From positions 310,001 through 374,000 of the forward strand of contig JADNRX010000017.1 of NCBI GenBank assembly GCA_015501595.1: DNA of 64,000 nucleotides, given 5' to 3'. The notes below the pieces were generated by a model. It worked only from the letters and a program-made list of their open reading frames with translations. It ran no database searches and was not told where the DNA came from. Position 1 is the stretch's first letter; each line of letters starts with the position of its first letter. Positions 1 to 64,000 of the stretch are shown here, piece after piece. The position numbers and the translations under genes are program-made. The stretch is from Hymenopellis radicata (lineage: Eukaryota > Basidiomycota > Agaricomycetes > Agaricales > Physalacriaceae).

Positions 1-537
1 TTGCGTGTGGCGTGCAACGAGAAGCTACACGTCGAGTTCTTCAAATTCTTCAGGAAGGAGGCATCGAAGATATCCCGCGCTTCTCACGACATTCCTGTCT
101 TCTCGCCAGATGGATGCATTGATGTCGGCCCAGAGAGTAAAACGGCAAGACGCATTCTGGAGCAAGCCGCAGTTCGAGAGAATTTTCTCGCCAAAAACAT
201 TATCCGCAAGCCAAAAGAGGACGTAAAGTACGCCGACCTCTCAACATCCGTAGTGACGGACGAGTCAGGCCCGAATGATCCCGCGCCACCGCAGGCGGGG
301 TCCAGCCGTCATAGAAAGGCGGCCGCAGAGCCGGTTCCCGCGGTACAGGCTGCCCCGGCTCAACAGAGACGAAATGCGCCTGCATCCCAGGCTGCTCCGA
401 CCGTCCCGCGGCACACGGCAATTACACAGCCAAGTCAACCAGCAAGGACTACGAGGGCAACAACGCGCGAACCTGCTCCTCAGGCTGCCGCTACGACCAG
501 CAAGTCGAAGAAGACAAAGACGGGAGGACGTCAGTGA
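1..537 (+). CDS. C-terminal part of an unknown protein (5' truncated by the window)
   Basis: The reading frame is open from the first base to a TGA at 535-537, so only the C-terminal ~178 residues are present and the start lies outside. The first ~85 residues are mixed and charged, with several aromatic residues. From about residue 90 the chain becomes low complexity, rich in proline, alanine, glutamine, threonine and arginine, and it ends in a basic KSKKTKTGG stretch. Such a tail is probably disordered and could bind nucleic acid or act as a nuclear signal, but that is inference. I do not recognise a domain. Confidence 0.45.
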   Translation: MRVACNEKLHVEFFKFFRKEASKISRASHDIPVFSPDGCIDVGPESKTARRILEQAAVRENFLAKNIIRKPKEDVKYADLSTSVVTDESGPNDPAPPQAGSSRHRKAAAEPVPAVQAAPAQQRRNAPASQAAPTVPRHTAITQPSQPARTTRATTREPAPQAAATTSKSKKTKTGGRQ

Positions 538-1116
538 ATGCGAAGTGGAGATTTGAAGAGAAGAGTATGATGGGTTAAAGCAATGTAGCATAAATAGTCG
601 CTGAATAAATAGCCTCACAATCCTAGAGGAGATAAATGGTCAACTTCGGTCAAAGGTGGTGTTATGAGGATACTAGATACACTCTGAAGATACGAAGTAT
701 CAGTGTCGACGCCCAGTTCAATGACGCAAGACGAAACTGTTTTCACCAATCCTGTTGAGAAGTTTGAATGCAAGAAGACAAATGAATAATCAAAAGGGCA
801 ACCAGGATGAACTGGACTAGAAATTATGCTGCGGTTTGCAGAGGCACTGGTTCCGAGTCAACACGCGATGTGAATATCAGGATTTGCCATGAGAGTATGC
901 TGGTGGTAGATGACGGCGGGAGTGAGAGAGGAGACACAAAGGCAATGTAGCTGATAGAATTCCGGTGTGAAGCGGCGAGCGCGCTGACTCCTGGCGGAGT
1001 TTCAAAACGCGTCTTTGCCAGCAACACCCACACTGTCAAATCGCGTCCAACATGTCGACATTCGCCAACGGAACACGGTTCTACTGACAGTGGTGCGCGC
1101 TTGATCCGCTTTACTC
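538..1116. other. intergenic, no gene seen
   Basis: About 580 bases with only short frames on both strands that lack family features. The region separates the unknown protein end from the AAA-ATPase-like relic. I see no repeat or RNA gene. Confidence 0.4.
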
Positions 1117-2419
1117 ATGTTGCCGCGACTAAGCCAACCTTTAGACGTCTCTACATCGCCCTCGGAGGGCTCTGACTCCCGTGCTCTATCCTCCACATTC
1201 TCAATGTCGCCACCACTCAGTCCCGATATGAAGAGGTTTTCTGCTCAGAGCGGCGACTCTCAGCGCTCTAATTCGCCCTCCCCGAGCCCAGACACGAATT
1301 CTGGCTACCCGAAATACTACAACCCAGCTACAAATCCACTTTCGGGGCTGCAGCAGTGAGTGTCACGACCTGACCTATTCTTGCTGAAAACACTAACTCT
1401 GTGCAAAGCCATGTTCCTCTTGCCAATCGCCTGCGGACTTTTTTTAACACTCCTGGGCTCGTTTAGGTGAACAAGATACCCTCCGATGCTTTATGTCCCG
1501 TAATTTCTCGACGCTTGGAAGATCGACTCGCGTTAATGAGACGATCTTCCGGCTTTGGGAAGACTACGTTCCTTTCCACGTCTGAGTTTCTCCGCGAATC
1601 CATCATCGGCCCTCGTCCGCCAAGTCTTCCACCTTTTCGGGGGGATCGTCTTGTCCTGCGTGTTGACCTCCAGGCAGTCTTCTACGACGACGGCGAGAAC
1701 ATTCGCCGTTCAGTGAACGAGTACATAAATCTGATATAGTTTCCTTGTTCGATATGCCGAGGAACTGGATTTGTCTGACGTTGACGAAACCGCAAGCTAC
1801 GTTCACCTCACCTCTGGATGTATCACGTCTGGATGTACATTTTAGGCTGGTAAGTCATTCTCCTCTCAAGTAGTAGACTTCTCTGACCATCGTTTAGTTA
1901 CTTCTTGCTCGTTCAGGTCACCAACTCATTATCCTCATCCACAACTTTAACTGGCCGCTATTAACGTCAACGCCCAAGAACTATATCGACATCAGTGCTT
2001 TCATCTGGGACTGCATTATTGACCCTTTCCGTTCCGCTCTGGATGGTGGCTACGTAGTCGATGGCGCTATTAGTATCTTGGGGCGGCCCTTCGACGAAGA
2101 GCCAACCTGGGTTCGATCCTCACCAATTTCCCAATCGCTGTTCGACCACATTGGGTGCCATATATCCGATGAGGAGCGAGTTCGAGGCGCCTTTGGTTTC
2201 ACATTGCCTGAGGTTCAAGCATTGGCGGCGGAGGTCTTCGGTGAGTCTGACATAAGAATCGTTGACGAGCTGAAGGACACACCGAGTATTCCATGGCAGA
2301 TACTCTTGAACGATTCAGGTAACCTATGGAGGAACCAAACGAAGAATTGGAGCGTAGAAGGTCAAGGCCGTTATCGTCTGGTTATCGTTCTCAGTACAGA
2401 GTCCGGCTGGCAAGCGTGA
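1117..2419 (+). pseudogene. AAA-ATPase-like protein, probably degenerate
   Basis: A first exon (1117-1356) encodes a Ser/Pro-rich leader. A second (from about 1470) carries RRSSGFGKTTFLST, a P-loop of the form seen in fungal AAA-ATPase-like proteins, where the first glycine of the Walker A motif is replaced by arginine. A third (from about 1919) gives HQLIILIHNFNWP, in the place where the family has a Walker B such as VLIDEYDAP. Both acidic residues are gone. The last part (to 2419) is a helical segment with SILGRPFDEEPTWVRSS. Joining exon 1 to exon 2 needs a non-canonical donor, and the frame after 1739 is interrupted. I read it as a decaying member of this expanded basidiomycete family. A functional gene with unusual splicing is possible. 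Confidence 0.5.
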
Positions 2420-2449
2420 GGTACTTTAAAACATTGAATTGTTCGAACC

Positions 2450-3306
2450 CTACGTCGCTCGTTCTGAAGACACTACGACCATGCTGCCAGTGGCTTCCAA
2501 TCGACCGCAACTTGGCTCGAATAGAGGTCCCGGAAGCCTGCAATATAACACAAGAACGCTCTTCAAGAGCCTGTGGAGTCTACGGTTCTCTGTTCTCTTC
2601 GAATTACCATCCCCGTTCTTGAAATGAACCCCCACCAAGGATCTGGCAACCTCGCCAGAGTTCTGTCGAAGAACGTGTGTATTGCTCCCAAGGAATAGCT
2701 CAAAGAGCGGGAATTCAGCACGGGCCCATACGTCCTGCACGACGCTCGGAATTGTGCCTCTGGTGATCACGGTGGCGGGTTCGAAATCCTTTGGCGGACT
2801 GGCTAGAGCATAGGACTGTTCAAAGTCAATAAGGACGACAACCTCTGGAAGGATGTATATGTCTGGCTAACGGGGCGTTCAGGCACTCTGCCGGTGCATG
2901 AGGCCCAGGGGGATCCGTCGCGCGTACTGACTTCCTCCGTCTCCGATATAGGCGTACAAATCGGCGTCGGACCACTCAAGAATGCGCTTAGATGCACGAA
3001 AGAGGATATTGAACGTGGTGATATCTGAAGACATGAATGAGTGAGGGACTAAAGAGCTGTCAACGCGCCACAGACCCACCTCCATGGACGAAGCCTGCAC
3101 GATGCCTGCGGTAGATTGATGGTGGTCGGTTTTACACAGACGGTCGCGGAAACATGGTCCATTACTGTCTTTACTGCATCTGAACCGTTCTTACTTAACG
3201 TCTTCCAATAGTTCCTTTCGGCTTGGAACCCGTTATGAGACTGCCAGACGATGTTGCGCACGTGTTTATTCACGTACTCTATTGTGTAAAACCACCTGAA
3301 TCTCAC
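2450..3306 (-). pseudogene. SRPK-like serine/threonine kinase, broken copy
   Basis: Reading leftwards from 3306, fragments follow the order of an SRPK-type kinase. SSDITTFNILFRASKRILEW (about 3040-2970) corresponds to the catalytic-loop HxD...N region. VVVLIDFEQSYALASPPKDF (about 2825-2770) corresponds to the DFG/activation-segment region with DFE. RAEFPLFELFLGSNTHVLRQ lies in the C-lobe. The frames change between these pieces and the true N-lobe is not visible. The stretch at 2885-2940 and the one near 2520-2550 are close copies of parts of another kinase relic at 17,345-17,590. It is a relic, or a gene whose splicing I cannot resolve, of a family that is strongly expanded in Agaricomycetes. 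Confidence 0.6.
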
Positions 3307-3445
3307 GCAGTTCTATGGAGGGTTGAGAGCCTTCTCGAGACATTCACTTGGCTGAGAATATAAATCACATTTATGGGCATGTAAAGCAAGCAGTAGGGCA
3401 TTGCACATCTCGAAATGCTGAACTGATTCGCGTTCCACCGAGGTC

Positions 3446-6093
3446 TTAGACATAACACTTGTATTTAGGATCGTTGGCGCCCTTCCAGTCGACTGTTGAT
3501 GTTAGCAAGGCGAATAGAAGAGAGGGGAAGGGTCTCTACCGCAATGCCAGCAATCCAAGAGATGGTCAGGATCGCTATACAGCGTCAGCTGTTATATTCT
3601 GCAAAAAAAAAAATGCTTACTACTTCCTCTTGATGGCGACCAGTCGCTCATAGTTATTGCCCCAGAACGATGCTACAAGCAGGTTTGTGTACATGGTGAG
3701 GCCTCCTGACACCATACAGAGCACTCACTCTCGAAATTTGGTTCGTGGATGTCAGCCTCGTTCTATCACGAAGCGTGAGCAGCCCGCCAGCGTGGAATGT
3801 GAATGGCAGCCCACCTGATAAGCTCCAGAACCCGATGTTATGCCCCGTAAGACATCCATCTTCTTTGTAAGTCCCTGGTAGGCAAGTATTTTACTGTCCG
3901 TCGTCGTATTGAAAGACCAAGATGCTGAGGACGTGATCTTTCAGAGATGAGAGACTAGCGTGCGTGTGGAACGGGCAAACATTTACATGCCATAACGAGC
4001 GCCTCCAGGCATTGGTGACGCTGGTTTCCTCGGTTTGATTGTACAGAAATGGTGTAACAGCGAAGACGATAGGAAAAGCTGAATCTCGGAAAATCTCCAT
4101 TAAGGCGTCGAGCAACTTTCCACGTTCCGTTTCTGTAGCGAAATTATCCACCGGGATAAGTCGGGAGCTAGTAATGGAAGGCACGCCCACGGGCTGGGTA
4201 GCGTCAGACGTTGAATTCCCGAAACCAGGAATGACATACCACACTAGACGCAAGAAACTCGTTGAAAAAGCTGAGAAAGGATGGGATGACTGTCAAATTA
4301 AAGGTGGTCGTAGAATCAGCTAAGCTGTCCAGGAAGGCCTCCAGCTCAACCATGTCATCTGCTGCTTCTTCGATTCCGAGAATAGGATTGGTGAAAATAA
4401 TGCCTTGTCTAGGCTACGAGGACGTCAACCACATCAAGGCTAACAGTTGGCTGTGAAGAGAAGTACTCACGAGCACGTAGCCTCCCCATCCTAGAAGTCG
4501 AGGTTAGTCAACTGAGAGGGAGAAGTGACTACAGAATACCTCTTTGGGCGTAGAACAGTGAATGCGAGATCATAAATTGCAGAACACTTTCCATTCGTTC
4601 GTCTGTTCCATTGAACGTCGCCAACGCTCTGGGAGACCCTGGTAAGCACGAACAACTCTTGTACTAAAAGGAGTGGGGGCCTACGTAGTGAGCGTCATTT
4701 GCGGAAGAGCCTTCATGGTCACTTCCATGACCACTCCAAATGTACTGCCGCCGCCTCCGCGAAGAGCGAAAAAGAGATCAGTATTCTGACACCTATTGGC
4801 GGTTAAATAGTCGCCATTTGGCGTGACAACTTTTGCCTGCAACTGCACATATACCTAGTTAGCAAGTGCGGAATAGAGTAAGCGACACAAGCACATACAA
4901 CTCGATCTACAGCCAAGCCGAAGACATTGGATATCGCGCTACGCGGGAAGTGTGAGGAGCGTTCAATTCCATTGTCGAACGTACCTATGGCCGCCACCCT
5001 GCAGATAACCTCCTGCAGCAGCGATGCTCGTGGATGAACCGCCGGGGAAGGTGACGTGGTTAGCTTCGGCAAACTCGAAAAGTCTTTCTTGCAAGACTCC
5101 GGACTAGCGGTAGTCTGTAACAAGCCATTTAAAGTGCGGAATGAAGTACCTCGAAAGTGATAGCGGGGCCTGCAGACTGCGGACAGGTGGCAGGGATGAA
5201 GTCGGCGTCGTAAGCAAGCTGAAGAAGATGAGCTTGACATCTACAAGGGGACGTAAGAACTACTTGCCGATTGCATGTTGTGTATCTTTGCCCGGAAGAA
5301 CAAGCTTTAGCCCAAAGTCCTGGGGAGAAAGATAAACCTTGCGTACCCATATACCAAGAGAGTCAGGTGCCGAACTGCGACCCATGTAATCGTGCTGTGT
5401 AGATAGGAATCTCTCAATGAGCACATGGCGAAATAGTACGGAAACACTTACACCGGTACTCTTGATGGCAAGGTTGATCCCAGTGAGCCTCGCAAAGGAG
5501 AAAGCAGCTTGAACGTCTGAGGCAGAACGGACGTCAATCTAGAGACATCTCGGTCAAAATTGTAGCACCCGTTAGAACAAACCATACATAGTGGGACGAG
5601 ATACTGCCTTGTTCGCAGACGCTTGGCGGAGAAAATGCTAGGGGATCTTGAGGGTTCGCATCGTTGAGTAGGCATTGTGAGGCAGTGGATTGACAAGTCT
5701 CCCATTCAGTCTGCAGGGGATGAGGGACTGTACTGTAAATATCCGCGACAGAAAATTGATTACATTCATATAAGCCGCAAACACGTTCACGCGATAGTCT
5801 GATGTAAGAGGGTGTGAGCGAAAGAGTGTTGTAGCATTGAGTTAATCATACACACCTCTGTTGCTATAATTGTCCATGACGCTCGAGCAGGTGGTTTCGT
5901 CGAAGTCACCGGCAACGCCCTCTGCAAGAGAATAGCATGGGCGAGCGAGAGGTGATGCGTAGAAAAGACGACCGTTGACCGTGTCATTGAGTTCGTTCCA
6001 CTGGGAATCTGTGATGCTCCCGTCTAGCAGTAGACTGGATGCAACGCTTGGCAATGAAAACCCGCAAATGGCGGCGAAGAGACTGTACTGCAT
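3446..6093 (-). CDS. secreted BBE-like FAD-linked oxidase
   Basis: A berberine-bridge-enzyme-like flavoprotein that uses covalent FAD and O2 to oxidise small molecules, usually outside the cell. The ATG at 6093 is chosen because it opens with a signal peptide ([20 protein letters not shown]); an upstream in-frame ATG at 6153 would spoil it. In order: [26 protein letters not shown]; the FAD-binding segment [16 protein letters not shown] with the flavin-linking His; [37 protein letters not shown]; and near the C-terminus FWGNNYERL and [13 protein letters not shown], the BBE domain end, with TAA at 3446-3448. About ten short introns interrupt it. The second flavin-linking Cys of bicovalent members is not obvious in the GGGH segment, so attachment may be through His only. 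It stands beside P450-a on the same strand and probably serves the biosynthetic cluster. Confidence 0.85.
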
Positions 6094-6853
6094 GAGAAGA
6101 TATGTCAAAGGACAAGCGGAAGGCTGAGCTGCAGCCTTATAAGAAATGGACATGTTCGAAAGAGTGGATCGTTTGCCATCCAGGGAAAGTGCCGTTCTTC
6201 CTTTGCTGTTCTCCAGGCGTGATGATCATGATATCTGAGATGCTGTAGCGCAGACCAACGCATTCGCATGCGCAGGCCCGCCACGAATTTCCAGTGCCTT
6301 GCAATCACTTGGTTTGACGAGTTTAAAAAAAAAAATGCAAAGAACAGACGATGAAAACATCAGAAAAGATCGAGTTGTCATCCGATCATTGCCCGCTGTT
6401 TGCCGAATGACAGCGGGATTTCCCTTTGCGGTCAAGTACCAACGTCCATTCTGGGCAGATTCTGGGTGTCCACGTCGAGATGCCACACCCCCACCTCGGT
6501 TTGACGTAACATAGTATACTCTGTTGACTGCGAAGAAACCGGCAATCTCCCGCTCGGCCTGGTGTCAACGTCGGGGTCTATGCATTGCTTTTCTGAAAGT
6601 GAACTGGCTCAGCCGACATCCTTACTCCACATATCGCCTTGTGGGTCTTCTTTCTTGGGTAAGGGGAAACACGCTACCTCAGATTGTAGGGATGCCGTAG
6701 TTCCACCGAGTTATGGGGAGTCGTCTTCTCTTGACATGCGGTACCGCATCCGCTTCAAGCACATGTTTCGTGCAGATTTTGCTTCAGTGTCACTGTGTAA
6801 TTCTAGATGGGAATAGTACAGACTAAGTACGGGAATATCTCTTTCGACCAGGA
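6094..6853. promoter_or_regulatory. upstream region of the BBE-like oxidase
   Basis: About 760 bases between the stop of P450-a and the start of the BBE-like gene, both on the minus strand. It should hold the promoter of the oxidase gene and the 3' end of P450-a. I see an A-rich run near 6328 but no coding frame with family features. Confidence 0.35.
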
Positions 6854-9194
6854 TCAAGGCCAGTCCAGCGCTTCCACTTCTGCCCGTTCGGCCTCCTGGA
6901 GAACCATCTCGGCCGTGTTCGCGTCGCGGACACTGAAGAGACACTTGAACGGCGCGGGTCCTATAACGAGACCACTCGAAAAATCGTTCGGATTCGGCAG
7001 AATCCTGTTTCCGCTTTCGTCAACTGGCGCTTTCACGTTGAATGCCCATAAGATTCTAGGTCATAACAGTTAGATGTGAGGTCGTAGATAGATTTTGATC
7101 AAGATGTTACCTGACAATGGCGATGTAGTCCGCCTGCAACGCTACATGCATACCCGGGCACAGACGACGTCCGAATCCAAACGGGATAGTAAAATTAGCA
7201 AGTGTAGGATCGGTGGCGTTCAAGAAGCGCTCAGGAGAGTACTCGTCTGGGTTGGGGAAAACAGCTTCATCTTGTGTCATGGAACTGTGGGACAAACGTT
7301 AGTTGAAAGAGATCAGTGTTGTCGGACTCACAAGATGTTCCCATAAACGGTACTTCCAGTAGGAATGAGCATTCCGTTATATGTGTCGTCGGCTGTAGTA
7401 GCGTGCGCGAAGCCCGTCGGAGCCAAACAACGCCACCTACATAGTTTGCAACATTAGGATCGGAGTGCGACCAGAACAAAGTTGGAGTAGACGAATTTAT
7501 CCTTACCTGGTTGTTTCCTTCACCAACGCTTGGATGTAGGGAAGTTGATCCTGGTCTTGGAATCCCGGCATACGCTCACGACCGACCACGGAGTCAATTT
7601 CGGCCTGCGCCTTCTTCGTGACCTCGGGATACAAGAGCATCGCCACTTATCAGAATGTCAGAATGGTATTTTTGATGACACATAACAGTGACTTACTGAG
7701 AAAGACCTCTACGGTAGTAGCGGTCTATTCCCCAGAATGAGTATCGAACACAGGTTCGCGAGCCCACGTACCGTTCCGACGCCAGCGGCCCATGGTGCCG
7801 ACAAAGTGTACGCCGCCTCCAGGTCGTTGAGCCCGAATTCCTCTTGCCTAGCCAGCCCATATGTCGCCATGCATTGCTTTGCGTTTCCATCCTTCATTTT
7901 ATCACGCACTTCATTCATCAAGGACAGGTATAATTCACTATCAAGAGCCCTGCGGCGTTCCGGCTCCCATCGGAACCATTGAAGGAACCGCTAAGAACAA
8001 GCTCAATCGGATGACACATTAAACGAAGGGCAGAACAAACCGGAAGATATAGCAGCACCGGCCACTGGAATTTAGGATCGTTGTCTGAATAGTAGTACAC
8101 CAAGAAGCAGTTCCGATACGCACCGAATCAACTAAAAATTTTCCGGGAACGCTGTTCAAGGTTCAGGACTCCAGCAAGTACCACAACGAGAAGACATACT
8201 TGACTCTAGAAAGACGTTTGCAAGTTCGTCAGGAAAGCTTTGTAAAGAAATCAGCCCTCTTACTGAGCGAAATCTAAGCTCGTTCAGTCAGTCGTCGTCC
8301 GCTTGCATGAGGATATCGACTTACACATGCCGCTTCGCGTCTGTTTAACGACAACCTCCTCTTGAAGCGACTTGATACGCCGTCCATAAGCGACGCAGAA
8401 TATAATTGAGGCAGCAAACCTGAAAGGATGTTGATAGTACCCCGAAGCGAAGGCTTTTCATTCAGGTGCATTTACCTTCGAATGCGCGACCGAAATTGAT
8501 ACGGATCCTGATCTTGTAGCAGTTCTTTCAGCAGAATGGACGCTTCCACGGATTGGAGAGCACGATAGCCCAGAGCAGCAGTGGGACTCATCCCTGCCTG
8601 CAGAAACTGAGCACGAGCCGTTGGTCAGACGTGCAGAAAGCTTTCATTAATCCAGCACCCACCGTTTTCCACTTCCTGAAACTGGGGCCATCAGACATTC
8701 CGATGCCATGCAGAGGTGATAAGATTTCGTGGCTGTTTCAAGGTGAGACCTCATACAGCAACTTAAACTCTCTCGTACCCCACTACACTTCTCGGGCGGC
8801 TGGAGTATATGTTGCCCTTGACTTCGAGGAGGTCATGGGCTACTGAGGCAGATCCGATAACTTTACAGAGAGTTACCATGGTGCGCTTGCCATGTTCAAC
8901 GACATACCGACGACTTGCTGGCTCCCCAAATGGAACGATATTACAGCACCTTTTACCGACATAAGTCTGACGTGTCGAGATCATGATATAAAAAATGGTA
9001 CCGAATTTTTGGTGCCACTCGTGAAATGTCCGCCATCGGTGCGTTGACGAAAGGCGACCAGAAATATTTCGCCAAGACGGTCCAGGCGGTAGCTGTGCAT
9101 AGCGTCGAAGATTTCTGAAAGTCAGGACGCCCACAGTGGTGAGAATCCCCACGAAAAGCGCGGTGTATAACTGGCTAGACACTAGAGCGCACAT
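6854..9194 (-). CDS. cytochrome P450 (P450-a)
   Basis: A microsomal P450 monooxygenase. The ATG at 9194 is preferred because it begins directly before the membrane anchor ([17 protein letters not shown]); an in-frame ATG lies at 9293. A proline hinge LPPGPSW follows, then [20 protein letters not shown], then [10 protein letters not shown] at an exon end. The I-helix reads [12 protein letters not shown] across an intron, so the usual acidic residue of AGxD/ET is a glycine. The K-helix is KETTR and the haem loop [10 protein letters not shown] at about 7145-7175. The C-terminus has an unusually long tail rich in acidic and alanine residues, ending ALDWP with TGA at 6854-6856. It is closely related to the split P450-b (17,978-18,501 and 41,984-43,808). 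Its position between the FAD oxidase and the DUF6534 gene suggests a tailoring role. Confidence 0.88.
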
Positions 9195-11065
9195 GGTCAC
9201 GATAGTATGAGGCAGAGATGACAGCAACGTTTCCCACACTGAATCATGATCTTTTAGCGCTGTGGAAAGGAAGGACGGGGAACAAGGCGTCATGAAAACA
9301 ACCGACGGCAGGCAGGCACGCGTGACACTCTCAGCATCACGGCGACATTATGATTGAGATCTATATCCTGGTTGGGGAATGAGATGCAATGACAATTGAA
9401 AGGATATCTCCCGGAAGAATGGAAGCACGTTTAATATGTTCCCCGCGTTCCTCTGTGGGACCGTGACGTGCACTGACTTTCTTCCTTCTCGCCCCGATCA
9501 CGTAGACCTCGCGGCAACCTCCCACCTGTTGTGATCATCACGACGCCGCTTGGGTATCGTGAACTGATATTGAGTCACAAATAAAGCGGTTCGTGCGACG
9601 TGCAAGGGCTTGTACCGGTGACGTCCAGGTCTACTCGAGAAATTAAAATGGAACGACTTCATCACCGCACCTGCTGTCGAACTCGTGTGGGTAAGGTGAT
9701 GTGACAAGAATAAGATCAAAAACACACTCGTATACGTCCACGTCAAGTGCACCGAATTCAAATGATCGTCTCATGCGGACCAGTCGAATAATACGCTTCC
9801 AGACGCTTCCCCGGGAGCGCAGAGTTAAGATGGGCCGCTAAGGGAAAATAAACACTACTCCCAGTCGGGACGTCGGCCGTTCTACTAGCGCATACCGGCG
9901 AATCACGTAGTTCGTCGAAAATACAAGAGTTGAACAGTGTTCGATCTTTGTAAGAACAAGCTCCGACTCGTTCAACGTTCAAGTAGAGAATAAACAGGGG
10001 GGTCATAGGGGAGCGGAAGAGCGGACCGTTCTCAACCTTGAATCTAATCTAATCAATCGACAGGGACGCAAGGCCAAGCCATCTTTGGCAATGGTACTTC
10101 GTAGCAGTGACATGTCCCTCATTGCAAGCATACAGAGTGCTAAGACCCACTGCCTGGCAGTTCGGTCGACATTATAGGTCTTCTTCGAGGATGGTTCCCG
10201 GGGCATTGAGCAGCTTGAAATTCCCGATTTGATTCCCCATCGTTCGCGTCCGGCGTCCGCTCTCTCTTCCCCAAACTCCGATCCTCGCCAGCCTCATCGG
10301 TCACCTATTTGGCACTCACCCACCTACTACCCAATGTCGCTTTCTGGCCTTTCCAATGCAGTCAGGAAGGTTTCGGGAATGTCGGGCACATGACCGTCTG
10401 GTTCCTTTTCCATTACGCTCACTCCAGACTGCAGCCTCCAAGTTACGACTGGGACGATTACCGTCCTAAGCGCTTATACGGAGACGCTGAAGAATGTGCG
10501 CGTGTCTAATCTTCTCTTACTGCGGAGACACTAACATGTTGGCGACATGAAGTACACTTGGCTGACAGAACTGTACGTTTACATTTGCAATTCCCTGGCG
10601 CGGAAGAGCACCTGGACCGTATTAAGGCGACGACAAACGCGAACACTTACGACGCGCAGCTGCAGGAAGCGCTGCCGCAAGCCTGGGAGACGGGGGGATT
10701 TGGGCGATCTAGAGGGCTCGACGGACAGAGATGGTGAGTACTTACGGTGTACATAACTGTTTGCTGATTCTGGGTTAATTATGTGTAGCTTTGCTTGCTG
10801 GAGACGACGGTAGACTCGATGGCTTCTATACGCTGTGTCTGTGATACCCTTCCCTTGATGTCATGGTCCATGTCAAATTCAAGTCATCCATTTGCTCGCG
10901 AAGATGCCTAGTGTGCATCCAATAAATGCTCGACGCCTCACCGCCAGCGAAGACCAACACACAGGATACCTTGCATCTTGTGCTCTTTTTCCCTCGTAAC
11001 CAATCCACTCTTCTAGGATTCAAAAAAGCGCATAATCAAAACGTAAATTATTCCAGTCAGACTCA
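9195..11065. other. long gap, no convincing gene
   Basis: About 1.9 kb. The first part should contain the P450-a promoter. Around 10,309-10,740 on the plus strand there are two short frames. One of them (about 10,588-10,727) gives a helical, charged peptide ending at a possible splice donor (ATGGTGAGTA). They could be exons of an unrecognised gene, but I cannot join them into a convincing product. Confidence 0.3.
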
Positions 11066-13091
11066 TCAGACAATCTCTCTGATTTCACGGGCCACCTGAT
11101 GCTCAGTACTAGGCGCTGCCTCAAACTCGGAAATGTGATCATGCTACAAGAGTACGTGTCAGTGGATTCTTTGCTCCTGAAGGTGAGATTACACTGACGG
11201 AGCTGCCGGAAAATTCGTGGACTTCAGTGTGGATCATGGTCTTACTCTGCACACCTAGCATAAGTCATTGTGTTCAATCGTGATTGACGACAACTCGCCT
11301 GCATGCTTCTACCGCCGAACAGCGTAGTGCGGCTTCGCTTCTTCGGTGTTTCGATACCAGACTGACTGCCGTCGGTACCAGCTTTGAACTCGACAGTCGT
11401 CTTGTGATTCGTCGAATGAAGTTCCAAAGAGGTACCGTCTTCATTCAGCACCTGTCCCCGCGTGATGTGGCGAATGTTCAACCTACAAAAACGTTGGTCG
11501 AACGGTCGACAATGCTCCGACAGTGACATACATTGCCAACAAGCTATTGAAATACACTGGAGGCTTGGATTAGCGTAGGTTGCGTGAATGAATGCGGATA
11601 CGCACCACTGCCAACGACTTCGAAGATAGCTAGGAAAATCAGGCTGTTGTCTACTTCCGACTGGTTAAGAGATCGAATCATTCAACATTGTGTTCGAGTA
11701 CTAAAAAGGTAAGCACCTACCGTAATGAGCACGACAAAATCGAGGACGCTAGCATTAGTATGAGCACTCGGGAGGAATGAGCATAGGTAGTGATACATAC
11801 CTTGTCAGTATTCCGACATTCATTGCATAGAATATGAGTTTGTTGATCAAGTGGTCCGTTCTAAGGTTGGAATCAGCAAGGCGATACTCCGAGACACTGT
11901 TTGACTGACTTGGAGAAACCTGAACGTCCCCGATTGAGGTAGTACCCGATGGATACCGCAATCATGATGTCCGCTAACACAGAAAGAGCGAGTGACGTGC
12001 TTGAAACGACTTCGATGTCGGGTTCGGGATAGTCGGCAAAAGTCCCCGCCTTGAAGCTGTAGAAGAAATGAGACAAAGCGCCAACAGATTACTACCTGAC
12101 CGCAGACCTCAAGCCCACGGTTGCTGCGAAAGGTAATGAGTGACATCCTGCCTGAGTTGTACATGACTTACCAAGAACAAATGCTACGAACGAGGGAGTC
12201 GAAGTGAGAGTATGACACATGCTGGAATACAAAACCCACCTGAAGAGGCAAGTGCAACGATTCCCTAGAGTAAGTATGGTCAGTTCCGATCTACATATTG
12301 ATTATGTTACTTACGATGATCACTGGTATAAGCCAACGGCCTCCGCTTACTGCAAGCATGCATGCACTCGAAAACAAGAAAATACGTACACATCCTCACT
12401 CTCCATGCAAAGAAGAGATGGACAATGAGTGTGATGAAAGCCTGAAGGTTTACAGTCAGATTCGTAATCGGGGGAGGTGCGCCGCATACTACTCACCGAC
12501 GCGAGCAATGTCAGCTTCACCGACGCTGTCAGTAATGATGCACATGAGAACGTCACTGAAGTATCATACATTCGCGCTCCTGCACGAAAACAGTGTTAGC
12601 AGTATAGCGTTAGTGTTGAAAACCTGAAATTCACCAAATCGAGACACCTAGAGCTTCAGGATTGGAGTAGTTCATAACGAGGTACCAGTAAACCGCATGA
12701 CACGCCAAGACGGCATGGAACAACTCGAAAAGCCTAATAGCTGGAGGTGAGATTAAAGTACCAAGGTGCTCACAACTTCGGACTTACCACAGCGTTGCTA
12801 CCTGATCGTGCCAGTCAAGAGGAGAAGTCTGCAGCTTGAAGTATGCTTACCACCGCTTTGAGAAACTTGCGATCATTCGGATAATGCTGGTAATAGTACC
12901 AGCTTTGGGTTGTTGAGATCCCAAAAAGGCTGACAGCATGAGCACGGCGCCGTCGCAGCAAGACAAGACAAGACAACATACAATACAGAGATAACGACAC
13001 CGATGAACAAAGCGCCCTGCATATGCGCTAGCGCGCTGTACGGGACTACAGGGACCAGTCCTGGCGGGATAGCATCCGAGGGAGACGACAT
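11066..13091 (-). CDS. DUF6534 multi-pass membrane protein
   Basis: A fungal 7-TM-like protein of unknown function. Exon 1 starts MSSPSDAIPPGL at 13,091 and leads into a helix. Splicing at the GTATGTTGTC donor gives ISVFLFGISTTQSWYYYQHY, the family's hallmark region. Next come FELFHAVLACHAVYWYLV, then ADIMIAVSIGYYLNRGRSGF, then DHLINKLIFYAMNVGILT, and SLLAMLNIRHITRGQ, all in family order. Two further introns join a cytoplasmic tail (GSSHDHISEFEAAPSTEHQ) that ends at TGA 11,066-11,068. DUF6534 genes are numerous in Agaricomycetes and often lie near secondary-metabolism genes. A transport or sensing role is only a guess. Confidence 0.82.
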
Positions 13092-13267
13092 AGCTGCTAT
13101 TAGATGGCATCTTGATTCTCAAGCGTCGCACTTTTAACGGGCGTAGCGCGATGTGTCACACAAGACCTCCTAACGGAGCCGGGAAGAGTCCGTCACACTT
13201 TCATTTTGCCATTCACGAGCGGCAATCTCGAGATGAATGATTGGATTGAATGAAAACAAACAACGAG

Positions 13268-14811
13268 TTACAAGTCTTTGATGTTCCGTTTATAGAAGAG
13301 GATGTCACCTGAGAATCGTGAGTTGAGTCATATGGAGGACGCATCTATCACACACACCGTTATCTTCCACGAATTGACAAGCTGAATACGTCTCCCATAG
13401 ACCCTTAAAGACGGGAGTGTTGACCATTCGATAATCAGATCCGATCACAGCTTTCAAGTACTTGGTCGCGGTTTCTCCGTGATCTACAGGAAGAAAACAC
13501 TCAGCTGACAGTCGCGAACTCAAGAAGGTACCCACAAAACGGCATACGAGGGAACAGATGGTGCACCACATGGAAGTGAGCGATCTGTTCGAACGGGTTT
13601 AGCACATGTTCCTCGTGGAAACGTGACGTCCTTACGTCGTGCAAGAAAAAACGACCTTGCCATCCTAAGAAGTCGCGATCAATTGTGGCCAGAGCACCCC
13701 GGACATAGTTCCACGCTGGCCGTCGATAATGCGGCACCCGTACATCCGTATGATGGAGATAAACAATCATAGTGACCCAGTGTGACACGATCAGACAGGG
13801 AATGGCGTACAGAAAGACGATGTTCCAAACTCCAAAAATGCCACTGGCGCGACGCGTTAGGTATGCCACCAGTACGAGTGAAATGTCCGATACGACGATG
13901 GATATTCGGTGGCCATGGTAAAAGAACGAAAATGCTATCGAGATTTTTAGTGATTTGGTGCCGTTACAACAGAGATCTGCAACCAACGGTTGAAGTGATT
14001 CGTCCACCACGGATAATGTCGGGGACCAGTGGCGTGAAACAGTAGATACAAGGGGAAACCGATGACTTGCTGCACTACCAGTCGCGCTAGATTGACGATT
14101 GGGGTGTCCTGTAGCGTTTCGCCAATCTGAGCGCGTGTCTTTGGGATCCAGCTGGCCGAATTCAGCATGTAAGCATGTGTAACGGAGAGGTGAAAGAAAG
14201 CCTACTGCTGGTCGTCTTCCATCAGTCCGTGATAACGGTGATGCAAGTTGTGAACATGCTTCCAGCCGAAGTGTGGCGTCCATAGAAATGAATGCGTCAG
14301 AAGTCCAAGGACTTGACACGCCACTTTCGACGGCAGGAATGATTCATGCGCGCACTGAGACAGGTTAGCAGAGGGTCACATTGTGAAAATATTTTTGAGA
14401 CACCTCATGGCCTATTACCCAAATGCCAGTGAAGACTAGACCTTGGAACCACCAACTAGGAGAGGGGGTAGTAGATAAAACGTGCATGTATCTCGACACC
14501 TACTACAGAGACCACGAAATGGCCAGAAAAACGCGGCAGAATACGCGGGCCAAGTCAGATTCAACCTTGCGCATTTCGGCCGCGATGAGGGACCTCACAG
14601 TCACGATTACAGAACCGAAAAGGATGGCGAGGGATATGTCACGCGCTAGAACGACAAGAGCGCGGGCTGGGCGATGTTCAAAGACTTCCTTGGGCATTCT
14701 GGATTTGACTTCATCAAGGCTCCTACACGCAATAGTGAGTCAACCGAGGCACCTGAGTACAAAAAAAAATGCGAGATACCATGGGGGAGGGAGAAACTCT
14801 TCGGCCATCAT
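13268..14811 (-). CDS. delta-12-type fatty acid desaturase / acetylenase A
   Basis: An integral-membrane di-iron desaturase of the FAD2 family, acting on acyl chains in the ER and able in some members to form triple bonds. The start at 14,811 was chosen because ATGATGGCCGAAG, with the GTATCT donor that follows, joins exactly to SLDEVKSRMPKEVFEHRP. The three histidine boxes are HECAHES (formed over an intron near 14,400-14,350), HNLHH (about 14,240) and HVVHH (about 13,560). Other hallmarks are WWFQGLVFTGIWVIGHE, YLHHTDVRVPHY and NYVRGALATIDRDFLG. It ends FYKRNIKDL with TAA at 13,268-13,270. The paralogue at 15,616-17,229 faces it across a shared promoter. The two differ enough, for example HECAHE versus HECGHG, to have different specificities. 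Confidence 0.88.
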
Positions 14812-15615
14812 GCTCAGTACGCTTTCCAGTACGTTATACCGTAAGTGCAGGCATCGTACATTATATGATGACTGTCATTCCCAGGAGTTATTCTCAGATA
14901 AGTGTGACATCTCTGTGCGTTCGGCGGGATCGCGTCAACGGGTATGCCTCCGAGCTGAGGACGAATCCGGTACGAATCTAATGCGAGAATGTGGTAAGTG
15001 CCAAGCAGTGTTCCTGGTCCATGCACTTCGGCAGTCGCCGATCACTGCGGTAGCAATTATTCACCTTATCCACGAGACGAGAGTTATCCACCACCACCAC
15101 CACCTTCGAATCTTCGAATCATCCTAGCCCTACATAGCAGCTTCTCGTGTCGTGTGAGCATGCAGCAATCGTGCAAAACATCAGAACTTTTCTCTCTTCT
15201 CTCAAATCACACGGCGACACCTGCATCCAATCGCGTCGCTTAGTTTTCCGAGTCGTCGGTTTCCTCATTCCGAGAGGGTTGGTTTCCAATGGGGTTTGGT
15301 CAAAGATAGCTCACCTTTTCAAGATCAGAATCAAATACCAGCTCACCACAGCTCGATTCATGGTTCGCTCCACGCAGTGCTCTCCTAAAATAGATCGGTG
15401 TGTACTTTTTTTCAGCAGAAATCTCGTTTTTGTTACTTTCCCAATTCATGTAGTATCAAAAGATGAATCTCCCTCTCAAGCTGTTGTGACACAAGTTTCT
15501 CCTTCGTATCCGCTAGCTATACCATCAAGAAGCTGTTAATGGACGCTTATTTATTCGACCGGTACTACCTCACTCTAGTCTGGATCACCGCAGTTTGACG
15601 CTCACGAACTGAACA
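14812..15615. promoter_or_regulatory. shared divergent promoter of the two desaturase genes
   Basis: An 804-base region between two start codons pointing away from each other. It contains a run of CCA triplets (about 15,088-15,103) followed by two copies of TTCGAATC in tandem (15,105-15,120), a possible binding site. Head-to-head arrangement suggests co-regulation. Confidence 0.5.
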
Positions 15616-17229
15616 ATGGTCCACGAGAACTCTGCTCCTAACCGCGACCAAGCGTTCGTCCCTTTGAACAGGTGAATGACCGGCATGAAGCCAATGAATC
15701 ACGAATATTCTCTGACGGGCCCCATAGCACTCTGAGGGATGTTAAAGAAAGGATTCCCCCAGAATTCTTCGACAGAAATATTTTTCGGTCTTCTGGGTAC
15801 CTTCTACGTGATATCTGTCTGGTTGCGATATTCTTTCTACTCGCGACTTGGATCGAGCCGTTCGTGGCGCGCAATACCTTGGGATCGGGCTTATATTGGC
15901 CTGTCCTCGCACGTTCGGCTTTGTGGCTGGTTTAGTGAGTACATTCAATACTATGATGAGCATTATGTGATATATGTCCTAGCTGGTGGTTCCAAGGCCT
16001 CGCGTTCACCGGCCTCTGGGTGATGGGTCATGAGGTCTATTTCTGCCTTCTATTAGTCTACTTCAGTCTGACCACCGTACAGTGCGGTCACGGCGCGTTT
16101 TCATCGAACAAGTACATTTGCGACATACTGGGATCCGTAAGCAACTTCCTCCCTGCCTTATTCCCCACAACCCACAACGTGAATTGCTTCTTTAGCTGTT
16201 GCACACGGCTCTTCTAACTCCATACTGGAGTTGGAAGTACGTTCATCGCCGCCATCACTCTAACCATGCGTCACTCGAGTGTGACGAAGTCTACATTCCT
16301 CATACTCGATCCGAGCTTGGATTGCCACAGCCTGGGCACGACGACGGCCAGTTTGAGGAGTACTTCGGTGATACGCCGATCTACACGATGCTCATGCTCG
16401 TCCGTCAGCAAGTCCTCGCGTTTCCAGCCTATCTCTGTTAGTTCTGTGTAGCATTCTCAAAATGGAGCGCCGATTTACTGTGTACTATAGGGTTCAACGC
16501 CTCTGGACAGAAGTCCTATCCGCGATGGTCCAACCATTTCAACCGTACGTACCATATATTTCTAGATAGCGTTCGCTAAAACTGGGACTTTTGACAGCCA
16601 ACGGCGTTATGTTCTCGGACGACCAGCGATTGGGCGTCGTCCTTTCCGACATAGCCATGATCAGCATGGCATTTATTATTTCTCAGTTTTGTGCAACGTT
16701 TGGTTGGTTACAAGTCCTGAAATTCTACGGTATTCCATGGCTCGCAGTGAACCATTGGTTTGTGATGATCACCTACCTCCATCACTCCGATCCCGTCCTT
16801 CCCCATTACCGCAAAGGCGTCTGGAACTTCCAGCGTGGCGCAGCAGCAACGATTGATCGCGACTTCTTGGGTTGGCAAGGAAGGTTCTTCTTACATGATG
16901 GTCAGTACCCCTCATATTCGTTGGCTGATGTTATGATTTTTTGCATTGCGTGTAGTCGCACACTTTCATGTTGTTCACCATTTCTTCCCGAAAATGCCAT
17001 GGTACCATGGGGAGGCAGCGACGGGTTACCTTCGTCACGTTCTAGGTCCCCATTATCACCACTCTTCCTTGCCGGTATTCAAGGTACTCTGGCACAACTA
17101 TACAGTCTGTCAGTTCATTGACGACGAAGGTAGGCGTCCTATTCGCACCTCGGCGAAGGAGAACTCACTGTTCAAGCAGGCGACGTAGTCTTCTATCGAG
17201 ACCGCCTGGGCAGGTGGCAAAACCTTTAG
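15616..17229 (+). CDS. delta-12-type fatty acid desaturase / acetylenase B
   Basis: A second FAD2-family desaturase. Exon 1 encodes MVHENSAPNRDQAFVPLN; after a 55-base intron comes TLRDVKERIPPEFFDRN. Histidine boxes: HECGHG (spliced, near 16,030-16,090), HRRHH (about 16,245) and HVVHH (about 16,970). YLHHSDPVLPHYRKGVWN and GAAATIDRDFLGWQGRFFLHD match the paralogue strongly. It ends RLGRWQNL with TAG at 17,227-17,229. In FAD2 relatives, differences next to the first histidine box are associated with desaturase versus acetylenase or hydroxylase activity, so the G here versus A in copy A (HECGHG/HECAHE) is worth noting. Together with desaturase A it could introduce successive unsaturations into an 18-carbon chain. 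Confidence 0.88.
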
Positions 17230-17344
17230 CCGTAGAGTAACCCAACAGTTATGAAAAGTCTTAGTTTCGACGTGTTCCTCGTATCCTTGATTGTTTTGAA
17301 TAGTACATGATTATACGGTGTCAGCATGACTTTGTTTCTCCTCA

Positions 17345-17590
17345 CGGATGCCGACCGAAGGTGCAGACGGAGGAAGTCAGTACGCGCGACGGATCCTCCC
17401 CTGGGCCTCATGCACCGGCAGGATTAGTCGAGGCTATCCCAGGCTTCTAGGACCTCTATTCGAGCCAAGCGTCGGTCTATCGGAAGCCAATGATGACGGC
17501 GCGATGATTGAAAAAGCTGGAATCATACCATTACCGCCGGAGGAGGCAGCGGGTGATCTGCTAGAGAGGCTGGAATTGTCATTGATGTGA
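17345..17590 (+). pseudogene. SRPK-like kinase relic
   Basis: An open stretch that joins two separated pieces of an SRPK-like kinase. The first corresponds to the segment before the DFG loop, shared as a near-identical ~50-base match with 2885-2940 on the minus strand. The second is a C-lobe piece containing GAMIEKAGIIPLPPEE and GDLLERLE, before a TGA at 17,588-17,590. The catalytic core between them is missing, so it cannot be active. It lies just downstream of desaturase B. Confidence 0.6.
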
Positions 17591-17794
17591 CCTTCGAACT
17601 TTTTCATATCAAGTCTACGCTTGCAGAAATCTCACTGTTCACATCATTATGAGAGCTCAGATCTCAGAGTCAGTCTTCTGAAAAATAATAAAGGTTCAAG
17701 GAAGAGAATTGGCCCTTGTCAGGCTTGTCCCGTGTGGCGCAAGTCTCACATGCAGTGCTGCCGAGAAGAAAAACCGCGCGAATCAGATAATACG

Positions 17795-17866
17795 ACTACG
17801 AAAAGGCATCCAAGAGTCCAAGACAAAGTCAATTGTTGACGTGCTTTACCGCTAAGCTACAGTCAT
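17795..17866 (-). ncRNA. degenerate tRNA-like sequence
   Basis: On the minus strand the segment starting at 17,866 has TA followed by GCTTAGCGGTAAAGC, a tRNA D-arm and pol III A box. It matches over about 45 bases the better-preserved tRNA-like sequence at 47,935-48,010. The T-arm and acceptor 3' side are not recognisable, so it is a decayed copy. Confidence 0.3.
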
Positions 17867-17894
17867 GCTGTATGCAGGGCGCGGAACTATCGCC

Positions 17895-17977
17895 CCATGT
17901 CAGCAACAGTAAGACAGTCACACATAAAAAAAAGACGTACTCTCCATATCCTCCTTCCTCCCATGTGTTTCGTCCAC
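17895..17977 (-). pseudogene. 3' fragment of a CAP10 glycosyltransferase gene (inversion junction, left)
   Basis: Read on the minus strand, this piece matches the intact CAP10 gene at about 46,605-46,690. It contains the exon end encoding TKHMGGRR (W-K-K-H-M-G-R in the intact gene) and the following intron (TTTTTTATGTGTGACTGTCTTAC). The final CAP10 exon is missing. At 17,977/17,978 it abuts, in the same reading direction, the N-terminal half of a P450 gene. The adjoining base pattern is complementary to the junction at 41,983/41,984. Confidence 0.75.
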
Positions 17978-18501
17978 TGGGCCGTCAGACATCCCGATGC
18001 CATGAAGAGGTGAATATATTTCATGACTGCTTTAATGTGAGCTACTAGATAAATTGAACGGTTTGAAGGACATACCCGACGACGCATCTCGGGCGGCCGG
18101 AATAGACGTTGCCCTTGACTTTGAGAAGGTCGTGTGCCGCCTGAGCAGATGCAAGGACTTGACGAAGAGAATAATCACCGTTTAACACACTCGTTGTTGC
18201 AGGACCTACGAACGATCGTCTCACTCCCGAGGTAAAACAATACCACAGAGCCTAGTTCACAGGGTAAGCGATGTGTCTAGTTGGGCAGAAACGTTACGAT
18301 ACCAAATTTTTTGTGCCAATCGTGGAATGTTCTCCAACGATGCGTAGTCGGTAGTCGACCAAAACTACGCCACGAAGGTCCTGGTGGTACTTTCGCATTT
18401 CGTTGGAGGGTCCTCAGAATTAGGAGGCCAACAGCTATAGTGAAAAGGCCAAGTATGAAAGAGACGTAGAGGTTCAGTTCCAGTTGTCCGCGCATGACCA
18501 T
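17978..18501 (-). pseudogene. N-terminal half of cytochrome P450-b, cut at the inversion junction
   Basis: Starts at 18,501 with a short leader, a membrane anchor (LYVSFILGLFTIAVGLLIL), the hinge VPPGPSWRSFGRLP and [15 protein letters not shown], closely matching P450-a. After an intron, QAAHDLLKVKGNVYSGRPRC continues. The last exon stops in GMSDGP, just where P450-a has GPSFRKWKT, and the sequence then becomes CAP10. The missing rest of this P450 is at 41,984-43,808 on the plus strand. Split like this it cannot make a P450. Confidence 0.85.
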
Positions 18502-19006
18502 ATGGTACAGAACGAAGAGCAGTGTTGCCTTGACCGTGGGTCTGAGTGGTTAACGGCATTCCCACAAGCTTTGTGGACGTCTGCGTACACTGTCGGAGAA
18601 CGAGAAGCCCAGAAGACGCCTAAGAGTAGTGGTGATTCGTGAAGCCAGGCCCCACTTTCACGGGCGTGGTTCGGTCAATGCGGTGAGGAGAGGAAACCCA
18701 ATCATCGCGGGTGTACACAGCGCGACGCCACTCGATTTTCGTGTCATCCTATCTCCAGATACATGTAAACCGCTATCACAGCAATAATACAAGTACGCCT
18801 ACTCGATGATGGGGGCAGATGGTCGGGCGGAGAATGAATCTATGCGCCGTCCGCTATTTCAATTTGCCTGCCGGAACAGGGTCGGCGAGCACTTGGCCTC
18901 AGGCCACCACGCAAGACTTGACCGAGGTCGACTGCACCTTCATCTTCCTAGTATTGCCTACGCCACCCATTAGTATTATCCTTTGAATCATATCCTCAAA
19001 CTCGGG
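18502..19006. promoter_or_regulatory. intergenic between P450-b fragment and cyclin C
   Basis: About 500 bases between two diverging starts, holding the cyclin C promoter and the old promoter of P450-b. No coding frame with family features was found. Confidence 0.35.
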
Positions 19007-20312
19007 ATGGCAACAGATTTTTGGGCAAGCTCCCACTAGTAGGTACTCTTCACCTTTCTCACAGAATTTATAATCATCGGCAGTAAAAGATGGCTCGTCG
19101 ACCGCTCGACTCTGCGTCAAGCACGCACAGACGATCTCCAATACGTGGATGACCCGGAACATCTTGAATTTCTTGCAATCTATTTCGCCAACGGTGAGCA
19201 CGCTAGCGTTCCTTGGACCACGAACTGATCCTTTACTAGCTATCGCCAAGCTGGGCAAGAAGCTACAACTGCGGCAACGTGCTATTGCGACTGCAACAGT
19301 GTTCTTTCGACGATTTTACTTGAAGAATTCGTATTGTGAAACGGACCCTTTCCTGGTCATTTCAGCCTGCATTTACGTGGCGGCCAAGGCGGAGGAATCA
19401 CCTGTGCACATCAAGAATGTCGTAACAGAATCTCGGTCCCTCTTCAGTCGTATGCCCATTCCCATTCATCTTTCACCTTGTTTTACCACGTCGTCAGATC
19501 AATACAACGTCAAGCACTTCCCTTCTGACAACTCCAAGCTCGCAGAAGTCGAGTTCTACCTTGTAGATGACCTGGAGTGCGATCTAACCATCTTTCATCC
19601 CTACCGCACACTCATGGCGCTGTGTAAAAAGGAATCCGCAACACACGAAAACGAAGAAACCGAGGCTGGAGAGCTCGGTGTCGGAGTAGATTCTGACGAC
19701 TCATCCTTACACTTTGATGAAAAGCTGGAAATGTCGGAATCCGCACTCCAGATGGCGTGGTCCATCATCAACGATACATATCGTTCAAACCTCTGCCTTC
19801 TATACCCTCCGCATCTCATTGCCGTCGCGGCGATATACCTCACGCAAATCCTTCATCCGCCATCTAGGGAGATTATATCCACCCTCATCTCTTCCGAATC
19901 GGAAGCGAAGCAGCCCCAGCCGCGACGCTCCTCTCGGACACACACCGAGCAGAAGAAATCGCAGGATCCCATAGCCTTCTTAGCAGACCTGAACGTCTCT
20001 CTCCCGCTCATTGCCACCATATCGCAGGAGATTATATCCCTGTATGCATTGTGGGATAGGTATAAAGACGACAACCTTCCCGATGCCACCGTGTCTGCGC
20101 GTCCTTCTCCTGCTAGCAGTTCGAATAAATCTGCAAGTCATGCTGGGACCCCGAGGTCGGTCCAGGATGGCGCGGACGGGGTGACGCCGACGTTCTTGGG
20201 TGCGCTGGTGATGAAGATGAGGGAGGGCAGGCTCAGTGATATCTCACATCCACCGACAGCACGCCCTGCAGCTGTCAATAAGATGTTGGAGCGGGCGCAG
20301 GCTGCTGGTTAG
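19007..20312 (+). CDS. SSN8: cyclin C, Mediator CDK8-module subunit
   Basis: A cyclin-box protein that binds CDK8/Ssn3 in the kinase module of Mediator and regulates RNA polymerase II in the nucleus. Exons 19,007-19,038, 19,084-19,193 and from 19,240 join cleanly to give MATDFWASSHYKRWLVDR, then DDPEHLEFLAIYFANAIAKL. A further intron inside SLFSR...HQYNVKHFP must be removed. Cyclin-box hallmarks are RQRAIATATVFFRRFYLKNS, PFLVISACIYVAAKAEE and EVEFYLVDDLECDLTIFHPY. The second cyclin fold has INDTYRSNLCLLYPPHLIAVAAIY. A Ser/Pro-rich tail ends at 20,312. This is a conserved housekeeping gene standing among secondary-metabolism genes, and the inversion explains its place. Confidence in the family is high; the symbol follows the yeast name. 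Confidence 0.92.
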
Positions 20313-20527
20313 GTGTCCGTATTTTTGTTCAAAGACGATGCTCTTGAAGTGTTCAGCGTTGTCGAATTCTGATAGCTGCTCAGTATTTGACCGAAGTGTT
20401 CTTTTGCAAGACTACATTTCGTTGAATAAACTACAGGTAACGTATACCGGTCATCACTTTTGGTTCGTGCCACTTCATCACCTCGGATAGTTGAGCAGTG
20501 GTGTTTGCGTGCGTTTATTTTTATGTT

Positions 20528-20830
20528 CTGGACCTGCCTCACTAACGGATTGGTCACTAGATAAAGAGCACTGGGAACCCACCTTGGAAGCTCTGTTCGA
20601 TATCAACTGTCATTCGCCTCACCGTGCAGTGCTACACATTCAAGAAGCATGGTGTATTGACTGCCAAGGTCGCGGGGGTAGTGCCATTCGCAACGAAGAC
20701 GCGCTGTCAATTGAACACCCCGATTTATCGATGTCTCATCAAATCTGGACTGGTTGACTAGGCACAACTCATTTTGATCGACTCTGCTGGAGCGCGGTGG
20801 CGTACCACCAAGGACAACTGCGGGTCAAGT
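20528..20830 (+). pseudogene. alpha/beta-hydrolase relic, inverted partial copy
   Basis: A fragment matching the alpha/beta hydrolase at 29,910-31,251 but on the opposite strand. It begins inside an intron (CTAACGGATTGGTCAC is shared) and carries DKEHWEPTLEALFDIN and AVLHIQEAWCIDC. After a deletion it has LIKSGLVD, a stop, and a damaged nucleophile elbow where GHSAGA has become DSAGA. It has no start and no C-terminal half. Confidence 0.7.
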
Positions 20831-20903
20831 TCAAAAAATCCCTTATAACATTGTAAGGTTCACAGTCGTAAAAGTACAAATATTACAGTGGTGCGTAGGC
20901 AAT

Positions 20904-22236
20904 TTATTGAGGCAGGTACGACTTGATCTCTTCTTTCAGGCTTACCACCATGTTTTCTTTCCCATGCTTAGGTGCCCACCCCAACGCTCTGGAACGCTCG
21001 GCTTTAACACGAGCGTTGGTACCCAGATACGGCCACATTGGCTTGTAATACATGAGTAACCAACAATAACTGCCCAGGAAGGCACTTACACCGAAGAAAG
21101 CCGTTTTCTCCTCGTCTGTATAGGAGCTTGGTTTCGGGTTTGTACCCAACCCGAGTTCAACCAACGCCTTCGATATCTCCGTCGCGATCTCCTTCATCGT
21201 GTGTTCCCCCGTCTCAATGAAGTAATATCCATTCGCGCCATGTGCGGTCTCAGGGTTCTTGAGGATCGCCTTGAACAGTACAATGTAGAAATCAGCAGCT
21301 GCGATGACCCGTCAGCGTGAGCGTGGAAACTACGAGGCCCGGGAGAAAGAACCCACTGTCGTCCACGGATACGTTATTCCAGACATTGACACCATCTCCA
21401 ATCATGCCACCCTGCTTCCTGTGCATACTCGTTTTGACGATCGCAGGCAACTGGATGGAGTGGATGTTCTGAACGCCGGTATCTGCAACGACACCTGTAG
21501 CCAAGCCGTACACAGTCGGCGGCAGGACGAGGTAAGAACGGATGTAACCTGTGCTGATGTTAAGCAAAGGGCTGTCAGAACGCGTTGGAGCTTACCCTCT
21601 TTGTCTGCGTCCAGGATCGCCAAATCCATCTTCCTGTGGATCTGCGTTTCCGGCAATTTCGCGAACCGGTCGACGTCGAGATCGGAGAACACGGGGTAGT
21701 CGCCGTGCATACCCAAGGCGTTATCTTGAATTACGCCTAGCGGTAAAGGGCGTCAGAGAGGGAGAACGAAATGTTATGATGGATACGAACCTGTACCGGA
21801 GGTATGGATGAGAGCTGGAACAGAGCCGGTAGTTTGATTTCTCTTCTTCATGCCTTCCAATATGGCTCTGTTAGCGGCCTCGTCATCTGCATCTGCCTGG
21901 ATAGCATGGACATCAACTTCAATAGCAAGGACACGTCGATGATTTCGAACACTCACACAAGCGAAGACGACATCGGCTTTAGATGCTGCCTCGATCAAGA
22001 CATCAAGGTCTTTGTAGCTTCCAATGAGAGTGTTAATCCCAAGAGGTCGTAGCTTGTCAGCCTTTTCTACAGAGCGCACAAGAGCAGTGATAGTCGAGGG
22101 ATCCACGATAGTCAGCAGCCTGGAAAGAATAGAACCGCCGAGGTAGCCTGTAAGAATTGTAATATGAGCCAAGTTCAGTTTTGTCGAGGATACAGCTACC
22201 TGTGGCGCCAGTAAAGAAGATTTTAGGTGAAGACAT
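20904..22236 (-). CDS. NmrA-like / extended SDR NAD(P)-binding reductase
   Basis: An atypical extended short-chain reductase with one Rossmann domain. The ATG at 22,236 opens MSSPKIFFTGATG and continues over an intron to YLGGSILSRLL, giving the GxxGxxG dinucleotide site at residues ~10-15. Next are ALVRSVEKADKLRPLG; PALIHTSGTG; VFSDLDVDRFAKLPETQIHR; STGYIRSYLVLPPTVYG; GGMIGDGVNVWNNV; and YYFIETGEHTMKEIA near the C-terminus. Stop TAA is at 20,904-20,906. The sequence is typical of fungal proteins annotated as NAD-dependent epimerase or NmrA-like. The substrate is unknown. It lies beside P450-c on the same strand and may reduce a ketone or enal in the cluster, but a general metabolic role is possible. 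Confidence 0.82.
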
Positions 22237-23414
22237 GATGATAGACTGAAATATCGTTTGTCTGACATTCTCGCCGGCGTCTAAGCAAGTCGTAAGAATA
22301 GACCGGCACTGAATGTGATCCTCGCCGCAAGCATTGGCAGACTGAGACTACAATTGAGAAGTGTGGATCACCCGGTGCCTGGCTGATACTTAGGCGGTTT
22401 ACTACGAGCCACGTCGAGTCATCCTTGATGGGTACTTCAAGGTGTGCGGCCAGGAGATTCGAGATCTTGATATCGTACGAGGACTTTACAGCTACCGAGA
22501 AGAACGCGCAACCAGGTAGATGCGGAATGTACGTCTGTCGAGCAGTCGAAAATTCCCTAGCTAACAATTCTAGATTCCACCTCCGACTCGGAGATGGGTA
22601 AGATATCGGGTCTTCCGGGCGCCACTACAGGAAGGTTAGTAATGAGGTCGAGTGATTCTCAAATATTGTGTTATTAAACCTTGCAAGATGGGCGGTGACT
22701 TGAGCGCTCGGAAGACAAGCGCCCAGTCCTCTTGAGCGCATTGATCGTTAAGCCGCTCAGACGCGTATGGAGGCCGAGTCTGCGCCTATTGAAAGAAGCC
22801 TACAACCAGGGGCCGAGGTTGCTTGGTAAAATTTTGACGGTACAGTGTGTGCAGGTGGTTGTTTTCCAAGTTGTCTGCCGCCGCCGGCAGGTTCAGCACT
22901 TCATTCTCCGCAGACACGTGGTTGACGCCTTTTTTTTTTGTGGAACGTTTGGGATAAGAGGCGTACCTCACTCCACCATAATCGAGATTGGTTCGACAGC
23001 CTCGGACACGCAGAACTCCGTGTATATAAGCCGCATCTCTGCATGCTCTATATCACTTCTATATCCTTCTCACATTCCGTCAACTGCCTAGCTCAAGTCA
23101 TAACATCCGAGACGTGGTAGTCTCATTACGACGGAGGACCACATCCTCCACTCGCGCTTGCCAGTCTTCGAATCGTGTCCGTTGACCATCCCGCTTTGCT
23201 AGGCTCTATCTCCCTTCAAATGTCGTCCTCCCCCAGAGCTCCTCTGCTGTGATTCTGGCACGCTTATTCGATAGGACGGACAGGTAACTTTCAACGACGT
23301 GGATTGCATCAGTCTGAGGTGTCGCGGACGATGCTGCGCGGCCTAAATTGCACCACTCAATGGTTCTACTATTGACATTCCTGTATGCGTATTGTAAGCC
23401 TGAACACCGACATG
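22237..23414. other. gap of about 1.2 kb, no gene seen
   Basis: Both strands hold only short frames without recognisable motifs. The left part should contain the promoter of the NmrA-like gene and the right part the 3' end of P450-c. Poly-T runs lie near 22,930. Confidence 0.35.
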
Positions 23415-25445
23415 TCATTTGGGGACATCCGATAATAACTTCATTACTTCATCTGATACAACAGAGATTTCGCATTTGAACGGATACGGCTGGCTACATG
23501 ATCATCGAATCGGTAAGCTATACATTTAGAACATTTAGAACATCACTCTAACCTGAAAGCGGCATTCGTGTAGATGACCTCCGGTAGGACTGCGACACCA
23601 TCTGCATTGACACACGGGGCAATATTGCATGTCGCCAAGGTCGTAGCAATGGCAATGAAGACGGTACTGTGAGCTAGATGTGAGCCAGGGCATGACCTGC
23701 GTCCAAAGCCGAATGTGAAGTCGGTAGCGTTAGGCGGCTTTGGGTCCCTCAGGTAACGGTCCGGGTCAAACCTCATTGGCTCGACGTACCGGTGGTCGTC
23801 GTGGAGAAGCCCCCTGTCGGCAAGGTCACCGCGACGTCTACTCCCTAGTCAAGAACAAAACTGACCAGGCATTGGCGATAACTAGAGTCCTGGCGGGAAT
23901 GTGATAGCCGCGATACGTATCAGGTATCCGAGAGCAATGCCCCGCTGGACCTGTAAGGTGAGTTAAGAACGAGCAAAGCAATGTCTACGAACCGAGCGGC
24001 ACAGAAGGATTCCATCTGAAACACTCCTGGACGATCGCCGCCACGAACGGTAGGGAATTCTGGTCAGAAAGCTGTGGAAGTCTTTCCTTTCCAATGACGG
24101 TGAATATTTCCTGACGTCCTCTCCGTTGGATTTCTGGGTTCAGAACCATCGCCAAGAAGAACGACGAAATGACGCTGACGTTCTTACGATGAACATTCAT
24201 ATTGTTGTCAGTTGGTTCCTCTATGGCAGGCGGCCAACAGAGATCTCACAGTATCGGTCCCCGCTGTGTCGAGTCAATTGAGCGAAGAAATTAGAACGAG
24301 GAGAAGACTTTGTACCGCCATACATCTCGCCTGCTGTTGCTTTAAGAATACCACGCTCTTCCGGAGTCAGATCGGATTGTAAAGCGTTGGACACGAGCGA
24401 TGGATAATGGGTTCCGGATTTCTGATGTCTTGAGCGGTCAAGTCAAATTTGTGCACGCAAAGCCTACCATCTGGTTGACTATACGTTCGAAGGGCGTATC
24501 GTAAAACAGCTTGAGAGTAGCCCTAGACGCGGCAGCCGTTCGCTGAAAGGAAGCACCTGGAAACCACGAGGGCACAAATCTTACTGTTTGAAATGAGCGA
24601 GGCGTGCTGTTATTAACAGCGAAAGGTGACACGGACAGAAAGGCAGAGCATCGACCAGATATTTGTGAGTCGTCATGGCCGTACCCAAATATTGCATGAC
24701 CTCTTGTGCCATACTTACAAGGTCATCAGAGCTCTCGTCTGTGACGTGTCCATAGGCGATCATCATGATATTCGCGACCGCCATCCTGTAGATTGTGAGT
24801 GAAATCTGCGTGCATGTACCCGAAGCTGGAAGTGGCATTCACTTTCTAATATTTATCAGGAAGTGCTCTGGGCTCGCGATATTGGAAAAGCATAAGTTTT
24901 GCGCATTTCGTTCGAGTGTACGCCCATGACCGAACATGGCCCGAGGGTTGAGCTCGCTATGAAGTAGTTTTCGAGAAGTACGAACTGCCCTATCGTCGTT
25001 TCTAAAAGCGAGAGTACGTCCAAACCCGCATCTACCACGGCATTAGCAACTACTTACACTTGAGGACAATGAGCCCACTCACAACTCTCCCATAACACGA
25101 CGTGGCCTATCGGAGTATATAGAGGAGCGTTTCTCGAACAGATCCTGTACAGCCTCAATACTGTTGAGAATTAGAACGGGTCGCCCCAGAACGCGAAGAT
25201 AGACAAGATCTCCTGGGTTGTAATCAGTCTGCCTAGACTGGGGTAGCGAACGTAGCAACCAAACCGTAAGTGTCCTTCCATTCGGTAAAGCGAAGCCAGG
25301 ATCTCTGTACAGGCATGTCCCACCAATTCTCAATGATAGGCCAAGGCTGTGGACCAGGGGGGTACTTCTTCCATGATTGTCGCCACAGAAAGAATGAGAA
25401 AGAGAATATTACAAGGCAGGAAGGCAGAATTAAGACCGTCGACAT
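23415..25445 (-). CDS. cytochrome P450 (P450-c)
   Basis: A microsomal P450. The ATG at 25,445 is preferred since the anchor (STVLILPSCLVIFSFSFFLW) follows at once, then KKYPPGPQPWPIIENWW; an in-frame ATG is at 25,520. Next: GDLVYLRVLGRPVLIL and EKRSSIYSDRPRRVMG. The I-helix AGTDT is split by an intron before NVSVISSFFLAM. The K-helix motif is QECFRW, and the haem loop FGFGRRSCPG lies at about 23,690-23,720. The C-terminus needs one more intron joining NAAFS to QPYPFKCEISVV, with TGA at 23,415-23,417. The overall pattern is that of the CYP2-clan-like P450s that are very numerous in Agaricomycetes. It is divergent from P450-a. It is divergently arranged with the SDR gene to its right, which suggests joint control. 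Confidence 0.86.
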
Positions 25446-26055
25446 CTCTCGACGCAGACTTGAGATCTTCAGTGGGCGTGCTTGGATGGGGTTGATGAAG
25501 ATGGTAGAATTACTTGACATGAACCTGTGAACGAGAACGCGTTACGACAGGTGACAAGATGCCGTGACACGATCAAGTCACACGTGATGGCATCGTTTTC
25601 AAAACTTCCCCCGACTGCGGCAGGCCAACAAACGCCTTGAGCCAGCGGGCTCGTCTCGGTTCGTCAGAAGTACGAGGTTAAGCCGCGCTTAATTCAACTT
25701 GCAGTTGGTCCGCAGGACGGGATCTCATCACACAGCTTGTCCCAAATATAGGCCTGACCCCAGATTCTGAATACACCTCTACAATTTTCAGGAATTCTAA
25801 TCTTTTCCATCTTTGAACCCGATCTTTCTGTCGTAACGTATGTCTTCCCTGTCAAACACCCCCTCGAAATCCTGTCTTTCATGGTTCCTTCTTCGACTAT
25901 TCCGTTCACACTGGGAGGAAGTCAGGTCCAAGTTGCCTTCTTCCGAATCAAAAGATGGAATCTCGGAGCATTGATAAAGCGTGGGATATTGTCACTTGGT
26001 CTTCGGCATTCTCTGTCATACCGTCTCTCTCACAAGCTTACCATCGTACTAGGAC
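25446..26055. promoter_or_regulatory. divergent promoter between P450-c and the SDR gene
   Basis: About 610 bases between start codons that point away from each other. An E-box core CACGTG sits at 25,581-25,586 inside TCACACGTGA, a candidate bHLH binding site. Confidence 0.45.
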
Positions 26056-27230
26056 ATGTCGTGCCCAGTCGCCATCATCGCAGGTACCCTTCAATTGTAC
26101 AGGAATTCTCTAGTCTTTCTGATTGAAATCTGCTAGGTTTAGGGTCGGGGACAGGAACTGGAGCAGCGACAGCGTCAGTTCCATTACTTTGTGTATACTC
26201 CTGTGGCGAACCGAAATCCTTCGACAGACGCCTGTTCGCAAGAAAGGGCTACGCTATCGCCTTGATTTCCCGTAACTCGGAGACTCTCAATTCGGTTGCC
26301 CAAGAAATCACTGCAGCCGGGGCAAAGGTCGATTTCCCTCAGGTCCTCTGTTTGTTTTCTGACTGCACTCATTGGCGTAGGCTCTCATCTACCCCGTTGA
26401 TGTTTACAGTGCTGTCTCAATGACGGACGTATTTACTGCGATCAAGAAGGACTATCCTGCTCCACAGTATTGTTTTCGCATGGCTTTATGGAACACAGCT
26501 GGACACTTTGTGTGGAAAAAGTTCCTCGATGTCACCCCGCAGGACGTTCACTCCGTGATGCAAGAAGACGTGGAAGCTGGATTCGAGTTCTCCCGTCAGG
26601 CCATTCCGTTGTTCTTGGAGAACGATTTGGACTCTCAAGGCAGTCGCGGAGCTCTCTTATTCACCGGGGCTACGGCGAGTTTGAGAGGTAATATTATGAC
26701 CAGTACCTTTGCTGCAGGATGCTTTGCTCTTCGGGCTTTATCCCAGAGTCTCGCGAAAGAATTTTCCAAGTCTAATATCCATGTGAGACCACATCCACTC
26801 TTTCTTGATTCTGAAATCTGAAAATACTTCAGGTTATCCATGTCCGTCTTCTTTGCTATACTTTCCATACAGTAACTAATATTCGCCGTCTTCAGGCAAT
26901 CATCGATGGAGGTAAAGACTTACGGCAGTTTGTACTACATCTCACCATCTCCATAGAAATTCTGACAGACAACACCCGAAAACGGCACAACTACGATGCC
27001 GCATTCGAAGCAAATGAAGACGTTAGATTGGCGCCGGAAGACGTTGCTGAAGTACGTCGAGGAAGAACAACGGGTACCATACTGACATCTCATCAGACGT
27101 ACATGTACCTCACGTCCCAAAAGCGTTCTGCGTGGACTTGGGAACTTGACTGTGAGCTCATAACTCCATCCCGGTTGTACTTGAGTACTGATAGCATCTG
27201 GCAGTGCGTCCTTCCCACGAGAAGTGGTAA
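26056..27230 (+). CDS. SDR-family oxidoreductase with altered catalytic motif
   Basis: A classical-size short-chain dehydrogenase. Exon 1 (MSCPVAIIAG) joins over an intron to LGSGTGTGAATA, giving the dinucleotide-binding glycines. ALISRNSETLNSVAQEITAA follows. The segment LLFTGATASLRGN precedes STFAAGCFALRALSQSLAKE, the usual YxxxK site. Here the tyrosine is phenylalanine, as in many relatives of this subfamily, and the lysine is also replaced, by cysteine (codon TGC). After three small introns, HAIIDGEILTD and LAPEDVAE lead to WTWELDLRPSHEKW and TAA at 27,228-27,230. This C-terminal joint is formed by an intron ending at CTGGCAG and matches the family end very well. Loss of the lysine makes ordinary dehydrogenase activity doubtful. 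It may bind ligand or catalyse a non-redox step. Confidence 0.85.
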
Positions 27231-27345
27231 ATTGGGTTGGCGTCTCGATTTAGTATGCGTGACATTGATAATAAAATGTGTTTGCTATCGTCGTCTCCCA
27301 TTTATACCAAGTCGGGCCTGAAGCAGCACGGAAAGTCTGTCTTCG

Positions 27346-29709
27346 ATGATGACTACTATAACTCTTGCTATTATCTGCCTGGTTTTCGTGTCTGTTCTCA
27401 TTTCGTTTGCTCTTCGCCGTCGCGCAGTAACAAGCCACATTCAAGGCCCTACACGGCCTTCATTCTGGCTCGGTGAGGACATTTATTGTCCTCGCTCAAA
27501 GTATCCCGACTCACATCTTATACCCACAGGGCATGAGTGGGTCCTTCGGCATCAAGATGACGCTGGAGGGCTAGAATTGCAGTGGTACCGGCGATACGGT
27601 TCAGTCGTCCGCATCGCAGGGTGTTTCGGTGTAGGTTCATGAAGCGCCGCGAATTTCAGACTCTGAAGAATCTAATAGCAAACCGCTTTGCTCGTATCGG
27701 ATGCGAAGGCGCTGGAACACATTCTCCAAGGTTCTCCTCCTACCGCCTTTCCGAAAACCGGAGATCATACTCGCATGCTTCAGCTTGCATTCGGTCCCGG
27801 TGTTTTGTCAACTGAAGGTGCAAAAGACATAGTGTAACTACTTCAACCGAGCTCACCCCTTCACAAGGTTTAATTCACCAGCGTCAAAGAAGAGTGCTCA
27901 ACCCTGCCTTCTCTGAAACGCAACTCCGTCAACTACTTGAACTATTTCAGTCGTCAAGTACAGAGGTCGGTATACTACCTAGCGTCTTTTGCGTCACTCG
28001 ACAAACTCTCTGACGGCCATCATAGTTGATCAACCTGTTAGAACAGAAAGTCGATTCTGAACCAACCATTGTCAATATCCTGGACTGGACCAGTCGAGCA
28101 TCTCTCGAAATGATCGGCATAGGTTAATATCATGATAGTGCTGCCTTTCTTCGTCGACTGACTCGGAAACAGCTTCGTTTAGGTACGCGTTCGGAGCCAT
28201 CAGCGGGGCGGAAAGCGAGCTACTTCATGCCCTTCACCGCGTCATGTCTGTATGTCTTGTTCCTCATTCCTTTATTTCGTTAACATCTGCCCAGCGGGGA
28301 AATGCGCTTGTACGCGTCCCAACTGGAGATTTTATATGCCTCACTATGGAGGTTCCTCCCGCGATCTGTCCTTCGTATCCTAGAGCTATTCCCCTCGAAG
28401 GAAAATGCTCATTTCGCAAGATTCCGTCAGACCTGCGAACGCGTGGCGCATAGCATATTCACGGAAGTGCTTTCTTCGACTGACGCTGAGAAATACACGG
28501 ACGGCGTCAAGAAGGATGTTGTCGGGGTCCTAGGTACTCGTCTTCGCGCTCTTTCCTTTCCTTCTGTGATCTACAATGTCATTCAGCCGCTGCGTCAACT
28601 TCAAACGACCCCAAGAAGGAGATGCAGATAGAAGAGATTTTGGCTCAAATGGCGTGAGTCGTTACTTGTATTGAATACCAATTGGTCAAGCCTTCTGCAG
28701 GACTTTCATTTTTGCAGGCCACGATACGTCCGCGGGAGCCGTAGCGTGGGTACTGTACGAGCTTGCTCTGCATCCCGAGGACCAGGAGAGGGTGCGAAGC
28801 GAAGTATTAGTTGCCAGTAAACAAAAGACGCTGGCAGGACAAAAGTTCGATGCGACGGATTACGATTCCATGCCGTATTTGAATGCCGTCATCAAGGAAA
28901 GCCTCACACTGCTTGTTCTATGCGTCCACCTTAGCTAAAGTCTCAGCAGGAATCGCTTCGTCTTCATCCTTTCGCCCATTCCCTGCCTAGGATTGCAGAA
29001 CATGACGACGTGCTGCCCTTGGCGGAACCCATCGTCGATGTCAACGGCAAAATTCTATCAGAAGTTGCGATACAGAAGGGACAAGTCTTGATTACTTCCC
29101 TGCTCAACTACAATCGGTAGGTTCTCCTGCCTCTTCCCCTTAATTCCTGGAAAAAACGCGAACCTGCGTAGATCCGAAAACGTATGGGGCTCCGATGCTC
29201 AACTGTGGAGACCATCTCGTTTCTTTGAGACAGAGAAATCGATCAACATTGGGGTGTATGCTAACCTGTAAGCTCTTTTCCTTGCCTACGATCTCCGAGG
29301 CTGACAAGTAAACAGGCTGTCGTTCAGTGCGTATGTTTAACTCTACACTTACTCGTACCTGAGCCAAGTCGACAGGTGCCGGAAACCGCTCATGTATCGG
29401 GTGAGTAGTAACCACCATGTCGTCTCTGCTTTGAAGCGTAAAACTGACTTTACCCTTTCTACAGATGGCGATATGGGTGAGTTGATAACTCTTGTTCCAG
29501 GACATTGTCTGACGGACCACTGATTCAGAGTCATGTCCATGCAAGTTCTGACAGCTGCTTTTTTGGAGTCATTCAACCTGGAGCCCCTCGACAGTGTAGA
29601 AATATGCCACGCCCCGATGCAGGTGTCTTCTTTTCCGGCTGTGCGAGGTAAATTCCAAGAGGGACCTCAAGTACCCCTCCTTTTGAGCAAGAGAACGGCG
29701 ACAGGGTAA
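27346..29709 (+). CDS. cytochrome P450 (P450-d)
   Basis: A microsomal P450 with an N-terminal anchor (TITLAIICLVFVSVLISFAL) at residues ~4-23. An intron then joins WLG to HEWVLRHQDDAGG, followed by LELQWYRRYGSVVRIAG. The I-helix is TFIFAGHDTSAGAVAWVLYE (about 28,700). After ESLRLHP and HSLPRIAEHDDVLPL comes SENVWGSDAQLWRPSRFF. The haem loop is spliced from two exons as LSFSAGNRSCIGWRY. The end, read through two more introns, gives PVRGKFQEGPQVPLLL-like sequence and TAA at 29,707-29,709. The AGHDTS helix places it nearer the CYP4-like clans than P450-a or P450-c. The joint before the K-helix near 28,900 has no clear GT donor, so part of the model is uncertain. It ends 200 bases from the convergent hydrolase gene. 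Confidence 0.82.
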
Positions 29710-29909
29710 TAAATGCCACTAGCAAGTCTGTAGTCCTAGTATTATGAATGTATCTGCTCTTCCATAGGCCAACGTCCGCTGAACGTCGTATAATTGCGAA
29801 TGAAAGATCACACGAGTCATTCAGTGCGGTGCTGGCATGGTACACGCCGTTCTCGAACAAGAAAATTCACCATAATTCACCATAAAGGACGTAAAGAAGT
29901 ACTCAGTGC

Positions 29910-31251
29910 TTATAATCTTGATTGTGGTACACTGCGAGTCATTATAGCCCATAAGCCATAGGCCAACCTCTCAGGGACTTCCTCGACAACCTGTGTCTCC
30001 GATGTTAGTATGCCTGCATCAATCAGTGATGTATACGGACCATATGCCCTGCTTGAGGAATCCGAGTCACGGAGGCGACTTGAGGAATACCTTTTGGACT
30101 ACAGATTTCGTTCTGAATGAACGTCGGTCTTGAGAATTCAAACGTTAGCATGTAAACAGAACAGCTTACAAGTCCTTACGAATGGTCCGCTTGAGTACCG
30201 AAAACGACATGTACAGGAAGAAGAGGGCAGATCTCAGAAAGGCGATCTAGCACCTCGAACTGAACATCTGAATGTCGATACGCCGTTGCTTGCGCATCCT
30301 TTGTGCAAGATAACGTTACCGTCTTATCGATAGGTGGGGCCTGTGATCGAGGATGTCGCAGACCATACGTCTAAAGCATTCGCCGTGAGTTGATAATCAT
30401 GAAAGGAACATGTTCCTACCACGTGAAGGTCCAAAACCCGTGGATCCCACCTGCGCCACGGATTTCGCGACGACATCCATTTCCGGGCCTCTTCCCGGTT
30501 CTCCCAAACATCTCGCTGTGACTGGTTAAGCAAGATCATTCTATCCGTAAGCAGTCGCGCTGCGGGATTGCTATCCATCAGGTTTCGTGTGATCATCACT
30601 GGCTCGACCAGTATGATTTTATCGATGCGAGGATCAAGGACAGGTAGGGTAGCCAGAACGCTAAGAGGGACTCAGTTTCACACATGAGGAGAGCGGGATT
30701 CGATGAACTGACATGGACGCTGCCCCAGCAGAGTGGCCGATCAGAATGAGTCGTGCCTGCGCGCTAAAGTCGACTAGTCCAGATTTGATGAGAATATCGA
30801 AGGTCCGCGCATAGTCGTACGTGGCTGGCTGATGCTTCATCTCACGAGCCAGTGCGGGAAATTTGACTCACAGATAAATCGGGGTCTTGTTAACAGCGCG
30901 TCTTCGTTGAGAATGGCACTCTTCCCGTGATCTTGGCAGTCGATACACCATGCTTCTTGAATGTGCAGCACTGCATGCTGAGACGGTTGACAGTTGATAT
31001 CAAACAGAGCTTCTAAAGTGGGTTCCCAGTGCTCTTTATCTGGTGACCAATCCGTTAGTAGGCTACGACTAGAGAGAGGAGGTCCAAAACATACGATATC
31101 CCAAGGCATGGGCAAAAAGAAGGATTACTCGAGGTCCTGAGATGTTGTCCAAGCTCTCAGAAGGGACGGAGCTGCGGTACCGTTTTGCTAAGATCGAGAG
31201 GTCACCTCTATCAGGAAGGACGAATTCGTCCACTGTGAGGAAGGCACCCAT
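29910..31251 (-). CDS. alpha/beta hydrolase-fold protein
   Basis: A serine-hydrolase-fold enzyme (esterase, lipase or lactonase type). Start at 31,251: MGAFLTVDEFVLPDRGDLS. Later SGPRVILLFAHALG is the oxyanion-hole strand, then DKEHWEPTLEALFDIN. The nucleophile elbow is LILIGHSAGAASM (about 30,740). DPRIDKIILVEPVMI follows. The acid-bearing strand is PVHVVFGTQADHS, and after two introns the catalytic His lies in PQAGHMVVEEVPERLA. TAA is at 29,910-29,912. All three catalytic elements (Ser, Asp, His) are visible. It resembles fungal proteins of the toxin-biosynthesis type alpha/beta hydrolases found in metabolite clusters. A partial inverted copy lies at 20,528-20,830. It shares a 332-base promoter with the DFR-like gene. 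Confidence 0.85.
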
Positions 31252-31583
31252 AACGGTTCACCTCAGAGTCAGTGCCCCACTTAGTTTCATTTATCGTCGA
31301 GCATTCAAACACCTGTGAAAAATTCACCTCGGAGAGTGAGTCGCGTTTACCCGCCGAAAGACATGGGACCTCAAGATGGCAATCATAGCATTCTTCCTTC
31401 CTTCGGGTCCAAATACTTACGTACGGCGTCTACAGAGTTGCCGCCTGTTGCCGGAAGACTGCCAAAATATATTTGTGACGCGTGACGGAGGACCAGATTT
31501 TGAATGTTTCTACAGCAGTCCGAAAGTAGCCGTTTACATATATACTAACGAACGATGCTACTCACTGCAAACATCAATCTATC
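31252..31583. promoter_or_regulatory. divergent promoter of hydrolase and DFR-like genes
   Basis: A 332-base region between diverging starts. A TATA-like CATATATAC at 31,537-31,545 lies about 40 bases before the ATG of the DFR-like gene. The short shared region suggests the two genes are expressed together. Confidence 0.5.
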
Positions 31584-32954
31584 ATGGCCAAGTCCCTCAT
31601 CCTAGTAACTGTCGGCGTCCATCGTTGCTCGTCTTGCACTCATCTCGTTCTCAGGTAACCGGCGCCTCAGGATTTGTCGCGTCCTACATTATTTCTCTGC
31701 TTCTGAAGGAAGGATACGCTGTTCGGGGGTTTGATTACGCAGTCTATCGTTGAGAATCCTCTCATTAATCGAATACAGAACCGTCCGTGCGGGCAAGATC
31801 GAGTCCCTCAAGTCTGCACCCATTAGTCAAAATCCCGACTTCGCGCTCGTGGAAGTGAACGACATCTCGAAAGATGATCTCACCAGCGTTATGCAGGGTA
31901 CAATATACTTCTCTCTCAGCAGTCGTCACTCTAATTTTCCTATTAGGTGTCGACGCCGTCATTCACGCCGCTTCCCCTCTGGCTGGCCAAGCCACACCAG
32001 AAGTTATCATCTCGGTAAGCAACTGTTGCCATTGGGTGCAGCCATTGATGGCGGCCGCGCCTTTCAGACCTCCCAGGACGGAAATTTGAATGTGCTCAAG
32101 ACTGCCGCCAAAGTTGGAATCACCAAAGTCGTCATTACGAGCAGCTGGGGAACAACCATTGATCGTAAGTCCTGTCTTTATTTCATCAAGTGTTGTGTGC
32201 TCAAATTCTCTTAAAGCGGACTTGGCTAAGACCTACGCCGGAATAACTCTCACTCGGAAAGGTGAATCCACCAAGTGGCGCAAATCGTGCTGGTTCCTCT
32301 GACACTCTTTCAGACTGGGGTTCCGTCACGGCGGAGGACGTCTTCAATAGCGAACACGACCCTCTTTGGGTCTATATCGCTAGCAAGATTCTGGCTGAGA
32401 AGGCTGCATGGAAATTTGTTGAAGAGAACACGGTTATTGATCTGGCGACAGGTAATTCAACAGTCCATTCTTTTAGAAGTCATCATTCATGGTGGTTCTT
32501 AGTGAATCCACCTTTCATCTACGGCCCTCTCAACGACCAGTTTCCGGTTCCGGAGCCCGCGCGGCTTGGTGCTAATGTCATGGTGTACAGTCTGATCAAC
32601 GGCGAACAAGGTCGTCCACTTCCCATGCAGCTTACACCTCTCTACACTGATGTACGCGATGTCGCCAAGGCCCACGTTCGAGCGCTCAAGGCTTCGCCTG
32701 AGGTCGGAAACAAAAGATTCCTGATTTCCGCAGGATTCTTCACCTGGAAGCAGGCGGCGGAGTATCTGCAGAAGACAAAGCCCGAGTTAGCGAGCAGATT
32801 GCCGTCCACCGCCGATGCTGCTGGGCTTCCTGGCCCGGTTTCTGACACTGATGTCAGCCTTGCCAAAGAGCTCCTAGGGCTTGATGAGTATATCGGCTGG
32901 GAACAGATGATTACGGACACTGTCACTTCCTTTATTCGCGTCGAGAAGAACTAG
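31584..32954 (+). CDS. DFR-like extended SDR (NAD(P)H-dependent ketone/aldehyde reductase)
   Basis: A dihydroflavonol-4-reductase/GRE2-like reductase. Exon 1 encodes MAKSLIL; an intron GTAACT...CTCAG leads to VTGASGFVASYII, the dinucleotide site. Then VRAGKIESLKSAPIS, DAVIHAASPLAGQ, GITKVVITSSWGT, and the catalytic YIASKILAEKAAW with Tyr and Lys in YxxxK. The substrate-binding part has NPPFIYGPLNDQ, TPLYTDVRDVAKAHVRAL and a C-terminus ending at TAG 32,952-32,954. The length after splicing (~345 residues) is normal for the family. Members reduce aldehydes and ketones with NADPH. In this cluster a product of the A-T-R reductase next door would be a fitting substrate, which is inference from position. 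Confidence 0.88.
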
Positions 32955-33324
32955 GTAAAATAGTTGAGAGAACCAAAGTTTGTTTTATTCCGTGTACTTT
33001 AGGCTGACAATTGAATGGGTCTATGTCAAGTATTACGCGCTGTCAGATGTTCAAAATGTTTTCTCTTTAGCGCTTGCGCTCATTCGTGATGAGATAAGTA
33101 AGCGTGGGAAAGATCTGGAGGATGCCGTGATCGCGACCGTAAACGGACCGATTGACTCGGCTCGTCGCAACGCTCACATTCGCAGGATTCGATTCCGAAG
33201 CCCAATGTATTGCGTTGGCTGTTTGGTGTGTGCGTGCGTTCTGAAATGATGTGCGTGGCACTGTTAAAAACCGTAACCTGATTCTCTTCAATCCGCACGT
33301 TGGACTGTTCCCCGCACGACTCCA
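32955..33324. promoter_or_regulatory. upstream region of the A-T-R reductase
   Basis: A 370-base spacer between two plus-strand genes. No coding feature is seen, and it presumably carries the promoter of the reductase gene. Confidence 0.35.
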
Positions 33325-36300
33325 ATGCGCCTTCTGCCAATTCCGCCGCGTACTCAGGCCCTGTCGACGACAGCTTTCGTTCCACCGCCTCTAGATGGCT
33401 CACTGGACCTACAAGAAGTATTCGACTGGCATCTTGAGCACAACCCCGACCATCGCCTCTTTGTGTTCTATGACCATTCTGCGGGGGCCCTGAGGTATTT
33501 GACCTGGTCCGAAACTGTCAAGGCTGTCCACAGAGCTGTCCGGCTCATTCGTGAGCAGGTCTGTTGGACTTCGGAGCCGTCGAGCTTGCCTGTCGTCGGT
33601 ATCCTTGCTGTATCTGGTATGCTTTTGATTTGCGGGCGTAGGACTCACATTCTCATTTTGGCCCCCCAGACACGGTCACGTACTTCACCATGCTGCTGAG
33701 CGTGTTGCGTTCCAATTGCGTCGTTTTTCCAATTTCTATCCGGAATTCGCCCACTGCCATCGCCCATCTCCTCCAGCAAGTGCGCGTGAAATATCTTCTC
33801 GTCAGCGGCGATCGTGCCATGCAACAGTTGGCAATACAGAGTTTCTCTTTACTCGAGAAGGATTATACCATCCCGAAAGTCCTGCCGTTTCCCAGTTTCC
33901 AGGATCTGTACCTCTCGACACATAGTGTCAATCCTCAGGATATACCGTACGAACGGGGCGGCCCAGACCAGATCGTTCTCTACATACATTCGTCGGGTTC
34001 GCTGATGCTCACATTTCAGTGTTGGTCTTTGAGCTGACATGTAAGTAGGATCTACGGCCCACCCCAAACCGATAGGATACACCAATCTGAACAATCTCCA
34101 GTCAATGCATATTCCTTGGTACGGAGAGGTGGATCTTACCAGCCGTGTGATATCTGTCCATGCAGTAGCCATGTTTCACGTCATGGGTGTTGTGCAACTC
34201 CCATCTGCAGTATGTGCTCTCGACTTGCCACAATCATGTATTCAGAATCAAAAAGGCTTCCTGTGGATATACGCTAGCCGTCTTCGATCCGGCGAAACCC
34301 ACACCTGCACCAACCCCTGCGACAGTTTTCGCGGAGCTCCAGGCTACAAATTGCGACTATGTTGTCTGCGTTCCCGCTTTCCCAGAAGTACTTCGATTTT
34401 CGTCAGTCGTTGTCGCTGTGCTAAACTGCTTGTAGGCCTGGTCCAAAGATGCCGATAAAGTGAGGTGGCTCTCTTCATCCTCAGGAGTAGTCAGTGTCAC
34501 TCGTTTCTCTTACCCCGCCCCTTGCGTTAACGACAGAAAAGATCTGTGGCGGAGGTGGGTTCAACTACGATGTAGGGCAGTATCTGCGTTCACAGGGCGT
34601 CGAAATAATTCCTTTGTACGGATCGTGAGTTGATCACGGACATTCCTCTCTGTGTCGCTGAGGTACGCTCGCAGGACCGAAACTGGCGCCATCAGTGTTT
34701 TCATGCCAGAGGCTTGTCCCGAATTCGAATATTTCAGGCTGGCGGCCTACATCTCTCCCCATTTCATTGCTCAAGGGCACGACGATGCCTTCGAACTTGT
34801 CTTAAAGGTACTGTCACCGTGTTTTTCGATGAAGCTGTATTCAATGCGGAGTTAGACCGGTACCGCAGTTTCACCTGTCGTCCTTAATACGAAGGTGGAC
34901 AACGTCGGTGCATATGCAACATCCGATCTCTTGCAGCCGCATCCCACTCGGCCCGGTTTTTGGCGCGTTTTCGGACGCCGCGATGACCAGATAATGCATA
35001 GCACTGGTGAAAAGGTAATGACTCGCAGCATATATGTTATTTAATACTGAGTTCTCTGCAGACAAATGCGGGTCCTCTAGGTTCGTTTCTTTCTAACTCA
35101 CACCTCTGCCTAGTGCTCAACCTGACGTAGAGAGCATTCTGAACCAGGATCGCAACGTCCTGAGTTGTGTCATCTTTGGGCGTGGAAAGCCTCAAGCAGG
35201 TGACAATTAGCACAGCGCCTATTCTCGGGCCTTCACGTTGACAACGTCTAACAGGCGTGCTTGTTGATCCTATCCCAACTTTGTCGGTCGACCCCACCGA
35301 TATTGCCGCATTGGAAAATTTCCGAACAAAGATTTGGTGTGCCTTCCCTTCTGCCTATCCACGTATCTCACCTAATTCATCGTCAAGGCCGACGGTACAG
35401 CGAATGAATGAATATGCACCACAACATTCCAGGATATTCAAAGAGGTCCGATCTCACCCTAGACTTAGATCTATCCACGCTGAATATACGGTCTCCCTTC
35501 GACAGATGATCATAGTGGCGTCGCCATCGAAACCTTTCACTTATACCGCCAAGAATACTGCTCGTAGATCAGCAGTAATCGCCGACTATGAAGAAGAAAT
35601 CGAAGCTGTTTACCTGGCGCCCGCGCATATAGTACCACCAACTGAATGGACCGAGGAGTCAGCGCTTATCTTTGTTCGCTCCGTGATTTTTTCCATCATG
35701 GACAAGGCTCTGCCTGACGAGGTTGATATATTCGAGCATGGATGTGACAGGTGACGGTATTTCTTGCACAGCGATTGGTTCCGTCTGAACTACCATTAGT
35801 TTGCAAGCGAGCCGGATCCTCAATACGTTATCGGAATCATTGGCGAACTCTCTGGGCAAACACACCAGCACACTCGATCGCGACTTGGTTTATGTACACC
35901 CCTCTACCACGCGATTAGCAACTGCTATCATCGAGCACATCGCCGGCGTCAGTAGGGCAATTGTCGGGGACGAAAGGCTTTCCTTGATGCGCGCACTCTT
36001 AGAAGCTGAAAGTCTTTCTATGTGTTCTCCATCGAGGCGGATTGCCGACGTCGTTCCCGCTCCTCTAGAGGAGCACGTTGTCCTGATCACCGGAACCACA
36101 GGCGCACTGGGATCATACATCCTGTCTGAACTGATTAAAGACGCCACCGTTAAAACCATTTACGCTCTCAACCGTGCTTCCGGAGAGCAGGAATTGAACG
36201 AACGTCAGCGACGTGCTTTCGAGTCTCGTGGTCTCAACCCTTTGCTTCTTCATACCGGCAAAGTTCTGCTTCTTGAAGGCACTCTTGCCTCTGAGCAGTT

Positions 36301-37358
36301 GGGTCTGTCACAAGAGGTGTATTCCGCCGTGAGTGTATTGAATTGTCATTGTGATAATCTCTCTGAGTATGGGACAGATCAAAAGCAGTCTTACACACAT
36401 CATACACAATGGTGCGCATGTCCCAGATCGACTAAGTATTGCCAGCCGTCTTATTATAGCGTGTCAGCTTGGCCGGTTAACTTTCGGCATACCTTGTTGT
36501 CGTTCGAGAGCTCTATTAGAGGCGTGCGGAATCTCATCAATCTTGCCCTTACTTCTCCTCTGGATGTTAGACCGAAGTTGACCTTCATTAGCTCGGTCTC
36601 CGTAATGCAGAGTAAGATTTTCATTTTGTTCTTCAAACCATCTCACAAGTTTCAATAGACGATTTTCACGAACAGCCTATACCCGAGAGGTCAGCGAATA
36701 TTGTCGAAGCCGTAGGCACAGGCTATTCAGAAAGCAAATGGGTCGCTGAGCATTTGTTCGAGAAAGCGTCTTCGTTGGGGCTAGCCGTAGATGTCATCCG
36801 CGCTGGACAGCTGTGTGGAGGTGTTAATGGATGTTGGAATGCACGGGAATGGATCCCCGCCATGATTTGCAGCGCCAAGATCTTGGGATACATTCCCGAT
36901 GTCGAAAAGGTATGGAATCTCAACTACAAAGCTATTCGTCCGGTTTGACATCAAAATAGGACATCGCCCTCCTGCGAGTAAGTGACGCAGGGAAGGCTGT
37001 CAACGATTACCGGATCTCACAACCGAACGCTGGGCTTCGTTTTCTTCACCTAGTACAGCCACGCCCACTATCATGGTCCTCGCTTGCACAAGCGATTGCG
37101 AGCATCTTAAACGTTTCTTTGGTGGATTACGGCGCATGGCTCGCTTGTCTAGCAGCATGCCCTGTCCAAGTTCCGGCTAGCCATCTTCTCGGATTTTACG
37201 AGCGGGACTTCGACCCCTCCGCTCAGGATGCGTTCGGAATGGCGCGATTTGATTGCAGCCTTGCTTTGGCGAATTCCGACAGTTTGCGCGCTTGCGAGTC
37301 GGACCTCACTGGAGATGTGGGCAAGTGGATAGAGTCGTGGGAAGCAGGGCGAGAATAG
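33325..37358 (+). CDS. adenylate-forming reductase (A-T-R, NRPS-like)
   Basis: A multidomain enzyme that adenylates a carboxylic acid, loads it on a phosphopantetheine arm and reduces it with NADPH to the aldehyde or alcohol. A domain: N-terminal FVPPPLDGSLDLQEVF; the AMP-binding core A3 appears after splicing as HSSGSTAHPKPIGYTN (33,987-34,085); A5 as YGSTETGAISVF over an intron near 34,620-34,690. T domain: the arm-bearing Ser in FEHGCDSLQASRILNTL at about 35,750-35,830. R domain: HVVLITGTTGALGSYILSEL for NADPH binding, and GTGYSESKWVAEHL with the catalytic Tyr and Lys near 36,720-36,760. TAG is at 37,356-37,358. After splicing it is about 1,050-1,100 residues, normal for basidiomycete reductases of this type. 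The substrate is not readable from sequence. The two desaturases suggest an unsaturated fatty acid, but many such enzymes take amino or aryl acids. Confidence 0.87.
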
Positions 37359-37447
37359 TCAGGCCTTCAGGGAGTGTAGTTTTCTATGGATGGAGTATTA
37401 CGCCTTCGTTGGTACTTAGCGCTCTGAAGCGGCCAGCGGCCCAAATT

Positions 37448-37478
37448 GCCTCGATATTAGAACACGTCGGCCAGGCAC
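37448..37478 (+). repeat. 31-bp inverted repeat, left copy
   Basis: A 31-base block, including GATATTAGAACACGTCGG, that recurs perfectly in inverted orientation at 41,363-41,393. The pair bounds about 3.9 kb of minisatellites and relic DNA just downstream of the A-T-R gene. It may be the terminal repeat of a mobile element or foldback structure. Outside the block both copies have similar but imperfect GGCC-rich flanks. I found no clear target duplication. Confidence 0.7.
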
Positions 37479-37489
37479 GTGCACGGCCG

Positions 37490-37740
37490 CGGCCATACCA
37501 TCCATGCCCCCCGGCCATACCATCCATGCCCCCCGGCCATACCATCCATGCCCCCCGGCCATACCATCCATGCCCCCCTGCCATACCATCCATGCTCCCC
37601 GGCCATACCATGCATCGCCCTCGGCCATACCGTGCATCGCCCCCGGCCATTCCATGCGTGGGCGGGCGGCCACACCATGCTTCGCGGCGGCCAATTCATG
37701 CATCGTATCAGCCCTAGCATGCATCGCCGCCGCCGAAACA
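37490..37740 (+). repeat. 22-bp minisatellite
   Basis: Tandem copies of a 22-base unit of the form GGCCATACCATCCATGCCCC plus two C. About four to five are nearly perfect (37,490-37,600), and they then diverge to units with CCATGCATCG up to about 37,740. The tract is open in several frames on both strands because the unit has no stops. The resulting Pro/His/Met-rich or Gly/Met/Trp-rich peptides are artefacts. Confidence 0.9.
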
Positions 37741-37989
37741 TGCATTCCCCTCTATCCCGCCATGCATCCTCTTCCTACATACCACGCATCGCCACCCAGG
37801 ACATCACGCATCATCGCTATCACATCCATGCCTCTTCATGGCCCGTACCATCCATCGTTCTGCCCACATTCCATGCATCGGAAACTCCCTCCATCATCCC
37901 CGTTTGTACTTACATTCCGTAGAGTCCCATCAGACTCACATTACCGTATTTGTACTCCCATTACTACCTTTCAGCCCCGTCTTTACCTT

Positions 37990-38740
37990 GTGCGCCTAGT
38001 GTCTTTCTGTCATTTTTCGCGGTATCACTCACTCTAATACGGAATAGTTCTTTTGCTACAGCCAAACTAACTTGTGGTAGCACAAAAGAAAGAAAACTAG
38101 CCTGTCTTCCTTCAATATCCTGCGATGCCTGCTCGAGATTATGCTCGATGTCCATCGTAAGTATACCGCAGCGTCTCCGAGATCGTCAACCGGAAGTACA
38201 GTGCCACAACGCCAGGGACACATCCCAGCCCAATCAGGATGCGCCACACCTCGTCGACGTGTTCGTAAATGTTGACGGCGTGGCCTAGTATGGCGGATAT
38301 GGACTGGGAAAAGCCTTAGTGAAAGAAGATGTTGGTAGGAAATGACAATTCACACACATTCATTTCCGACCCACAACATCAGCAAGCCATCCAAAGAGAA
38401 GTTGTCCGAGGAGAATTCCGATTGGAGTAGTGAGTTTGATACTGAGCTTGTGATCTAGTCAACAGATTTACATGGGGTGCATAAGGACACAGCAGGACCT
38501 ACCATCGCCACCATAGACATAGCCCAGCATCACGGAGGCAATGTTGATTGCGAAGATGTCATAGCTGGGGAGCGTAAATCAGATAGAACACAGTAATCGC
38601 GTGATGACGAAAACACGCACGAATCGCCTCATCGATACTCAACACCAGTGATATACCAGCGAGTTGTACTGGCACGCTTCCCATCTTGACACTCTGATTC
38701 TATCAAACGATGAGTGAGTAAAATATATGTAAATGAAACT
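37990..38740 (-). pseudogene. PHO84-type inorganic phosphate transporter relic
   Basis: Minus-strand fragments in family order. YDIFAINIASVMLGYVYGG (about 38,565-38,505) is the first transmembrane helix. TTPIGILLGQLLFGWLADVVGRK (about 38,450-38,385) covers the MFS signature. After a jump, NIYEHVDEVWRILIGLGC and VVALYFRLTISETLRYT (about 38,290-38,165) precede MDIEHNLEQASQDIE. The middle of the transporter, including the GGDYPLSA region, and the whole C-terminal half are missing. It is a non-functional remnant of a major-facilitator phosphate:H+ symporter gene. Confidence 0.7.
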
Positions 38741-38974
38741 CTAAACCAACCTACTGACATCGATGTGTGTAAGGGAGCCGTGGCCGCTGCCTCGCGATGC
38801 TCGCAACTCCCTTCTTACTCAAGCCCAAAGGTCAACGAATATGTCTTCATGTAGGAACAAGGTCCTGTCAGATCGGATCAGTTATATTCAGTTTGGAAGA
38901 GAACACGATTCACTTACGATAATGTGAAACCACTACGATTCGTAGTATGATGGGGCTGGTGCTAGCCTCCGCAG

Positions 38975-39375
38975 TTACACAGTCAGATCATAATTCCAGT
39001 ATACCACCAACTGTAAGTCCGACGATGTCTAGCGGGCCCACCGCTACTTCCAGAACCACAACGACAGCATCAGTTGTTTGCAAATGTCTCGCCAACTCCT
39101 TGTTCGTAGTTGTGCCAGTATGCGATTGTCTAAAGGTCTGGGGTAAGTTTATGGAGAAACTAGCCAAGTGGAATCTCACCAGGTAAAAGCGGTATGACGA
39201 CTCATACAGAATATCTTCATCGTTCCGAACATCCCGCTAACCATCACTCCGAGACGTCCAATGGGCCCGCTGTTGGCCCCAGGAGTAGAACGACGACATA
39301 GGCATCATTCTTAAGCATCCCGTCGACCTCTTGAATGTTGCTGTGGGCACTGGGCGTCGTCTAAAGGAAATATTT
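38975..39375 (-). repeat. two diverged tandem units of unknown origin
   Basis: Two segments, about 38,985-39,150 and 39,205-39,370, align on the minus strand. Each starts CTTTAGAC and carries a GGGCCC core, with translated echoes VVVVLEVAVGPLD and YVVVLLLGPTAGPLD. I do not recognise the protein. Their divergence suggests an old duplication inside the relic region. Confidence 0.4.
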
Positions 39376-39839
39376 TTAATTCATGAAGGAATTGATCAAA
39401 TTGATAAACCTTACCAGACGAGAAACACAATCTCGGCGAGGCGACCTACAGCCTATAGACGTCATCTTGACAGTAATATCCTGCAAGCCATCGGTAGTCC
39501 ACGAAGTTGCTGTCGAAAACCTAACATTGCGACATGTCTCGAGGGCGGAATCATACCCAGCCGTCGCGTGTACGGTGTCGTCGCCGTATTGACAGAACAA
39601 TATGTCTGAATGACCGTCCAGGCATCGACGCCACACGTCAATTGAGGCAGGAACACAATCTTAAAAGGAAATTTAACACTGCGTGGTTCGGACCCAAAAT
39701 GAGCGGCGTTGTAACGAAAATACAGCGAATGAGAGTTGAGAGACGTTGCAGATGGTGTCGAGAACACCGTCCATGTAGTCCGAGAAGTCCTCGCCAGTCG
39801 GTTCAGAAGAAAAGAACTGTCGCAACGGTTGGTGAACAC

Positions 39840-40165
39840 ATGATCGATGCATGGTACAAAGTGGCCGCAATGGTTGGTGAAGCGCGATGGATGCATGATA
39901 TGGCGCGTCACAATGGTTGGTGAAGGGAGGAAGGATGCATGGTATGGCGCGTCACGATGGTTGGTGAAAGGCGAACGATGCATGGAATGAGGTGTCACGA
40001 TGGTTGGCGAAGAGAGGAAGGATGCATGGTATTCCGCATCACGATGATTGGCGAAGGCGCGATGGATGCATGGTACGGCGCGTCACGATGGTTGGTGAAG
40101 GGCGAACGATGCATGGTATGAGGTGTCGCGATGATTGGTGAAGGAGCGATGGATGCGGGGAAAGC
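39840..40165 (+). repeat. minisatellite with GATGCATGGTATG / CACGATGGTTGGTGAAG units
   Basis: About seven imperfect copies of a roughly 45-base unit made of GATGGATGCATGGTATGGCG and a CACGATGGTTGGTGAAGG block. The ATGCATGG core is the reverse complement of the CCATGCAT core of the left minisatellite at 37,490-37,740. The two arrays are therefore inverted relative to each other. Confidence 0.8.
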
Positions 40166-40329
40166 CTGGGCACATTCATCAATCGTGGATGCCTGCAGTA
40201 ACATAAGTAGTTCGAGTTGTAGAGAAATGCGAAGGTGCGGGGTAGTGGTACAAAGAAGATTGAAGGGGCTTCCTTGACAGCAAAGTCCTATGTCGTGCTC
40301 AGAGCGCCGGCGGGCATATACTGGACATG

Positions 40330-41340
40330 GCGCAGAAGCTGAGGCAATGCATGACGGAGCGGTGCGACATGCATGCCTTGGTGGATGGCGATGGATGGTT
40401 TGGCCGACCGTGATTCATGGATTGGCCGACGCGATGGATGGATTGGCCGACAGCAATGCATGGCATGGCCGGGGACCATGCATGGTTTGGCCGTCAATGT
40501 CAGACGGCGGGCGCCTCTGCCTACGAGAGGCAAATTCGGGTTTTTCAAAGGAAAACAAGGACACTCAGAGGCATCCACCAGAGGCAACACAGAGGCAATC
40601 CCAGAGGCAAGTGCGAAGCAGTGCCAAGAGCAACTTCGGTCGATCGGCTCCGAGGCGATTCGGTGCAACGTGGGGCAGGTACGTTCCTTCCTTTCCTTCT
40701 CATCATCACCATGCTCCTCGTCGAGCTCGTCGAGCAGCCACATCACCAAGCCTTTATCATATACAGCCACAGTCTTCTCTCGGGACCTTGGTCCTCTCCC
40801 GGCGTGGTGTTACTCTTTCGCTTGCCCAAGCCTCCGAACCTGTCATAATCATCCATGTAGACTGCAATACCCCTACGTACTATGTTCATACTGGGCGCGG
40901 ACGCCGTAGAAACTACCCTTATCAGAACATCCATGAAATACATGTCATATTGAAGTTGTGAAGCACCATTACCTGGAAACATTGCTCACGAACTTTCCCC
41001 GACGCTGAACACGATTCTTAATGCTCGGAGTTCGTGTTCCAAGATTGACAGCGATAACGCCACACTGGGCAACAAAGGTGAAGAAAGAAATGAAGGGGAC
41101 TGAGAATTCCATTGACTACAGACAGACATGTACGCGTACTCAGCGCGTACTCGATACTAGCAGGTGACCGTAATATTCGCCACGTTGAACCAAGATCACT
41201 GGGCGCGTTCCAGGCTGGCTTTTGGTCCGTTTTGGATTAGCCGGGCTGTCTTTGGTCGCCTCTTGGTCGCCTCTGCCTCTGCCTCCGAGTTTGCCTCCGG
41301 AGGCGCCTCTAGAGGCAGAGGCGCCGGCGGTCGGACGTTC
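40330..41340 (+). repeat. repeat tract: GATTGGCCGA units and inverted AGAGGC clusters
   Basis: From 40,340 to 40,495 there are tandem imperfect GATGGATGGTTTGGCCGACC-type units. From 40,510 to 40,605 there are at least six CAGAGGCAA motifs. Near 41,255-41,330 the complementary GCCTCTGCCTC motifs are clustered, so the 40.5-41.33 kb part is bordered by inverted AGAGGC clusters. The DNA between (40,680-41,200) has no gene I can support. Confidence 0.55.
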
Positions 41341-41362
41341 TCGTTTGGCCGGGTGCCTGACG

Positions 41363-41393
41363 GTGCCTGGCCGACGTGTTCTAATATCGAGGC
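41363..41393 (-). repeat. 31-bp inverted repeat, right copy
   Basis: Exact reverse complement of 37,448-37,478. It lies about 145 bases before the CAP10 relic. Confidence 0.7.
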
Positions 41394-41537
41394 GATCTCC
41401 AGCGGCCGAAGGCTTGCGCACGTGTACGGAATATTTCGGTCGATGTTGTCTGATCATCGATCATCCCTCGCCTCGTCGTTCATGGCTACAGATTTCTGAG
41501 CGAGCTCGCACTAGTGAGTGTTCTCCGCCGTTCGCAC

Positions 41538-41983
41538 GGAATAGGTGAAGGCAACGTCTGGAAGCAATACGGCGCACATGTTTCCTGTCGCGTACATCGT
41601 AAGAACTCGGCCGACACTGGGCGTACAAGTACCTTCTGGACCTCGATGGTATGGGATACTCTGGTCGGTTCATGGCGTTCTTGGCTAGTGATTAGGTACC
41701 CGTGAAGAGCACTGTGCATGATGAATACTTCTCGGATATACAACCTTGGTACGCTTTTCTATTCCGCATCTTCGTTTTCTCATCCTCTCACAGGGTGCAC
41801 TTCATCCCACTTTCCACTACGTACAAGGAGATATACATTATCTTCTCGTACTTTTCTGGTCCTCCGCCTCCAGTCATTAGTAAATAAGGCTGCTGGTTCG
41901 GAGGATGAAACGCTGTCCCTCGCACCTCTCACTTCGCAAGACGGTGATAACCGATTGCGGCAAATAGCGCGCGCTGGGAAGCA
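41538..41983 (+). pseudogene. CAP10 glycosyltransferase relic (inversion junction, right)
   Basis: A shortened copy of the CAP10 gene at 44,594-46,772. The first ~40 bases match about 45,545-45,585, the next ~25 match about 45,670-45,695, and from about 41,607 it follows 46,230-46,603. Two internal deletions (about 85 and 540 bases) have thus occurred. TGGGATACTCTGGTCGGTTCATGG is shared, but soon after it a TCG codon has become TAG (41,693-41,695), and a 3-base loss and a frame change follow. At 41,983/41,984 the CAP10 sequence (...GCTGGGAAGCA) turns abruptly into P450 sequence (CATTATCGAAAGTGG...). It is the partner of the 3' CAP10 piece at 17,895-17,977. Confidence 0.85.
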
Positions 41984-43808
41984 CATTATCGAAAGTGGAA
42001 AACAGTAGGTTCTTGGCTTGAGAATCAAATGCATTCCACCCGGGCCGTTGATTGATTTCATCAGTTCCTCCAAGCGGGTCTGAGTCCCACTGCCGCCTTG
42101 AATTATCGCGCTTTGCAATCTGTGGAATCGTTCATTCTCATGAAAGAATTGCTTGAGGACCAGGATCCGTATAAATTCAAGTCCCGGCTTCGCAGGTAAG
42201 CCATAATGTATGATGTTCTTGAGCTCGACCCGATAGCATTTGCTCGCAGGTTCGCCGCTTCAATCATATTCTGTGTCGCTTATGGGCGCCGAATCAAGTC
42301 GCTTCAAGAAGAAGTTGTCGTCAAACAGACGCAGAGCGGTATCTGTAAGTTGAACGTACACAGAACAAGTCGGCGGCAACTAATAGAGGGATAGATTTTG
42401 CACAGTAAGATGACCATTTCTTTCCGGTCAACTGTAGCACTGACCTGTAGTCGTTTTGTTAAGAACCAAGTACGTTCTGTCTCATCGTCTCGGCCTGCCT
42501 ACCAATACTGAGCTTGATCAGCGTCCCTGGAAAGTTTCTTGTCGATTCGGTATGTACCAGAATTGCTTCATCGCTAATCTGCTGTTGACCAGAAACTCCT
42601 AGTGGCCCCTGCTTCTGCATCTTCCGGTCAATCTCCATGCCAGATCTCTATCTCAGCCGTTGACTTTCAAAATAGCGCTTTCTCCAATGGTTCAGATGGG
42701 AGCCTGAGCGGCGCAAGGCGCTCGACAGTGAACTGTACCTGTCTTTGATGAACGAAGTTCGAGAGAAAATGCAAGACGGTACCGCTCATCCATGTATGGC
42801 AACCTACGGTCTCGAAAAGCAACAAGAGTTTGGTCTCAATGATCTAGAGGCCGCTTACACCTTATCTGCGCCGTGGGCCGCTGGCGTTGGGACGGTTCGT
42901 AAGATCTATATTCACCTCGGTAATAACACTTACTTTGTACGACGACAGACCGCCAGTACTATTGAAGTATTCCTCAGTGAGTCCTCCCCCTCTTTTTACA
43001 AGCCAGGAGGACTTTTTGACAACTTGTCACAGTGGCAATGCTCTTGTATCCGGATGTCATGAAAAGGGCGCAAGCCGAAATTGATTCTGTCATCGGTCGC
43101 GAGCGCATGCCGGGATTCCAAGATCAGGATGACCTGCCTTACGTTCGAGCGCTATTAAAAGAGACTACCCGGTGAGTGCATGCATGTTGTCTGTCGTGAT
43201 AGCGTGATTTAGCACCATTCAGATGGCGCTGTTTAGCTCCAACTGGATTTGCCCATGCTGCGACAGCTGATGACACCTATAACCGTAACGGAATGTATAT
43301 TCCCAAAGGGAGCACGGTTTACGGGAACATCTAGTGCGTTGTACGAGCTTGGCCTGTATAGACTACTGACGTCCGCCGCAGCTCTATGACGCAGGACGAC
43401 ACTGTCTTCGCTAAACCAGAAGAGTTCTCTCCCGAGCGTTTCTTGAACACCAGCGATCTCAAGCTGGTCAATTTCACTATTCCTTTTGGATTTGGGCGTC
43501 GTCTGTGCCCTGGTATGCATGTTGCTTTGCAGACTGACTTCATCGCTATCGTGAGGTAAGAACTTCAAGCTATCACACGCATTCGAGATTGAGACTTTCA
43601 TCCCAGAATACTATGGGCCTTTGATGTGAAAGCCCCGGTCGACGAAAACGGGACAACGATCCTACCCAATCCCGATGAATTCTCCAGTGGTCTCGTTATC
43701 GGCCCCGCACCGTTCAAGTGTCTTTTTGTTGCTCGTGATTCTGGTACGGCAGAAACGATTCTTCGAGAGGCGGAAAGGGCAGAGAGCGAGGCGTTCGATT
43801 GGTCCTGA
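41984..43808 (+). pseudogene. C-terminal remainder of cytochrome P450-b, lacking its N-terminus
   Basis: Begins in the middle of an exon at HYRKWKT, matching the GPSFRKWKT point of P450-a, followed by an intron and LQAGLSPTAALNYRALQ. The rest is well kept: [30 protein letters not shown]-helix [17 protein letters not shown] over an intron; [17 protein letters not shown]-helix KETTRW; haem loop [10 protein letters not shown] (about 43,490); and a C-terminal tail ending EAFDWS with TGA at 43,806-43,808. The first ~125 residues, including the membrane anchor, are absent here and lie at 17,978-18,501 on the other strand. It has no start of its own. The open remainder suggests the break is not very old. 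Confidence 0.87.
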
Positions 43809-44593
43809 CGGTACAGCAAAGTTCAAGCCCGCGTAGATCACACCAGGTAGAGATACGCACGTACGTGACATTTGACGTCTCCAATTGACACAGTTGTGAA
43901 TACCTTGCACCCGATGAAAGAGTGTCAAAGAGAAAAGGAGGGAGGAAAAAGGAAAGTGCACAAGATGCAATGTATCTTGTGGGTTTTGTGGAGAGGTCTC
44001 CGCTTGCGGTGAAGGACTCGGGCCAGAGTGCAGTCAGCGAAAGGGAGAGGGGAAACCGGACGCGGACATGCTGACTGCGTTGTGGCCAGCTAGCGGAGAA
44101 CTCTGGTGCAAGCTGGAAGATTCACACACAAATCAAACTAACACATAAGGGAGTAGGTGGGTGGGTACGGAAAAGACGACCTGGTAGAGCGAGGTAAGAA
44201 ACTTCTCGACACGCACACGATCTCAGGCCCTCAGAGTCATAGCTCATAGCTCACAGCTCACTGCGATGTCATCTATTTCGGCTGTAATCTAAACCAACAT
44301 CTACAACGTTCCTTTCCTTATCTTACACTGACGCTAGCCGTTCGCTAGCTCACGTAGCTTTAGCTTGGCCTTGCAAAACGGAGGAGTGAATCTAAATTTG
44401 GCACGCCTCTATTTTCCCACGGGCCCAAATAGTATCCTGTCTTGCGGCTTTCATTTCCGCCATCAGCTCTGCTCGTCGTCGTGGCCGCCATCGTCGCTGT
44501 CGCGCTTCCCAACATCCGTCGCTCCTTTACCACAACCACTGCGGCGTAGCTACGCTGCCTAGCGACATTTCATTCACTGGGACGGCGCTCAAG
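43809..44593. promoter_or_regulatory. upstream region of the CAP10 gene
   Basis: About 785 bases, GA-rich at the left (43,920-44,160). It contains short direct repeats of CATAGCTCA near 44,240 and CAATAAATATAG at about 44,647 just inside the first possible exon. I see no further gene. Confidence 0.35.
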
Positions 44594-46772
44594 GTGTGCA
44601 CGACATTGCAGACAAGCATTCTGTTTGACCTTCCTCCCAGGACTCCCAATAAATATAGTAACAGGACCTCTGCGCTTTCTAACGGAGCGCGTTTCTACCA
44701 CGATAACACTATGAGGAATGACCTACATCACCAGGGAGGCTGGAATCGCCACGGAGGCTATATCTTTATGCTCTGTGTCTTCATTCTCTTCGTGCACCTC
44801 GGCCTCTACACGGGAACTAAATACCGTTCAAAACCTGACACCGAGTCTCCCGCCAAGGTCGGCTTCAGCTCGATATTACCTTCCATAACGCATCATCCAA
44901 TACCGCAACTTATTGAAGACGCGGAGGCCCAGTTTCGGGCAAAATTGGAACGACAGAGTACTACGCTCAAGGCTGCTACTGCAGAATACAAGCGGAGATA
45001 TAAGAGATCGCCGCCAAAGGGTTTCGACCAGTGGTGGGAGTTTGCACAGAAAAACAACCACGTAATGGTCGACGAATACGATGGTCTATCCGAGGATTTG
45101 GAGCCGTTTTGGGCATTATCTGGAGAGGAAGTCAGAAGGCGGTCTATGCAGGTGCGTGTCTACAGACCTCTTAATCTCCTCCCTAGTAACGCGTTCGTTA
45201 GGTTGGCGCTCTTCCGTCAATCGACCTTGTCAGGATACGCGACGGGAAGGTGTCTGTAGTCAACGTCGAAAAGGGCTTTGAAGATTTGGAGGTCAGCGCC
45301 CGCGCCCAGGGCTTCGCTCGCATGACCGAAAAATTCGCACATCTTCTTCCGGACATGGATCTCCCTATTAACGCCAAAGCTGAAGGACGAGTCGTCGTGC
45401 CATGGGAAGCGCGGCAATACGCCAATCTCTCACATTCGGATTCATCTCGTGAGGTGTCGGATTAACATCCGTTGTCCGCTACTAATCTTAGTTTGACAGA
45501 GGGTATTGAGTCCGTCATAGGTGGGCCCTTTTATCCGGATTGGAGAGGCGAAGGCAACGTCTGGGAAGCAGTACGGCGCACATGTGATCCTTCGTCGCCT
45601 GCCCGCCGGTTATTCTCCTCGGTCCGGTCGATATTCTCTGCCTACCCGAAACCAGGAAGTGATTTTGCGTTCCTGTCGCGTACATCGTCTAATCTCGATC
45701 TATGCGCCAAGCCACATGCGCATTACCAACAAGGCCACCTGTTCTCGGACTGGCGGACCATACCTGCTCTCTACCCCGTTTTCAGCCCCGCTAAGGCCAA
45801 GGGCTTCATGGATATCCGAATTCCCAGCCACTACTATTATGGCAGCACGAAGCTGTACACTTATGGCTGGGATCCCGTCAATATGGAATTGAGGGATGTC
45901 GATGACATGGAGGTGCGATGGGAGGAAAAGCAGGAAAAGGTGTTCTGGCGTGGCTCTACGACGGGTGGCGGGAACAATCCTCCAGGTTTCGCGCCTCAGT
46001 ATCATAGGCATCGCTTCGTCAGGATGGCGTCACTCACAGACACCGAGGAGAATAGGACCGTAACCTTCCTTGATCCATCGGGAAGCCAGTACATTTCTGC
46101 GACAGTGTCGGTCGGGGAACTCAACGAGGACGTCATTGATGCCGCCTTTGTCAAAGCTACAAATCCCAACGCATACCCTGGAGGGATGGAGGCGTTGGCG
46201 CGAGAGCATCGGTTCGGGGACGCTGTTCCACTCGGCCGACATTGGGCGTACAAGTACCTTATGGACCTCGATGGTATGGGATACTCTGGTCGGTTCATGG
46301 CGTTTATGGCTAGTGATTCGGTACCCGTGAAGAGCACTGTGTATGACGAATACTTCTCGGATTGGATACAACCTTGGTACGCTTTTCTATTTCGCATCTT
46401 CATTTGCTCATCCTCTCACAGGGTGCACTTCATCCCGCTTTCCACTACGTACAAGGAGATATACAATATCTTCTCGTACTTTTCTGGTCCTCCGCCTTCG
46501 GTTATTAAGGCTGCTGGTTTGGAGAATGAAACGCTGTCCACCTCTGATTTCGCTTCGCAAGACGGTGATAATCGATTGCGCCGAATAGCGCGCGCTGGGA
46601 AGCAGTGGAAGAAACACATGGGGAGGAAGGAGGACATGCAGAGTACGTCTTTTTTTATGTGTGATTGTCTTACTGTTGCTGACATGGGGTGGTAGTCTAT
46701 GTCTACCGATTATGTTTAGAGTACGCCAGGCTGGTAGCCGATGACCGCGACGCGATGAGTTTGAGAATGTAG
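44594..46772 (+). CDS. CAP10 glycosyltransferase (GT90 family)
   Basis: A type II membrane glycosyltransferase of the Golgi, related to cryptococcal capsule-associated CAP10 and xylosyltransferases. The ATG at 44,594 or the in-frame one at 44,711 (MRNDLHHQGG) may be the start. Either way one membrane helix (YIFMLCVFILFVHLGLY) lies just after. A luminal stem with FDQWWEFAQKNNHVMVDEYD is typical. The CAP10 domain includes HYQQGHLFSDWR, SHYYYGSTKLYTYGWD, KQEKVFWRGSTTGGG, HWAYKYLMDLDGMGYSGRF and SVPVKSTVYDEYFSDW, followed by an intron, QPWVHFIPLS and SQDGDNRLRRIARAGKQW. A last intron joins MQIYVYRLCLEYARL to the TAG at 46,770-46,772. A decayed second copy was split by the inversion. Confidence 0.9.
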
Positions 46773-46988
46773 ATCATCATGCGGGCTTTCATGAGAACTT
46801 TTTTTAGCTTAATACAGACTTAGTTATACATACTCACTGCAGCTGTACCGATAGAGAGGAAACTTGGTTGGACTCGATTGTGTTGGGAAGCGCGTTATGA
46901 AGAAACATGAGATGGTTCATGGATAAAATAAAGACATAATCGTTATGAACAACAGCGTGGAAAGTGCTTTCGAGTGCGCTATAAACCT

Positions 46989-47717
46989 CTACCAGCCCTG
47001 ATGATGATGGTGGTGACGGTGGTGCTCCTCGCCTGGCGGAGCACCGTAGAAGCCCTGCGGCGGGGGAGGCGCGTAACCCATAGGAGGCTGCTGAGCATAG
47101 CCGCCTTGCGGGGGGTACCCGTATCCTCCAGGTGGCGGGTATCCCGGCGCCGCATATCCCCCATAACCCGGCACCGCACCGTAGTAGGGCATTCCGCCCC
47201 CCGCGAAGTTGTATTCCATCGCAGGCCCGCCACGCTGCTGCGCATAGTCCCATCCGGTGTTGCCGCTCCCATAGCGCTGCGCGGCGTACTCGTGCGCGTG
47301 GTGCTCTGCCATCTGCTTCGCGCGGCGGCGGTCCATCCAGTCCATCCCCTTCGTCTCCGCGAGCTTGTCGACTTCAGCGGCGGCGATCGCGGCAAGGATT
47401 TCCTAAGCGGAGCGTCTATGTGGCGGAGTGTGGCGCAATGAAGTACGCGCGTACCTTCATCTTTCCGTGCGAGACGGGCTGACCGGTCGCGCGCAGGTGG
47501 TTCTCGTACGAGTGCATAGCGGCGAAGCCGGCGGCGGCGGCGATGGCTGCGGAGTTGATCAGTCCACGCCCCCCTCGGGATTAACCCAACGTAGTATACC
47601 TTCATGAGTGAAGCTGCCCTCGTGGTGACGTTCTCCGCCGTGATAAACGGCCTCATAGTGTTGCTGGGCGCCGTCGTACGCTACAGGGTGCGCGCCGAAC
47701 ATGTCGAAAAAGCTCAT
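46989..47717 (-). CDS. CipC-like protein (DUF3759)
   Basis: A small soluble protein of the fungal CipC family, which is induced by antibiotics and stress; its biochemical role is unknown. Start at 47,717: MSFFDMFGAHPVAYDGAQQH and HHEGSFTHE. After an intron there is an alanine-rich helix with AAGFAAMHSYENHLRATGQP and SHGKMK, a further intron, then ILAAIAAAEVDKLAETKGMD and DRRRAKQMAEHHAHEYA. This is the domain signature. The C-terminal ~75 residues are a Gly/Pro/Tyr-rich tail (YGYPPQGGYAQ-type repeats) ending in HHRHHHHHQGW. Stop at 46,989-46,991. The tail is longer than in typical CipC proteins and its His cluster could bind metal. Confidence 0.85.
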
Positions 47718-48612
47718 GGTGGTGGATGAGGGAAGCGGCGTTAGGGGTACTACAGCATCGCACAGGTTTAGAGGAGTCAAGTGTTATAATTAAACCGTTG
47801 GGCTGACTCGGTCGGGCTTAGTGACCAGAGCGCCACTATTGCTGCTGCAGGAGTAATAGGAGGATCAACTTCGGGAGTTTCAAAGCAGCGCGCCAAGTTT
47901 CTTTAATATATGTTCAATACGCGCTTAAAGTCCAACGACTGTAGCTTAGCGGTAAAGCACATCACAATTCACATTTGTCTTGAATGTCTGTTCGACTCAG
48001 GCCAGTCGTGTTTATCTATGCGCATGTAGTAAACCTTTTTACCGTTTGCATTGTTTAAACAAGCTATTGACTTCGCTTCGCTTCGTCTGGGCAATGGTAC
48101 GAGATACTTGTATTTCGTACTGTCATAGGAAGACAAAGCAGGATGGATTTGGCTTGACGTCAATGAACATTGGCCATGGTGGCGTAATGAGGGCGGCTCC
48201 TTAAGGGTGATGGTGATCGGTGGTGCCTAAAAATGTGTCTTGTTTTCGTCTGAATCGTGAATTGCTCACACTGTGAGGCATGTACCGCAGCAAACCACTC
48301 GCCGAAGAGAATGCCATCATTCCCGCATGCAAGGGATTATACTGTATTGACGGGGAGCGTACGCTTAACTTGGATATGTCGTGGCTTGATTTTGATACGA
48401 GTGGCCTGGGTGCACTGTAATTGTTGTTGATTCCCTCATCCCAGAGTGAATGCCGGCACGAGGTGAATGTGCGAGTTCATAGATCTGTAGTAGTCCACGG
48501 ATTGTCTCTGTGTGGCGCTTGTGCTATTTACCTATCCCAATCGCGATCTTTCTCTTTCTTCCTCTTTCCCTTGTCCCTGGGCATCTTCCCTGCGTGGGCT
48601 GACTAGAAGACC
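47718..48612. other. intergenic stretch with a tRNA-like sequence
   Basis: About 900 bases between the CipC gene and the transposon. It contains the tRNA-like sequence listed separately. A block at about 47,867-47,925 (CTTCGGGAGTTTCA ... TTCTTTAATATATGTTC) recurs in the same orientation at about 49,716-49,775, beyond the transposon. No protein gene is seen. Confidence 0.4.
47935..48010 (+). tRNA. tRNA-like sequence, irregular anticodon arm
   Basis: The acceptor strands ACGACTG (47,935-47,941) and CAGTCGT (48,003-48,009) pair perfectly over 7 bp. The D-arm GCTT-AGCGGTA-AAGC and the T-arm GTCTG-TTCGACT-CAGGC are normal, and total length is 76 nt. The middle (ACAA-TTCACAT-TTGT) can make only a four-pair anticodon stem with a possible CAC anticodon. 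About four bases between the D-stem and this arm do not fit. It could be a diverged tRNA, a tRNA pseudogene or the head of a SINE. A degenerate copy lies at 17,795-17,866. Confidence 0.35.
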
Positions 48613-49606
48613 GTTGCCCCAGGCCCCGGGAAGCTCCCCTAGACCGCCGGCGAAAAATTGAATATTTGAGGGCCAAAATGAGCAAAAATCACGGCCAAAA
48701 ATTGAATATTTGAGGCTCTGGCAGCCAGAAGTCCAGCCACAATTTGAATATTTTACATGAGGACAAAGACCCCAAGCACAACTTCACACAGTATCATGGT
48801 CTAGTGGTTGATCTGGACCGTGTCTTCTGTTTTTATTTTCTCGCTCGTAGGTTCGAATCGCCATGCTCCATTCTACGGTAGGGTCGTGGAAATAACCTCG
48901 GGGGGTGGTAAATAACTGTTATTTACCTACCCTTCCAGAGGTCCAGGTTATTTACCGATTAAAAACGGTTATTTACCTGCACGTGACATTGTCACGTGAC
49001 GTCTCCGCGGGCCAGTGCCGGCAGCAGCCCTCAAGTGTTTTCAGTCTTTCCCCTCTGGATGTCACACTGCCTTGGACCCATTAGAGCCAAATAGATTTCA
49101 AAGGCAAGAATAGTAATTTTGCCTCTGAATATAGTGCGGACTACCTTTTTCCGTGCGCCACACATCACGTGGATATGTCACGTGCAGGTAAATAACCTAC
49201 CTCCAACAGCCTTAGGTTACAAACCGGTAAATAACTGGTAATTTACCGGGAAACAACCTCTCGGTATGCTAACCTAGGTTGTTTCCACTACCCTATTCTA
49301 CGGCGATATGAGTCATGCCATCGGGCTGGCTTTCATTTTGGAAGTTTTCATCAGACCACGACTAATGACTGCACGACTCGCGCTTCCAGAACACACGCGT
49401 CGCAAGATAGATTAGGTTTTGTGGCGATGAAATGACCTACAACGCCGCCTAGAAGCGATTTTTCAAGGTGCGTGACAGACGTGACGATGTGTGACACCCC
49501 CGGCCATTTTTGAATATTTGAGGCCCTCTGAGAGCCAAAAAATTGAATATTTGAGGCTCTGAGGCTGGCCGGCGGTCTAGGGGAGCTTCCCGGGGCCTGT
49601 TGCCCC
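48613..49606. mobile_element. nonautonomous DNA transposon (hAT-type 8-bp target duplication)
   Basis: The element at 48,621-49,598 (978 bp) has perfect 31-bp terminal inverted repeats starting AGGCCCCGGGAAGCTCCCCT. They are flanked by an exact direct duplication GTTGCCCC (48,613-48,620 and 49,599-49,606). It codes for no transposase. Just inside the ends are repeated TTGAATATTTGAG motifs (near 48,658, 48,702, 49,511 and 49,547), all in one orientation, and the interior holds many GGTTATTTACC/GGTAAATAAC motifs. The 8-bp duplication fits hAT elements, but P-type elements also make 8 bp, so the superfamily is not proved. Confidence 0.9.
48788..48875 (+). ncRNA. tRNA-derived sequence inside the transposon
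   Basis: CATGGTCTAGTGGTTGAT is a pol III A box as in tRNA-Gln or tRNA-Pro, and GGTTCGAATCG is nearly a perfect B box. The acceptor and T stems do not pair well, and the middle is T-rich. It is probably a captured tRNA gene fragment or a SINE-like segment able to recruit TFIIIC. Confidence 0.4.
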
Positions 49607-49996
49607 GCCACCTTCGAAACCTGTGAGCAGTTAAACGCTATTGCTGATTCAAAACGGATGACACGTGTACGGTGCGAGACAATGATGTAACGAAGGACAG
49701 GAGGGTAAACAGCTGACTTCGGGAGTTTCACTTTAGGCAGCTTCAAGCGCGAAGGTTCTTTAATATATGTTCTATGTCTGGCAGGGTCTGGGCCGCGCCG
49801 CGCGGCCCGCCAGGCGCCTGGACCCGGTGGCGAGCCTCGAGGACGCTTGAGCAAATTGAACTGTCCGCTTTAGTTCTACCTGCACGATTTTGCTCAAGAC
49901 CAATCTGCAGCGCCTGTCCGGACTCCGGGGGAAAAGGGAGCTTAATTCCGAATAATTACTCTTCGATGGCGAACACGTGATGAACTCGCACCACAA

Positions 49997-51234
49997 ATGA
50001 TCGGTTCAAGTTGGAACGCCATCATCACTACCACCATGACTCCCTCTACTATGTGGCTAGGTTTTGTCGGCCTTAAGAAAAAGTACAGACTCTACGCCTT
50101 CGAGCATGACTGCATGGAGGGCCAATTCGACGAGATGTTCGAACCTTTCCCGTCCACCACTCCGGAACCTCTCTTGCTCTTACCGGATTTGCCACTTCTG
50201 AACAATTACGCGGGCGGGCTATGAAACGCTCTTTCAAAGATGCCCTTATGTGGGGGAATGGCACCGATACCGAATCCGCGATATTCTTCCGTGGATATTA
50301 TGGTGTCGGAGACGCGCAGAAGAGATTTTGTGTCAAGCTGTTGTTTAACATCGACAAGGTCAAGGCGGACGAGGACTGCTACAAGGCCATCGATTATATG
50401 CTCGCGGATGCGAGATTCTATGCGCAGCATCTAAAGGAGGTTGCAGGTGTGTTGGTGCCACGGCATTATGGAGTGTGGCGCGCGCAAACGGGCGAATGGG
50501 GTGGTATGATTATGTGCAGTATTACGGAATGGGTAGGAGTTCCGTGGGAGGAAATTTCCAAGGTGAAGGGTATCACAGACACGCTCAGGTATCTTTGGAT
50601 TCCTCTAATGATTTGCCTCTTTGTTCATTTGGTTATGTAGGAGACTAGCCGGTCGTACAGTTGAACGACTCCACGATCACAACATTTATCATGGTCGCAT
50701 AACAAATCGCTATGAGATGCATCACCTCCTCTTTCGTCTGGACAACAGTGACACTGGTCCTGAACCACAGTGCTTCGTTGTTGATTTCTCCCGAGCTACT
50801 ATGGACCCGTGTTCCAGAAACCTGCCCATCCTTCCTGTCGATACGTGTATCTGTCCGGAAGCTAGGGCCTGCCTGGAGACCTCCTGTGTTGCCGCTCTTC
50901 TAGGCATGTTCCAAATGGATGTTGATCGTATGTTTGCGTTGCAGTCAATTGTTCTCTCTAACGTGTAACCTCAGCGGCACCTGAAACCCACATGTTTCGG
51001 GCAATACGTTTTCACGAGCGATATTCTCACCTGCACCCCACCCTCAGTAATAGAGAAGTTCTGATGGTTCAACGTCGTCATTTTTTCAACGATCGAGCTC
51101 TTGAAAGAAACATCAGGTTTGGATTCAGCCCAGATGGGAAAGTAGTATTTTGGGAAGGAGATGATTTGCAGAGATCTGGCGAGCTCACTGAACGCCTTCC
51201 GGAGCAGTACGTTGCGTCGTTGATAGCCTGGTAG
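49997..51234 (+). CDS. kinase-like fold protein, possibly frameshifted
   Basis: A diverged protein-kinase-like protein of the kind expanded in mushrooms. The first part (49,997-50,221) has GLKKKYRLYAFEHDCMEG and ends at a TGA; the second starts at 50,221 (MKRSFKDALMWGN). The partial copy at 55,921-56,400 runs straight from LLNDYELS to FRDALMWGN. The break here is therefore due to about 16 extra bases near 50,205-50,222, or the gene starts at 50,221. The C-lobe after an intron has ERLHDHNIYHGRITNRYEMH, in place of the HRD loop, and CFVVDFSRATMD, where DFG is DFS. Catalysis is doubtful. The last exon (50,990-51,234) is in another frame and needs a splice I cannot fix exactly. Confidence 0.6.
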
Positions 51235-52029
51235 CTGTTTCTATACTCGAATGTGGATAGAAAAGCTGAATCCATGTTCTGTAGATCCTCTCAGTTTGGC
51301 GGCAAGCGCGGATACCGTCAACGAGGGCGATGTGGACGTTGGCAACACTGCCTTTCTTGATGATGACGGATCTTTGGGTAGGTATTTGCAGCTCGAAGCT
51401 ACGCGATCCAGTGCAGACGAGGCTGAGATGGATGATCTCGATACATTCCCTCAACAGCACTCCCAATACGACATCCCACATGGACATGTTCCTGCAGGCG
51501 CTCGAGGCAAGCTTTCGTATTCGTCGTCGACTTCTAAATGCTTACAAAGGCTGAGCAGGCGCTTGAGTTTATCCATAGTAAACGTGTAGCGAATCGGGTG
51601 AGGCCTCATAGTCCATTCCCATGTATCAACCTTCTTGTTCGTACAGAAAGCGTTTCATTGCAACTTCCTTGTTCAGTGGCAGCCGAACGTCATGCGCCAC
51701 ATGGAAATTCCAACAAGTCGTCCTCGCGTCTTCCGACAACCCGGGTGAGTTCTAGCTGAACCGCAAACGCAAACGAATCATGCCTTTGTCACTGTCTTCG
51801 TTATTCAGCGCTTGAGCTATACCTACATGATTTCGAAAACTGCACGAGGCCTAAATTTGAGTATGCTTTACGATCATCGAGATGGAGATAGCTCAAAAGG
51901 TCCGCTCGCGTCAAAAACCACTTGGAGAGCTCACACTGCACAGCAGAATACCCGAAGTAACGCACCCCATCCAGGCACGCCCATCAATAATTAAACAGGG
52001 CGGTCTAAGCGGCCTTGCCTCCTTCAACT
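51235..52029. other. intergenic region before the phosphotransferase gene
   Basis: An open frame at 51,251-51,589, acidic and Ser-rich, could be a 3' exon of the kinase-like gene, but the splice would create a stop. The rest, to 52,029, is the likely promoter of the phosphotransferase gene. Confidence 0.3.
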
Positions 52030-53377
52030 ATGTCCGACTCCAAACATGCTCTTGTACCGTACTGGGACCGTGAGGGCGTTATGGTCCGTCTCGAAGGCGT
52101 TCCAGAATCGATAGAAGGATGGGTTCAAGCGGACCTACATGTGGATTCACATCAGGGAAATGTGCTTTCAATCGTAGAAAGCTGTCTCGACCAAACGATT
52201 GTCGCTATACGCACGCGCGCGGTAGGCCTAAATACTGTGAGCTTGGCGTCTTCACATTGGTGTTCGTGAACCGACTCCTGAGTTTACTAGATTTTAGACG
52301 CGCGCTTGTCTGACGGCGCGCAAGTCATTTTGCGTGTCAGTCGCCCTTTCAAGGACGACAGAGACAAGGAGCGGAAAATGCAGCGATCTACTGGCGAAAT
52401 CGGCATTATGCGATTTCTGCGACGCGTCTCAACCATTCCTGTACCGGATATTTATGCTGTTCATTCTGCCTCTGAGGCTGAGCCGTTCAATTTCATCGTG
52501 ATGCAGCTCATGCCGGGTACCACTCTCATGAACGGATTCGGACTGCTTCATACTGATGCAAAGGTACTTATTTTGTGTCATCGATGGCCTTCGTTGAAGT
52601 CGCGCTCGGCATTATAGGAAAGATGTATCTTAAGCTACGCAGACATCTGCTTACAACTATTCGACATCGAGGTTCCCCAAGTGATTGGAGGCACTCTGTC
52701 CGTGGACGACGGCAATTCTCTGACCGCCCTACCAATCATACACGTTCAAGCCACCGTTGTCTGTCACGAGATATTCTCCTCGCTCGAAGAATACACGACT
52801 TTCCTGTTCAAGAGCAAGCGACAATGGCTTGACCTCCAAGCGCTGTCCATCGACGAGAGGGCACGTCAGGACAGCCTTCTTTCCCTGTTGGAGGCACAAG
52901 CTGTGTCTATCATGCAGTCGACTTCTTCGCCGAGTCTGCGACGCTGTGTTCTGTGCCATGATGATCTAAATGAGCAGAACATCCTCATACATCCGGATGG
53001 TAATATTTCGGCTGTGATTGACTGGGAGTACCATTCCATAAAACCCGTTATCCTGGCTGTTAGCTCACCTCCGTGGCTCAAGTACGACGGCACACTCAGC
53101 CCGTATACTACCAATGGACAGACCTTTTGGTTAGAAAGTCCGGCGGAGAGTGCCCGCTTAAACGCTTTGTTCGAAGAGGTACTTCATTCTCTCCAACTTG
53201 TGTAAGATCTAACAACGAGTGGTCTAGTACGTGAAATCGCGAAACGTGCAGTATTTTGAAGCTTTGACAGCGGGTCGGAAGCTGAGAGAGATCGTGGAGT
53301 GGGTGAATGATTGTGAGCAGAGGGCAATGGAACGGCTGGAGCTCTGGCTAGACTACACGGAAGGCGCCCAGGACTGA
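52030..53377 (+). CDS. APH-type phosphotransferase / kinase-like protein
   Basis: A protein of the aminoglycoside-phosphotransferase fold, common in fungi with unknown small-molecule substrates. Start MSDSKHALVPYWDREGVM at 52,030, then VILRVSRPFKDDRDKERKMQ (ATP-lysine region), TGEIGIMRFLRRVSTIPVPD and FNFIVMQLMPGTTL (hinge). After introns there are helical segments with YTTFLFKSKRQWLDLQALS. The catalytic loop is RRCVLCHDDLNEQNILIH, and the metal-binding segment is ISAVIDWEYHS. The last exon ends LELWLDYTEGAQD with TGA at 53,375-53,377. All key residues (HDDxxxxN and the D of IDWE) are present, so it is probably active. The 3' end of this gene is the left border of a tandem duplication. Confidence 0.82.
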
Positions 53378-55590
53378 GGATCCGCAGTTAATCAGTGTGG
53401 TATCCCCCTTCCTTCGACTGAATTCATAAGACTGTTGGCCTCTTCTCTTGCTGGTACATTTTCCAACTTGCGTCTGATCAAGCGCGTTAAGTAGTGCTGC
53501 ACGTCGTTCTGTAGACGACGTTAGGAAACCAGAACACTCACCGGTCTGCAGCAGTGGCCTCAATGATCAGGCGCTGGAGTCGTTGAATTTTCCTCCTTCA
53601 AGCAAGCAAGAATTCGCGCTTGGTGCAAGTCTTCTTCCTCATACTTCCCGGTGGTCGTGGACGGAAGATAAAACCCGACCGGTTCGATAGACGACAGCGG
53701 TCTTCTCCGAATCCAACAGAGCCACGTCTTTGCTATTTCCTGCATTGTCAAGAAGTTGTTCGGTGAGGAATTTGGAACTTGAACATAAACTCTAACCTTG
53801 TGGGTCCCAAATGCCAGCCCGCCGATGAACGGTACAGTGACTACAAGCTCGATATCAAAGAGTCTTCAGAGCGGAACATAGGGCAGCTTACCCAAGAGGA
53901 TATTATAGATGGGACCGGTATCTGTCCTGGTCAAAATAATCGTGGCCGAGAGGCTAGATTACCAATCAGCACTTTAAGGCGATCAGTCCAGAGAATTGCT
54001 CACCCGCCAGCGACCCAAATTGCTGCACTGAATATCGCGAAGCGGATAAAAACTGAGAGCCGCAAGTCTCTGTTGGTCGTCCCAATAGATCTGAATACGC
54101 TCCACTGCGTAGCGAGCATGGTGATGATCCAGACTGAACGCGCGACCTGTAAGAGGGGTCGAGAAGGCGATATCTGAAGGCACAAACCTTTGATCCCAAT
54201 CATAGCAAGCAGAACGACGCCGATGAAGCCTGCAGAGAGATCCTCGCTACATGCCAAGGCGTCAGCAAGAGACATTGATGGCTGGTTACTCGACTGACTT
54301 GATCGACTTTTTACCGGCTGTGCAGAACATGTGGAACGCCTCGAAGACTACGTCCTCGGTCCGTGTGATGGTCTAAGGCGAATCGGTTGATCGAAGTGAT
54401 AGCTGGCAATGCGTTGACGTACCATTAACGATATACAGAACATCACAAAGAAGACTGCGCTAGGGAGGTACAGCAACTGTCATCCGTCAGTGAGTAGCAG
54501 GATACCAAGAGCATTGACAGTACAGGTCTTAGCTTACCCGGAAGGCCCATTTAGTGTTTCTTGTTCTGCTGAACAAAGATGTGTAAAGTCCTAGCGCCAT
54601 CTGAGATGCGATGTCAGTTACCCAAAACATGAAGCACCTGCATCACTCACGTCCAACACATAACACAACACTGCCGCAGCGGTTCTTTAAGATATTCAGC
54701 GCTTCATTTATGTCCGATATTAAACCTACGCACGCAGGCGGTCCTAAAGTTTCGTGAGTATTCATCAGATTGCCGTCCACGATTTATGCTACGGAACTCA
54801 CCAGCATAGATGAGCGATGCCTGAAACTGGCACATCCCGAAGGGAGGGTTCTTCTCCAACTGAAATTGATCCGCCGCATTGATGAGATATAGAAGCGGAA
54901 AGACACTAAACGTTATGCACATGGAGTACCATGGCTTGGTGCGGTGGATGTATGGATTCAGCCAGGCGGCGAGGAGAGTGAAGAGCATGACGAGGCTGGA
55001 GAATGTGGCGACCAGATCAAAGGTGATTATGAGGCCGCGTCGAGCCTTGCCGTTGGTCGTATACGAAAGGGCTGGATCCCGCAGGTCTACTGGTACGCTA
55101 TAGGTTCGAGAACTTTAACATTTAGAAAAGGGCTTACCTGCGCTTGAAATGGAAGACATTTTCAAACTCGAGACTGAAAAGCGCCGGCGCTGTCCTGTGT
55201 CCCTAAAATGGAAGAGAAACAGAGGACTCGTAGATGAGCTGAGTATATTCAATCATGATATAATCCATCGTCCTCAGGGCCGAAGGTTGAAACGTTGACA
55301 GAACACTGAACAGGATTCACGACTCCGTTGCGAGATCACCGGTATCCGATGATCTACAATCGAGCTGATAGAATCAACCTGTAGATGGGCAAATGTAGAG
55401 TCGACAGACATCATGACGCCGAACAACTGACCCCATCATGACAGTTGGACTCACTTGCGTTTCACTTCATCATCTTTAAGCGCCCAACGAAGTATCGTCG
55501 TATCAATGAGATGTGAACAATGTTACATGATGAGCGGTAGGTAGTATAGAAAGCCTATGAGAACAGGTTAGTACGCACCGGCGAGGTAAA
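53345..55590. repeat. tandem duplication, unit 1
   Basis: This unit and 56,895-59,235 are direct copies with high identity along a receptor-like gene and its upstream DNA. The shared ends are CTGGCTAGACT...GGCGCCCAGGA on the left and CACTTGCGTTTCACTTCATC...ATGAGATGTGAACAATGTTA on the right. The offset is 3,603-3,612 bases. Confidence 0.85.
53560..55159 (-). CDS. 7-TM GPCR-like membrane protein, copy 1
   Basis: A fungal seven-helix receptor-like protein. MSSISSAQ (55,159) is followed by an intron and LVATFSSLTMLFTLLAAWLN, then RTKPWYSMCITFSVFPLLYL and NPPFGMCQFQASLIYAG. After introns, short helices with AAAVLCYVLD and FFVMFCISL lie near 54,660 and 54,450. The later part has SVFIRFAIFSAAIWVAG and VPFIGGLAFGTHKVRV. 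The cytoplasmic tail QEIAKTWLCWIRRRPLSS ends at TGA 53,560-53,562. Compared with copy 2 it has a +1 and a -1 indel 25 bases apart (about 53,788 and 53,763). They change ~10 residues after helix 7 and then restore the frame. Ligand and pathway are unknown. Confidence 0.7.
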
Positions 55591-55661
55591 TTGTTTGAAA
55601 TGTAAAGCAAAACTTGAAATCTTGAAAATGGAACTATGGAATGCAATAAACAAATACTTAC

Positions 55662-55856
55662 CTGTTGCGATACCATCAAAGAGACACTGCTCTCTCTGTA
55701 CGTGGCCCACAAGCGCGTCGAAGGCGCGTACGTCGCGTACACCATTTCCCATCCGCCATGTTGGAAGTAAGACGTATGGCCCGCGCTGACGGGCCGAAGT
55801 CGATCGCCTTCATGTCCATCATCGATATAACTGCTGTTCGTCGTCGTCGCCGTCAT
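55662..55856 (-). CDS. possible first exon of an unknown gene
   Basis: From ATG 55,856 an exon of ~65 residues (SSYIDDGHEGDRLRPVS, GGWEMVYATYAPSTRLWATY) ends at a good donor GTAAGT near 55,661. I do not recognise the family and can find no clear following exon before the tandem unit. It may be a gene truncated by the duplication. Confidence 0.3.
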
Positions 55857-55920
55857 CTGGCGCAGCTCGCTCGCTCTCCCGCCATTGTCGGCGCGTCCCG
55901 GACAATCATGCCCTCTTGGC

Positions 55921-56400
55921 GTCCATGAGGATTATATTGTCGCCAGTTATCTGACGTTCGAGATGCGGGCCTAGTACCACCAATGTGTCGCCGCTACCCA
56001 GTATTTTCGGTTCAATTCCTGCTCTAAGACTTAGCCCCAGGCCCCTGTACGCGTCTTGAGCGGTGGTCGCGTTCGGACGACTACACAAGGAAGCACCAGT
56101 GTTACAGAAGAATATCACAGATTCGGTATCGGTGACATTCCCCCACATAAGGGCATCTCTGAAAGAGAGTTCGTAGTCGTTCAGAAGTGGCAAATCCGAT
56201 AAGAGCAAGAGAGGTTCCGGAACGGAGTGGTGGGAGGCAAAGGTTTGAACATCTCGTCGAATTTGCCCTCCATGCAATTATGCTCAAAGGCGTAGAGTCT
56301 GTACTTCTTCTTAAGACCAGTGATGATTGGCAGGAAGAAAGAGGTGCGGCTGACTAAGCATAACGTTGGCGCGTAACTGCCGTGACCGATCGTTCCCACA
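55921..56400 (-). pseudogene. N-terminal fragment of the kinase-like gene
   Basis: A copy of the first part of the gene at 49,997, on the other strand: LKKKYRLYAFEHNCMEGKFD, then after a frame change EPLLLLSDLPLLNDYELSFR and DALMWGNVTDTESVIFF. It stops matching after about 56,095 and continues as unrelated sequence to a stop at 55,921. The C-lobe is absent. Confidence 0.65.
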
Positions 56401-56463
56401 ACAAATTTAATCCTTTTCTGAGCAAGATTTAGTCAATTTACGCGTCGGACGCGTCTTCAGAGC

Positions 56464-56890
56464 ATGGGGACCGACGATAGACCTGAAATTAAGCGAAGTC
56501 CCCCGCGATGAAAATCTAACCCAGATCCTGATTCCATTGAGGTGCCCGGACTGGACACCTCTGCCTCTGTCAACGATCAAATGGATCAGATTGAACAGCT
56601 TATTACCCTCAAGTTGCAGGTAGACTTTCTGCCCAAAATCTAGATGATAATACTAGCTGTAAGAGATGGAATATCGATGAAAACTTTCTAAGATACATAA
56701 CGTTCTTGCCAATAGAATCCTACCATCGGACAAGCGTTATGCAGTCGCGACAGAACCTGTTCGTGAAGCTGCACAGGTGGGTATCCGCCAATTCATACTG
56801 ATCCGGTGTACATCTTTCTATAAACAGGCAGCTCAAATTCGGATCCCCACTACAGATGATTATTCGACGGTCAACGAACAGACGTCAGAA
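56464..56890 (+). pseudogene. Ask1-like (DASH complex subunit) pseudogene
   Basis: Fragments match the N-terminal region of Ask1, a DASH/Dam1 kinetochore-microtubule complex subunit. MGTDDRPEIKRSPPR is followed by a TGA where a tryptophan is expected. DPDSIEVPGLDTSASVNDQM and DQIEQLITLKLQ follow, then an intron, NIDENF, and a one-base frame slip into KIHNVLANRILPSDKRYAV. ATEPVREAAQ and, after another intron, FYKQAAQIRIPTTDDYSTV come next. The sequence then runs into the border of tandem unit 2. The nonsense codon, frameshift and loss of the C-terminus show it is dead. A functional gene must be elsewhere. Confidence 0.65.
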
Positions 56891-56894
56891 CTCC

Positions 56895-59235
56895 TGGCTA
56901 GACTTCACGGAACTTGCAGGCGCCCAGGATTGAGGATGCGCAGGTATGCCTCAATCCTTGGATTGAATTCGTAATAAGACTGTTGAATGCTTCTCGCGTT
57001 GTATGGACGGTACACTCTCCGACATGGGCGCCTGAATGTATTTGTTCGAGGGCGTTTAATAGTGCTACATGTCGTCTTCGAGACGACGTTACGAATTTTG
57101 TACAACATAATTTTATGACCTGAACCAGAAGACCCGCCGGTCTGCAGCCGTGGCCTCAACGTTCAACGATTAGGCGCTGGAGTCGTTGAATTTTCCTCCT
57201 TCAAGCAAGCAAGAATTCGCGCTTGGTGCAAGTCTTCTTCCTCATACTTCCCGGTGGTTGTAGACGGAAGATAAAACCCGACCGGTTCGATTGACGACAG
57301 CGGTCTTCTCCGAATCCAACAGAGCCACGTCTTTGCTATTTCCTGCGTTGTCAAGAAAGCTGTTCGGCGAGGAATTTGGAACTTGAACATAACTCTAACC
57401 TTGTGGGTCCCAAATGCAAGCCCGCCGATGAACGGTACAGTGACTACAAGCTCAATATCAATAAGTCTTTCGAGCGGAAAGAAGAGCAGCTTACCCAAGA
57501 GGATATTGTAGATGGGACCGGTATCTGTGCTGGTCAAGATAATCGTGGCCGAGAGGCTAGATTACCGAACGACATCAAGACGACTTCAAGACCATCAGTC
57601 CAGGGAATTGCTCACCCGCCAGCGACCCAAATTGCTGCACTAAATATCGCGAAGCGGATGAAAACCGAGAGCCTCAAGTCTCTGTTGGCGGCTCCAATAG
57701 ATCTGAATACGCTCCAGTGCGTGGCGAGCATAATGATGATCCAGACTGAACGCGCGGCCACTGGTAAGAGCTGGGTTGAAGGCGATATCGGGAGGCACGA
57801 ACTTTTGATCCCAATCATAGCAAGCAGAACGACGCCGATGAAGCCTGCAGAGAGATCCTCGCTTCATGCCAAGGCGTCAGCAAGAGACATTGATGGCTGG
57901 TTACTCGACTGACTTGATCGACTTCTTGCCGGCTGTGCAGAACATGTGGGACGCCTCGAAGACTACGTCCTCGGTCCGTGTGATGGTCTAAGGCGAATCC
58001 GTCGATCGAAGTGAGAGCAGGGCAATGTGTGTTGGCGTACCATGAACGATATACAGAACACTACAAAGAAGACCACACTAGGGATGTATAGCAACTGTCA
58101 TCTATCAGTGAGTAGCAGGATATCAAGAGCAGTACAGGTTTTGGCTTACCCGGAAAGCCCATCTGGTGTTTCTTGTTCTGTTGAACAAAGTCGTGTAAAG
58201 TCCTAGCGCCATCTGAGATGCGATGTCAGCTACTCATATCATGAATCACCTGAATCACTCACGTCCAACACATAGCACAGCACTGCCGCCGCGGTTCTTT
58301 GAGATATTCAGCGCTTCACTTAGGATCGAGTTTCAACCAACGCACGCTGGCGGTCCTATCACGCGAAAAGTAATCGTCAGAACCGCCTAGGTACCGTGTA
58401 AGAAGACTCACCAGCATAAATGAGCGATGCTTGGAACTGGCACATCCCGAACGTCGGGTTCTTCTCGAGCTGGAATTGATCGAAAGCGTTGATGAGGTAG
58501 AATATCGGAAAGACACCAAACGTTATGCACATGGAGTACCACGGCTTAGTGCGATGGATGTATGGATTTAGCCAGGCGGCGAGGAGAATGAAGAGCATAG
58601 TGAGACTTGAGAACGTGGCGACGAGATCGAAGGTGATTATGAGGCCGCGTCGAGCCTTGCCGTTGGTCGTGTACGAAAGGTCTGGGCCTTGCAGGTCTAC
58701 TGGTAAGGTGTAAGCCCTATAACTTGAACATTTAGAGTTGAAGACTTACCTGCGCTTGGAATGGAAGACATTTTAAACTCGAGATTGAAAAGCGCCGGCG
58801 CTGGCGTGTGTCCCTACAAGTGGGAGAGAAAGAGAGGACCCGAAGATAGGCTGAGTATGTTAAATCATGATATGCAGAAACGTCCTCAGGGCCGAAGGTT
58901 GACACTGACAGGAGATTGATACTAGTATCGCGATTCACTCAGTTGCGAGATCACCGATATGGGCAAGTATATCGACAGCATAGTAGAAGATAATCACCTA
59001 CTTCAATGATCATCAAGTTACTGCGACATCATGACAAGACGCCGAACAACTGACCCCATCATGACAGTTGGACTCACTTGCGTTTCACTTCATCTTCTTT
59101 AGGCGCCCAACGAAGTATCGTCGTATCAATGAGATGTGAACAATGTTAGATTATCAGTTGTAGGTAGTATAGAAAGCCTGTGAGAGCAGGTTAGTACGAT
59201 ACTGTCGAGAAAACCGCAGCACACACTTGTTGCTA
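56895..59235. repeat. tandem duplication, unit 2
   Basis: Direct copy of 53,345-55,590. The left border carries a remnant of the 3' end of the phosphotransferase gene (CTGGCTAGACTTCACGGAAC), which shows that unit 1 is the source. An extra ~115 bases near 56,990-57,125 and small indels distinguish it. Confidence 0.85.
57163..58771 (-). CDS. 7-TM GPCR-like membrane protein, copy 2
   Basis: Paralogue of the gene at 53,560-55,159 from the tandem duplication. Start MSSIPSAQ at 58,771; then SSLTMLFILLAAWLNPYIHR, MCITFGVFPIFYLINAFDQF and FGMCQFQASLIYAG. The later exons carry LSVFIRFAIFSAAIWVAG and ELVVTVPFIGGLAFGTHKVR, then VMFKFQIPRRTAFLTTQEIA, in the frame I take as original. The tail ends with TGA at 57,163-57,165. 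About six introns are needed. The differences from copy 1 are spread along the gene, including several in the extracellular parts. Confidence 0.7.
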
Positions 59236-59251
59236 TGCCGACACAGACTCA

Positions 59252-59845
59252 TTAAGCATCCTCCATGATCATGTCTTCGTCCATCCTCATCTCTGCTATC
59301 ATTTTCGTGTCCTTGTCCATGATTATATCCTCGTCTCCATCTTCAACTCTGTCATCATCTTCGTGTTCATCTTCTTCTTCGTCCGTCTCATGACCACGTT
59401 TACCGCCAGGGTTGTAAGTCTTCACGCGAACCTTCCTCCGCTCCCAGGGTGCTTTACCTCTGGACCACCTCAGATCACCCATGGCGTCGGCCAAGCCGCC
59501 AATGTCGACCCAATCCGAGTCCCACACCCACTTGCCGTTGACCTTCTTGGGCGCATGCAGTGGACAGAGCCTATGGAACGAGATAACGTCCAGGAGACCG
59601 GGTTGGTAATTGCGCATGCCATAGTAGCACTCTTCGCAGTAAGTTCGTTTGGCCATCTTCGTAGTGCGCCCATTCCCAGCGTACCAGGAGGGAGTAGTGA
59701 TCTCCCAGGGGAAAAGGTAGACCTTGTCATTTGTGGCGACGGTCTCAGTGCGAGGTTTCTTCGAAGGGGGAGGTCTTTCGCCAGAGTCCTCAGGCGGCGA
59801 GACGGGGATGGCAATAGGCAAGTTCATAGCGGAAGGCTCGGCCAT
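59252..59845 (-). CDS. unknown 197-residue protein with acidic tail
   Basis: A single uninterrupted frame of 197 residues. The N-terminus is Pro-rich with a basic PSKKPR, a possible nuclear signal. The central ~85 residues are conserved-looking: VYLFPWEITTPSWYAGNGR, RTYCEECYYGMRNYQPG, SFHRLCPLHAPKKVNGKW and WDSDWVDIGGLADAMGDLRW. CEEC with a later C and H could bind zinc. The last ~50 residues are almost all Asp, Glu and Met. I do not recognise the family. Lack of introns is unusual here. Confidence 0.65.
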   Translation of the reverse strand: MAEPSAMNLPIAIPVSPPEDSGERPPPSKKPRTETVATNDKVYLFPWEITTPSWYAGNGRTTKMAKRTYCEECYYGMRNYQPGLLDVISFHRLCPLHAPKKVNGKWVWDSDWVDIGGLADAMGDLRWSRGKAPWERRKVRVKTYNPGGKRGHETDEEEDEHEDDDRVEDGDEDIIMDKDTKMIAEMRMDEDMIMEDA

Positions 59846-60154
59846 TATCGTTCTTGAATGAGCGTAGGGCCAAGAATGTGGGCGCTTTTATAGACAGAGC
59901 GAGGAACAATCATTTCGAACAATAGTCCAAGAACAAAAAAGGAAGAAGGCTGGGCAAGTACAGATCGGTCATCGGTCCGGTATGGTGGCAGTGTCCGGCA
60001 AGTTCCGTTCGTTGGTTGCCTTTCAACGTTCAACGTTCAACGTTCAACCACCATCAAGACTTTCATTTACGCGCCACACTCGTTATTTGTCACGTTCTCT
60101 ACAACTCTCCTACACAACCACGCCTATCTGCGCCACATAGCGTGATCTCTACCG
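59846..60154. promoter_or_regulatory. divergent promoter with TTCAACG repeats
   Basis: A 309-base region between diverging starts. Four tandem 7-base units TTCAACG (the last TTCAACC) occupy 60,022-60,049. Confidence 0.45.
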
Positions 60155-60867
60155 ATGACCAACACGCCTATCTTGGCCGCGCGCCACAAAGACACCCACC
60201 AATCGCCCTTTATCAGTGGTGGGTATCCGCACTTATCAGAAATAATAACATTTGACGCGTTTCAGTCCTTTGCATCTCCCTTGTTCTCGTACTTCTCCTC
60301 GTGTTCCTCTATTTCTACCTGACACCCGTAATCCGCGATCCGCGTGTCATTCTGCCGCGGGACACTGAAGCTCAAACGCCCAAGCCAAAGTCCAAATACA
60401 TGTTGAAACCTCTTGAGCTGCCCCTTCCATCGATGGTCCTAAGGCCTCCTTCCGAAGCCTCGCTGCCGCCGCCCGTGTATGCCTCCCGGCCTTCTACACC
60501 CGCCCCAGCGTATTCCTCGCCTCATCTCAGCCCGCGGACAGCGTACGATATCCCACTCAACCAGAGACGCAGCTCGGACTCAGCTGTGCCACCTACCTTG
60601 AGCGAGCGCGACCTTCCCAGACGCAATTCAAGCCCAGGGTCTGCAACCGCTAACTCTCTCAGCCCGACGCCTCTTTTGCGCGTTTCTCCCGGGGCGTGTC
60701 CCGTCGAATTACAGGTCCAAGGTCTTCACGTTCCGTCTCGCGCTCTCGTGTGTAATGGCAATAGTCTTGGAACGAGTGGTCTTGGTTTGGTGCCGAGTAT
60801 CTGGAAGAGGTCGAGTCTTAATGAGTCGGGAAAGGAGAGTAACACGAATGTCGGCAAGCCGTTTTGA
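60155..60867 (+). CDS. small single-pass membrane protein, Pro/Ser-rich
   Basis: Exon 1 at 60,155 encodes MTNTPILAARHKDTHQSPF; an intron GTGGGT...TTTCAG joins LCISLVLVLLLVFLYFYL, one transmembrane helix, followed by TPVIRDPRVILPRD. The rest (~170 residues) is disordered and rich in Pro, Ser and Arg, with many SP sites (YSSPHLSPRTAYD, RRNSSPGSA), and ends VGKPF with TGA at 60,865-60,867. The N-terminus is short and probably faces outside or the ER lumen. Function unknown. The SP sites suggest regulation by proline-directed kinases. Confidence 0.65.
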
Positions 60868-62225
60868 TTGTGAATTGCTGTCCTGTTTGCGATTTCCGTT
60901 TGTTGGTCTCGTTCTGCCTATGATTGGCCTATGAATATCGTTCTACCGGTTTTTCTCATGATCAGTTACGACATTATTCAAGACGGTCTGCTGCCAGAGT
61001 GTGTTATTTTAGGCGACACATTAGTGTGTCACTGGCGCCAAGTATGAGAGCTCTAGATATTCTAAGCGGAGACGGACGACAGAATCAAATCTCTAATGAA
61101 TAGCAATCCGCCGGATCAAGTATGTGGCGCAAGTAAAACGGAGGTTTCTTGCTTTTGATGCACAACCATTTCACGGAGAAACTTCGGGCTGCCTTCAGGA
61201 GATTCTTGGTGAACTACTTCATACACGTGATCGTGTTTATCTCATTAACAACGCCACATCTCGAATCATGCACGGCTGCCTTGAAGGTTCTCGGGGGAGA
61301 AGATAAAATTGGGTTGTATGAGCGCTGTTAATCATGGCGCGTTTTCATCCTCGACTGGTTGTTTGTCACTTCTTGAAGTAATGTGGCGTTCGTCGTCTGG
61401 TACCTCATTCGGCCGAACTTGCGTGATGTTCGTGGTCTGATTACCACACAGGCATGGTACGTGTGTACCATATCTAGCTGCTGCGGCCGACGCTAGGTTG
61501 AATGTGACCTACGTTTGCAACGCGGGGACTTTATTTCCCCTGGGCTTGCCCACACCGAAACGCAGGTGCCGTGTCAGCTGCGATGCTAAGGATAGCTTAA
61601 CTCCAGATGAAGGGCTTTAATACTCCCTGGTAATCTACTCCGACACGTCTGCTGGACCTTCAACTCAGACTGACTTTTCCTCCCGACAGTGGCTGCACTA
61701 AGTCAAACTATTTCGTCATCCGTAGGGCTTCCAACTTATGCCAATGTATAGCGCGTCCTTTAACTTCACGAAACGATACTGGAGTGTGTGGTAATGGCGG
61801 GGTAAGAGAGATCTCTGGATATTCGGTAAAGCCTCGGAGAATTGATCAGTCCTTCGGTCCGCGTCCCTAAAAGCCGGTTCGTTTCCTACCACCAGCTCCT
61901 CCGGCCGGCTAAGCTGCACCACCTTCTAGTGTTGTGGTTCATCCACACACTAGACTGTTTTCGGTCTCCAACCTGGGATACGACTTGTAGAAGTGCTGCA
62001 CAGTGCGCTCACTTTTTCAACAACGACCGGGATCAAACTCAATTTCAGTGCCTTCATAAAAACCTTGGCCCTCATTGAAATGCACCTATATGACACTACA
62101 GATGTCTGCTGACGGCTCTGGTGACTTGATAGGCATCCTTTTACATATATCTTACGCACAGCTTATCGATAAGCAGCCGGATATAAAATTGGGGTCTCTT
62201 CGCAATTCTACCCCCAACCAACGCC
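60868..62225. other. gap of about 1.36 kb, no gene seen
   Basis: Overlapping short frames near 61,120-61,330 on the plus strand have no recognisable motif. The last part should contain the promoter of the dioxygenase gene, with a TATA-like ATATAAAA at about 62,181-62,188. Confidence 0.4.
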
Positions 62226-63486
62226 ATGGCCCCAGTACAATTGGAACCCACTCCTCTTACGCCTACGCTCGACCCTAATGTCAAGTATGGCGATTTCCGC
62301 GACGACCTGGCGCGTCAAGGATGGGCTGTCGTCCCCGGCGTCCTTGCCAAAGACAAGTGCGATGCGTACATCACGAGAATGCACGCGTGGCTCGAGAGCT
62401 TTGGGCTTGGGTACAAGGTAATGCTATAACTGCTCACCTCTGCTCAATATCTAATGCTTCAATAGCGCGAAGACCCGTCGACCTGGGACATGAGCAATCT
62501 CCCCGTCGGTCACAGAGGCGGACTCTTCAACAACTACGGTGTCGCTCACGAGCAGTTTATGTGGGATCTCCGTAGTGAGCCCGAGCTCCTGAAGCCCTTC
62601 GAGATGCTTTGGAACACGGACGAGCTCATGGTCGGCTTCGACGGGTGCAACATCTCTATCCCCGGTCTCGTTAAGCCTGGCGACGCCGCCGGCAAACGAT
62701 GGCCTCATGTAGACCAGAGTCCTCTTCGCAAGCATCTCCACTGCGTCCAAGGAATTATCAACCTCAATGAGAACGGACCTGAAGATGGGGGCCTCATGGT
62801 CTTGAAGGGAAGTAGAGATTATTACACCGAAATCTTCCAGGTTTTCGCAAAGGACAAGCCTGCTGCAGGATGGACTGACGATGATAGTACGTTGCTAGTG
62901 TTTGAGGTTTGACGCTTCGCTCACGAAAGCTATAGCGCACCATTTCACCGACGAGCAAATGGAATGGCTCGAGTCGCGTCCAGGCGCGGAGTGGCACAAA
63001 GTCTGTGCTCACCCCGGTGATCTTATTATGTGGGACTCCCGGTAAGCCTCGTTTCAGTCGCGTGTATCCTATGTTCACGAAGCGTGTTGTAGGGTTTGTC
63101 ATTACGGTACACCACCCACGAGCGGTAACGCACGAATTGCCGCGTGTAAGTGACCATCTTTCTCGTATTGAGCTTCTTCTCATTCTCTGGACTCAGATGT
63201 GTGCTACAAACCCGCGTCGCTCATCACGCCAGAGCTCCTGACGTACAAGTTGAAACTGTTTGAGGATATGTTGAATTCGGTACGCGCTTTTCAATGTTTC
63301 TGCGCGACTCTTTCTAAATAAGACTGCCAGACTCATGATGGAACTCTTCCTCACGCTGTGAGGCGGCCTATTCCTGTACGAGAGGGACACGACGTTGATC
63401 CCGCTTGGCTCGTTCGACAAGTTCCTGATAAGCGCCCTGTCTTGTCTTTCAAGGCTAGGCAGCTTGCAGGCATCGAGGCTTATTGA
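62226..63486 (+). CDS. phytanoyl-CoA dioxygenase (PhyH) family protein
   Basis: A non-haem Fe(II)/2-oxoglutarate oxygenase-type protein. Start MAPVQLEPTPLTPTLDPNVK at 62,226; DDLARQGWAVVPGVL; an intron; REDPSTWDMSNLPVGHRGGL; NNYGVAHEQFMWDLRSEPEL. The metal site begins in RWPHVDQSPLRK (H-x-D). GLMVLKGSRDYYTE follows. After an intron there is HFTDEQMEWLESRP, then HPGDLIMWDSR joined over an intron to VCHYGTPPTSGNARIAA, which supplies the second His and the Arg that binds 2-oxoglutarate. YVCYKPASLITPE and a long C-terminal part end at TGA 63,484-63,486. All three metal ligands and the Arg are present. The substrate is unknown. It lies far from the cluster at 3-37 kb. Confidence 0.88.
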
Positions 63487-64000
63487 AGTGATTGGCGCCA
63501 GCCAATAGAATGTAAGAGAAGCCATGTTAGTCGTAGACGTTTTGTAATATCAGCCTTCTACATCTTCGCAACTTAGGGCCGCCGCTGTCTATCAAGATTA
63601 GGGTTTGCACATGGGTTGAACAACGCCACATATTGTTATTCGACAAAAGTTTGGGATCATTTCTATTGTTGCGTTCGAAACCGACCCAGAAATGTGCCTC
63701 ATCTCTGTCATTCAAACTCACGTCGGCGGAAGGCCATTGTCGTTATTATCAAGGTTTGGCGGGCTTTCAACTTACTCGCGGCTTCCGGTCCGACCACATC
63801 TTTTAAGCTCCCGCCCCAAGAGGAAGCAGATCTCTGGATCTCGCACACAGACTTTGCCACGCGAGCGCCTCGTTTCTAGGGTCTGCCGTTCATGCCGGTC
63901 TGCCTCATGGTGTCGGGCCCGCCTTTTTTAGTACGGCTGCGCCCCGTACATGGCTGTTTTGCCGTGCTCTTCAAGGAGAACTGCAGAGCAGAGCGACGAT
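63487..64000. other. right end, nothing identified
   Basis: About 500 bases with short frames on both strands and no family features. A gene may begin beyond the window. Confidence 0.35.

Follow-up and report, generated by a model that had tools for sequence, protein, structure and literature searches.

The stretch of DNA analysed here, called the window throughout, covers 64,000 nucleotides (positions 310001-374000 of the 383,866-bp contig C485) of a 75.5-Mb assembly in 1,405 contigs from Hymenopellis radicata, a member of the Physalacriaceae. This fungus lives on wood and litter and is described in PMC8480192 as degrading decayed wood; for the genomes of that study as a whole, the paper gives Illumina and PacBio data and assembly by Velvet, AllPathsLG or Falcon. 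PMC10847261, in which GCA_015501595.1 is the reference, covers 18 re-sequenced strains that may represent another species, as their reads map in part only, and PMC9961838 gives two monokaryon assemblies of Oudemansiella raphanipes (GWHBRAH00000000 and GWHBRAI00000000). At the centre of the locus lie the pieces of a cytochrome gene, P450-b, and of a glycosyltransferase-like sequence, CAP10-b, together with one intact paralogue of each, P450-a and CAP10-a (Table 1).

Table 1. Features of the locus, in window coordinates
Feature	Position	Strand	Basis
P450-a, intact paralogue used as ruler; 16 exons, 515 aa	6854..9194	-	gene model
CAP10-b, terminal 92 bp of what remains, lying outside the segment	17886..17977	-	alignment to CAP10-a
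Left joint, CAP10-b 3' remnant / P450-b N half	17977..17978	.	paralogue alignment
Proposed inverted segment, 24,006 bp	17978..41983	.	reciprocal joints, aligned to both rulers
P450-b N half (124 aa), with exons 1-3 and 49 nt from the start of exon 4; part of P0121 in the public annotation	17978..18501	-	P450-a comparison; Pfam p450 profile 1-77
CAP10-b, main piece at 41605-41983, preceded by two small scraps	41543..41983	+	alignment to CAP10-a
Right joint, CAP10-b remnant / P450-b C half	41983..41984	.	paralogue alignment
P450-b C half (395 aa), from the final 21 nt of exon 4 through the stop; P0001 in the public annotation	41984..43808	+	P450-a comparison; Pfam p450 profile 101-460
CAP10-a, intact glycosyltransferase family 90 gene used as ruler; 5 exons, 620 aa	44711..46772	+	gene model; PF05686

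The gene models of P450-a and P450-b were made in this analysis, and their introns were set by comparing the two genes. The two parts of P450-b exon 4, one ending at 17978 on the minus strand and the other starting at 41984 on the plus strand, add up to 70 nt, exactly as in P450-a. The remaining exons are equal in length in the two genes, apart from exon 1 and the 111-nt exon, each of which is 6 bp longer in P450-b. Neither half of P450-b contains a stop or a frameshift, and the introns are bounded by GT-AG; two donors of the C half, GTCAAT and GTTCGT, are weak by the standard of fungal introns. Both halves match the PF00067 profile, with 28.4 bits for the N half and 190.4 bits for the C half (cut-off 22.8). 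Independently of our models, the public gene set carries the two halves as separate proteins. P0001 (363 aa) begins at an internal methionine and is the same as our modelled C half from its start to its end, while P0121 (145 aa) is a chimaera in which the N half is read past the left joint and the end is spliced differently from our own model. Past this joint the reading frame of the N half runs for 19 more residues, which are not in the CAP10 frame. P0001 and P0121 are most likely the halves of one broken gene. As predicted from these models, P450-b would now be knocked out, since its short N-terminal product would lack the haem-binding end, while the C half would be cut off from promoter and membrane anchor.

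Among 103 sequences (P450-a and 102 full-length matches), the two nearest to each half of P450-b were P450-a and the protein P0002 of Mucidula mucida. The pieces could in principle be leftovers of separate partial duplications that were never joined in one P450-b gene, since other duplicated stretches lie nearby (53344-55575 with 56894-59198) and CAP10-b is itself a partial copy. Two gene copies would then have to be cut at complementary positions without gap or overlap, and both halves have the same nearest relatives, so that we find this origin scarcely credible in comparison with the breakage of a single P450-b gene.

The second ruler, CAP10-a, is recognised by PF05686 with 61.6 bits (cut-off 24). 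CAP10-b is 90% identical to it, but comprises only 379 bp adjoining the right joint and 92 bp adjoining the left one, plus small scraps of the 2-kb gene. Its lesions further include an in-frame stop, a 7-bp insertion and a 3-bp deletion of a tryptophan codon, besides the large parts that are missing; with this truncation, the internal gaps, the stop and the frameshift, no open reading frame crosses the conserved CAP10/GT90 domain in CAP10-b. Past its 3' end, a 46-bp scrap (17819-17864) has its counterpart at 47937-47982, some 1.2 kb downstream of CAP10-a, so that CAP10-b looks like what is left of an old duplication of larger extent. Given this decay and the clean state of P450-b, CAP10-b had most likely already lost its function when the flip occurred. 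As CAP10-b is a decayed fragment, one gene would have been broken by the inversion, not two.

Using P450-a and CAP10-a as two independent paralogue maps, we located both joints to the base, at exactly the positions proposed by an earlier sequence-only reading. That reading had also described the joints as reciprocal, and both maps bear this out. On the P450 side, the match of the N piece to P450-a runs as far as the GGCCC of the latter, and the C piece picks up in register; on the CAP10 side, the pieces end and begin at positions 2005/2006 of the aligned CAP10-a stretch, corresponding to 46604/46605 in the window. The number of bases lost, gained or duplicated is therefore 0 bp at both joints (49 + 21 = 70 nt in P450-b; 46604/46605 in CAP10-a). 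A single inversion of 17978-41983 is enough to account for the order and strand in which the four pieces lie, as had been suggested. Two further claims needed adjustment. Both breakpoints had been placed inside genes, which is right for P450-b, where exon 4 is split, but the CAP10 breakpoint sits in a decayed partial copy. A 2-bp microhomology had been invoked as well: the shared CA is present, but it is not above chance, since 2 bp or more would match there at random with a probability of 0.156. The two paralogue maps thus give strong support to one 24-kb inversion whose joints are exact and reciprocal.

The segment and its surroundings contain several repeats and genes. A repetitive element at 37445-41396 is bounded by terminal inverted repeats (37445-37478 and 41363-41396, 97%) and holds internal tandem repeats; related stretches are found on many contigs, for example C777, C468, C757 and C999. 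Nested in it is a 0.85-kb repeat (40493-41342) that lies between two copies of GTTTGGCC, a hAT-like target duplication of 8 bp. Copies of this repeat that are 92-96% alike occur on at least 5 other contigs. An inverted repeat of about 190 bp (20536-20729 and 30873-31063, 88% alike) lies within the segment with its arms 10 kb apart, and no further copy was seen in the assembly among the matches listed. The 3' part of a cyclin-like gene is found at 19589-20324, with an 86% identical copy at C905:10693-11394. Between 26381 and 36948, also inside the segment, open reading frames match short-chain dehydrogenase, AMP-binding domains and NAD_binding_4; together with the two P450s and desaturase-like open reading frames, they could form a biosynthetic neighbourhood. 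Outside the segment, the duplicated stretches mentioned above form a direct duplication of about 2.3 kb that is 83% identical and is present in haplotig C942 too.

We considered how the turned order could have arisen. Comparison of the window with itself (E 1e-6 or better) and inspection by eye of 20 bp on each side revealed no repeat linking the two joints. Recombination between inverted repeats was rejected as the cause, no inverted repeats being found at the joints at the same E value. An inversion made by a transposon was rejected too: among elements with terminal repeats, none has an end at a joint, and the closest terminal repeat that was detected stops at 41396, which leaves 587 bp to the right joint. 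The simplest path would be end joining of two breaks. Double-strand breaks would have occurred in exon 4 of P450-b and in the dead CAP10 fragment 24 kb off, and the broken ends would have been rejoined with the middle turned, with 0 bases lost and at most 2 bp of shared sequence used. Both this repair path and the earlier gene order are deduced from the present sequence. Nearby elements may possibly have contributed to the breakage. We also weighed two or more separate events, such as two transpositions or translocations. Mobile elements are present in the segment, one of them with its end 587 bp short of the right joint, and there are repeats at a distance of about 490 bp from the left one; but none of the element ends found coincides with either joint, and multiple events would have to reuse both cut points exactly, whereas one turn without loss explains both. 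Such a succession of events appears very improbable, and we regard a single end-joined two-break inversion as very likely to lie behind both joints.

The turned order might instead reflect a contig misjoined during assembly rather than a turned chromosome. The assembly holds a second haplotype on either side of the inversion region. Haplotig C1201 matches window positions 1038-12298 piecewise, ends at 12298, short of the left joint, and continues to match C485 farther left of the window; haplotig C942 (30,000 of its 31,424 bases compared) matches 46296-63816 piecewise and starts beyond the right joint. Their main blocks are 96-98% identical to the window, and two small blocks of C1201 reach 86% and 92%. 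No second haplotype of 12298-46296 was found: a piecewise search over 12000-46600 returned the region's own copy, paralogues and repeats (best 40 of 48 and best 40 of 76 candidates scored in two pieces), which makes the case for its absence from the assembly strong but not complete. With parts of two haplotypes in the assembly, no second one seen over the joints, and CAP10-b 90% like the nearby CAP10-a, assembly is more difficult here than in an average region. Misjoins driven by repeats fall in shared sequence, however, whereas these joints each separate unlike sequences and are complementary to the base, and the window contains no N. Because the joints are reciprocal and lie outside any shared repeat, we consider a mis-assembly unlikely and infer that the turned order is real in the cell. 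To the left of the window, C1201:7968-8833 matches C485:307502-308366 and C1201:8830-9561 matches C485:302241-302987, both as minus-strand matches in reversed order, between flanking matches on the plus strand. Judging by match positions alone, the haplotypes seem to differ there by another inversion, some 6 kb long (C485:302241-308366), with an inner stretch missing in C1201.

In order to place the inversion in time, we compared P450-b with its relatives. The N and C parts of P0002 each share 94% identity with P450-a, compared to 65% (N) and 82% (C) with P450-b, which suggests that the duplication of P450-a and P450-b is older than the split of Hymenopellis and Mucidula. In the search for a relative with an unbroken P450-b, one Mucidula protein, P0002, came up among the 120 matches listed of 848, and it is the partner of P450-a, not of P450-b. 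P450-a and P450-b are 65% identical over the N half and 83% over the C half, with dN/dS of 0.18 and 0.05 respectively, at dS values near saturation (1.4 and 2.1). A further set of 26 proteins (P0003-P0028, several from one species) was used for comparison. P450-a was closer than P450-b to 15 of the 26 over the N part and to 3 of the 26 over the C part; mean identities for P450-a and P450-b were 48.9% and 47.2% (N) and 58.8% and 60.6% (C). The C half of P450-b thus shows no release from constraint. The higher dN/dS and lower mean identity of the N half point to at most a slight loss of constraint, and N parts diverge more in the other proteins as well. P450-b was probably functional until recently.

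The distance between haplotypes was estimated from flank blocks with at least 1,000 columns and at least 95% identity, which left 4 blocks with 24,971 aligned sites, 444 substitutions and 112 indels. Substitution divergence was 1.0-2.3% across these four blocks, a low estimate because blocks of greater divergence were left aside. Had P450-b been released from constraint ever since the haplotypes split, 3.3 disabling changes would be expected in it (chance of none 0.04), and 0 were seen; leaving aside 1-bp indels, which may be sequencing errors, the expectation is 1.8 and the chance of none 0.16. The lack of any stop or frameshift in the P450-b halves indicates that the flip is probably recent, although such dating is weak. 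By the same weak, suggestive test, it is probably younger than the haplotype split. We tentatively raise the possibility, to which we would not give even chances, that the flip is present in only one nucleus of the dikaryon and arose after the haplotypes parted, the sister nucleus keeping a whole P450-b and the knock-out being caught early, near the place where the haplotypes seem to differ by the other inversion.

Simple two-break inversions repaired by end joining are characterized by two reciprocal joints, a turned segment, no loss and little or no shared sequence. All these features are alike in the present case, with a turned segment, reciprocal joints, 0 bp of change and only CA shared; what sets it apart is that two local paralogue rulers make both joints exact. 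In mushrooms, it can be difficult to resolve inversion joints at the level of single bases after they have decayed or when they fall within repeats. Here both are readable and the event is roughly datable because P450-a and CAP10-a lie close by to serve as rulers. Another mushroom, Flammulina velutipes, belongs to the same family, Physalacriaceae, and is reported to have undergone recent inversions (van Peer et al. 2011, cited in PMC9961838); those are at its mating-type loci, whereas no mating-type family was detected among the open reading frames scanned, which cover part of the window. In humans, PMC4591017 describes a polymorphic inversion of 415 kb by which a gene is disrupted and a fusion transcript produced. 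It resembles the present segment in cutting a gene and giving a chimaeric product, a predicted one here, but it is much larger and has been shown to be polymorphic. No published account of the 17978-41983 inversion was found among the matches listed from the open-licence PMC literature. Inversions that split genes are already known as a type of event, and the value of this one is its clean record. Were the flip restricted to a single nucleus, the locus would offer a natural experiment on the sheltering of broken genes in a dikaryon.
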